A stretch of DNA of 41,407 nucleotides, taken from NCBI GenBank assembly GCA_947500445.1, contig CANMSB010000038.1:1-41407 (forward strand). Direction: 5' to 3'. The DNA comes from an uncultured Flavobacteriaceae bacterium (GTDB lineage: Bacteria > Bacteroidota > Bacteroidia > Flavobacteriales > Flavobacteriaceae). The notes under the pieces are model-generated. The model did no database searches. It was not told the origin of the DNA and saw nothing but the letters and a program-made list of their open reading frames with translations. The position numbers were made by a program, and so were the translations under genes. Below are positions 1-41,407 of the stretch, in pieces (within the stretch, counting starts at the first letter, position 1; every line of letters begins with the position of its first letter).

Positions 1-156
1 CCGGTTCCCGTGACGCCTATTGTTGAGCTCGTGGCATCGATTACGGTCTCGGACCCGTCACTTGCCGTAAGGATGTAGGGGTCCAATGTCGTTCCCGTTC
101 CCGTGACGCCTATTGTTGAGCTACCGGCATCAATAATAGTTTCCGACCCATCTGCA
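1..156 (-). repeat. 93-bp tandem coding repeat (31-aa units)
   Basis: Bases 1-60 and 94-153 are near-identical at a period of exactly 93 bp (for example CCCGTGACGCCTATTGTTGAG begins at 7 and again at 100). In the minus-strand frame this is a 31-residue unit, DGSET(I/V)IDA(G/T)SSTIGV followed by TGTGTTLDPYILTAS. The array begins here and continues off the left edge, so its copy number is unknown. Confidence 0.85.
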
Positions 157-1424
157 CCTCCACCGCTTACTGCAGCCCATTCGACAGTACCTGTTGTAGT
201 GCTGACCAGCATTTGATTTGAAGCGGGCGTTGGGGTCACTGGTTGAATTTTATCAGGTGTTATACTAGCATCGGCAACCCGAAATTCACTGTTCAATGTA
301 CCATCCCCTATTATTGTAATTTGATCGGCCAATTCGGTGGTACCTCCGCCACCAGTAGGTAAATTGTTCCAAACCACCTCCAAGGCGGCATTGGTCGTCA
401 GTACCTGATTCGCCGTAGCGGACGGTGTTATCGTAAAGGGGTCGAGGTCGGTCCCTAATCCGCTTAGGGTTATTCCATCTACTTCTTCAACACTTTGGTT
501 GCCGCTTACAAAAGCGCTGGTTGGTATGGTAAAATCGGTATTACCTTCCGTCAAGATTACATTATTGCCCTGCACTTCAAAAGCGGTAATAATATCGTCT
601 TCATCATTGTCATCGACATCGGCCAAATCCTCTAGGTCCACTTCGTTCAAATTTCCATCGGGTCGTGATAGCCGTAACACGTTCCCCGTCCTTGATAATA
701 TCTGTATTTCGTTTTGGGGGTTGCCATCGGTGTCGTTGGCGATTGCAGTGGTATTTAAGGCAATAGCGTCCAATAGTGCTTGGTCGCTATAAAAAGCAGC
801 ATCATCACCGCCCAAACTCAGTACGTTTCCAGGGTCCGTACTCACGGGACTGGGCAGGTCAGGGGCAGTTAAAAACGGAACATCGTTGACAAAGGTGCTT
901 AAGGGCAATGCCTGTTGGTCGAGCGCAAAAGGCCCCACCGAATTTTCCCGTAACTGTGCCAAGCCAACGGAATTATCGGCCAATTGTTCGGTTTGGATGG
1001 AACCGGCGTTGATGTTATCGCCAAAAATAACGCCCTGGCCTATTTCGGCGCCCGTAATGGATCCCGGTGCTATTTCGATATTGGTGCCCTCTGCCGTAGG
1101 TGTCAATAAAATGGTGGGTTCTCCACCGTCCGTAGCTTCTGCCGTAAGTTCTAAGGTACTATCGCAAAGGCTTATCCATTGCGTGCCGTTGTAATAGAAT
1201 ACACATTGGGCATCGGTGTTGTACACTACAGCGCCCCTGTCGGGTACAATGGCCTCCATTTCGTCGGTGGTGATGCGGGTGATGATCAGGGCACCGGTAC
1301 TACTTTCCAGTTCCAGCACTGCCGAAGGGTCGATGGTCTGCGGGTTGTCGCCGATCTTTACCTGTCCTTGAAGTGATAGACTGCCTAAAAAGCCAAAAAG
1401 AATGAACATTCTCAGTGTTCTCAT
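1..1424 (-). CDS. Repeat-bearing secreted surface protein, 3' end beyond window
   Basis: Translating the minus strand from the ATG at 1424 gives an uninterrupted frame of 474 codons that leaves the window at base 1, so the C-terminus is missing. An internal ATG at 1409 is a possible alternative start. A short hydrophobic leader (LRMFILFGFLGSLSLQGQ) suggests export. It is followed by a head region with IGDNPQTIDPSAVLELESS and GALIITRITTDEM, a pattern common at the N-terminus of large flavobacterial surface proteins and phage-tail-like fibres. The rest is low-complexity, rich in T, G, D, N and V, with LxxNSVGLAQL-like and GTxLDPF/YxIT motifs, and at least two copies of a 31-residue DGSET..IDA.SSTIGVTGTG unit. 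No catalytic motif was seen. It is probably a cell-surface or extracellular structural or adhesive protein; a T9SS tail would lie outside the window. The function is inferred. Confidence 0.8.
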   Translation of the reverse strand, partial: MRTLRMFILFGFLGSLSLQGQVKIGDNPQTIDPSAVLELESSTGALIITRITTDEMEAIVPDRGAVVYNTDAQCVFYYNGTQWISLCDSTLELTAEATDGGEPTILLTPTAEGTNIEIAPGSITGAEIGQGVIFGDNINAGSIQTEQLADNSVGLAQLRENSVGPFALDQQALPLSTFVNDVPFLTAPDLPSPVSTDPGNVLSLGGDDAAFYSDQALLDAIALNTTAIANDTDGNPQNEIQILSRTGNVLRLSRPDGNLNEVDLEDLADVDDNDEDDIITAFEVQGNNVILTEGNTDFTIPTSAFVSGNQSVEEVDGITLSGLGTDLDPFTITPSATANQVLTTNAALEVVWNNLPTGGGGTTELADQITIIGDGTLNSEFRVADASITPDKIQPVTPTPASNQMLVSTTTGTVEWAAVSGGGADGSETIIDAGSSTIGVTGTGTTLDPYILTASDGSETVIDATSSTIGVTGT

Positions 1425-1437
1425 AAACCAAGATTTG

Positions 1438-1597
1438 ATACCCCTTTAACTTCGAAATAACACTATTAAATCGTTTCTTTTCCAGCTGTTCTTCCTTAAA
1501 AGGCCAGTCCTCAGCCAAGCCGTGGACAAGTTTTTGCATTGAACAACTAAAAAATAATTCCATTTCTATACCTGCCATTTCAAAGCTAAGGTGGTAT
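1438..1597 (-). repeat. Dispersed inverted-repeat element, copy 1 (diverged, 160 bp)
   Basis: This is a diverged member of the family also present at 16543, 21310, 24187 and 34593. In the minus orientation it starts ATACCACCTTAGCTTTGAAA, keeps the TATAGAAATGGAATTATTTT and TTAGTTGTTC blocks and the AAGAACAGCTGGAAAAGAAA block, and ends AAGTTAAAGGGGTAT. Its core between the arms is short (about 30 bp, containing GTCCACGGCTTGGCTGAGGAC). It lies 14 bp upstream of the start of the surface-protein gene. Confidence 0.8.
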
Positions 1598-1925
1598 GAC
1601 GTCATTTTTGCGGTTAGCAGGGTAGGCAAAAATAGGATTATCTGCCTATTTTTATCACAATATCCTCAAAATTGCCTCCTCATCCTGTTAAAAGGACGCT
1701 ATTCCTCGTTAAACGGCGGACCGAATACCGACGGTGAAAAAAAGAAAGGCATTTTTGGCCTCAAAAAGGCACATTTCTATCGCTTTTGAACAAATTAACA
1801 AAAGTTTAGATGCAACGGTTTTTTTATCCCCCCAACTTATATTTTCTTTAACAAAAGGAACGACTGGCCTAGAGCGATTCAATATGCCGGAAATAGCCTT
1901 TCGTTCAAATGGTAAACAGTTATAA
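1598..1925. other. Intergenic region without a supported gene
   Basis: An AT-rich stretch between the inverted-repeat element and the gene at 1926. A short GTG-initiated frame at 1734-1925 has no recognisable motif and is judged spurious. The promoter of the 1926 gene should be here; TATATTTTC near 1849 is only a partial match to TAnnTTTG. Confidence 0.5.
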
Positions 1926-2696
1926 ATGAAAACAACTTCGGTACAATTTACCCTAGCATTATTTTTGATTATTTTATCGGTATCGGCCTTATGGTCGCAA
2001 GAAGATAGGGTGTTGTTGCGGGGACAGGTAATTTATAGGGACGTTAACGTTCCCAATGAAAACGTAATCAACGTAACGGCCGAAACCGCGACCATCACCG
2101 ATGAGGACGGACGATTTGCAATAGCCGTCAAGCGCGATGACCAACTCGCTTTTACCGCGGTCAACTATCAGCTGAGCGTTATTACGATTACTACGGAGAT
2201 TTTGGAAGCGAACCGCCTGGTGGTAGAGGTAAAGGAAAAAGTTACCGAGTTGGACGAGGTAATCGTTACTCCCGAAGACCAAGAGCGTTTTATTGAGATG
2301 AAAAATGACGAGTTTGCGCAGTTTAAAAAGTATGAATATGAGATCGATCGCTCTTCTAAAGTAGAAAATATCGCCCGTTCCCAGTCCGAACGAGGTATGC
2401 AGGACGGTTTGAACTTTGTGAACATCTTTAAGGCCATTGTAAAGGCATCATCCAAAAACAAGGAGGAAAAGAGACCGGAAATAAAATTGAGCAGTGTATT
2501 ACGTGAGGTATATGACGATGAGTTTTTTGTATTGGATCTAAAACTGCCCCAAGATAAGATCGACGGTTTTTTGGTGTATATCGATGCAAAGTCCCCTGCC
2601 CAGTCCTTGCTTAAAAAGGATAATGAGTTTCAGCTCATCGATTTCTTGGTGACCCATAGTAAAACATACTTGGAGGGGTTGAATGCAAAAAATTAA
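1926..2696 (+). CDS. Secreted CarboxypepD_reg-like protein (TonB-receptor N-terminus-like)
   Basis: 256 residues. A signal peptide (about residues 1-25, ending ALWSQ) is followed at about 30-110 by a carboxypeptidase-regulatory-like beta-sandwich: LRGQVIYRDVNVPNENVINV, then TATITDEDGRFAI. It closes with TELDEVIVTP, the linker that in TonB-dependent receptors leads into the plug domain. Here no plug or barrel follows; instead there is a charged helical segment of about 140 residues. It probably sits in the periplasm or at the outer membrane. The gene overlaps the next one, a paralogue, by 14 bp, so the two are very likely co-transcribed and translationally coupled. Such stand-alone proteins are common in Flavobacteriia and their function is not established. 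Confidence 0.75.
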   Translation: MKTTSVQFTLALFLIILSVSALWSQEDRVLLRGQVIYRDVNVPNENVINVTAETATITDEDGRFAIAVKRDDQLAFTAVNYQLSVITITTEILEANRLVVEVKEKVTELDEVIVTPEDQERFIEMKNDEFAQFKKYEYEIDRSSKVENIARSQSERGMQDGLNFVNIFKAIVKASSKNKEEKRPEIKLSSVLREVYDDEFFVLDLKLPQDKIDGFLVYIDAKSPAQSLLKKDNEFQLIDFLVTHSKTYLEGLNAKN

Positions 2697-3453
2697 GGTT
2701 TTTGTTTTCTTGATCTTTTTAGGTCATATGCTCGGGGCACAAACTTTCGAACCCCAAGAATTGAAAGGGCGGGTGTATAGCGTAGATGGTGATGTTGCCG
2801 CTACCCATGTGCTCAACATGACTTCCAAAAAAGCCGCTATTACCGATATCGATGGTTTTTTCTCCATTACGGCCAAATGGAACGATACGGTCGTTTTTTC
2901 TGCGGTGCAATACAAAAAGAAACAGATCGTGATAACGCTCTCCATGCTGGAAAGCAGTTTTTTGGCGGTGCCCTTGGAAGAATCGGTTACCGAACTTGAC
3001 GAGGTGGTGGTAATGCCCTATAATCTTACGGGGGATATGAAACGTGATGCCGATCGCTTAAGGACCGATCCGGTAGTTACCGCCAGTACCCTAGGCCTGC
3101 CGAATGCCTACGTGAAAACGCTTACCCAAAGTGAACGGGCACTGGCCACTGCCAGAGACCCAAGGAGTGTCGACTTTTTGTTCAATGCCCTTTCGGGAAG
3201 GACCAAACGTTTAAAACGGTTGGTCGGTGTAGAAAAAAAGTATGCAAGAACCCAAAGGGTGCGTGCTTTTTACCCGGACTCCGTACTGACATCCGAATTG
3301 AAGATTCCGGCGGAAAAGATTGCCGATTTCATGTACTTCTGTGAAATCGATGCTTCCTTTCAAGCAGCGGTCGATGCTAGGGACCGTTTGCTAATTTGGG
3401 AGCATATGCGAAAACGGAGTATCCTTTATAGAAAGAACAATACTTTGGAATGA
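2683..3453 (+). CDS. Second CarboxypepD_reg-like secreted protein, paralogue of upstream gene
   Basis: 256 residues, the same length as the upstream gene, with the same architecture: signal peptide (FVFLIFLGHMLGAQ), a regulatory-like domain with LKGRVYSVDGDVAATHVLNM and KKAAITDIDGFFSI, the SVTELDEVVVMP linker, and a basic helical C-terminal part rich in Arg and Lys. Its ATG at 2683 lies inside the last codons of the preceding gene (14-bp overlap in another frame). The pair therefore looks like an old tandem duplication. The C-terminal halves have diverged far more than the N-terminal halves. No enzymatic motif is visible. The role is unknown, perhaps structural or in envelope assembly. Confidence 0.75.
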   Translation: MQKIKVFVFLIFLGHMLGAQTFEPQELKGRVYSVDGDVAATHVLNMTSKKAAITDIDGFFSITAKWNDTVVFSAVQYKKKQIVITLSMLESSFLAVPLEESVTELDEVVVMPYNLTGDMKRDADRLRTDPVVTASTLGLPNAYVKTLTQSERALATARDPRSVDFLFNALSGRTKRLKRLVGVEKKYARTQRVRAFYPDSVLTSELKIPAEKIADFMYFCEIDASFQAAVDARDRLLIWEHMRKRSILYRKNNTLE

Positions 3454-3478
3454 GTGTCCGTGATTTGGGGAGTTCCGG

Positions 3479-3511
3479 TTTGAAACACGGCATGCAATTT
3501 GTTTACCTTTG
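3479..3511 (+). promoter_or_regulatory. Bacteroidota-type promoter for the DUF6702 gene
   Basis: TTTG at 3479-3482, 21 bp, then TACCTTTG at 3504-3511, which fits the TTTG-N19..23-TAnnTTTG rule exactly. The expected transcription start is about 3516, at or beside the first ATG of the next gene, so the mRNA would have almost no leader. Confidence 0.65.
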
Positions 3512-3515
3512 ATCA

Positions 3516-4034
3516 ATGGCGAAAATGAAAACCCTATTTCGAAAAATACCGATACTATTAATACTGCCCCTTTTGGCTTTTGGTACCGCGCACAAATTCT
3601 ACCTTAGTGTGACCAATATCGAGTATTCCAAAAAAGATAATGCCCTACAGATAACGACCCGTTTGTTTATTGACGATATGGACCGATTGCTTTTGGAGCG
3701 CTATGGCATTCACGCCAAACTGGGCACGTCAGAAGAATCGGCCGTTGTCCAAGAATACTTGGAAACCTACCTCAGGGAAAAATTCTCGGTAGCAGTAAAC
3801 GGGAACGAAACCCCCTTTGTTTTTTTGGCCGAGCAATATGAAAATGACGTTATGGTCTGTTATTTGGAGGTGAACAAGGTATCCCTCGAGGAGGTAGAAA
3901 CCATTGCCGTTCGCAATGCCGTATTGACCGACCTTTTTGAAGAACAGCAAAACGTTGTCCATTTTAAAATTGCGGGGACAAAAAAGAGTTTTGTGTTGAT
4001 GAAAGAGAATAATAAAGGAATGTTAAACTTATAA
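3516..4034 (+). CDS. DUF6702 family secreted protein
   Basis: 172 residues from the ATG at 3516; the ATG at 3525 (MKTLFRKIPILLIL) is equally plausible and, with the promoter just upstream, would leave a 9-nt leader. A signal peptide (ILLILPLLAFGTA) is followed by HKFYLSVTNIEYSKKDNALQ, the typical opening of DUF6702 proteins (often annotated peptidase E-like). The rest, including ITTRLFIDDMDRLLLE and YLREKFSVAVNG, fits a small periplasmic beta-rich protein. No catalytic residues are evident. It lies 60 bp upstream of the M1 metallopeptidase gene in the same direction; this pairing recurs in flavobacteria, which suggests a shared but unknown envelope role. Confidence 0.8.
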   Translation: MAKMKTLFRKIPILLILPLLAFGTAHKFYLSVTNIEYSKKDNALQITTRLFIDDMDRLLLERYGIHAKLGTSEESAVVQEYLETYLREKFSVAVNGNETPFVFLAEQYENDVMVCYLEVNKVSLEEVETIAVRNAVLTDLFEEQQNVVHFKIAGTKKSFVLMKENNKGMLNL

Positions 4035-4094
4035 CATTCGTTAACAGATTCTTTAAAAAATTTTAATTTCCCATTTCAAAAATTTATACGACAA

Positions 4095-6398
4095 ATGATT
4101 CGATTCAAACAGGTATTGGTATCCTTTTTTATGGTTGCAGGATTTTCGTTGGTCGCCCAGGAGGCGCCGAAGGAAAAGGAATCCGGACATACCAATCAAA
4201 GTAGCTTTAAGCAACTATATGAGGAGTTTTCAACGCCAAACACGTATCGCTCGGCCTCTGGGGCACCGGGTCACGAGTATTATCAACAACAGGCCGATTA
4301 TGTGATGAACGTTGTGCTTGATGATGAGAACCACCGACTGTATGGCGAAGAAACGATTACCTATACCAACAACTCGCCCGACGCTCTGGAATATCTGTGG
4401 GTACAATTGGATCAAAACGTCCGTGCCAAAGATTCCAAGGCCCGTTTGAAAAACGGTGAGGGTATTCCCGCTTTTGAAACTCCCGGTGGCTTTGCGGGCA
4501 AATATATTACGGAGCCCTTTGATGGCGGTTTCGTAATCGACCATGTAAAAGATGCGGCTGGCAACGCCTTACCGTACACCATCAATTTTACCATGATGCG
4601 TATCGACATTCCAAAACCATTAAAAAGTAAGGAGCAGTTGTCCTTTAGCATAAAATGGAACTATAATATTCCCGATCATACCGTAGACAGGGCCCGTTCG
4701 GGCTATGAGGAGTTTACCGATGGCAATAGAGGGTATGTCATCGCCCAATTTTTTCCAAGGATGGCGGTCTATAACGATGTGGAAGGCTGGCAAAACCATC
4801 AGTTTTGGGGCAATGGGGAGTTTGCCCTTACTTTCGGGGACTATGAGGTGAACATTACGGTACCAGCCGATCATGTTTTGGATGCCACCGGTACCTTGCA
4901 GAACCGTAAGGAAGTATTTTCAAAAGAAATGTTGAGCCGTTACGAAAAAGCTAAAAAATCCTATGACAAACCCGTTATCATCGTATCCCAAGCAGAAGCG
5001 GAGGCCGCTGGAAAAGGATTTTCAAAGAAAAAGAAGACCTGGAAGTTTAAGGCAAAAAATGTACGCGACTACGCTTTTGCCAGTTCCAGAAAGTTTATTT
5101 GGGACATGCAGGCCGTAAAGGTCGGCGCCAAGGACGTAATGGCGGTATCGCTCTATCCACCCGAGGGAAACCCCTTATGGGAAGAGTATTCCACAAAGGC
5201 TGTGGCACATACCTTATTGTCCTATTCATCACATACGTTCGATTATCCCTACCCCAAGGCCATATCGGTTCATGCCAAAAACCAAGGTATGGAGTACCCG
5301 ATGATTTGTTGGAACTATGGAAGGCCCAATGAAGACGGGAGCTATTCCGATCGTGTAAAGTACGGGATGATCAGTGTTATTATCCACGAGGTCGGACACA
5401 ACTTTTTTCCAATGATCGTTAACTCCGATGAACGGCAATGGGGTTGGATGGACGAAGGGTTGGACACCTTTATGCAGTACTTGGCGGAACAGGAGTTTGG
5501 TGAAAAATTCCCAAAGGCGATAGCCCCTTATCCAAAATATCCCTCCAGAAGGGGCGACCCGGCCAAGATAGTGCCCTATATGGCCGGTGATCAAAGTACG
5601 ATCGCCCCGATCATGTCCAATCCGGAAAATGTATTTCAATTGGGCCCCAACGCCTACGGAAAACCGGCTACGGCATTGAATATTTTAAGGGAGACCGTTA
5701 TGGGCCGTGAATTGTTCGACCATGCTTTCAAAACCTACTCTAAAAGGTGGATGTTCAAACATCCTACCCCCGAAGATTTTTTCAGGACCATGGAGGACGC
5801 TTCGGCCGTAGATCTCGATTGGTATTGGAGAGGGTGGTTTTACACCACGGATTATGTGGACATAGGGGTTAAGGATATCGAAAAATATTACGTTTCGAAC
5901 CGGCCGACGAAAAAGATGCGCGATTATTTGGCGTCCCGAAACATTACCGAGGCCGATATGCCTCCGATGGTATATCTTGACAATGAAAAGAGCGATGGTT
6001 TTGACGCGAGTTTAAAGGGTAAAAAACCTACGGAAAGTTCCAAATCGTTGCAGGCTTTTCTTATGGATAATTTTGACGCCGCGGAAAGGACAAAATTAAA
6101 GGAGCCCAAGTATTTTTACAAGGTAACTTTTGACAAACCCGGAGGAATACCGATGCCGATCATCGTTTCGTATACCTATGCCGACGGAAGTTCCAAGGAC
6201 ATTACCTACCCCGCTGAAATATGGAGAAAGAACAATAAGGAAATCAGTGTGGTCGTAGCCTCCCAGGAAGAACTTACGGGCATTGTGATCGATCCAAAGG
6301 CCGAGACCGCCGATATTGATCTTACCAACAATACATGGCCCCGAAAAGAGGTTCCTTCGGAATTTGACAAGGTCAAGCAAAGTGTTAAGGGCAAGTAG
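4095..6398 (+). CDS. M1 family metallopeptidase
   Basis: 767 residues with an N-terminal signal peptide (ending about SLVAQ). The zinc-binding signature is complete: HEVGH with H431 and H435, the catalytic E432, and the third ligand E454 in WGWMDEGLDTF, the HExxH-x18-E spacing of gluzincins. The substrate-recognition motif upstream is GMEYP (398-402) in place of the classic GAMEN, as is usual in this secreted Bacteroidota branch. The N-terminal part (about 60-300) corresponds to the M1 beta-saddle domain. It probably trims peptides in the periplasm or at the surface; the substrate is unknown. A clear terminator follows at 6421, so transcription ends here. Confidence 0.92.
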   Translation: MIRFKQVLVSFFMVAGFSLVAQEAPKEKESGHTNQSSFKQLYEEFSTPNTYRSASGAPGHEYYQQQADYVMNVVLDDENHRLYGEETITYTNNSPDALEYLWVQLDQNVRAKDSKARLKNGEGIPAFETPGGFAGKYITEPFDGGFVIDHVKDAAGNALPYTINFTMMRIDIPKPLKSKEQLSFSIKWNYNIPDHTVDRARSGYEEFTDGNRGYVIAQFFPRMAVYNDVEGWQNHQFWGNGEFALTFGDYEVNITVPADHVLDATGTLQNRKEVFSKEMLSRYEKAKKSYDKPVIIVSQAEAEAAGKGFSKKKKTWKFKAKNVRDYAFASSRKFIWDMQAVKVGAKDVMAVSLYPPEGNPLWEEYSTKAVAHTLLSYSSHTFDYPYPKAISVHAKNQGMEYPMICWNYGRPNEDGSYSDRVKYGMISVIIHEVGHNFFPMIVNSDERQWGWMDEGLDTFMQYLAEQEFGEKFPKAIAPYPKYPSRRGDPAKIVPYMAGDQSTIAPIMSNPENVFQLGPNAYGKPATALNILRETVMGRELFDHAFKTYSKRWMFKHPTPEDFFRTMEDASAVDLDWYWRGWFYTTDYVDIGVKDIEKYYVSNRPTKKMRDYLASRNITEADMPPMVYLDNEKSDGFDASLKGKKPTESSKSLQAFLMDNFDAAERTKLKEPKYFYKVTFDKPGGIPMPIIVSYTYADGSSKDITYPAEIWRKNNKEISVVVASQEELTGIVIDPKAETADIDLTNNTWPRKEVPSEFDKVKQSVKGK

Positions 6399-6420
6399 TG
6401 CCCTAGGCAATATCAAGATG

Positions 6421-6449
6421 AAGGCCCCGTTTAAATCGGGGCTTTTTTA
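6421..6449 (+). terminator. Rho-independent terminator after the M1 peptidase
   Basis: GCCCCG (6424-6429) pairs with CGGGGC (6437-6442) across a 7-nt loop and is followed by a run of T. It lies 22 bp after the stop codon. Confidence 0.85.
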
Positions 6450-6469
6450 TTTCTATTGCCGAACTTGAT

Positions 6470-6477
6470 TATATTTG
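6470..6477 (+). promoter_or_regulatory. TAnnTTTG -7 box 5 nt before the tatA start
   Basis: TATATTTG matches the Bacteroidota -7 consensus exactly. The predicted transcription start (about 6482) coincides with the ATG, implying a leaderless message. No convincing -33 TTG at the right distance was found. Confidence 0.5.
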
Positions 6478-6481
6478 TAGT

Positions 6482-6820
6482 ATGTTTTTGATTTCTTTCT
6501 TATTCATTAGTGGCGGTGAAATTTTCTTCATCATGTTTATCGTGGTGATGGTTTTTGGAGCCGATAAAATACCGGGCATCGCCAGGGGACTGGGAAAAGG
6601 AATGCGGCAGTTGAAAGATGCTACCGAAGATATTAAACAGGAAATACAGCGCAGTGCCGACAAACAGGGAATAGATACCAGTTTTGTATCGGATATCAAA
6701 AAAGACATCGACGAGGTGAAGGAAAACCTTGGTACCGGTATCGCCGAAGATTTGAAAAAAGGGGTCGACCCCATAAAAAAGGGTCTCGACGAGGTCGGGG
6801 GAACCATAAAAAGAAGCTGA
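6482..6820 (+). CDS. tatA: Twin-arginine translocase TatA/TatB-type subunit
   Basis: 112 residues. A single N-terminal membrane helix (about 3-25) is followed by the Tat hinge F25-G26 and the amphipathic helix (ADKIPGIARGLGKGMRQLKD), the hallmark of the TatA/B/E family. The C-terminal tail (50-112) is charged, with repeated K/E-rich segments (DIKKDIDEVKENL, DLKKGVDPIKKGLDEV). This makes the protein longer than a minimal TatA and somewhat TatB-like; the two cannot be separated from sequence alone. It would export folded proteins with TatC, which is not in the window. The next gene starts 7 bp downstream, so the two are probably co-transcribed. Confidence 0.85.
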   Translation: MFLISFLFISGGEIFFIMFIVVMVFGADKIPGIARGLGKGMRQLKDATEDIKQEIQRSADKQGIDTSFVSDIKKDIDEVKENLGTGIAEDLKKGVDPIKKGLDEVGGTIKRS

Positions 6821-6827
6821 TCGATCT

Positions 6828-7388
6828 ATGCTGGACAAGCTACAGCAATGGGACAGGGATACCTTTATCTACTTAAATGGGTTGGGCATTGAACGTTACG
6901 ACGCGTTTTGGTCGGTCGTCACCAAATTTGGGACCTGGACACCGTTATTTGTACTCATCGTTTTTTTACTTTTCTGGAAAAGACCGATCAAGAAATCCCT
7001 TTGGGACCTTACCTTTTTTTTATTGATGATCGTTACGGTAGGGTATGCTATCGATACCGTGAAAAAAGGTGTTGGAAGGTTACGTCCCAACAATGAGGAA
7101 ACGATCAACCAGATGATCCGTGTTTTACACACTCCACATGATTTTAGTTTTTTTTCTGGCCACGCCGCCTCTTCGTTTAGTATTGCCACCATGGCCATAC
7201 TGCTGTTAAGGGGGCGTTACAAATGGATCTATCTGGTATTGTTATGGCCCATACTTTTTTCGTTCAGCCGTATTTACCTGGGGGTACACTATCCTCTTGA
7301 TATTTTGGTCGGGATGATGGTAGGCATATGCTTTGCGTTTCTGTTCAAATACCTAAGTGTCCGTATCACCTTACCCTACTTACGGTAA
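6828..7388 (+). CDS. PAP2 superfamily membrane phosphatase
   Basis: 186 residues, five to six hydrophobic helices. All three PAP2 phosphatase motifs are present: K79-x6-RP (KKGVGRLRP), FFSGH with S110-G111-H112, and SRIYLGVHYPLD with R148, H154 and D158. Members remove phosphate from lipid pyrophosphates or phosphatidic acid at the outer face of the inner membrane, for example undecaprenyl pyrophosphate recycling or lipid A modification; the substrate here is not deducible. It follows the Tat gene by 7 bp. Its last 23 bp overlap the 3' end of the convergent methyltransferase gene, leaving no room for a separate terminator. Confidence 0.9.
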   Translation: MLDKLQQWDRDTFIYLNGLGIERYDAFWSVVTKFGTWTPLFVLIVFLLFWKRPIKKSLWDLTFFLLMIVTVGYAIDTVKKGVGRLRPNNEETINQMIRVLHTPHDFSFFSGHAASSFSIATMAILLLRGRYKWIYLVLLWPILFSFSRIYLGVHYPLDILVGMMVGICFAFLFKYLSVRITLPYLR

Positions 7389-8007
7389 GGCCGTCCCTTA
7401 TGGGCAGCAGTACGGTTTCCACCCGGGTGTCCTCTTTCAATAGGCGGTTGTATTGTAGTAGTTTTTTAGTAGCTTTATCCTTGGCGTCCAAAGGGGCGAC
7501 TACCTTTCCGGTCCAAAGAACGTTATCCGAGAGTATGATGGTTCCCGATCGGGTTTTGGGCAATACCGCTTCAAAGTAATCCGGGTAATCCCTTTTTTCG
7601 GCATCGATAAAAACAAGGTCGAAAACAACATCGAGTCGGGGTATTACGGACAGGGCATCGCCCAAATGTTGTACGATTTGGTTTCCGAAACCACTTTTAT
7701 CAAAATACTTTCTTTGCAGCGCCGAAAGCTCCTCGTTCACATCTATGGTGTGCAAAATTCCCTTGGGACGCATTCCCTCGGCAAGGCAAAGGGCGGAATA
7801 ACCGGTATAGGTGCCAATTTCCAAGATGTTCAGGGGGGAGGTGATTTTGGAGATCATGCTCAATACCCTTCCCTGAAAATGACCGGTCAGCATTCGTGGG
7901 CGTAAGACCTTTAGGTGTGTTTCTCTGGTGAGTTCCCTTAAAAGTGCCGGTTCATCCTCTGAATGATTGCGGATATACGTTTCTAAATCGGCCGATAGAA
8001 AATGCAA
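7366..8007 (-). CDS. Class I SAM-dependent O-methyltransferase
   Basis: 213 residues, full length for the caffeoyl-CoA/catechol O-methyltransferase-like family. The SAM-binding motif I is LEIGTYTGYSALCLAEG (62-78). Metal and substrate ligands are visible as D135 in FIDAEK and D161-N162 in LSDNVLW, so the enzyme should be divalent-metal dependent. The conserved family N-terminus (MHFL...) aligns to a TTG codon at 8005-8007. There is no in-frame ATG nearby, so a TTG start is the best call. The physiological substrate is unknown; catechol-like or quinone-related small molecules are possible. It converges on the PAP2 gene with a 23-bp overlap. Confidence 0.9.
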   Translation of the reverse strand: MHFLSADLETYIRNHSEDEPALLRELTRETHLKVLRPRMLTGHFQGRVLSMISKITSPLNILEIGTYTGYSALCLAEGMRPKGILHTIDVNEELSALQRKYFDKSGFGNQIVQHLGDALSVIPRLDVVFDLVFIDAEKRDYPDYFEAVLPKTRSGTIILSDNVLWTGKVVAPLDAKDKATKKLLQYNRLLKEDTRVETVLLPIRDGLTVSRVR

Positions 8008-8402
8008 TGGAGCTGTGTTTTTAGTTTTTTTGGTAATTCGGACTAGGGTTCCACAGCATAATGGTGCCTATGCTCGCAAAGCAAGGGAACGACGGTCCGG
8101 CTTTCAGTCGGTACAAAAATAGCCAATATCTTTACAGGGACGATAAGGTTTTGCACTTCCCGTGGCGCTTCCCAATTGCGAATTAAAATGAGTCATGCCG
8201 ACTTGTTCATTTTCTATTTTCTTTTCTTGTAAGCATTTCACGTAGCTATGGCTATTCAAAACCCTATAGCGTAAGTAAGTGAAAAAGCAACTTCGGTATG
8301 CTATGGCATATTTTAGTTAACAATTGGGGTTAAAAAACATCTTATGGAAATGCGACTGACGAACCCAGGGGGCCAAACGGATGTTCTTCCCTAACGAAGT
8401 TG
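8008..8402. other. Intergenic region between divergent genes
   Basis: No coding frame with recognisable content. A weak imperfect hairpin (GCTATGG ... CCTATAGC) lies near 8246-8275. The region must hold the promoters for the methyltransferase (leftward) and kynureninase (rightward); only the latter has a recognisable box. Confidence 0.4.
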
Positions 8403-8410
8403 TATTTTTG
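8403..8410 (+). promoter_or_regulatory. TAnnTTTG -7 box for kynureninase
   Basis: TATTTTTG matches the consensus exactly and lies 15 bp upstream of the preferred ATG at 8426, predicting a leader of about 11 nt. This supports 8426 over an upstream in-frame ATG at 8381. No clear -33 TTG. Confidence 0.5.
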
Positions 8411-8425
8411 ATAAAAAACCGAGCT

Positions 8426-9703
8426 ATGCATTTTGAAAACACCTTGCAATACGCCCAAAAACTGGACAAAAACGATGGGCTTAGCGCATATCGGAAGGCA
8501 TTCCATTTCCCCAAGGTCAATGGAAAAGAGGTGATTTATTTCACTGGCAATTCATTAGGGCTGCAACCGGTACGCACCCAAAGCTTTGTGAATGAGATCA
8601 TGACGGATTGGAAGGAATTGGCGGTCGAAGGGCATTTTCACGCGGACAAACCTTGGTGGGACTATCATGAACGACTAGCGGCACCTTTGGCCAAAATAGT
8701 CGGAGCAAAACCGGAAGAGGTTACCGTAATGAACACGCTTACGGTAAACTTGCACCTTCTTATGGTCTCTTTTTACAGACCGAAAGGAAAGCGCTATAAA
8801 ATTCTTTGTGAAGAAAAGGCTTTTCCGTCCGACCAGTACCTTTTTCAAAGTCAAGTCCGTTTTCATGGATACGATGCCGACGACGCCATCATTGCCATAA
8901 AAAAAAGACCGGGAGAACATCACTGGCGTACCGAGGACGTGCTTTCAAAAATCGATGAGATCAGGGACGAACTGGCGCTGGTATTGATCGGTGGCGTCAA
9001 TTACTACAACGGGCAGGTATTTGACATCCAAAAAATCACACGGGCCGGAAAGTCGGTCGGTGCAATGGTGGGGTGGGACCTCGCCCATGCCGTGGGCAAT
9101 ATTGCCCTTCGCTTGCACGATTGGAAGGTCGATTTTGCCGCCTGGTGCAGTTACAAGTATATGAACAGTGGCCCGGGGAACGCCTCGGGTGTCTTTATAA
9201 ACGAAAAATACCTGAACAGGAAGGACATACAACGTTTTGAGGGATGGTGGGGAACCAAAAAGGAAACCCGGTTTATGATGAAACCGACCTTTGAACCTAT
9301 GGAAAATGCCGATGCCTGGCAGATCAGTAACGCCCCGGTACTTTCGGTCGCGCCGTATTTGGCATCGTTGGAACTTTTCGAAGAAGTGGGCATGGAACGC
9401 TTGACCGCTAAACGGGATCGTTTAGTAGGTTATTTGGAGTTTGTGCTAGGGGAAGTGGACAAAGCAGTGGATGCCCGTTTTGAAGTGATTACCCCTAAGG
9501 AAAGAGGTTGTCAGCTCTCGGTTTTTTTACATGGCCAAGGAAGGTCCCTATTCGATTATTTGATGGAGAATGGCGTTATTACCGATTGGCGTGAACCCAA
9601 TGTCATCCGTTTGGCACCGGCACCTTTTTACTGTTCTTTTGAAGATATGTTCCGCTTTGGAACAATTTTAAAACAAGGAATTCTGGAACTGGGTGAAGCA
9701 TGA
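8426..9703 (+). CDS. kynU: Kynureninase
   Basis: 425 residues from the ATG at 8426, chosen because MHFENTLQYAQKLD matches the usual start of the family and a -7 box lies just upstream; the in-frame ATG at 8381 would add 15 unrelated residues. A PLP-dependent fold type I enzyme that cleaves kynurenine or 3-hydroxykynurenine to (3-hydroxy)anthranilate and alanine. Visible signatures include VYFTGNSLG-like IYFTGNSLGLQP near the N-terminus, DKPWWDYHERL, the aspartate region GWDLAHAVGN, and the PLP lysine K244 in CSYKYMNSGPG. Together with kmo at 16825 it supplies consecutive steps toward 3-hydroxyanthranilate. An MFS transporter follows 120 bp downstream in the same direction. Confidence 0.95.
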   Translation: MHFENTLQYAQKLDKNDGLSAYRKAFHFPKVNGKEVIYFTGNSLGLQPVRTQSFVNEIMTDWKELAVEGHFHADKPWWDYHERLAAPLAKIVGAKPEEVTVMNTLTVNLHLLMVSFYRPKGKRYKILCEEKAFPSDQYLFQSQVRFHGYDADDAIIAIKKRPGEHHWRTEDVLSKIDEIRDELALVLIGGVNYYNGQVFDIQKITRAGKSVGAMVGWDLAHAVGNIALRLHDWKVDFAAWCSYKYMNSGPGNASGVFINEKYLNRKDIQRFEGWWGTKKETRFMMKPTFEPMENADAWQISNAPVLSVAPYLASLELFEEVGMERLTAKRDRLVGYLEFVLGEVDKAVDARFEVITPKERGCQLSVFLHGQGRSLFDYLMENGVITDWREPNVIRLAPAPFYCSFEDMFRFGTILKQGILELGEA

Positions 9704-9823
9704 TCTCTGGCATATGCGAAGTGTTTATGGCCCAAGCAACGAGCACTTATCTTGGATGATGGTCGCTAAAATGGTATTACATCTACTTGTTGCCGACCAT
9801 ATCCCTTTTTTAAAACGATACCT

Positions 9824-10972
9824 ATGAAATCCCTTTTTTTGATCCTTTCGAATCCGCGCTATTTTGGTCCCGCCTGGGCGTTCGCCAGCCTGAATATTTT
9901 GTTCGGTACCTGGGCGATCTACATCCCAACGGTAAAAGAAGGATTACAGATCGACAAGTCAGAATTGGGTCTGGCAATTTTTTTTCTATCCTTAGGGGTG
10001 TTTGCGATATTTCCGGTCGCCGCTAAGATCATCAATACCTTAGGGGTAGGAAAAGCGACGGGGTACGGAGTGGTCCTAAGTTGTTTGGCCGCTTTGCTTC
10101 CGCTACTGGCACCAAGCTTGTATACCCTAATGGCGGCATTGTTCGTTTTTGGGGCGAGCAATGGTTTTACCGACATCGCCATGAATACTCTGGTTACCGA
10201 GCTAGAGAAGGAGGACGAGGCAAAATTCATGTCGGCCGCACATGGTTTTTTCAGTTTGGGCGGGGTTTTGGCCGGTTTGGGTAGTTTTCTTATCGGTCCC
10301 CTTGGTAATCCATCATTGCACATGTTGTGCGCGGTCATTTTAACGGTAACGGTACACTTGTTGTTTGTAGGGCGTTATTTTCAAATGAAGGCGGCTCCTG
10401 TTGAAAAAGAACCGTTTAGCTTAAAACTCTTTAAACCTTTAATGTTGATTGGTCTCGTTTCCTTTATTTCCATGGGTAGCGAAGGGGCCATAGTGGATTG
10501 GAGCGGCCTGTACCTTCAGGAAATAAGTTTGGCGCCGGAAACGCTTTGGGGCGCTGGATTTTTGGGTTTTCAGGTGACCATGACCATTGGAAGGTTTCTT
10601 GGTGACGGAATCAGTGAACGTTTCGGTTCAATAAAAATAGTGGCTCTTGGCGCGTTTGTTTCCATGGTGGGCTACGCCTTGGTGTTGACCACGCAAACGT
10701 ACATGGCCATCGCGGGCTTTGCCTTTGCGGGACTAGGGTTTTCCGTAATGGTGCCCGAGCTTTTTAGGATCGGGGGAAACATCAAGGGCGTGGAATCGTC
10801 GCAAGGCGTATCGTTTATCGCGGGAATGGGGTACACGGGTTTTCTATTGGCTCCCCCAATTCTGGGCTTTTTGGCGAAAAGTACCTCTTTGCTCGTTTGT
10901 TTTGGAGTGTTGCTCTGTTGCGCTTTCGTTATACTAGGGGCCACCGTCAAATTAAAGGGGGACGGCCGTTAG
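9824..10972 (+). CDS. MFS transporter (YbjJ-like)
   Basis: 382 residues, about 12 hydrophobic helices in two halves with a short basic loop in the middle (around FQMKAAPVEKEPFSLKLFKP). Motifs such as FGASNGFTDIAMNTL in the N-half and EGAIVDWSGLYL at the start of the C-half resemble the YbjJ-like/fucose-permease-like branch of the major facilitator superfamily. The substrate cannot be deduced. It lies downstream of kynU, and transport of a tryptophan or kynurenine metabolite is possible, but the 120-bp gap makes co-transcription uncertain. It converges with the gene ending at 11034 and no clear hairpin terminator lies between them. Confidence 0.85.
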   Translation: MKSLFLILSNPRYFGPAWAFASLNILFGTWAIYIPTVKEGLQIDKSELGLAIFFLSLGVFAIFPVAAKIINTLGVGKATGYGVVLSCLAALLPLLAPSLYTLMAALFVFGASNGFTDIAMNTLVTELEKEDEAKFMSAAHGFFSLGGVLAGLGSFLIGPLGNPSLHMLCAVILTVTVHLLFVGRYFQMKAAPVEKEPFSLKLFKPLMLIGLVSFISMGSEGAIVDWSGLYLQEISLAPETLWGAGFLGFQVTMTIGRFLGDGISERFGSIKIVALGAFVSMVGYALVLTTQTYMAIAGFAFAGLGFSVMVPELFRIGGNIKGVESSQGVSFIAGMGYTGFLLAPPILGFLAKSTSLLVCFGVLLCCAFVILGATVKLKGDGR

Positions 10973-11033
10973 CAGTTGCGATAACGGTTTTCAAAAGAAA
11001 CCCTTTTCTCTTCGAAAAAGAACGCGGTCTTTG

Positions 11034-11693
11034 TTATTTTACCGATATTCCGCTGAAATACAATTTGAAATCCCCTTCCGACATCCGGTGCATTTTAGCA
11101 ATTTTCAAGCCTTTTACCTCCATATAATCTTCCCAAGTCGTGATCATCGAGGGTTCCGTTTGGTTGCTTTCCCGAAACACCCATTCGGTAATCAAAAGGT
11201 CTTCCCCGAAATAAAGATCGTAAGCGTCCCCAGGAGTGTAGCCTCCCTCGTTTCCATATACTATGGTCAGTTTTTGTAGCTGTTTTTTACTGATCGGTGC
11301 CGTGGCATCCTTTTCATGCGATGTGGTAATGTTCCCCATGTCCCATACCAATTGAAAAGGGGCCAACAACCAGTACTTGTCATTGATGAAACCGGCATTG
11401 GTCTTGTAGGCGGTACTGTCCATATCGGACCAATTGTACGTTAATGTATCGGTGTCGGAAATTGCGGTAATGGTATTGGTCTTCGGTCGCCAAACCCAGG
11501 AACGCTCGAAGTGGGTGGTGTCCCGGTCTACATTAAAAGTAAAGGCAATTTCGGTTACTTCGTTCCAATTTTCATAACCGTTGGCATCGGCAATTTGGTT
11601 CAAAATAGCTTTTTGGTCTACAGTGTCCGTTTGTTGGGAAAAGGCCTTATGGGCCAGCAGACCAAAAATCGTGAAGAGTAATATATTTTTCAT
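11034..11693 (-). CDS. Secreted protein of unknown function
   Basis: 219 residues. A clear signal peptide (MKNILLFTIFGLLAHKAFSQ) is followed by a mature domain with many aromatic and Thr/Asp residues (AFTFNVDRDTTHFERSWVWR; YWLLAPFQLVWDMGN; ITEWVFRESNQ), suggesting a beta-rich periplasmic or outer-membrane-associated fold, perhaps of the lipoprotein-carrier-like type. The family resembles flavobacterial proteins annotated DUF6503, but I am not certain. A TACCTTTG box (minus strand, 11708-11715) lies 14 bp upstream of the ATG, predicting a short leader. No catalytic motif was seen. Confidence 0.7.
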   Translation of the reverse strand: MKNILLFTIFGLLAHKAFSQQTDTVDQKAILNQIADANGYENWNEVTEIAFTFNVDRDTTHFERSWVWRPKTNTITAISDTDTLTYNWSDMDSTAYKTNAGFINDKYWLLAPFQLVWDMGNITTSHEKDATAPISKKQLQKLTIVYGNEGGYTPGDAYDLYFGEDLLITEWVFRESNQTEPSMITTWEDYMEVKGLKIAKMHRMSEGDFKLYFSGISVK

Positions 11694-11707
11694 GGAACCG
11701 TTTTGGA

Positions 11708-11715
11708 CAAAGGTA
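11708..11715 (-). promoter_or_regulatory. TAnnTTTG -7 box for the gene at 11034-11693
   Basis: On the minus strand the bases read TACCTTTG, an exact match, 14 bp upstream of the ATG. No -33 TTG at the expected distance. Confidence 0.45.
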
Positions 11716-12020
11716 ACAGCTTTTGATGGCTAAAGGCTTTACCACATACCGGATTTTTTGGTTTTTTATCCGGAGCAGGCGTTGTAACGGTAAAAAAGGG
11801 CAACAGTTTCTTTAATGGGGAACGACGGATTACAAAATGGCCCTTTTAAGAGTACGGACCAAGATAGCGCCACTTGTTGTCCAGGCTGATAAAGCCCCAT
11901 ATCTTGGCGTTTGCAGCTTAAAGGTCTTTTTTTTGCTTTTCGTTAAATTTTTGACAGATTCATAATTTCATAGGGCCAAAAAATACAATTCAAAATTTTT
12001 TCATCGTTTTTTTTACGAAA
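11716..12020. other. Intergenic region without a gene
   Basis: No frame with coding character on either strand. It becomes very AT-rich toward the right, where the operator-promoter for the propeller gene begins. Confidence 0.5.
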
Positions 12021-12044
12021 AAAAATACAATCGATTGTATTTTT
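12021..12044. promoter_or_regulatory. Perfect 24-bp palindrome, probable operator
   Basis: The half-site AAAAATACAATC is followed directly by its exact reverse complement, centred between 12032 and 12033. The centre AATCGATT is of the kind often bound by LacI-family dimers, but GntR-type or other binding is possible. The right half contains the TTG that serves as the -33 box of the promoter at 12035-12065, so a bound protein would block RNA polymerase. No regulator gene is adjacent. Confidence 0.65.
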
Positions 12045-12065
12045 ACGAAGGCTTTTGTATACTTG
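12035..12065 (+). promoter_or_regulatory. Promoter of the secreted propeller gene
   Basis: TTG at 12035-12037, 20 bp, then TATACTTG at 12058-12065 (7 of 8 positions of TAnnTTTG). The expected start is near 12070, giving a leader of about 310 nt before the ATG at 12383. Confidence 0.55.
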
Positions 12066-12069
12066 TAGT

Positions 12070-12382
12070 GTTCATTAACTGATTTTTAACAAAAAAGAGA
12101 TGCGAAGAAAAGAGAGATACCCCAATAAAGAGGACACCTGAACGGCCGTATTTTAACTGGTACCCATCCATTTGTCGAACAACATTTACGTCCGCTCAAA
12201 GGTAACTTCGTTCGGGAGCTGGTTGTTTAAAAGTAGGGGACAAAAGCTCCGTAGGCTTTTATCGGATAAAATCCGTTGGTCACAGAAAAAATACCATTGC
12301 AAGGGCCCAGTTTATTGGGCTTGTTTGTGGACACCCTATTAGAAATTTGCTAAACAAGACTTTTATCTTTAATCGATTCCAT
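12070..12382 (+). promoter_or_regulatory. Long structured leader with a 13-codon ORF
   Basis: The leader holds a short frame at 12100-12141 (MRRKERYPNKEDT) preceded by a purine-rich AAAAAAGAG. Small hairpins follow: AAAAGC/GCTTTT (12242-12260), CGGAT-aaa-ATCCG (12263-12275) and GCCCA/TGGGC (about 12305-12320). No known riboswitch was recognised. It may be a cis-regulatory leader, or the remains of a deleted gene. Confidence 0.35.
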
Positions 12383-15103
12383 ATGACTATTAAACTACAT
12401 TTTAAACGTTTAACCCTTTTAACGTTCGCGCTGCTGGGAATAGCATCCCTCTTTGCACAATCAACCATTTCCTATACCAACGAGGGCGTCAACCGCACGA
12501 CGGACGGAAACCTCAACTGGGGGTTCAGTACCTCGGTGACCACCTATAAGGGTAATATCTACTATGCCTATGTCGGGAGCGACAATAAAATCTATGCCGG
12601 TAAAAAAACGTCCAACGGCGATAATGTGAAGGTCGTCATGGGCAATTTACAGGCCAATGATTTCCATACGAAACCTTCCATCACCGTTGATAAGAATGGA
12701 TACCTTCATGTCATGGGGGATTCCCACAACCAGGATTGGCAATACTACATTTCCAATAATCCCGAGGACATCAACAGTTGGACCAAACAATCACCCCCGG
12801 GACAGCGGGTCACCTACACGGAGTACTACAAAGACCGTAACGACGAACTGTACATCCTCTTCCGCATGCGGCTCGGTGATGGAGGACAACAGGATGACCA
12901 TGTTGGTGCCATGATGCGCTATAACGCCGACAACAGGAGCTTCACACTTTTGGGTAACTCCAATTACGATGGGGACGGCACCCCTGTGAAGGCCGTTGTA
13001 TACGGTCTTGAGGGCGGTGGTTTCCAATGTTATTACCAGCAGCCGCGGCAGCGTATCTTTTTCGATGCCAACAACCGCATGCATATGGTCTCTTCCGTAA
13101 TCGATCCCTGTATCGAGAACGTAACGAGCAGTAGCGGATACAACTATCAGTCGCACATTCTGTATGCCTATTCCGATGATGGCGGTAACAGTTTCAAAAA
13201 GGCCAACGGCACCGCTATCACACTACCGATGACCACCAATAATGCTTCCATAGTGGTGAACCGTTCGTCCAATCTGGATATTGTGCCCGAGCACCATATC
13301 GGGGCCTTCGATACCAATACCCCGGTAGTGAGCTATCTGTTGCGAGACGGGAACGGGTATTCCAAGAAATGGAACGGTTCCTCATGGGTAAACGTGAACG
13401 TTCCGGAGAATACGTCCTCCTTTATGGCGAACGACCGCGGTGTTATCGCCTGGTACAAGCAGGATAACTCGGGCGACGCCCGTTTCCATATTTCTGACGA
13501 CGGGAACAATTGGACCAGTCTTTCCGCTGCCGCCAACGGTACCGCGGAGCGTAATGTGGAGGCCTACGACCTGGAGCACTTCGATGCCACGGGCGATTTT
13601 CGGGTGCATTTCCAGTACTATCCCGGTGGCGACCCCAGATGCGGCATCCATACCTTTAAGACCGGAAACGCGGTACAGGCACTAGGAAACGACCAAGGGC
13701 CAAGTAACCCTGCACCGACCGGCGATGTTTTTTACATCAAGAACAAAGAAACCGGAAAATACCTGCGTCCCATAAACGGCAATAATGATGCCGGTATACA
13801 GGTTGCGGCCAAAAACGATTCCGATTGGTTCAAATGGCAAAAGGTACCAACTTCTAACGGATATTACTATTTAAGAAATGTGGGGAGCGGTAAATATTTT
13901 AGGCCCCAGACCTCGACCGACGCATCATTGATGTGGGTGAAAGATACCAGTTGGGACGGGGAATGGACCCAATGGAAGGAAAACCCTTCCAGCGATGGTA
14001 GTACCTTTTATTTTGTGAACCGCGCAACGGGCAAATATATTAGGCCAGTGAACGGAAACACCACATCCAATGTGGAATTAAGGCCTACCAGCTGGGACGG
14101 AAACTGGACGCGGTGGACGTTCGAAAATGTAAATTCGGGAACCATAAATGTAAAGGTCAGGGCACTCGGGGTGTCCACCCAGGAAAATTTAAAGTTGCAG
14201 ATCAATAATCAGACCGTGCATACCTGGCAGCTCAATTCGTCGAGTTTCAAGGAGTATACGACCACGATTTCAAGTAATGGCACAGTAAGGCTGTTATACG
14301 ACAATGACGCCAACAACCGGGATGTACGTATCGATTGGTTGGAAATCGATGGCAACCGGATGCAGGCGGAAGCCCAGAACGTGAACACCGGTTCATGGAA
14401 CAATGCCGAAAGCCGATGTGGGGGCGTAAAGAGCGAATGGCTATACTGCGCCGGATATATCGAGTTTGGCAACGTATCCTCCGATTTCAACGTGAAGGTC
14501 AGGGCACTCGGAGTGGGCGGGGACGAAAGTCTCAAACTTCAGATAAACAACCAAACGGTAAAGACCTGGACAGTGAACTCTTCAAGCTTTAAGGAGTACA
14601 CGACCACGGTACCCAGTGGAACGGGCAATATCAGATTGCTTTACGATAACGATGACGGCGATATACGCGATGTGCGGATCGATTGGTTGGAAATCAACGG
14701 CGTTCGAAAGCAGGCCGAAGATCAAAGTGTGAATACCGGTTCCTGGAACAAGGCGGAGAATAGATGTGGGGGCGTTAAAAGCGAATGGTTGTACTGTAGC
14801 GGATATATCGATTTTGGAAGCAATTTTGCCAACACCGGCATTGCCGCCGTTGCGCAGATACCATCGGAGGAAATAGGGTTTACCTTGTTTCCCAACCCGA
14901 TCGTGGGGCAGGATATGGTCGTGAAGGGCGATGTGGATACCTTCAATGTGCAATTGATAACCTTGACCGGTCGTGTGCTGACACAACGCCGTACAACTCA
15001 AGGAGAAGCTGTTCTGGACACTTCACTTTTGCCAACCGGAATGTACGTAGTACGTATAAGCCATGAATACGGGACCGAATCGCACAAGATAATAGTAAAA
15101 TAA
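12383..15103 (+). CDS. T9SS-secreted BNR_4-propeller protein with trefoil and two CBMs
   Basis: 906 residues from ATG 12383, chosen because the signal peptide (about 1-26, ending SLFAQ) starts there; a TTG at 12347 is less likely. Modules: about 30-430, a beta-propeller of BNR_4 type (KPSITVDKNGYLHVMGDSHN, ELYILFRMR, RIFFDANNRMHMVSSV); about 448-584, a beta-trefoil of three FYIKNKETGKYLRP-like repeats, as in ricin-B or fascin lectins; about 588-700 and 703-812, two near-identical modules beginning NVKVRALGV, resembling calcium-dependent xylan-binding CBMs; about 830-906, a T9SS sorting domain (LFPNPIVGQDM ... LPTGMYVVRI). BNR_4 propellers include ulvan lyases (PL24/PL25), so this is probably an algal-polysaccharide lyase or binding protein released or anchored at the surface. 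Activity and substrate are inferred. Confidence 0.85.
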   Translation: MTIKLHFKRLTLLTFALLGIASLFAQSTISYTNEGVNRTTDGNLNWGFSTSVTTYKGNIYYAYVGSDNKIYAGKKTSNGDNVKVVMGNLQANDFHTKPSITVDKNGYLHVMGDSHNQDWQYYISNNPEDINSWTKQSPPGQRVTYTEYYKDRNDELYILFRMRLGDGGQQDDHVGAMMRYNADNRSFTLLGNSNYDGDGTPVKAVVYGLEGGGFQCYYQQPRQRIFFDANNRMHMVSSVIDPCIENVTSSSGYNYQSHILYAYSDDGGNSFKKANGTAITLPMTTNNASIVVNRSSNLDIVPEHHIGAFDTNTPVVSYLLRDGNGYSKKWNGSSWVNVNVPENTSSFMANDRGVIAWYKQDNSGDARFHISDDGNNWTSLSAAANGTAERNVEAYDLEHFDATGDFRVHFQYYPGGDPRCGIHTFKTGNAVQALGNDQGPSNPAPTGDVFYIKNKETGKYLRPINGNNDAGIQVAAKNDSDWFKWQKVPTSNGYYYLRNVGSGKYFRPQTSTDASLMWVKDTSWDGEWTQWKENPSSDGSTFYFVNRATGKYIRPVNGNTTSNVELRPTSWDGNWTRWTFENVNSGTINVKVRALGVSTQENLKLQINNQTVHTWQLNSSSFKEYTTTISSNGTVRLLYDNDANNRDVRIDWLEIDGNRMQAEAQNVNTGSWNNAESRCGGVKSEWLYCAGYIEFGNVSSDFNVKVRALGVGGDESLKLQINNQTVKTWTVNSSSFKEYTTTVPSGTGNIRLLYDNDDGDIRDVRIDWLEINGVRKQAEDQSVNTGSWNKAENRCGGVKSEWLYCSGYIDFGSNFANTGIAAVAQIPSEEIGFTLFPNPIVGQDMVVKGDVDTFNVQLITLTGRVLTQRRTTQGEAVLDTSLLPTGMYVVRISHEYGTESHKIIVK
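14147..14817 (+). repeat. Tandem duplicated CBM-coding segments
   Basis: Two segments of about 340 bp inside the propeller gene (from about 14147 and about 14491) encode closely similar modules. Stretches such as AAGGTCAGGGCACTCGG recur at 14153 and 14494, and both copies carry CGGVKSEWLYC. Divergence is mostly at third positions, suggesting duplication followed by purifying selection. Confidence 0.85.
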
Positions 15104-15137
15104 TGACTTGATTTTTTGTTTGGAGTTACCTTTGTCG

Positions 15138-15169
15138 AAAAGACCGTCCTCGTAGGGCGGTCTTTTTTT
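15138..15169 (+). terminator. Rho-independent terminator of the propeller gene
   Basis: AAAGACCGTCCT pairs with AGGGCGGTCTTT (one G-T type mismatch) around a CGT loop, followed by T7. It begins 35 bp after the stop codon. Confidence 0.9.
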
Positions 15170-15800
15170 GTTTCCCAAATTGGTATTTTTGATGCTTTGT
15201 TACCAAGGCGTAGTTCAAATATGAAATGACGCTATTTTTTGGTTTTGAACGTTGGCACCGCTATCATTTATATGGGATGGTCCCTTTCTTTTGGTAATGG
15301 TCAAACCCTTTTTATTGGTTATGTAATTTGACAAAGACCTATCGGTCAATAGGAGAAGAACGATACAGCTCCCCAATATAGTTTAAGCATCGTTTTGCTT
15401 TCAAAAAAATGAGATGAAATTGAATACCATCCCACAAAAAAAGAAAATTTCGTTAATAGCAGTGGCAGTTCTCCATCATGAAATGGGTATGTTCCGTTTT
15501 ATACCCTGTACCTGAAGTCATAGTCCCTGCCCCAATCTGTTTCATAGCGACATACCAATGTTTAAAACATAAAAACCGGTATGTTTTTGGAGTCTGATTG
15601 TTGACCTTGGGAAGTAGCGAAGACGGATTTCTTCGAGTGCGTAAAAACCCTGAAGGGATTTTTGTTCATCGGATTGTTATTGCGAAGGGAATGGAAAAGT
15701 ACACGTTCACATTCCTTCCTGCCAAAACGAGCTGTTACAGTTTTAGTGTGAACAGGTTTTTTACGAATTTAAAAAGCGCTACTTTTCAGTATAAAATCAG
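15170..15800. other. Large intergenic region, no supported gene
   Basis: About 630 bp with no convincing gene. A TTG-initiated 77-codon frame at 15598-15831 has no recognisable motif, runs into the clpP start and is judged spurious. A small terminator-like hairpin (AAAACCC-tgaa-GGGaTTTTT) lies at 15644-15663. An undetected small RNA cannot be excluded. Confidence 0.45.
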
Positions 15801-15808
15801 TATTTTTG
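15801..15808 (+). promoter_or_regulatory. TAnnTTTG -7 box for clpP
   Basis: TATTTTTG, an exact consensus match, 22 bp upstream of the ATG; predicted leader about 18 nt. No clear -33 box. Confidence 0.5.
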
Positions 15809-15830
15809 AAGTCTTAATAAACTGTAGGTA

Positions 15831-16379
15831 ATGAGTTCGAAAAAAGGAAAAATACAAGAAGCGATAGATGAAAAACTGCTGGGGGAACGCAAGGTGTTCC
15901 TTTGGGGAATGGTAGATGACGACTCGGCAAAACATGTCATCGACCGATTGCTCTATCTGGATATGCAGGGCGATAGCGAAATACAATTGTATATCAATAG
16001 CCCGGGCGGTTATGTTACCTCTGGTTTTGCCATGTACGACACCATTAAACTTTTAAAGAGCCCGGTGTCGACCATCTGTACCGGTTTGGCAGCTTCCATG
16101 GGGTCCATTCTCTTATCCGTAGGGGAAAAGGGCAGACGTTTTATACAGCCACATGCCCAAGTGATGATCCATCAACCAAGTGGGGGTGCTAGGGGGCAGG
16201 CTTCCAACATTGAAATACAGGCAAAGGAAATTATAAAGACCAAGGAGCTCAGTGCCCAAATTTTGGCCGATAATTGTGGGCAAAAATACGATCGGGTCCT
16301 GAAGGATTTTGATAGGGACTATTGGATGAATGCGGAGGAATCCATCGCGTACGGTATTGTTGATGGCGTATTGTCTTAA
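15831..16379 (+). CDS. clpP: ATP-dependent Clp protease proteolytic subunit
   Basis: 182 residues. The serine-protease triad is complete: S89 in GLAASMGS, H114 in MIHQPSGG and D163 in DRDYWM, with spacings of 25 and 49 residues, identical to those of E. coli ClpP. The oxyanion and strand motif INSPGG is present. The N-terminus (MSSKKGKIQEAIDEKLLGER) differs from the usual PxVIEQ-type axial-loop sequence of canonical ClpP, so this may be a second ClpP paralogue. It is flanked by its own promoter and a strong terminator, with no tig or clpX beside it. It would form a barrel fed by a Clp ATPase encoded elsewhere. Confidence 0.92.
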   Translation: MSSKKGKIQEAIDEKLLGERKVFLWGMVDDDSAKHVIDRLLYLDMQGDSEIQLYINSPGGYVTSGFAMYDTIKLLKSPVSTICTGLAASMGSILLSVGEKGRRFIQPHAQVMIHQPSGGARGQASNIEIQAKEIIKTKELSAQILADNCGQKYDRVLKDFDRDYWMNAEESIAYGIVDGVLS

Positions 16380-16397
16380 TTAAGCCGTTATTGATAA

Positions 16398-16434
16398 AAA
16401 AAGTCCTTCACAAACCTAATGTGAAGGACTTTTT
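16398..16434. terminator. Strong terminator after clpP
   Basis: A perfect 15-bp stem (AAAAAGTCCTTCACA / TGTGAAGGACTTTTT) around a 7-nt loop. A-tract and T-tract make it usable in both directions. It starts 19 bp after the clpP stop. Confidence 0.92.
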
Positions 16435-16542
16435 GGATATATATAGGCGCCGAAGCGGAAGATTTATAACGTGTGCCGTTGTTCCCCTTATATACGGTCT
16501 TACGTGTTGAATGGTTTTGGGCGTCACGTTAAAAAAATGATA

Positions 16543-16726
16543 ATACCATTTTAACTTTGAAATCGCGCGTATAGAAATTGAATTATTTTTTAGTTGTTCG
16601 AGGCAAAAGCCTGTCCCCGGCTTGACCGGGGATCTAAGCATAGCCTTAGCTACGGTTCTATTTTTTAACGAAGAACAGCTGAAAAAGAAACGGTTTATTA
16701 GTGCTATTTCAAAGCTAAAATGGTAT
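16543..16726 (+). repeat. Dispersed inverted-repeat element, copy 2 (184 bp)
   Basis: Terminal inverted repeats ATACCATTTTAACTTTGAAA (left) and TTTCAAAGCTAAAATGGTAT (right). The inner arms also pair imperfectly (TTTTTAGTTGTTC versus GAACAGCTGAAAAA). The core has a CCCCGG-cttga-CCGGGG hairpin and a TAGCcttaGCTA hairpin. It lies between clpP and kmo and encodes no protein of its own. Confidence 0.9.
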
Positions 16727-16824
16727 AAGAAACGGTTTTTTTATTCGAAACGAAACCAAGGGCACCGATACAATGGCCCCGCTTTTTTGGTATCTTTACC
16801 TTTATTCTTGGTTTCCACGACAAC

Positions 16825-18168
16825 ATGAAGCAAACACCAAAAAATGTAGCGATTATAGGCTCTGGCCTTGTTGGTTCGTTACTTTCCATTTACCTCAAAC
16901 GCGAGGGACATAACGTAACGGTTTTTGATCGACGCCCAGATATTCGGAATGTGGCATTTTCGGGCCGCTCCATCAATCTGGCGATGAGCAACCGCGGTTG
17001 GTTGGCCCTTAGGGAGGTAGCTATCGAGGAAACCATTAAGGAAATCGCCATTCCATTGCACCAAAGGGCCATGCACGTCATTGGAAAACCGCAATATTTT
17101 CAACCATACGGAAAGGAAGGGGAAGCCATATGGTCAATTTCGAGGGGTGTGCTCAACCGTAAAATGATCGACCTTGCGGAAAAGGCCGGTGTTCAGTTTC
17201 GTTTCAATGAAAAGGTATGGGATATCGATCTACCGGAAGCTAAAATTTATACCGGGGAATCTGAAAAAAGTGAATGGCAGGCGTATCAATATGATATGGT
17301 GTTCGGCTGTGACGGGGCGTTTTCAAGAGTCCGCCATAAAATGCAGCGCAGAAGCCGTTTTGACTATTCCCAGGATTTTATAGATGTCGGCTATAAGGAG
17401 CTCAGTATTCCGGCAAATGCCGACGGTACCCATAAGCTGGATAAAAATGCCTTTCACATCTGGCCCAGGGGTAAATTCATGTTGATCGCTATGCCCAATT
17501 TGGACGGCAGCTTTACGTGTACTTTGTTTATGCCGTTCGAAGGTCCGGTTTCTTTCGAAAACATTATCGACCGGAAACAGGCCACCACTTTTTTTACTAC
17601 GTATTTCCCGAATGTGATGTTGGTAATGGATAGTCTGCTGGAAGATTTCTTTAAAAACCCTACGAGTGCCATGGTAACCATGAAGTGCTATCCATGGACG
17701 TATTGGGACAAGGTGGCGTTGGTAGGGGATTCCGCCCATGCCGTAGTTCCTTTTTATGGACAGGGAATGAATGCCGGCTTTGAGGATATTTATATGCTGA
17801 ACAAACTTATGGAAACCCATGGAGACGATTGGGAGTCTATTTTTATGGAGTATCAAAAAGAACGTAAGCCCAATGCGGATGCGATAGCGGAACTCAGCTA
17901 CCGGAATTTTATGGAGATGAGCAGTAAGACCGCCGACCCCAATTTTTTACTTCAAAAGAAAATCGAGAAACGGTTCGCTGCCAAACATCCCAAAAAATGG
18001 ATACCTGCGTACTCCCGGGTCACTTTTTCCGAAAGGCCCTATTCCGAAGCCCTTGCCGTAGGCGATGCACAGGAAGCGATTATGAAACAGGTGATGCAAC
18101 TACCGAATATCGCCGATAAATGGGACAGTACGGAGGTAGAGGAAAAGATACTGGGTTTGTTACAATGA
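16825..18168 (+). CDS. kmo: Kynurenine 3-monooxygenase
   Basis: 447 residues, full length. An FAD-dependent class A hydroxylase that converts kynurenine to 3-hydroxykynurenine with NADPH and O2. Visible motifs: the dinucleotide-binding GxGxxG (VAIIGSGLVGS, about 8-18) with the following acidic FDRRPD; the FAD/NADPH motif GCDGAFSRVR; and the ribose-contact motif VALVGDSAHAVVPFYGQGMN, which is characteristic of this enzyme. The C-terminal region (about 390-447) would correspond to the membrane-associated or capping helix. It lies 98 bp downstream of inverted-repeat copy 2, which may lie within its upstream regulatory region. The product is a substrate of the kynureninase encoded at 8426. Confidence 0.95.
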   Translation: MKQTPKNVAIIGSGLVGSLLSIYLKREGHNVTVFDRRPDIRNVAFSGRSINLAMSNRGWLALREVAIEETIKEIAIPLHQRAMHVIGKPQYFQPYGKEGEAIWSISRGVLNRKMIDLAEKAGVQFRFNEKVWDIDLPEAKIYTGESEKSEWQAYQYDMVFGCDGAFSRVRHKMQRRSRFDYSQDFIDVGYKELSIPANADGTHKLDKNAFHIWPRGKFMLIAMPNLDGSFTCTLFMPFEGPVSFENIIDRKQATTFFTTYFPNVMLVMDSLLEDFFKNPTSAMVTMKCYPWTYWDKVALVGDSAHAVVPFYGQGMNAGFEDIYMLNKLMETHGDDWESIFMEYQKERKPNADAIAELSYRNFMEMSSKTADPNFLLQKKIEKRFAAKHPKKWIPAYSRVTFSERPYSEALAVGDAQEAIMKQVMQLPNIADKWDSTEVEEKILGLLQ

Positions 18169-18302
18169 CCAAAGCATACCAAATTGCATTCAGCACATGC
18201 TGCAGAGGTGTGAAGGGCGCATATTAGTATTGCCTATCTCCTTTCCACTACCATTACTACTTTGAGTTTTGAAAACATAAGGGCCGAAGACTATGATTTT
18301 GG

Positions 18303-19484
18303 TTAGTGGATGATTATCCGTTTTGGATCTAAGGGAAGTTCAACATGGGATTTGATGTTACCTTCGTAATCCGCGAAAACAACGTACCCCGTACTGGCTG
18401 AGGTTGAATATGCAAAAATTATGGTTTCCGTTTTCAAATCGACCTTAAAATCATGAAAAGAACGGGCGTAATCTGCTGGAGTCACAAGGTCGGGTAGAAT
18501 TTCCGTCAATACTTTATTGTCGAATGTTATTAGTTCTTCCGCCGTCATTTCAAAAAGGATATCCCCGTTTTCCAAATCGGTGATAGCGGGTGCGACCGGA
18601 AAGGAAGATGGTTGGGGAAGGGCAATAAAGGAAGGAAATTTGTTTTCTACTGTAAACGATGTCAGTAAAGTGGGCGTAAATGGTTTTGATACAATGGTAA
18701 TACTCCGTTTAAAGCTAAAATCATTTATATCATAAACATCATATTCATTAAAGTTGTTGGTTTTACTATCTATAAATACTTCGTTGCCCGCTATAAATGC
18801 TTTATTGATGGTATCATCAAAAGTGAATTCGTTTAATACTTCTCCAGCTGCAAGGTCCACCAAGGATACTCGATATTCTGGTACTCCCCCTTCGGCTTTT
18901 AGGTAATAGACCAAAACAAAGTTATCATACGTTTGAATATCGAAAGGGGTGAAATCTGCAGAAGCAGAATCGGAATAGGCGACATCAATTCTTGAACAGG
19001 GTGCTTCTTCCAGTAGGTCGTAAACCTCTAAATAGAGGCTTTTATCGATTTCATTTTCGGTACCGGCCAGTTTGTATACCACATCGCCATTGGTTCCAGG
19101 GCCGTAGCGTATTTCATCTTCAAAACTGGCACAAAACTCCGGTACCAGAGTTGTGGTCGCGGTTGCTAAGTTTCTAAGTTTTAGGTCCAAGGTAGGTATG
19201 TCCAAAGTATAAAACAGTAACATATCAAAGGTGAACACCGAAAAATATTTATAATCCGGATTTAAACCGAATTCAGTTTCAAGATTGGTGAATTGGGTCG
19301 TTCCCTCACTGGAAATATCCAATACAGCAGGTTTATCATTGACTTGCCCATAAACCGTTACCGGAATATACGCGGTATCTTCTTCCTCTTCGGTGGTGGT
19401 GTCATCAGTGCTACTACAGGCCGATAGGGCAATGAGGGTACTAAAAAACCAAGGTAGGTAAAAGTGTTGGGCTTTAAATGACAT
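18303..19484 (-). CDS. Outer-membrane lipoprotein of unknown function
   Basis: 393 residues. A lipoprotein signal peptide with lipobox LSAC (C23) is followed by an acidic, threonine-rich linker (SSTDDTTTEEEED). Acidic residues just after the cysteine are typical of surface-exposed Bacteroidota lipoproteins. The mature part has repeating beta-type segments with aromatic and Asp/Thr patterns (KYFSVFTFDMLLFYTLD; TFDDTINKAFIAGNEVFI; VFADYEGNIKSHVELPLDP), suggesting a propeller-like or DUF4374-like fold; that is a guess from pattern. No SusC/SusD neighbours and no catalytic motif. Its promoter should be just right of 19484; the nearest box on the minus strand is imperfect. Confidence 0.75.
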   Translation of the reverse strand: MSFKAQHFYLPWFFSTLIALSACSSTDDTTTEEEEDTAYIPVTVYGQVNDKPAVLDISSEGTTQFTNLETEFGLNPDYKYFSVFTFDMLLFYTLDIPTLDLKLRNLATATTTLVPEFCASFEDEIRYGPGTNGDVVYKLAGTENEIDKSLYLEVYDLLEEAPCSRIDVAYSDSASADFTPFDIQTYDNFVLVYYLKAEGGVPEYRVSLVDLAAGEVLNEFTFDDTINKAFIAGNEVFIDSKTNNFNEYDVYDINDFSFKRSITIVSKPFTPTLLTSFTVENKFPSFIALPQPSSFPVAPAITDLENGDILFEMTAEELITFDNKVLTEILPDLVTPADYARSFHDFKVDLKTETIIFAYSTSASTGYVVFADYEGNIKSHVELPLDPKRIIIH

Positions 19485-19920
19485 CTGTTTTTTTTATAGT
19501 TGTACCGTGCTAGGCCAAAAAATCATCATAAAAGTAGCTAAAATATAGTCAAGGGTTTCGTGTTGTTATCTTAAAATGCCCTTTGTGGTCCGAGGAGTAT
19601 GAAACTTCGCTCGACAAAGCGGTCTCTTTTTCTTTGGTTCTGTTTCTTTTGAAAAAGCAAAAAAATGAACGGACGTTTCAATTAAAAAACAAAGGGCTGA
19701 TGTTCTTCATTCATTTTGTCATGAAGCCCATTTTTTAGTCGAACCCAGGTTGCTTTAATGCCATGTTGAAAACGAATTTCATTCTTTTCCGATTAACCTG
19801 TGTATGTTAAATGCGAAGCGGTTTGGTAGCGCTATGACCTCATGGCCAGGATACTAAACTCGGGTCTTTTGCGTTATAGAAAAGAAAAATGTAAGAAAAT
19901 ACATCAGTAAATCAATAAAA
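19485..19920. other. Intergenic region, divergent promoters expected
   Basis: About 435 bp between a leftward lipoprotein gene and a rightward OmpA-like gene. No gene, terminator or strong promoter box was recognised. The part near 19640-19680 is rich in A and T. Confidence 0.4.
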
Positions 19921-21042
19921 TTGCATAAAGTTCCCTCAATTTTAGCAGTCTTGTTTTTAGGCTGTTTTTATATGGTCCATTCCCAAAACCTGGTGTATAA
20001 TCCAAGTTTTGAGGAGCATTTTAAATGCCCCGAAGAATTGGGCAATATCGATGATGACGTTCCCCATTGGTCCAGGTCTACCGGAGGCACCACCGACTAC
20101 TTTCACAGTTGTAGTTCGGATATGGGCGTTCCTAAAAATTTTAATGGATACCAACCTGCCGATTTTGGTCAGGCCTATGCCGGTCTATATTTAAGTGCTC
20201 CGAACGACTATCGGGAATACCTTCAGGGACAACTAAAACAACCGTTGCGGGCGGGAAAGCGTTATGAGGTCAGTTTTTATATCAGTTTGGCCGATAAATC
20301 GGGATATTCCATACGCGATATCGGAGTGTTGTTTTCATCGAACAAGAAAAAGGTCAATACCCGAAAGGTGATCAAATTTCAAGGCGATATCTCCAGAAAT
20401 TCGAAATATAGTTTTACCGAAATGCGCAATTGGATGTATTTTACCAATACCAAAAGTTGGAGCCGGGTGGTAACGACATTTATAGCCAAGGGAAACGAAA
20501 AGTTCTTGACCATTGGTAATTTTCGGGATGATCGAAAATCGAACCTCCATAAAGAGAAAGGGCTGAAAAAGGCGGCCTATTATTATTTGGATATGGTTTC
20601 CGTCACCCTTTTACCCGATGAATATCCGTTTAACGACATACAGGTAAACAAAATATACAGGTTGCCCAATGTGAAATTTAAAACGGACGAATATGAATTG
20701 GACCATCTGGCAAAAACGGAATTGAAACGGCTTTTTCAAGAATTGGAAAAAGACGAAAAACTTTTTGTGACCATTCATGCGCATACCGATAATGATGGAA
20801 CCGAAAATTATAACAACGAACTTTCCGCCAAAAGGGCAAAATCGGTCGCGGCCTACCTGACCGGTTTAGGGCTTCCCAAAGAACGTATCCGTTGGATCGG
20901 GCATGGCGGAAAGCAGCCCGTTGCGGACAATGCTACCGAAGATGGGCAACGCAAAAACAGAAGAGCGGAGTTTATGATCTCGAACGGAGCCTTTGAACAA
21001 CAAGATGGAATTACGGAAACCCTTTTCGAGGATGGGCAATAA
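19921..21042 (+). CDS. OmpA family protein with N-terminal NPSFE domain (paralogue 1)
   Basis: 373 residues starting at TTG 19921; no in-frame ATG precedes it, and the next ATG (19972) would cut into the signal peptide (VPSILAVLFLGCFYMVHSQ). The N-terminal domain (about 23-225) begins NLVYNPSFEEHFKCPEE and looks like a jelly-roll or carbohydrate-binding-like fold (FYISLADKSGYS, GNFRDDRKSN). The C-terminal OmpA-type peptidoglycan-binding domain (about 255-365) has the expected HAHTDNDGTENYN, LSAKRAKSVAAYL and QRKNRRAEF motifs. It should anchor the outer membrane to peptidoglycan, with the N-terminal domain facing either the periplasm or the surface. A paralogue follows 464 bp downstream. Proteins of this layout are frequent in gliding flavobacteria; the specific role is unknown. 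Confidence 0.87.
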   Translation: MHKVPSILAVLFLGCFYMVHSQNLVYNPSFEEHFKCPEELGNIDDDVPHWSRSTGGTTDYFHSCSSDMGVPKNFNGYQPADFGQAYAGLYLSAPNDYREYLQGQLKQPLRAGKRYEVSFYISLADKSGYSIRDIGVLFSSNKKKVNTRKVIKFQGDISRNSKYSFTEMRNWMYFTNTKSWSRVVTTFIAKGNEKFLTIGNFRDDRKSNLHKEKGLKKAAYYYLDMVSVTLLPDEYPFNDIQVNKIYRLPNVKFKTDEYELDHLAKTELKRLFQELEKDEKLFVTIHAHTDNDGTENYNNELSAKRAKSVAAYLTGLGLPKERIRWIGHGGKQPVADNATEDGQRKNRRAEFMISNGAFEQQDGITETLFEDGQ

Positions 21043-21309
21043 TAGCGATACTACCTTTCAAGATCCTTGCGACCTTCGGAATTGCCATGAGATTGTACAT
21101 TTTAACATAGGAAACGGCAGGAAGTTATAACCGAGCCCCACGACCCCTTTCGGTGGCAGGGGAATGACTATTGCATCAACTGGGGCGAACATTCGATAGG
21201 ACATGGATTTTCTAAAATCCCATAAATCCATAAAAAGCTACCGTTTAACGAAGGGAAGCGGCCAGTGTTGTATCCGATAAACATATATCGTAGTTTTAGA
21301 GGATAACTA
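21043..21309. other. Spacer between the two OmpA-like genes
   Basis: About 270 bp without a coding frame or recognisable terminator, ending where inverted-repeat copy 3 begins. Confidence 0.4.
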
Positions 21310-21493
21310 ACACCATTTTAACTTTGAAATCGCGCGTATAGAAATTGAATTATTTTTTAGTTGTTCGAGGCAAAAAGCCTGTCCCCGGCTTGACCGGGGA
21401 TCTAAGCATAGCCTTAGCTACGGTTATATTTTTTAACGAAGAACAGCCGAAAAAGAAACGATTTATTAGTGCTATTTCAAAGTTAAAATGGTA
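21310..21493 (+). repeat. Dispersed inverted-repeat element, copy 3 (184 bp)
   Basis: About 95% identical to copy 2 over its length, same orientation. It begins ACACCATTTTAACTTTGAAA and ends TTTCAAAGTTAAAATGGTAC, so both outermost tips carry a matching change (ACACC / GGTAC differ from ATACC / GGTAT). It ends 13 bp before the ATG of the second OmpA-like gene. A frame through its right arm stays open into that gene. Confidence 0.9.
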
Positions 21494-21506
21494 CAACCAT
21501 TCGGTA

Positions 21507-22643
21507 ATGCTTGTTTCGATCGGCATAAAGCGATTGCTCTTTTTGTGCATGGGAATTTTTCCATTGCTCCTACGTGCACAGAACCTGGTCGCGAATCCCA
21601 GTTTTGAAAGCTATGCCAAATGCCCTGAAAGACTTGGACTTTTCGATACCAATGTCGCTTCTTGGTCATGCCCTACATCCGGTACCACCGATTATTTTAA
21701 TGCTTGTAGTTCCGCTATGGGCACTCCCGAAAACTTTAAGGGCAGGCAACCTGCCGATTTTGGTGATGGGTATACCGGTATGTACGTGTTTGCCCCGGAC
21801 GATTATCGGGAATATATACAGGTGGCGCTTACCGAACCATTACAGGCGGGAAAAAAATATCAGGTTTCTTTTTACGTAAGCCTAGCCGAAAAATCGGATT
21901 CCGCAATAAAGGAGTTCGGAGTGTTGTTCTCCAATTACGAGTTAAAGATTCCCACGCAAAAAAATCTTTCCAAGAAAAAACGGTATCAGTTACAGGGACA
22001 TCAATACACCTATTTGGAAATCGGATACACCAATTTTTTTTCCGATACCAAAGATTGGATTTTGGTCAATTCCCAATTTACCGCCAAGGGAAACGAGCGT
22101 TTTATGTGTATCGGTAATTTTAAGGCCAACGCCCGTACACGAATGTTCAAGACCAAAAAAAATGCCAAGCAAGGGGCATATTATTATATCGATATGGTCG
22201 CCGTAAGCGGTGTTGAAAAAATGGAGGTGGCAAAACCCCTTGTAGCGATTGCCAATGGAAAAGAAACGAGTAACATCGAACTTGATCGAAGTTACATCTT
22301 TAAAAATGTACTGTTCGAATTTGATCGGTCGTCCCTTTTAAAATCGGCCAAAAATGAACTCGAAAAGGTATACACCTTATTGCGCTCCAATGCCAATCTG
22401 AAAATTGCTATTGACGGACATACCGATAATGTAGGGTCGGTAGCGTACAATCAACAACTTTCCCAGCTACGGGCGAAAGCCGTAGCGAACCACCTGCAGG
22501 AATTGGGGGTGCCAAAGGAACGGATCGTTTGGCAGGGCCATGGCGGCAATTCGCCTATTACGGAAAACGAAACCGAACAGGGCCGGCAACAAAATAGAAG
22601 GGTAGAGTTTACCATTAGCAAAAGTGTCGTTGCTCCCGATTAA
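21507..22643 (+). CDS. OmpA family protein with N-terminal NPSFE domain (paralogue 2)
   Basis: 378 residues from ATG 21507, chosen because the signal peptide (MLVSIGIKRLLFLCMGIFPLLLRAQ) begins there. The frame stays open upstream through the inverted-repeat element to a TTG at 21345, but those 54 codons are element sequence and not likely translated. Same architecture as the preceding paralogue: NLVANPSFESYAKCPE, GTTDYFNACSSAMGTP, FYVSLAEKSDSAIKEFGVLFS, then an OmpA domain with LLKSAKNELEKVY, IDGHTDNVGSVAYNQQLSQL and RQQNRRVEF. It probably binds peptidoglycan. With the element ending 13 bp upstream, its promoter must lie within or beyond the element. Confidence 0.88.
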   Translation: MLVSIGIKRLLFLCMGIFPLLLRAQNLVANPSFESYAKCPERLGLFDTNVASWSCPTSGTTDYFNACSSAMGTPENFKGRQPADFGDGYTGMYVFAPDDYREYIQVALTEPLQAGKKYQVSFYVSLAEKSDSAIKEFGVLFSNYELKIPTQKNLSKKKRYQLQGHQYTYLEIGYTNFFSDTKDWILVNSQFTAKGNERFMCIGNFKANARTRMFKTKKNAKQGAYYYIDMVAVSGVEKMEVAKPLVAIANGKETSNIELDRSYIFKNVLFEFDRSSLLKSAKNELEKVYTLLRSNANLKIAIDGHTDNVGSVAYNQQLSQLRAKAVANHLQELGVPKERIVWQGHGGNSPITENETEQGRQQNRRVEFTISKSVVAPD

Positions 22644-22733
22644 ATTTGCGGTACCATTTCCATTCCCATTCAAATCCCCTTACCTTGCGGTAGATTGGAC
22701 AATGATGTCGGTTACCATAGAAACAAAACAGGT

Positions 22734-23504
22734 ATGGATGTAAATTTTGCGGTACTCATAGATGGAGATAACATACCTTCGGCTTATGTGAAGGAGATGA
22801 TGGAGGAAATTGCCAAGTACGGGAACCCCACTATAAAACGGATTTATGGAGACTGGACAAACCCCAGACTTGGTAAGTGGAAACAAGTACTGCTCGAAAA
22901 TGCCATTGTACCAATCCAACAGTACGGCTATACCCAAGGTAAAAATGCTACGGATTCCGCCATGATCATCGATGCCATGGATATTTTGTATTCCGGTAAG
23001 GTGAACGGTTTTTGTATCGTAAGTAGCGACAGCGATTTTACGCGCCTGGCCACAAGGCTTCGGGAAGCGGGCATGCAGGTATTCGGTATCGGGGAAAAAA
23101 AGACGCCAAATCCGTTCATTGTTGCCTGTGACAAGTTCATCTACATCGAAATTTTAAAAAACAATTCGGGAGAGGACACTACGGACAATAACAAGGACAA
23201 AACTGCTACAAAGAACGATATCGATAAAATTACGGCCAAGGAAGTCCGTTGGATATCGAACACCATTAACGATTTGGCGGATGATGACGGTTGGGCCTTT
23301 TTGGGCGATGTCGGAAGCCTACTTCAAAAGAAACAACCGAACTTTGATGCACGTAATTATGGGTTTCAAAAATTGACCCCGTTGGTCGATTCTATTTCCA
23401 ACTTTGAAGTGGAGCGCCGTGAAGACTCCAAAGGCCGCAGAAAATTGGTTTTTGTAAAGATCAAGGAGAAAAAAAGAGCTTCGTCCCGTAAACGAAAATC
23501 CTAA
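22734..23504 (+). CDS. NYN-domain RNase-like protein with C-terminal LOTUS/OST-HTH domain
   Basis: 256 residues from ATG 22734; upstream in-frame TTG 22695 is less likely because the NYN fold begins right at MDVNFAVLIDGDN. The NYN (PIN-like) domain spans about 1-150 with the acidic residues expected for metal-dependent RNA cleavage: D10 and D12 in LIDGDN, D74 in KNATDSAMIIDAM, D99 and D101 in SSDSDF. The C-terminal part (about 170-245: VRWISNTINDLADDDGWAFL, GSLLQKKQPNFDARNYGF, KLTPLVDSI) fits a LOTUS/OST-HTH RNA-binding domain, and the tail is basic. This layout (LabA/MARF1-like) suggests an RNA-targeting nuclease or regulator in the cytoplasm; its targets are unknown. Confidence 0.88.
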   Translation: MDVNFAVLIDGDNIPSAYVKEMMEEIAKYGNPTIKRIYGDWTNPRLGKWKQVLLENAIVPIQQYGYTQGKNATDSAMIIDAMDILYSGKVNGFCIVSSDSDFTRLATRLREAGMQVFGIGEKKTPNPFIVACDKFIYIEILKNNSGEDTTDNNKDKTATKNDIDKITAKEVRWISNTINDLADDDGWAFLGDVGSLLQKKQPNFDARNYGFQKLTPLVDSISNFEVERREDSKGRRKLVFVKIKEKKRASSRKRKS

Positions 23505-23705
23505 GGTTTCTATAGCGTTCCCTTACTTTCCGTAAAGGCAAACTGTTTCAGGGATTGTGGTCCGGTTTTGGGTTTGGTGACATTTTTGTTATCCATTTCC
23601 ATAGGCGAACGGGCCACGTGACAACACCTATTTTTTATAACATACTTCCTGACACAAGGTTGTCACTATCCGGTGGTACTATTGTAGCTCATAAAGTAAT
23701 ATCAA

Positions 23706-24164
23706 ATGGAAAAAAGAAAACAAGAGGGATTTAGCGTCATTGGAATCAAAGTGAGGACGATCAATGAAAATGGGCAAGCGGCAAAAGATATCGGGAAACT
23801 GTGGCACAGGTTCGTTTCGGAAAACATCGTGGCTAAGATTCCCAACAAAATAAGTACCTCCGTTTTGTCCATATACACTAATTATGAGAAGGACCATACC
23901 GCACCTTATGATACCATATTGGGCTGTATGGTGGATTCCTTGAAGGATATTCCAGAGGGGATGGTCGGGCAGCGTTTTAACGATAGCAATTATTTAAGAT
24001 TTCTAGCGAATGGCGACCTGTCAAAAGGAGTGGTATACCATGTTTGGAAGGAGATATGGGACAACGATTTCGACCGCTTGTATACGGCCGATTTTGAAGT
24101 TTACGGGGAAAAGGCCCAGGACCCTACCAACGCCGAGGTAGAAATTTTTGTTGCAGTCCGGTAG
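23706..24164 (+). CDS. GyrI/Cass2-like effector-binding domain protein
   Basis: 152 residues, a stand-alone effector-binding domain with no DNA-binding part. Recognisable segments include FSVIGIKVRTINENGQAAKD near the N-terminus, IGKLWHRFVSENI, SIYTNYEKDHTAPYDTILGC, and the C-terminal VWKEIWDNDFDRLYTADFEVYG, as in the AraC effector-binding, GyrI-like and Cass2 families. Such proteins bind hydrophobic or cationic small molecules and may sequester them; the ligand here is unknown. A partial -7 box (TACTATTG, 23677-23684) lies upstream. Inverted-repeat copy 4 begins 22 bp after the stop. Confidence 0.85.
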   Translation: MEKRKQEGFSVIGIKVRTINENGQAAKDIGKLWHRFVSENIVAKIPNKISTSVLSIYTNYEKDHTAPYDTILGCMVDSLKDIPEGMVGQRFNDSNYLRFLANGDLSKGVVYHVWKEIWDNDFDRLYTADFEVYGEKAQDPTNAEVEIFVAVR

Positions 24165-24186
24165 CGGTGGTGCGAATGGTCCGCTA

Positions 24187-24348
24187 ATACCATTTTAACT
24201 TTGAAATCGTGCGTATAGAAATTGAATTATCTTTTAGTTGTTCGAGGCAAAAAATCTAAGCATAGCCGTAGCTACGGTTATATTTTTTAACGAAGAACAG
24301 CTGAAAAAGAAACGATTTATTAGTGCTATTTCAAAGTTAAAATGGTAT
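24187..24348 (+). repeat. Dispersed inverted-repeat element, copy 4 (162 bp, short core)
   Basis: Same arms and orientation as copies 2 and 3, but the CCCCGG-CCGGGG hairpin module of the core is missing, so the arm sequence GAGGCAAAA runs directly into ATCTAAGCATAGCCGTAGC. It shows that the core is modular. Confidence 0.9.
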
Positions 24349-24616
24349 AATTTCCAATTTCACACGATTTTATTTCTACCGTTCGGTTTTGGCAGTATTT
24401 TTGAACAAAGTCAGAAACGGAATGCGCAATGCTGCATTGTGTGCAAGAAAGCAACGCCTAAAGCTAAAGTTCCTGAAAAGCGATATCTTCAGTAGGGAAC
24501 GCGTCCCAACTTTTTTTCGAAAACCGGACAAGATGGCTTTGGCAAGGTAATGAAGCGTTTTCCGTTTGCATGGCTCCGGATGTTTCGGGGCTACTGAAGT
24601 TTAAAATGTTGAAATT
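24349..24616. other. Spacer with no supported feature
   Basis: About 270 bp of mixed composition. No gene, hairpin or promoter box stands out. Confidence 0.4.
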
Positions 24617-25879
24617 ATGGTGCAAAACGCGACCCCGAAGCCGCGGGGGGTAGGTATAAGAAAAGCGCGGTTGGAGTATATTAAAACAAGGGGTATCCTT
24701 TGTCTAGGATTTGTATTTTTTATGATGTTAGGATCACATGCACAGGACAACACCGAGTTTACGGTGAAAATGGAGAAAGAAGCCAAAGTGCTACAGACCG
24801 ATCGATCGGAGTATGCGGCCTATTTGGCCAAGGAAGAAACGCTTTTTAAAAAACAGGCTTTTGATCGTGAAGTCGGGATGCACGTAATTTACGAGCCCGA
24901 CCTACAAACGATAGCCGCTCCTTTGGCCTATTTTTATGCAAGGCTGAAGGAGGCACCAGAACGATGGCCGTATTACCTGAAAGCCATTGCGACATCAAAA
25001 AATGTACGGGATAGGCAACAGTTTGTACACTACCTATGGGAAAAACAGGAGAAAGCCCCGGATAGTACCGCTAACCGTTCGCAAGTAAATTGGAACAGGT
25101 ACCTTTCCATTTCAGGAAACAAGGAATGGGCCAATACCTATATCGCCGAAAATCCATTGGAGGGTGATACGGGCTATGAGCGCGCATTGCCCTATCAGGT
25201 AATCTACCATTGGGCGGATAGCTTAAGCACGGCCAATAAAACGAAAGCGTATGCGTATGTAAGGACGCTCTATACAGGTGGTCCGTCCAATGGCAACGGT
25301 GAACGCTTTTTTAAACTTTTTTATCGGCTCAAACCAGAGCGGACCCAACAAGAGTTGTTGGAATATTGGTATCGCGACAATGGGGCATACCGCTTTTATG
25401 TATTAAAATTATTGTCAGAAAGCGATAACGTAAACAAGAACATAGCTTCCCAGTTGGTTACGTTACGGGCGAACAAGGATGAAAATCAAGATTTTTTGGA
25501 GTATATGAATACTGCCATCGCCTTTCTGGATCCCGAACAGGGAAAAAAGGAAATTACCTCATATTTGGCAAAGGAAATGGAAGATGGCGAAGCCATGGAA
25601 AACCACTACGTCGATCCCATAAGGGTACTTTTGGCCTACGCAGCCGATTTGGACGCGAATTCCAAGGAAATGAAAGTATTGCTGAACTATGTTCGCTCCG
25701 ATGCTAACAGTACTTTTGGAAGTGTATATCGATTCGAAATGGCGAAAATGTTGGCGTCGGATTTTCAGGAGAAGTTTAAAGAGTTGTATGATAGTTTGGA
25801 GGAAAAGGAAAGGACCAACGGAAAAACAGGGTCGCTTCTTCGATCGTTGAGAGCGGAAGGCATTACAACGCGCAACTAA
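24617..25879 (+). CDS. Exported protein of unknown function
   Basis: 420 residues from the first ATG. The hydrophobic export signal (GILCLGFVFFMMLGSHAQ) lies at about 27-44, unusually far in; the true start may be a TTG near 24671 (LEYIKTRG...). The mature part is hydrophilic and largely helical with no family I recognise. It has repeated Glu/Lys-rich helices, ends with a charged stretch (YDSLEEKERTNGKTGSLLRS), and contains several Tyr/Trp-rich segments (ERWPYYLKAIATSK, LEYWYRDNGAYRFYVLK). This is compatible with an alpha-solenoid (TPR/HEAT-like) periplasmic protein, but that is only a pattern impression. It is followed 116 bp later by another small exported unknown. Confidence 0.7.
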   Translation: MVQNATPKPRGVGIRKARLEYIKTRGILCLGFVFFMMLGSHAQDNTEFTVKMEKEAKVLQTDRSEYAAYLAKEETLFKKQAFDREVGMHVIYEPDLQTIAAPLAYFYARLKEAPERWPYYLKAIATSKNVRDRQQFVHYLWEKQEKAPDSTANRSQVNWNRYLSISGNKEWANTYIAENPLEGDTGYERALPYQVIYHWADSLSTANKTKAYAYVRTLYTGGPSNGNGERFFKLFYRLKPERTQQELLEYWYRDNGAYRFYVLKLLSESDNVNKNIASQLVTLRANKDENQDFLEYMNTAIAFLDPEQGKKEITSYLAKEMEDGEAMENHYVDPIRVLLAYAADLDANSKEMKVLLNYVRSDANSTFGSVYRFEMAKMLASDFQEKFKELYDSLEEKERTNGKTGSLLRSLRAEGITTRN

Positions 25880-25995
25880 GAAAATGTTTCAGTAGACGCA
25901 ATGGTACGGTTATTGCACCAAAAAATCAGTAAATTAGGATTGTCATGGCTCCCTTTGGATGGCGAAAGCGATAACACCTGCAAATACCAGATATA

Positions 25996-26409
25996 ATGAA
26001 AAAAATAGTGTTCTATTCCTTTTGGATGCTGCTATTGTATTCCACTGCAGCCGGCGCCTCCATTTTACCATCGGAAACAAAAGAAGCCACACGTTGTCCC
26101 GTATTCGAATCCGTTTTCGTTGGCGGATGGTCCTACGATGTGCAAGGGGCACCGGAAGGCTATGAAAACGGGTTTTTATTGGTGCTAAAAGAAGGCAAGC
26201 AATATAAAGCACAAGTGCAGGTAGGGGACAAGGCCTATATGGCTACGGACGTAGTCGCAAAAAAGCGTACGCTCCGTTTTACCCTTCAGATCAAAACGGA
26301 GACCATTGGGGTATTTTTGAACGCCAATGGCAGTAACTTCACCGGAACCGTAAGGGCTACCCAAGGGGTCTTTAGGGTAATCGGGAAAAAAACGGTATCG
26401 GCGGGCTGA
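25996..26409 (+). CDS. Small secreted protein of unknown function
   Basis: 137 residues. Signal peptide about 1-22 (MKKIVFYSFWMLLLYSTAAG), then a compact domain with alternating hydrophobic strands (FVGGWSYDVQGAPEGYENGF, LLVLKEGKQYKAQVQVG, LRFTLQIKTETIGVFLNANG, FTGTVRATQGVFRVIG), which suggests a small beta-barrel such as a lipocalin-like fold. There are no lipobox and no catalytic motif. It lies downstream of the exported gene ending at 25879, in the same direction. Confidence 0.7.
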   Translation: MKKIVFYSFWMLLLYSTAAGASILPSETKEATRCPVFESVFVGGWSYDVQGAPEGYENGFLLVLKEGKQYKAQVQVGDKAYMATDVVAKKRTLRFTLQIKTETIGVFLNANGSNFTGTVRATQGVFRVIGKKTVSAG

Positions 26410-26698
26410 AGTAACGCTCGGTCGGTATGCGGGACAGCGAGAAAACCTTTATTGCCTTGTTGTTGTATAACATACCCGTCGTAAAATACGCCGTCGACAT
26501 TTCCTCCAGGTACGGGCGTTTTAAATCTTGGATAATTTAGCGGTCGCGCTTGGCGGTCCGCAATTTTTATGGATTACAAAACGGCCCACAGCCAACCGTT
26601 TACCGCTACTTTAATGTATGGTTGAAAAGAATTTCATACTTTTCTTAAAAACGATCTATTTCAACGGGCAATAGGTATAGTACAGTTACTTGAGGGAC
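26410..26698. other. Convergent intergenic region
   Basis: No gene was recognised. The terminator of the DUF2911 gene lies at its right edge. No hairpin clearly serves the gene ending at 26409. Confidence 0.4.
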
Positions 26699-26735
26699 CA
26701 AAAAAAACCCTAACGCCCATCGGGCCTAGGGTTTT
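26699..26735 (-). terminator. Rho-independent terminator of the DUF2911 gene
   Basis: On the minus strand AAAACCCTA pairs with TAGGGTTTT, with an inner GCCC/GGGC stem, and the T-tract follows. It starts 45 bp past the stop codon. Confidence 0.88.
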
Positions 26736-26779
26736 GTTCGACAAAACGATTTCAGGTCGTTGTGATACCATTTCTGGTA

Positions 26780-27319
26780 TTACATGGTAATCGGCACGGC
26801 AACGCGAGTGGTATCCCATCCCATAACCAAATGTGCGCCTCCGTCCACTTCCTTAAAAGCGATCGAAAAGGCTTCCAAAGATTTACCATCCGTTGAGGCA
26901 GCTCCCTTTACCCGCACAACATCGTTCTTTTCATCATAAAAATAAGATCCCCATTGGTTCAACTGATCGTGAAGGATAACGGTCCATTCCCCATCACCGG
27001 GTATGGTCAACAATGCATAGGTTCCCGCTTTTACCTCCTGTCCACCAAAATTAACGTCTTTATAAAAGGTGATTTCCGGGGCCTCGTTTGCCCCTGTGCG
27101 CCATACTTCTCCCGATTTGGCCAATTCCCCAATGGAACGACCTTTCAATTGAGGTCTGCTATAAACGATACGGACCATTTTATCCGCAACCTTATAATCG
27201 GAAGGGTATGATGCGGCATCCATAGGACTTTTATCCAATCCGCTAAATTTTTGAGCTGTGGCTTCCGATGCGAAAACCAAGGTTAGTGCCAATAGGGCAA
27301 GGGTACAAACTTTTTTCAT
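26780..27319 (-). CDS. DUF2911 domain secreted protein
   Basis: 179 residues from ATG 27319; the frame extends upstream to a TTG at 27367, but the signal peptide (MKKVCTLALLALTLVFASEA) marks 27319 as the start. The DUF2911 core is clear: DKSPMDAASYPSDYKV, RIVYSRPQLKGRSIGEL, GEVWRTGANEAPEITFYKDV, YALLTIPGDGEWTVILH, and WGSYFYDEKNDVVRV. These proteins are abundant in Bacteroidota and their biochemical role is not known. It is monocistronic, with its own terminator. A short palindrome (26765-26780) touches the stop codon. Confidence 0.9.
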   Translation of the reverse strand: MKKVCTLALLALTLVFASEATAQKFSGLDKSPMDAASYPSDYKVADKMVRIVYSRPQLKGRSIGELAKSGEVWRTGANEAPEITFYKDVNFGGQEVKAGTYALLTIPGDGEWTVILHDQLNQWGSYFYDEKNDVVRVKGAASTDGKSLEAFSIAFKEVDGGAHLVMGWDTTRVAVPITM

Positions 27320-27584
27320 ATTGTGTTTTTGTTTTTGTGCCTGAGTCGTTTCAGGTTTGTGGTTCAAAACTAGTTAACAGTGCTTTCAAATTCTTTTAAA
27401 AGGTCGTTAAAATTACACCACCTTACAGAATCACCGTTTTAAATGCTTTTTGGTATTCCTAAATTTTAATATGATCTGATATTGATGTAAAAAGCATTAA
27501 ATTATAAGTAAAAGCAGAATTTAAGTTTTATATACAAACATTAAGGGTCATATTTGTATAGAAATTGATATAACATTATTAGAT

Positions 27585-29255
27585 ATGTGTGGAATTGTTT
27601 GTGCCTTTGATGTAAAGGAAAGTACCGAGACATTGAGGCCTCAATTATTGGAAATGTCGAAAAAGATAAGACACCGTGGCCCCGATTGGAGCGGTATTTA
27701 TGCAGGAGATAAAGCTATTTTGGCCCATGAACGGCTGGCCATTGTAGACCCGGTTTCTGGAAAGCAGCCCCTATTGGGGCCTGAAGGAAAACTGATACTT
27801 GCGGCAAACGGTGAAATTTATAACCATAGGGAACTGCGAAAACAGTTCGAAGGATCTTATGAATTCAAGACCGAGTCGGATTGTGAAGTGATCTTGGCCA
27901 TGTACCAGGAGAAGGGACCTGGTTTTATAGACGAGCTTAACGGTATCTTCGGTTTTGCCATTTACGATTCCGAAAAGGACGAATATTTTATTGCCCGTGA
28001 CCATATGGGAATCATACCCCTATATATTGGATGGGACCAAAACGGTACCTTTTATGTGGCTTCCGAGCTAAAGGCATTGGAGGGGACCTGTACAAAAATT
28101 GAACTATTTCCGCCCGGACACTATTTACACAGCAAGGACGGTACATTTACAAAGTGGTACTCAAGAGATTGGATGGACTATGATGCGGTAAAGGAAAATG
28201 AGACCAGTATCCATGCGGTAAAGGAAGCTTTGGAGGCTGCAGTGCACCGGCAGTTAATGTCTGATGTTCCGTATGGAGTACTGCTCTCTGGCGGTTTGGA
28301 TTCCTCCGTAACTTCCGCTATCGCTAAAAAGTACGCACAAAAACGAATCGAATCCGATGATACCAAGGAGGCATGGTGGCCGCAGTTGCACTCGTTCTCC
28401 GTAGGTTTGGAAGGTTCTCCCGATCTGGCTGCGGCCCGAAAGGTGGCCGACCATATCGGAACGGTACATCACGAGATCAAGTTTACCATTCAAGAAGGAT
28501 TGGATGCCATAAAAGATGTGATCTACAATCTGGAAACCTATGATATTACCACGATCCGTGCATCGACACCGATGTATTTAATGGCGCGGGTCATCAAATC
28601 GATGGGGATTAAAATGGTGCTTTCCGGAGAAGGTGCGGACGAACTTTTTGGAGGATACCTATATTTCCACAAAGCGCCCAGTCCAAAGGATTTTCATGAG
28701 GAAACCGTTCGTAAACTGGACAAGCTGCATATGTACGACTGCCTTCGTGCCAACAAGTCCCTAGCTGCTTGGGGTATTGAAGGACGTGTACCGTTTTTGG
28801 ACAAGGAGTTTATGGATGTGGCCATGCGGATCAATCCAAAAGATAAGATGATCAATGGGGAACGTATGGAAAAATGGGTAGTGCGTAAAGCCTTTGAGGA
28901 TATGTTGCCGGAAAGCGTCGCTTGGCGCCAAAAGGAGCAATTTTCCGATGGTGTAGGGTACAGTTGGATCGACACCCTAAAGGAAGTTGTGGACAAGGAA
29001 GTGAGCGACGAACAATTGGCCAACGCCCGTTTTCGGTTTCCGCTTCAGACCCCGACCAATAAAGAAGAATTTTACTATCGTTCCATTTTCGAATCACATT
29101 TCCCTAGTGATGCGGCCGCGATGTCGGTGCCTCAGGAGCCTTCCGTGGCCTGTAGTACGAAAATCGCCCTGGAATGGGACGAGGCATTTAAAAATATGAA
29201 CGATCCTTCTGGGAGGGCCGTTGCAAAAGTACACGAAGATGCTTACGAAAATTAG
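27585..29255 (+). CDS. asnB: Asparagine synthase (glutamine-hydrolysing)
   Basis: 556 residues. An N-terminal class II glutamine amidotransferase domain starts with the nucleophile C2 (MCGIVCAFD) and has RHRGPDWSG, HERLAIVDP and ANGEIYNH; a C-terminal synthetase domain carries the ATP pyrophosphatase loop SGGLDS (235-240). The signature SGEGADELFGGYLYF and the closing VAWRQKEQFSDGVGYSWID confirm the AsnB type. It converts aspartate, ATP and glutamine to asparagine. The leader holds a near-consensus -7 box (CATATTTG, 27549-27556). A terminator follows 58 bp downstream, so it is likely a single-gene transcript. Confidence 0.96.
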   Translation: MCGIVCAFDVKESTETLRPQLLEMSKKIRHRGPDWSGIYAGDKAILAHERLAIVDPVSGKQPLLGPEGKLILAANGEIYNHRELRKQFEGSYEFKTESDCEVILAMYQEKGPGFIDELNGIFGFAIYDSEKDEYFIARDHMGIIPLYIGWDQNGTFYVASELKALEGTCTKIELFPPGHYLHSKDGTFTKWYSRDWMDYDAVKENETSIHAVKEALEAAVHRQLMSDVPYGVLLSGGLDSSVTSAIAKKYAQKRIESDDTKEAWWPQLHSFSVGLEGSPDLAAARKVADHIGTVHHEIKFTIQEGLDAIKDVIYNLETYDITTIRASTPMYLMARVIKSMGIKMVLSGEGADELFGGYLYFHKAPSPKDFHEETVRKLDKLHMYDCLRANKSLAAWGIEGRVPFLDKEFMDVAMRINPKDKMINGERMEKWVVRKAFEDMLPESVAWRQKEQFSDGVGYSWIDTLKEVVDKEVSDEQLANARFRFPLQTPTNKEEFYYRSIFESHFPSDAAAMSVPQEPSVACSTKIALEWDEAFKNMNDPSGRAVAKVHEDAYEN

Positions 29256-29312
29256 GCGTTGGGCATAAACGAAAATTCTGTTTCATTCAGTTTTTATTTT
29301 TATTAGTCAATC

Positions 29313-29340
29313 GACCCCGGCAATTTGTCGGGGTCTTTTT
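29313..29340 (+). terminator. Rho-independent terminator of asnB
   Basis: GACCCCG (29313-29319) pairs with CGGGGTC (29329-29335), followed by T5. Confidence 0.88.
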
Positions 29341-31665
<2,325 letters not shown>

Positions 31666-31689
31666 CAAAGCGTACTTTCACAACAATAA

Positions 31690-31720
31690 TTCGTCCGCTA
31701 CCTAGCGGACGAACTATTTT
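31690..31720 (+). terminator. Hairpin after gyrB
   Basis: A perfect 11-bp stem TTCGTCCGCTA / TAGCGGACGAA with a CC loop is followed by CTATTTTAG, a weak T-tract. It may terminate partially, with some read-through into the gene at 31751. Confidence 0.6.
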
Positions 31721-31750
31721 AGGGCCATATACAAACCCTAAAGTTTAAGA

Positions 31751-32515
31751 ATGAAAGTAAAATTAGTAGCAACGGCATTGTTCATGACCGCAACCATGTG
31801 TTTTGGACAAGAAGATTTAAAAGAACGGGAAAAACAGGCGGCCTTCGATCCTGCATACAGTTCATATTCCAGAAAAAAACCAGCTTATATCACCCTAAAG
31901 GACGGAACCAAAATAGAAGGGGATATAAAAGATGTGGATCGAAAAAAAGGACAGATAGAGCGCCTGAAAATTATTGAGAACGGGAAGAAAAAGGTCAAAA
32001 TCGAAGCGACCGAAATAGCAGATCTGTACATGGCACCTTCCGGTTTCGATCAGTTCAACAAACAGGCGACCTATTTCAACGATGCTACCAAATGGGGCAA
32101 GTCCGATGCTTCAAAGCACATTAGCAAGGGATATACCATGTATACCAATCAAATGGTTTCTTTGAAGAACAAGAAAAAACCAACGGAATATTTGATGCAG
32201 GTAATCAATCCGAAGTATAGTCAAAAAATTGAGGTGTATTCCGATCCTTGGGCAAAACAGACCGCGAGCATCGGTGTTGGCTCCTTGAAGTTGGCCGGAG
32301 GAATCGCCAAGAGCTATTACATTAAAAAAGGAGACGAAAAAGTGCTTTGGTTGACCAAAAAGGATTTTGACGAGCATTTTGAATCGCTGTTCATGGACAA
32401 CGAAAAGTTTAAAGCGAAATACGCCGACCATAAATTCAAATGGAGTCTTTTGGGTGTGTATGTTCTAGACTATACCGAGTTCAGCATGGAAACGGAAACG
32501 GTCGAATCCAAATAG
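31751..32515 (+). CDS. Secreted protein of unknown function downstream of gyrB
   Basis: 254 residues. Signal peptide (MKVKLVATALFMTATMCFGQ) followed by a lysine-rich domain. The first part has AYITLKDGTKIEGDIKDVDR and LKIIENGKKKVKIEATEIAD, which reads like a small SH3-like beta-barrel. The second part (about 100-254: KHISKGYTMYTNQMVSLK, YSQKIEVYSDPWAKQ, GGIAKSYYIKKGDEKVLWL, KKDFDEHFESLF) is not recognised. Similar proteins appear in flavobacteria without known function. It may be read through from gyrB, 85 bp upstream, across an imperfect terminator. It ends at a bidirectional terminator. Confidence 0.75.
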   Translation: MKVKLVATALFMTATMCFGQEDLKEREKQAAFDPAYSSYSRKKPAYITLKDGTKIEGDIKDVDRKKGQIERLKIIENGKKKVKIEATEIADLYMAPSGFDQFNKQATYFNDATKWGKSDASKHISKGYTMYTNQMVSLKNKKKPTEYLMQVINPKYSQKIEVYSDPWAKQTASIGVGSLKLAGGIAKSYYIKKGDEKVLWLTKKDFDEHFESLFMDNEKFKAKYADHKFKWSLLGVYVLDYTEFSMETETVESK

Positions 32516-32641
32516 TAATACCGTTTCCGATGTTAAATTACCCTTTAAAAATTACTCTTTTTCGCCTACCCAAAAAAATCCCTGTTTTTTATTTGCGCAA
32601 TTTAACACCGAAAACAGTATAAAAAGTTTAAACGAGTTCAT

Positions 32642-32675
32642 AAAAAAACCCTGACAGTTTTGTCAGGGTTTTTTT
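32642..32675. terminator. Bidirectional terminator between convergent genes
   Basis: AAAAAAACCCTGACA pairs with TGTCAGGGTTTTTTT around a GTTT loop. The A- and T-tracts on either side serve the gene ending at 32515 and the leftward gene ending at 32703. Confidence 0.93.
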
Positions 32676-32702
32676 GGTGTATTTAAGAGTGTTTAATAAA
32701 AA

Positions 32703-33077
32703 TCAGTTTCTGATGGCAACGATGGTTCCTTGGACATCTTTTAATATTTCTTCGCCCTTGTCCGATTGTTGCAGGGTCACTTTCTGTTCCGGAAGGTCGG
32801 TACCGGGATAGGAGATGGTATAAGTGCCTTGATCCTCGGACCATTTGAAATCGGTGCGTAGGGTCTCCTGTGAATTTATTTCGTGGTTGTACCGGCCTAA
32901 ATAGGCATCGTTAAAGGTCCATTTTTGAAGTACTTTTTGTTTGTTGGTCTGGCTCGTGGTTTGAATGTCCACCTTTTCCCAGTAACCGATGATCGGGTCG
33001 TCGTTCTCGGGAATTCGGGAACAATTGCTCGCCAGTATGATGCCAAGAATGGCAAATAGCGAAAAAATCTTTTTCAT
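32703..33077 (-). CDS. Small lipocalin-like lipoprotein
   Basis: 124 residues. A lipoprotein signal with candidate acylated C19 (LASNC; Asn before the cysteine is unusual) is followed by DDPIIGYWEKVDI, the GxW start typical of lipocalin-like folds. Alternating strands follow (KVLQKWTFNDAYLGRY, RTDFKWSEDQGTYTISY, EQKVTLQQSDKGEEIL). It probably sits in the periplasmic leaflet of an envelope membrane; the ligand is unknown. It has a bidirectional terminator just beyond its stop and a 420-bp upstream region. Confidence 0.75.
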   Translation of the reverse strand: MKKIFSLFAILGIILASNCSRIPENDDPIIGYWEKVDIQTTSQTNKQKVLQKWTFNDAYLGRYNHEINSQETLRTDFKWSEDQGTYTISYPGTDLPEQKVTLQQSDKGEEILKDVQGTIVAIRN

Positions 33078-33449
33078 AATGCAGGTAATTAAGATTCGGG
33101 GTTTCTTATCAACAATAACGGGAGCGCATCCCTTGGTATTGCTAAAATTCGATGTATGACCGCGAATTCGGATTTTCTTCGTTGAATAACACTTTTTAAG
33201 GGTATTCGGCGCATTTCGTCGATGATGGCATGGTGCGTTTCATCGATAAAATCGGACAAAGTGCAGGCAGGATTTCAAGACGGAATTTGGCACGTTTTCG
33301 TTTCCTAATTTTTAAAAACAACTTTTTAACCGTGTTTTTTTAGATAAAAACCAAAGGGCCGATAAAAATTGGGGACATTCGCTCTAGTATTCCGAAAATG
33401 TAATGGGTATTAAAAACCATATCGATGTCCGTATTTAGGTAAGATTCCG
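33078..33449. other. Intergenic region between the lipoprotein and mdh
   Basis: About 370 bp without a gene. The mdh -7 box lies at its right edge. Confidence 0.4.
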
Positions 33450-33457
33450 TAATTTTG
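33450..33457 (+). promoter_or_regulatory. TAnnTTTG -7 box for mdh
   Basis: TAATTTTG, an exact match, predicts a start near 33462 and a leader of about 38 nt to the ATG at 33500. This argues against the TTG at 33455 as the start. No clear -33 TTG. Confidence 0.5.
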
Positions 33458-33499
33458 GAAGCCTTAAAAAATAAACGTTATCATTATAAAAACATATTT

Positions 33500-34426
33500 A
33501 TGAAAGTTACCGTAGTAGGAGCAGGTGCCGTAGGGGCAAGCTGTGCAGAGTATATTGCAATCAAGAATTTCGCATCGGAAGTCGTATTGTTGGACATCAA
33601 AGAGGGTTATGCAGAAGGAAAGGCCATGGATTTGATGCAATGCGCCTCTTTAAATGGTTTTGATACCAAGCTCACAGGGGTTACCAACGACTATTCCAAA
33701 ACAGCGGGAAGCGATATTGCGGTAATCACCTCGGGTATCCCAAGAAAACCGGGTATGACCCGAGAGGAGTTGATCGGGATCAATGCCGGTATCGTCAAAT
33801 CCGTTTCCGCAAGCCTGATCGAACATTCCCCGAACGTCATTCTGATCGTGGTCAGTAATCCAATGGATACCATGACCTATTTGGTACACAAAACGACCAA
33901 TCTTCCCAAACACAAAATAATAGGAATGGGTGGGGCCTTGGACAGCGCCCGGTTCAAGTATCGTTTGGCCCAGGCCTTGGAAGCGCCTATTTCAGATGTC
34001 GATGGTATGGTCATTGGCGGACATAGTGATAAAGGAATGGTTCCGTTGACCTCGCATGCCACCCGCAACAGCATACGGGTATCCGAATTTTTGACAGCCG
34101 AACGTTTGCAACAAGTTGCCGAGGATACGAAGGTCGGAGGTGCTACCCTAACAAAGTTATTGGGTACTAGTGCCTGGTATGCCCCGGGAGCTGCAGTTTC
34201 CGGTTTGGTACAGGCAATTGCCTGTGACCAAAAGAAAATATTTCCGTGTTCTACCTATTTGGAAGGCGAATACGGCTTGGAAGATATTTGTATCGGCGTG
34301 CCCGTAGTGCTCGGAAAAGATGGTATAGAAGCCATTGTCGATGTTCCGTTGAGCGATGCCGAAAAGGCAAAAATGAAAGAGAGTGCCGAAGGTGTTACGA
34401 AAACCAATGGTTTACTGGAATTGTAA
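33500..34426 (+). CDS. mdh: Malate dehydrogenase (NAD-dependent)
   Basis: 308 residues from ATG 33500 (an in-frame TTG at 33455 lies inside the promoter). A TCA-cycle enzyme of the LDH-like MDH type. The Rossmann GxGxxG (G7-G9-G12) is followed by D32 at the end of strand 2, indicating NAD preference. Substrate arginines R82 and R88 lie in IPRKPGMTREEL, which marks malate rather than lactate specificity. N120 is in SNPMD, R151 in ALDSARF, and the D148-H175 relay lies in LDSARF and GGHSDKGM. It has its own promoter and terminator and is therefore monocistronic. Inverted-repeat copy 5 follows. Confidence 0.96.
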   Translation: MKVTVVGAGAVGASCAEYIAIKNFASEVVLLDIKEGYAEGKAMDLMQCASLNGFDTKLTGVTNDYSKTAGSDIAVITSGIPRKPGMTREELIGINAGIVKSVSASLIEHSPNVILIVVSNPMDTMTYLVHKTTNLPKHKIIGMGGALDSARFKYRLAQALEAPISDVDGMVIGGHSDKGMVPLTSHATRNSIRVSEFLTAERLQQVAEDTKVGGATLTKLLGTSAWYAPGAAVSGLVQAIACDQKKIFPCSTYLEGEYGLEDICIGVPVVLGKDGIEAIVDVPLSDAEKAKMKESAEGVTKTNGLLEL

Positions 34427-34472
34427 ACCGAGAGCAGCGATCGGAATACTTTCGTTCGCGAAAGTCAGTTTT

Positions 34473-34511
34473 AAAAGTGCCATTCTTGTTACCAAGAGTG
34501 GCGCTTTTTTT
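34473..34511 (+). terminator. Rho-independent terminator of mdh
   Basis: AAAAGTGCCATTCTTG pairs imperfectly with CAAGAGTGGCGCTTTT (two mismatches) around a TTAC loop, followed by more T. It lies 46 bp after the stop. Confidence 0.85.
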
Positions 34512-34592
34512 GCTGTATACCGATAAAAAGTTCAGGTATCTTCAGCTGTCCTTAAAGCAAACAACACCTGAGATTTAGCCATACCGGTAACA

Positions 34593-34799
34593 ATACCATT
34601 TTAACTTTAAAATAGCCCTAATAAATGGTTTCTTTTTCAGCTGTTCTTCGTTAAAAAGCCTGTCCCCGGCTTGACCGGGGATCTAACCGTAACTAACGCT
34701 ATGCTTGATCCCCAGTCAAGCTGAGGATAAGTTTTTTGCCTTGAACAACTAAAAAATAATTCCATTTCTATACCCGCCATTTCAAAGATAAAATGGTAT
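34593..34799 (-). repeat. Dispersed inverted-repeat element, copy 5 (207 bp, long core)
   Basis: Inverted relative to copies 2-4. The ends are ATACCATTTTAACTTTAAAA and TTTCAAAGATAAAATGGTAT. The core is the longest of the family and holds the CCCCGG-cttga-CCGGGG module plus a second, diverged module (GATCCCCAGTCAAGCTGAGGAT) in opposite order. It ends 14 bp before the -33 box of secDF. Confidence 0.9.
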
Positions 34800-34813
34800 A
34801 ACTCCTAAATATG

Positions 34814-34845
34814 TTGTCAAATCCTACGGGAAAATCATATATTTG
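34814..34845 (+). promoter_or_regulatory. Promoter of secDF
   Basis: TTG (34814-34816), 21 bp, TATATTTG (34838-34845): consensus on both boxes with standard spacing. The expected start is near 34850, leaving about 36 nt to the ATG. Inverted-repeat copy 5 ends 14 bp upstream. Confidence 0.7.
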
Positions 34846-34885
34846 CAGGCTGTTATAAAAAGCATCCAATTAATATACGTAACCA

Positions 34886-37879
34886 ATGCAAAGTAAAGGA
34901 CTTATAAAGCTTTTTGCCTTCTTGTTCGGGCTAGTAAGCATTTATCAATTATCATATACATTTATAACCAATAATGTAGAAAGCAAAGCCGAGGCCTTTG
35001 CCATAGCAAATGTTGCCGAAGACCAGGAGGACTATCTTGAAAAGCGGGAAGCTTTGGAGGCCAAGTATTTGGATTCTATCGGAAAGCAAAAAATATTAGG
35101 GTTCACCGATTATAACGAAGCAAGGAAGAAACAGCTCAACAAGGGGCTCGATTTAGAGGGTGGAATCAACGTTACCCTTCAGATTTCCGTAAAGGATATT
35201 TTGATCGGATTGGCGAATGGCACAAAAAATCCGGTTTTCAACAAGGCGCTGGCCGATGCCGATGCCGCTTCAAGGGAAAGCGACGACACCTATTTGGAAC
35301 TCTTTTTTGATGCATTTGACAACATTAAGGGGGATACCAAATTGGCTACGCCCGACATCTTTTACACCCGGGGACTAGAAGGAGAGATCAATGCGAACAT
35401 GTCCGATGATGAGGTAAAACCCGTTATCCGCAAAAAAATCGATGAATCCATAGAATCCGCTTTTGAAGTACTTCGTGAGCGTATCGATGGTTTTGGGGTC
35501 ACCCAACCGAACATCCAACGGGAAGGAACTTCAGGACGTATATTGGTAGAACTTCCCGGTGCAAGGGATATTTCCCGCGCCCAGACATTGTTGTCCAGTA
35601 CTGCGCAGTTGGAATTTTGGGAAACTTACAGACCAAACAATCAGGCCTTGCAAGGATTCTTTTTTCAAGCGAATGAGGCCCTAAAGGGATTGGTAGCGGA
35701 TACCAAGGAGCCAGAGGTAAAAGAAGCCTCGGAGATCGATTCGTTGCTTTCCGATGTATCGCAGGATTCCCTGGACCTGGCAACACAGCGCAATCCATTG
35801 TTTGAGAAATTCCAGATCGGTGCCCCCAGCTACGCCGTTGGTGTTGTCGCCATTAAGGATACTGCCGAGGTAGGGAGCTACCTTCGTATGAAGGAAATCA
35901 GAAGATTGCTACCTGCGGAGTTGCAGTTCGTTAAATTCCTTTGGGAACGCCCACAAGAAGGTTCCGAGACGGTAGAATTGTACGCCTTGAAATCCAATCG
36001 TGAAAAAACACCTCGTATCAGTGGCGATGTGGTAAGCGATGCCAGGGCCGACTTCGATATCGGAGGAAAGCCAGCAGTATCGATGAGCATGAATACGAAA
36101 GGTGCCAAAGAGTGGGAAAAGTTAACGGGCGATGCCTATACCAATCAAACCGGAATCGCAATTGTACTTGACAATAAAGTGTACACGGCACCTGGGGTTT
36201 CCAGTGGACCTATCTCCGGGGGTAATTCCGAAATTACCGGAAAGTTCACGATAAACGAAACCAAGGATATTTCCAATGTACTCCGTGCCGGAAAGCTTCC
36301 AGCACGAGCTGAAATTATCCAATCCGAAATCGTAGGACCCTCATTGGGGCAAGAAGCCATCGATAGCGGTCTGATGTCCTTTTTGATCGCTATGGCCATT
36401 GTATTGGTATGGATGGTGTTCTATTACGGAAAAGCGGGCATCTTTGCCGACATCGCTTTGTTGCTCAACATCCTATTGATTTTTGGGGTATTGACTAGTT
36501 TGGGCGCTGTATTGACATTGCCTGGTATCGCCGGTATCGTTTTGACTATTGGTATGTCGGTTGATGCCAACGTACTTATTTTTGAGCGGATCAAAGAAGA
36601 ATTGGCCAAAGGAAAAGGAAAGGCACAAGCGGTCGCCGATGGTTTCAGCAATGCGCTTTCCTCTATCTTGGATGCCAACATCACTACGGGACTTACGGCC
36701 ATTATCCTATTCATTTTTGGTTCGGGCCCTATCAAGGGGTTTGCGACTACGTTGCTTATCGGTATCGTCACATCCTTGTTCACCGCTATTTTCATAACAC
36801 GATTGTTGGTGGATTGGTACATCGGTGGAAAAGACCGTCGTTTGGATTTTTCAACGCCATTGACCAAAAATTTATTCAAGAATATTGATATCAATTTCTT
36901 GTCGAAAAGAAAGATAGCCTATGTGTTCTCCGTGATTTTGGTAGGTATCGGAATCTTTTCGTTAGCTACAAAAGGATTGCAGCAGGGAGTCGATTTTATT
37001 GGAGGGCGAACCTATCAAGTGCGTTTTGAAAAGGCAGTGAGTGCTTCGGAAATCGCTTCGGAGCTCAATGCGGAATTTGGTAGCGGTACCCAGGTAAAGA
37101 CGTACGGGGAAGCAAACCAGATCAAGATTACCACTGCGTATAAGGTAGACGTGGAAGGCATTGAAGTGGACAATGAAATTCAGGATAAGTTGTTCGATGT
37201 ATTACAGAAGTATTTGCCGGACGGTACTTCCAAGGCCGATTTTATTACCGGAGGTGGAGAAGCCTCGTTGGGGATCTTACAATCGGTAAAAGTAGGGCCT
37301 ACCATTGCGGATGATATTAAGAAGAATGCCTTTTTGGCCATTATCGGTTCCTTAGCAGTAGTATTCCTTTACATCCTGATACGTTTCCGTAGATGGCAGT
37401 TTTCTTTGGGAGCCGTTGCAGCGGTTTTTCATGATGTGATGATCGTCCTCGGAATCTTTTCATTATTGGGTACCGCAATGCCGTTTAACATGGAAATCGA
37501 CCAAGCATTTATTGCGGCCATCCTTACGGTAATCGGATACTCTTTGAACGATACCGTGGTCGTGTTCGACCGTATACGGGAAATTATCGGTGAAAAGGGA
37601 TGGAAAGCGGGAGAGAATATCAACCTGGCCTTGAACAGCACCCTTAGTAGAACGTTGAATACTTCCTTGACCACCTTGGTGGTATTGTTAGCGATATTCA
37701 CTTTTGGTGGAGAGTCGTTACGAGGCTTTATGTTCGCCATGATCATCGGTATTATTGTAGGTACGTACTCGTCCTTGTTTATCGCGACACCAATAATGTA
37801 CGATACCTTAAAGAAAAGTGTTACCTCGCCGATCAAGGAAAAAGCAAAGGCCGTAGAACAAGAAAAAGTGACTGCATAG
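34886..37879 (+). CDS. secDF: Protein translocase subunits SecD-SecF fused
   Basis: 997 residues, the SecD and SecF halves in one chain as is usual in Bacteroidota. It assists SecYEG-driven export from the periplasmic side using the proton gradient. The SecD half has one N-terminal helix, the motif KGLDLEGGINVTLQ (about 84-97), the P1 head domain (ERIDGFGVTQPNIQ, RILVELPGARD), and membrane helices including the proton-path aspartate D560 in GMSVDANVLIFERI. The SecF half begins near residue 670 (IAYVFSVILVGIGIFSL), has QGVDFIGGRTYQVRF, and ends with SLNDTVVVFDRIREI and FIATPIMYDTLKK. It has its own promoter and a terminator. Confidence 0.96.
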   Translation: MQSKGLIKLFAFLFGLVSIYQLSYTFITNNVESKAEAFAIANVAEDQEDYLEKREALEAKYLDSIGKQKILGFTDYNEARKKQLNKGLDLEGGINVTLQISVKDILIGLANGTKNPVFNKALADADAASRESDDTYLELFFDAFDNIKGDTKLATPDIFYTRGLEGEINANMSDDEVKPVIRKKIDESIESAFEVLRERIDGFGVTQPNIQREGTSGRILVELPGARDISRAQTLLSSTAQLEFWETYRPNNQALQGFFFQANEALKGLVADTKEPEVKEASEIDSLLSDVSQDSLDLATQRNPLFEKFQIGAPSYAVGVVAIKDTAEVGSYLRMKEIRRLLPAELQFVKFLWERPQEGSETVELYALKSNREKTPRISGDVVSDARADFDIGGKPAVSMSMNTKGAKEWEKLTGDAYTNQTGIAIVLDNKVYTAPGVSSGPISGGNSEITGKFTINETKDISNVLRAGKLPARAEIIQSEIVGPSLGQEAIDSGLMSFLIAMAIVLVWMVFYYGKAGIFADIALLLNILLIFGVLTSLGAVLTLPGIAGIVLTIGMSVDANVLIFERIKEELAKGKGKAQAVADGFSNALSSILDANITTGLTAIILFIFGSGPIKGFATTLLIGIVTSLFTAIFITRLLVDWYIGGKDRRLDFSTPLTKNLFKNIDINFLSKRKIAYVFSVILVGIGIFSLATKGLQQGVDFIGGRTYQVRFEKAVSASEIASELNAEFGSGTQVKTYGEANQIKITTAYKVDVEGIEVDNEIQDKLFDVLQKYLPDGTSKADFITGGGEASLGILQSVKVGPTIADDIKKNAFLAIIGSLAVVFLYILIRFRRWQFSLGAVAAVFHDVMIVLGIFSLLGTAMPFNMEIDQAFIAAILTVIGYSLNDTVVVFDRIREIIGEKGWKAGENINLALNSTLSRTLNTSLTTLVVLLAIFTFGGESLRGFMFAMIIGIIVGTYSSLFIATPIMYDTLKKSVTSPIKEKAKAVEQEKVTA

Positions 37880-37901
37880 TCAGAATACAATGGCATAACA
37901 G

Positions 37902-37937
37902 AAACCGCTGATGGTGCATTCCATTAGCGGTTTTTTT
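37902..37937 (+). terminator. Rho-independent terminator of secDF
   Basis: AACCGCTgATGG pairs with CCATtAGCGGTT (one mismatch) around a TGCATT loop, then T7. It lies 23 bp after the stop. Confidence 0.9.
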
Positions 37938-37980
37938 GTGTTCTATGGTTTTGTTGTAGTGCGAGGATTTCGAGGGTTTG

Positions 37981-38006
37981 TACCATTTCAAAGTTTGAAT
38001 GGTATT
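37981..38006. repeat. Short palindrome resembling a solo end of the inverted-repeat family
   Basis: Bases 37984-38006 (CATTTCAAAGTTTGAATGGT then ATT) match the right end of the dispersed element at about 19-20 of 22 positions. With TACCATT at its left it forms a near-perfect palindrome. It overlaps the first base or two of the stop codon of the leftward ABC gene. Confidence 0.45.
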
Positions 38007-39249
38007 AGTATAGTACCTCGCCTTTGGCGCCTTTTGGAGTCATCGTAAGTTGATATACCTGATCCGCATTCAATCCCGGTTCGGACCGGTGCGAAACAAA
38101 AATAACGGTCGTGTCGCTTTCCTGTGCGAACCTATTGACGAGGCTTACGAACATTCGAGCACTTTCATCATCCAGTCCGGTAGTCGGTTCGTCCAAAATC
38201 AATAGTACGGGGTGTTTTATCATTGCCCGTATGCACATGACCATGCGTTTTTGTCCGGTGCCGAGCTCTTGAAAAAGAACATCTTTTAAATGCCACATAC
38301 CGATCAGTTGCAACCATGCCTTGGCCAGGCGAAGCTGCGCCGCAGTCGGACGGATGTAGAGCCCTATGGAGTCGTATAGCCCGCTGATGGCCATATGGAT
38401 TACGGAATGGTATCCCGTAAAATTATCGGTCATTGCCGGAGTAAAATACCCGATTTTTTGTTTGAGCTCCCATACGCTTTCACCGCTTCCTTTTTTTTGA
38501 CCGAAAAGGTACAGCTCTTGGCCATATCCTTTAGGATTTTCTCCGGTAATCATGGAAAGTATGGTCGTTTTTCCGGAGCCGTTCGCTCCACGGAGTTCCC
38601 AAAAACTTCCCTTTTCAATGGTCCAGTTAATGTGGTCCAAAATACAGCGCCCCCCATAAGAGACCCGAATGTCTTTCAATTTGATGACGATGGGAGCATC
38701 ATAGGACATCGGTTCAAGCGGTTCGGGAATGCGTTGCTCCACAAAAAGTTCCTGTGTTCTGGAATCTGACCAATCTTCGAATTTAAGGACATGGTCGATA
38801 TCCCCGCCAGGACCCATTTGGACCATATGTTCCGTAAAAACGAGAATATCCGTTTTTCTGCTAACGACTTGGATAAGGGAAATCGTGGTGGACGCTTTTT
38901 GCAAGGTGGTTTTTACCGTTTCCCGTGTTTTGGAATCCAAATGATCAAAAACGTTATCGAGTATAATAAAATCGGGAGCTTGCTCCAAAAGAAATGCGAG
39001 AAGCACTTTTTTCTGTTCACCGCTCGACATGGTCTTTAAATTTTGGGTGCAGGTATCGGTGATAATCTTACGATCGTGTTTTTCTTCTTCGTCGATAAAC
39101 TCCGAAAGTGTCTTTTTGGAAAAAAGAAGCCCTTGTTGGTCTTTAAAATATTCCAACCCTTTTGGGATGGGACCTTTTAAAAGCGATTCGATAAAAACGG
39201 CTTTCGGACTGGAATTGTCCACCAATATGGCCCAGTGCTGTACATTCAT
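38005..39249 (-). CDS. Two-domain ABC ATPase, ModF-like, first P-loop degenerate
   Basis: 414 residues, two ABC ATPase domains and no membrane segments. The C-terminal domain (about 190-414) has a good Walker A (GANGSGKT, K227), a variant signature LGTGQKRM in place of LSGGQ, Walker B LLILDEPTTGLD and the switch histidine in VSHRSEPG. The N-terminal domain (about 1-180) keeps a signature SSGEQKK (75-81) and Walker B FIILDN (94-99), but its Walker A position reads DNSSPKAV (11-18): the lysine K16 remains while the glycines and the Ser/Thr are gone. It probably acts as one asymmetric ATPase, related to ModF-type proteins. The partner and substrate are unknown. Its start overlaps the GNAT stop by 4 bp (ATGA), so it belongs to the lgt-side operon. 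Confidence 0.85.
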   Translation of the reverse strand: MNVQHWAILVDNSSPKAVFIESLLKGPIPKGLEYFKDQQGLLFSKKTLSEFIDEEEKHDRKIITDTCTQNLKTMSSGEQKKVLLAFLLEQAPDFIILDNVFDHLDSKTRETVKTTLQKASTTISLIQVVSRKTDILVFTEHMVQMGPGGDIDHVLKFEDWSDSRTQELFVEQRIPEPLEPMSYDAPIVIKLKDIRVSYGGRCILDHINWTIEKGSFWELRGANGSGKTTILSMITGENPKGYGQELYLFGQKKGSGESVWELKQKIGYFTPAMTDNFTGYHSVIHMAISGLYDSIGLYIRPTAAQLRLAKAWLQLIGMWHLKDVLFQELGTGQKRMVMCIRAMIKHPVLLILDEPTTGLDDESARMFVSLVNRFAQESDTTVIFVSHRSEPGLNADQVYQLTMTPKGAKGEVLY

Positions 39250-39764
39250 AGGGCAATACGGTATATGTGAACGGGATTATTGTGGTATTGCGTAGTAGCG
39301 TGCTGTCGCATTCCGACAGCGGTGGCCACCTTTTGGGAAGGAAGGTTGTGAATTTGAATGATGGAGATAAGCGAGGGGGCCAATTGTCTTTCAATTGCAA
39401 CTTCCTTGCATTGCAAGGCGGCCTCCGTGGCAAGGCCTTTTCCCCAAAACTCCGGTAAAAGGGAGTAGGCGATCTCAATTTCCCGTTTGCCGGCAACCTC
39501 CTGAATGAGCAATCCCGCTAATCCTACAAGCTGTTCGGTATCACGGAGTATTAAGGCCTGCTTTCCGCCCAATCCGTTCTCATATCGGTATAACGTCCGT
39601 TCAAGGTCGTCGGTACAGGCTTTTATCGGGTCTTTTGGCAGTCCTGACCAAAATTCGGAAGTACGTCGGTCTCGGTGAAAAGGCAACCATGCATCAAAGT
39701 CGGAAAGCGTTACTTTTCGGAAAAGCAATCGTTCGGTCGATTCTCCATCCAACAACAATTCCAT
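39246..39764 (-). CDS. GNAT N-acetyltransferase (RimJ/RimL-like)
   Basis: 172 residues, full length for the acetyltransferase_3 group. N-terminal TERLLFRKVTLSDFDAWLPF and HRDRRTSEFWSG are typical; the acetyl-CoA loop region lies at GLAGLLIQEVAGKREIEIAY and SLLPEFWGKGLATEAA (the Q/RxxGxG/A-like WGKGLA turn), ending SQKVATAVGMRQHA. It transfers an acetyl group from acetyl-CoA; the acceptor (protein N-terminus or small molecule) is unknown. The stop overlaps the ABC gene start by 4 bp and the DUF192 gene stop lies 5 bp upstream of its start, so all are in one operon. Confidence 0.88.
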   Translation of the reverse strand: MELLLDGESTERLLFRKVTLSDFDAWLPFHRDRRTSEFWSGLPKDPIKACTDDLERTLYRYENGLGGKQALILRDTEQLVGLAGLLIQEVAGKREIEIAYSLLPEFWGKGLATEAALQCKEVAIERQLAPSLISIIQIHNLPSQKVATAVGMRQHATTQYHNNPVHIYRIAL

Positions 39765-39769
39765 AACGG

Positions 39770-40258
39770 CTATGGCTTTTCGTAGGCAATTCGGTCCCCA
39801 ACCGTCAGCCCGAGTTCTTGTACCAACCCTGCATTCACTTCCAGTACATATTGAACGGGAACACCCGATGGTAGGCTGTTTTCATTAAAAGGTTCGGCAT
39901 TTTCTTGAAAACTGGCAATGGTCAGATCTGTTTTTATAAAAATAAGGTCCAAGGGAAATGCGGTGTTTTTCATATAAAAGGCATGCATTTCTTCCCGTTC
40001 AAAAACAAAAAGCATCCCTTGTTTCCGTTCCATTCCTTTTCGGTACATCAGACCGGTCTGCGTTTCATAGGAATTGTCGGCAATTTCGATATCCATGGTC
40101 ATGATCAGGCTATCGTTTTTTTGCGAAAAGAAGGAGAGCGTACCTTCTTTGGTAAAACGCACTTCTTGGGTTTTTACCGGTTTTTTAGCGTCCTCCTTGC
40201 ATCCCGTAAAAACGGTTAATAGCATCAGGGAAACGATAAAAAAAATACAAGGGCGCAT
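39770..40258 (-). CDS. DUF192 family lipoprotein
   Basis: 162 residues from ATG 40258 (an in-frame extension upstream to 40360 runs into the lgt gene and is unlikely). A lipoprotein signal ends at TVFTGC (C20). The DUF192 fold follows: FTKEGTLSFF, MDIEIADNSYETQTGLMYRK, QGMLFVFEREEMHAFYMKNT, FPLDLIFIKTDLTI, VQYVLEVNAGLVQELGLTVG. Members are widespread small envelope proteins of unknown function. Start and stop spacing (35 bp after lgt, 5 bp before the GNAT gene) place it in the lgt operon; being itself a lipoprotein, it would be a substrate of Lgt. Confidence 0.88.
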   Translation of the reverse strand: MRPCIFFIVSLMLLTVFTGCKEDAKKPVKTQEVRFTKEGTLSFFSQKNDSLIMTMDIEIADNSYETQTGLMYRKGMERKQGMLFVFEREEMHAFYMKNTAFPLDLIFIKTDLTIASFQENAEPFNENSLPSGVPVQYVLEVNAGLVQELGLTVGDRIAYEKP

Positions 40259-40293
40259 GTTCTTGGTTTTGATTAGCAATGAGTTCAACGGTT

Positions 40294-41253
40294 TTACACT
40301 GTTTTTCCCGGTCGGAACATAAAATAAAGCCCTACTATAATGAACGGGATACTGAGCCATTGCCCCGTGGAGAGCAGCCCTAGACTTTCTTCAAAACCAC
40401 CTTGACTTTTCTTCACGTACTCGACAAAGAAACGAACGGTCCACAGCAAAATTAAAAACAGGCCGAAAAGGTACCCTTGTTTGTTCTTCTTGTCCGTTTT
40501 CCAATATAAAAAGTAGAGGAGGGCAAATACAAAAATATAGCACACCCCCTCGTACAATTGTGCCGGGTGACGGTATGGAATTTGTGCCAGATATTCGGAA
40601 AATTCGGGATTGTTCTCAATGGCGTCATAAGCGGCATTCAAGGTTTTTTCTTTTGTGACGCCCAAGGCTTTTGAGGGATGCATGTCATTGGAATCCCGAA
40701 TAAAACGGGTGGCGAAAAGGGTGGATTCCTCCGTTACCTTTCCATTGATCTCCGAGTTGAAGAAGTTTCCTAGGCGTACCAAAAAGGCTCCTATGGCGAA
40801 GGGAATGACCATACGGTCCAAAAGCCATAACAAGCTAAACTCGGGATGCTTTCGAATGTACAGGTACATGCCTATGATCACGCCGATCGTAGCACCATGA
40901 CTGGCAAGACCGGTAAATCCGGTAAACTCGTATCCATCGATAAATCCGAACAACGAACCCTTTCCGGTATCGCGTATCGGCAATAGTATTTCTATCAAAT
41001 TTTCGGAATAGTAGGCCCAATCATAAAAAAATACATGTCCCAAGCGCGCACCCAAAAGCGTAGCGATAAGGGTGTATATAAAAAGGGAATCCAGTTGTTC
41101 AACGGTTTTCCCTTCGTTTTTAAAAATACGTTTCATAAGGGCCCAACCCAAGGCAAAAGCGGTCACCCATAGCAAATTGTAGTATTTGATCTGCAATGGT
41201 CCAAGGCTAAATAAGGTTTCGTTCGGATTCCAGGTAATACCTAAAAAGTACAT
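40294..41253 (-). CDS. lgt: Prolipoprotein diacylglyceryl transferase
   Basis: 319 residues, multi-pass membrane enzyme. It transfers diacylglycerol from phosphatidylglycerol to the lipobox cysteine, the first step of lipoprotein maturation. Signatures: GARLGHVFFYDW (68-79), the essential histidine region GLASHGATIGVIIG (H119), and the Lgt signature R160-LGNFFNSE (160-167). A periplasmic insertion (about 170-220) between the signature and YRHPAQLYEG is somewhat longer than in E. coli, as in other Bacteroidota. It is the first gene of the leftward operon that also contains a DUF192 lipoprotein, a GNAT enzyme and an ABC ATPase. Its upstream region (41254-41407) holds a rightward terminator-like hairpin. 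Confidence 0.95.
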   Translation of the reverse strand: MYFLGITWNPNETLFSLGPLQIKYYNLLWVTAFALGWALMKRIFKNEGKTVEQLDSLFIYTLIATLLGARLGHVFFYDWAYYSENLIEILLPIRDTGKGSLFGFIDGYEFTGFTGLASHGATIGVIIGMYLYIRKHPEFSLLWLLDRMVIPFAIGAFLVRLGNFFNSEINGKVTEESTLFATRFIRDSNDMHPSKALGVTKEKTLNAAYDAIENNPEFSEYLAQIPYRHPAQLYEGVCYIFVFALLYFLYWKTDKKNKQGYLFGLFLILLWTVRFFVEYVKKSQGGFEESLGLLSTGQWLSIPFIIVGLYFMFRPGKTV

Positions 41254-41359
41254 AGTAATTGTTTAGAGGGCTAAGATACATATTTCAAGTAAAGTCAGGG
41301 TATTCCGATAACCCAAATGGACCAGAAAAGAGGACTATCTCATAAAGTGTGTAAGTAGC

Positions 41360-41393
41360 AAAATAGCGGGGGCATGCCCCCGCTATTTTTTTT
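41360..41393 (+). terminator. Near-perfect GC-rich hairpin with T-tract, gene served unknown
   Basis: AAAATAGCGGGGG pairs perfectly with CCCCCGCTATTTT around a CATG loop, followed by four more T. It has the form of a strong rightward terminator, but no rightward gene lies to its left. It sits just inside a sequence that resembles an insertion-sequence end (41332 onward). Confidence 0.65.
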
Positions 41394-41407
41394 AACTTTA
41401 AATATTT

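Follow-up and report, generated by a model that had tools for sequence, protein, structure and literature searches.

Short hairpin elements of a flavobacterial genome share an inner core with elements bearing many other types of end

Five similar inverted repeats lie between the genes of an uncultured Flavobacteriaceae bacterium, within a stretch of 41,407 nucleotides that is called the window throughout. This locus raises the question of whether such repeats are mobile elements and, if so, which part of them persists. They are best explained, with a probability of roughly 0.7, as MITEs that a DDE-type transposase mobilises in trans and that share an RNA-hairpin core across end classes.

The elements of the window

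The five copies located by a preliminary description were all found again, and all align with one another. Terminal inverted repeats (TIRs) of about 21 bp had been claimed; the elements are 158-205 bp long with TIRs of about 20 bp, and a blind inverted-repeat search recovered the TIR pairs of four of the five copies, missing that of the copy at 1438. All are intergenic and both orientations occur; none carries a transposase, for which the copies are too short.

Element 1 (1436..1599 with flanks, minus strand) has exact limits of 1439-1596 and is flanked by TGA/TGA; its core matches covariance model R1 at 1465-1568 on the minus strand with 46 bits (E 2e-6). Element 2 (16541..16728 with flanks, plus strand; limits 16544-16725) belongs to a 184-bp class, has TAA/TAA flanks and an R1 score of 54.6 bits, and sits between a ClpP-like gene and a gene for an FAD-binding oxidoreductase. 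Element 3 (21308..21496 with flanks, plus strand; limits 21311-21493) is of the same class, with TAA/CAA flanks and 58.5 bits, and lies immediately upstream of an OmpA-family gene. A mechanically called ORF with a TTG start overlaps this copy; the first ATG of the ORF, at 21507, is outside the element. Element 4 (24185..24350 with flanks, plus strand; limits 24188-24347), of a 162-bp class, has perfect 21-bp TIRs and TAA/TAA flanks, and its R1 score of 109.6 bits (E 8e-20) is that of a sequence which is itself among the 48 rows of the model. Its 22-nt apex, AAGCATAGCCGTAGCTACGGTT, was read from the alignment at 24258..24279 on the plus strand. Element 5 (34591..34801 with flanks, minus strand; limits 34594-34798), of a 207-bp class, is flanked by CAA/TAA (TAA in relatives), matches R1 with 26.6 bits (E 0.024), contains an additional GC-rich internal hairpin, and separates a malate dehydrogenase-like gene from secDF.

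Each copy had been proposed to fold into a hairpin, and stable RNA folds were computed for two of them, at 16541-16728 (-69.9 kcal/mol, z -8.6) and 34591-34801 (-72.7 kcal/mol, z -10.3), with none of 200 shuffles equally stable in either case. Two further features had been overlooked, namely a 24-bp mini-copy, TACCATTTCAAAGTTTGAATGGTA, at 37981-38004 (37978..38007 with flanks; recorded without a strand), which is flanked by TTG/TTA, and a possible decayed relic of the core at 8196..8301 on the minus strand, which is weak (R1 30.4 bits, E 0.0038) and has no clear ends.

Insertion, copy number and transposase

A very abundant genome-wide family had been predicted from the window, and, rather than few or no further copies, the genome holds 291 TIR ends at three or fewer mismatches, against one for a reversed control pattern. 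The genome is estimated to contain about 100 full elements and up to 88 solitary 24-bp remnants, and many of the copies are close relatives of one another. At 30 loci of this genome, the flanks are TAA/TAA in 12 and TTA/TTA in 7, and thus identical in 19. Nor are the repeats vertically fixed, given that at the two comparable orthologous sites, those of elements 2 and 5, the element is absent in related species. All junctions fetched for the two sites (8 of 8 and 7 of 7) lack the element and have a single triplet, which is TAA or TAT, with just one flank of each tested site well conserved right at the junction. With no element and one TAA-like triplet in the relatives, these two copies are genuine insertions that duplicated 3 bp of their target. 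The elements are also short (under about 500 bp), have TIRs, lack coding capacity and occur in many copies, such that, together with identical TAA or TTA at the own-genome loci and the two empty sites, their description as MITE-like, non-autonomous and mobile is supported.

The full-length relative with ATACCATTTTA ends and a transposase that had been suggested was not found in the searches run. DDE_Tnp_1 (PF01609) has five matches in the readable contigs of the own genome, none with matching TACC ends, and PF13340 has none there; in 12 other genomes, PF01609 has 27 matches in 8 genomes, none with TACC ends by a general flank search and the typed TIRs. The window TIR class, TACCATTTTAAC, gave no IS-length TIR pair in G143 (32 matches) or G044 (67 matches), among the matches listed for G146, or among the 7 of 17 G007 matches that lie in fetched loci. 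Besides elements of 161-211 bp and minis of 26 bp, the fetched loci gave pairs of 186, 240, 257 and 491 bp. The TWA duplication expected of PIF/Harbinger-Tourist-like elements is present; that type also demands a DDE_Tnp_4 transposase, and DDE_Tnp_4 (PF13359) has six matches in 3 of 15 genomes, with a model that is also matched by an IS5-family protein. The TNA duplication of the window class presumably fits the IS1031 and IS427 groups.

For one other end class, a partner is documented. IS-length pairs of 23 typed TIRs were sought in 265 loci, and true IS pairs came from the GAACTC class (L158, L161-L164); the IS-length pairs in L006, L009, L064 and L228 are not IS and join neighbouring elements. 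In the class GAANTNNTTTAAACTTTTT, L113 and L023:20-215, the latter from the own genome, have the core enclosed by the ends of the IS5-family IS found in L161-L164. The two elements are flanked by AAT and ATT duplications, and the IS copies by AAT, ATT and ATA, with one copy having none. This class therefore has both the ends and the ANT duplication of an IS5-family IS, as expected of an IS5-derived MITE.

One core between many ends

Elements mostly of about 160 bp carry the inner 100 bp or so, above all its 22-nt apex (AAGCATAGCCWTAGCTACGGTT), in many members of the Bacteroidota, the apex ranging from Flavobacteriaceae to Saprospiraceae and Bacteroidales. A core query matched 32 of 199 genomes of the family, the own genome included, and 167 had no core match. 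The exact apex was found at no fewer than 101 loci; among those listed, 95 are by title from Bacteroidota and six from Gammaproteobacteria, where it sits in repeats between other, unrelated arms. Searches for the exact 22-mer in viral contigs, and of plasmids and phages, gave no match. Rfam 15 had no match in the window, and its nine matches in 17 loci at E<=5 all fall under their gathering scores. Literature searches on the element family and the apex yielded no description among the matches listed, and a text search with pieces of the motif returned, among the matches listed, unrelated titles.

The TIRs of core-bearing elements form about ten unlike classes, one of which begins GAGACTG, and the outer 25-45 bp differ. 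Over 91 class pairs, identity is 0.611 in the inner arms (0.452 when shuffled) and 0.492 in the outer arms (0.439 when shuffled). Conservation is thus stronger in the core than at the ends, a finding that goes beyond the preliminary view of the window. Target duplications differ by class as well: of 36 elements chosen as representatives of the end classes, 28 have a direct repeat of 2-4 bp (15 TWA, 2 ANT, 6 TA, 4 CTAG and 1 CTAA) and 8 have none. The length of 33 of these 36 elements is 156-164 bp, a constancy that is partly due to the way they were chosen, as the search extended about 95-110 bp from the apex, and elements with inserts were omitted; the 184- and 207-bp classes of the own genome are longer. 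Some of the loci share a genome, and some are the same places (L033/L243, L114/L192, L127/L197, L032/L116, L022/L102), and the locus-by-locus analysis omitted L245-L265 (21 loci, three of them gammaproteobacterial).

A MITE family is usually recognised by its ends and has an interior that is variable or simply inherited, whereas in the present elements the interior persists, as does the approximate overall length, while ends and target duplication change. ERIC, or IRU, is likewise a small, intergenic, mobile, imperfect palindrome with an RNA stem-loop, found in enterobacteria, and an orientation-dependent effect on mRNA stability is reported for Yersinia (PMC2229807). ERIC as described there has a 127-bp consensus, TA at its termini and a 7-bp TIR, in contrast to the length of mostly about 160 bp, the ten or so TIR classes with TWA, ANT, TA, CTAG or CTAA repeats, the host phylum and the conserved apex seen here; the window elements thus differ from ERIC in length and ends. 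The pneumococcal RUP is a MITE whose TIRs match IS630-Spn1, and the RNA hairpins of the neisserial Correia elements (NEMIS) are proposed RNase III targets; as described, each has a single TIR type and no interior common to many end classes (PMC2229807). MITE239, MITE464, MITE700 and BrickBuilt of Porphyromonas gingivalis are likewise MITEs of Bacteroidota and have IS5-family TIRs such as GAGACTGTTGCA, to be compared with the GAGACTG at the start of one end class here; that account describes them by TIRs and internal repeats (PMC4596501).

Strand, structure and competing explanations

Covariation was assessed in 48 sequences over 19 pairs, of which 92.7% are paired (75.2% when shuffled), with a score of 0.453 against 0.154. 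Pairing between the arms is compensated, and one pair is kept as G-U in 43 of the 48 sequences. One strand is also richer in G-T pairs: 69 elements contain 379 G-T and 154 A-C, where composition alone predicts 192 and 128, and G-T exceeds A-C in 58 of them. These strand counts were taken from other analyses because MAFFT, run on whole elements, aligned the outer arms poorly. The core strand is the better folder in 68 of 72 loci (from 80, L165-L244, of which 74 remained after six too near a contig end were removed and 72 were free of N) and in 33 of 34 in another sample (37 loci minus three without the core). The compensated pairing and the one-sided excess of G-T suggest that an RNA is under selection, or else a single DNA strand, given that a single-stranded DNA hairpin would likewise yield a strand bias. 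Co-direction of element and gene is modest, at about 46 ++ to 19 -- against a baseline of 61 to 46, with 4 of 37 loci dropped from that analysis.

These observations bear on three other explanations. Were the family an old MITE lineage of the usual kind, its core would be simply inherited, the ends would have diverged with their transposases, and the RNA would be under no selection. Long RNA stem-loops are common for bacterial MITEs, according to the account in PMC2229807, and the close relatedness of many own copies agrees with such a lineage; it is nonetheless unlikely in view of an exact apex shared by Bacteroidota and, with unrelated arms, by Gammaproteobacteria, of a G-T bias beyond composition and of a similar length across end classes. 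The core might instead act as double-stranded DNA, with the apex serving as a protein-binding site or a bend in the transposition complex and the length set by paired-end geometry. The narrow length range of the representatives would follow, and the apex contains CCNTAGCTACGG, which is nearly palindromic as a duplex, but neither the one-strand G-T excess along the arms nor the retained G-U pair would be explained, which makes this rather improbable too.

Single-stranded DNA elements of the REP/REPIN or integron attC type, in which a Y1 or tyrosine recombinase acts on the hairpin strand itself, would account for the better folding of one strand. REP and REPIN, with RAYT, occur in high copy both as solitary palindromes and as long paired forms, which the solitary 24-bp palindromes beside long forms recall, and REP palindromes are spread by RAYT without target duplication. 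Here 3-bp target duplications are present, with matching flanks and single-triplet empty sites, and one class has ends in common with an IS5-family IS; judged on the duplication, the elements fall outside REPIN/RAYT, and an origin of this kind is very unlikely. A terminator reading of the A-run and T-run of the core was dropped, as the two runs form base pairs with one another within the stem. A likeness to domain V of group II introns was dropped too, since an AGC/GUU triad is present but spacing and length differ.

The elements are therefore read here as an RNA hairpin module borne by many trans-mobilised MITEs and putatively working like ERIC. A DDE-type transposase would act in trans, inserting the element at T-N-A triplets and duplicating 3 bp, and each end class would depend on a separate transposase, in most cases from the IS5 superfamily, as documented for one class. 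The core may be retained because of its RNA: in a transcript in the core orientation it would form one long hairpin with the apex as a docking or processing site, and could affect the mRNA in cis, in a similar way to the hairpins of ERIC and NEMIS. More tentatively, a module of nearly constant size, about 160 nt with a 22-nt apex that hardly varies, may have been joined to some ten transposon end types, with the apex docking a conserved cellular RNA-binding partner and the cargo, not the ends, under selection; the apex would then allow host transcripts to tolerate the insertion or to profit from it. If confirmed, the RNA structure would be the persistent unit, outliving any single transposase, and the apex would be a widespread, testable 22-nt RNA motif with a predicted partner.

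The mini-copies of the own genome, counted at one mismatch or fewer, often have matching TTA or TAA flanks, and minis are present in other genera too, as might be expected of independent minimal mobile units. In G044, G143, G146 and the own genome, however, the mini is the TIR of the respective genus with GGTA added, as slippage between AAAT repeats would be expected to produce, and independence is accordingly doubtful. More probably, the mini-copies were left behind when replication slipped across the hairpin, in which case nearly precise excision would occur between the AAAT repeats at its foot.

A core common to several end classes

The core, the inner approximately 100 bp of the element, is older than its ends. 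Blast of a window element within the genus recovered elements with the same middle but other ends, and a 70-nt query from the core had matches in 32 of 199 Flavobacteriaceae genomes (31 of 198 genera, with at most four candidates scored per genome). In 91 pairs of 14 end-class representatives, identity is 61% in the inner arms (apex excluded) versus 45% for shuffled sequence, and 49% versus 44% in the outer 30+30 bases. Two end classes, TACC (that of the window elements) and GAGCC, are present in a single genome, G007. A possible decayed core copy, which lacks clear ends, lies at 8196-8301 on the reverse strand (30.4 bits, E 0.0038 with a covariance model of 48 aligned cores).

The apex, a conserved 22-mer at the hairpin tip, occurs exactly at 101 loci or more, for which our own arithmetic gives a chance expectation of about 0.06 matches in 257 Gb. 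Among the matches listed, 95 are from Bacteroidota and six from Gammaproteobacteria, by title. The former include Flavobacteriaceae, Saprospiraceae, Bacteroidales, Vicingaceae and others, with several loci per genome, and the six gammaproteobacterial loci listed come from two MAGs. The gammaproteobacterial repeats at L169, L198 and L206 align mutually but resemble the Bacteroidota elements in the apex only, such that the link rests on the exact 22-mer; against the covariance model, positions 39-68 align with 27.7 bits (E 0.074). At these three loci the repeat is roughly 300 bp, with the apex in a GC-rich hairpin that adjoins a second inverted repeat. The genes at L206 are presumably obg, a polyprenyl synthase and guanylate kinase. 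Further gammaproteobacterial loci with the exact apex are L247, L248 and L253. In an Aquimarina MAG (L230, L237), the hairpin is interrupted by another short inverted-repeat element with ends AGAGCTTGTTTAAAC.

Base pairing and strand of the core

Selection at the RNA level was examined in the 48 aligned cores, in which 19 pairs are 92.7% standard, versus 75.2% when shuffled. Changes on both sides occur in 12 pairs against a shuffled mean of 10.0, a value reached in 5 of 500 shuffles, and the covariation score of 0.453 falls to at most 0.191 once the partner is slid. Covariation says nothing about the apex hairpin, which hardly varies; in 43 of 48 cores one pair of this hairpin is G-U. Outside the apex, 69 less redundant elements hold 379 G-T and 154 A-C pairs, where composition alone predicts 192 and 128, and G-T exceeds A-C in 58 elements, with the reverse in seven and ties in four. 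In 34 family elements, counted with G-T and A-C treated alike, the outer arms have 131 G-T versus 35 A-C pairs and the inside 73 versus 61. The core strand gives the better fold in 68 of 72 GTDB elements and 33 of 34 family elements. The alternative to the RNA reading, that the core acts as single-stranded DNA, would also give this strand bias; we regard it as less likely.

A role as RNA might also be reflected in the flanking genes. Both run with the core at 14 and both against it at five of 30 loci in this genome, at 12 and five of 33 in the family, and at 22 and nine of 56 GTDB loci with both neighbors. Given a baseline of 61 to 46 at the same GTDB loci, and given that the orientation of genes is linked to that of replication, this co-direction is suggestive only. 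No Rfam family matched in the window, and in 17 loci all nine matches fell below the gathering score.

Its size, TIRs, duplications and copy number place the element among the MITEs, and by analogy it may work like the ERIC/NEMIS type described in PMC2229807. The nearest described relatives, judged by their ends, are the IS5-type MITEs of P. gingivalis (PMC4596501). Unlike these, the element has an RNA-like interior of similar length common to about ten end classes; a literature search whose coverage took in few subscription papers returned no account of such an interior common to many end classes.

Insertion sites, ends and transposases

A 19.6-kb window stretch was compared to 10 genomes of the genus, including its own. 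Two of the five window elements, at 16543 and 34593, sit between stretches matched in relatives, and junctions were fetched from nine relatives, eight for one site and seven for the other. The empty orthologous sites sought by the preliminary description were found: the element is clearly absent from every junction, each of which has a single triplet (TAA in 7/8 and 5/7, TAT in the remainder). Good conservation reaches the triplet from one side only at each site, from the left at 16543 and from the right at 34593, and the left triplet of the 34593 copy is now CAA. The flanking triplets of 30 loci in this genome are TAA/TAA in 12, TTA/TTA in seven and non-identical in 11. From these flanks and the one anchored side, we infer target duplication. 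Tandem copies at L016 and L017 have a common triplet. Beside the secDF-side insertion, 34802-34860 is well conserved in eight relatives, and the element ends just short of it; this stretch resembles a Bacteroidota promoter motif. An inverted repeat at 16384-16448, 3' of a ClpP-like gene, may be that gene's terminator.

For 36 elements without inserts, picked as end-class representatives and delimited by eye no more than about 110 bp from the apex, length is 156-164 bp in 33; the exceptions are L217 (144), L243 (170) and L023 (172). Direct repeats border 28 (15 TWA, six TA, four CTAG, two ANT and one CTAA, where CTAG or TA may belong to the TIR itself), and eight have none.

One end class other than that of the window has its IS. 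In genome G133, an IS of approximately 0.93 kb ends in GAAGTG/GAACTC-ATTTAAACTTTTT, is bordered by ANT repeats in three of four copies and encodes an IS5-family transposase (NF033580). The same ends accompany the core at L113, from another genus, and L023:20-215, from this genome, with direct repeats AAT and ATT. L160 (contig C3:211621-212067 of this genome) is 68% identical to the G133 transposase over residues 51-277; nothing was found for residues 1-50, and it is apparently truncated at the N-terminus. An autonomous element with TACC ends was not found in the readable contigs of this genome (five DDE_Tnp_1 matches, none to PF13340), in 12 other genomes (27 DDE_Tnp_1 matches in eight) or in 15 genomes searched with PF13359 (six matches in three). 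No IS-length pair of TACC ends is present in G143, G044, the listed matches of G146 or seven of the 17 matches of G007.

Copy number, size classes and minis

The repeats at 1438-1597, 16543-16726, 21310-21493, 24187-24348 and 34593-34799 align mutually at the positions first reported for them, and a blind inverted-repeat search independently recovered the TIR pairs of four; two of the five were folded against shuffled sequences, with none of 200 shuffles as stable. The abundance predicted for the family holds across the genome (177 contigs, 5.18 Mb), where 291 sites match the 21-nt TIR with three mismatches or fewer, versus one for a reversed control pattern. With one mismatch allowed, there are 88 matches to the palindromic 26-mer ATACCATTTN8AAATGGTAT, some of them ends of full elements. 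From (291-88)/2, we estimate that full elements number about 100 and minis, or solitary palindromic copies of 24 bp, at most 88.

A mini consists of one TIR plus GGTA. Besides this genome, G044, G143 and G146 have minis, each with its own TIR version, and TTA or TAA flanks both sides of many. Slippage between GAAAT in the left TIR and AAATGG in the right would yield exactly this product. A Tn10-related transposon whose excision via short direct repeats is nearly precise provides a precedent (PMC12524634, citing earlier work).

Size classes of approximately 162, 184 and 207 bp were seen in 40 scored of 204 first-look candidates from this genome. GC-rich short palindromes (for example, GCCTGTCCCCGGCTTGACCGGGGATC) within the hairpin give the 184- and 207-bp classes, as at 16598-16699 and 34620-34741, and elements of other genera (L224, L234, L241, L243) have other GC-rich inserts. 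The TIR pairs at L292 (G146) and L269/L273 (G007), 257 and 491 bp in length, exceed the usual classes.
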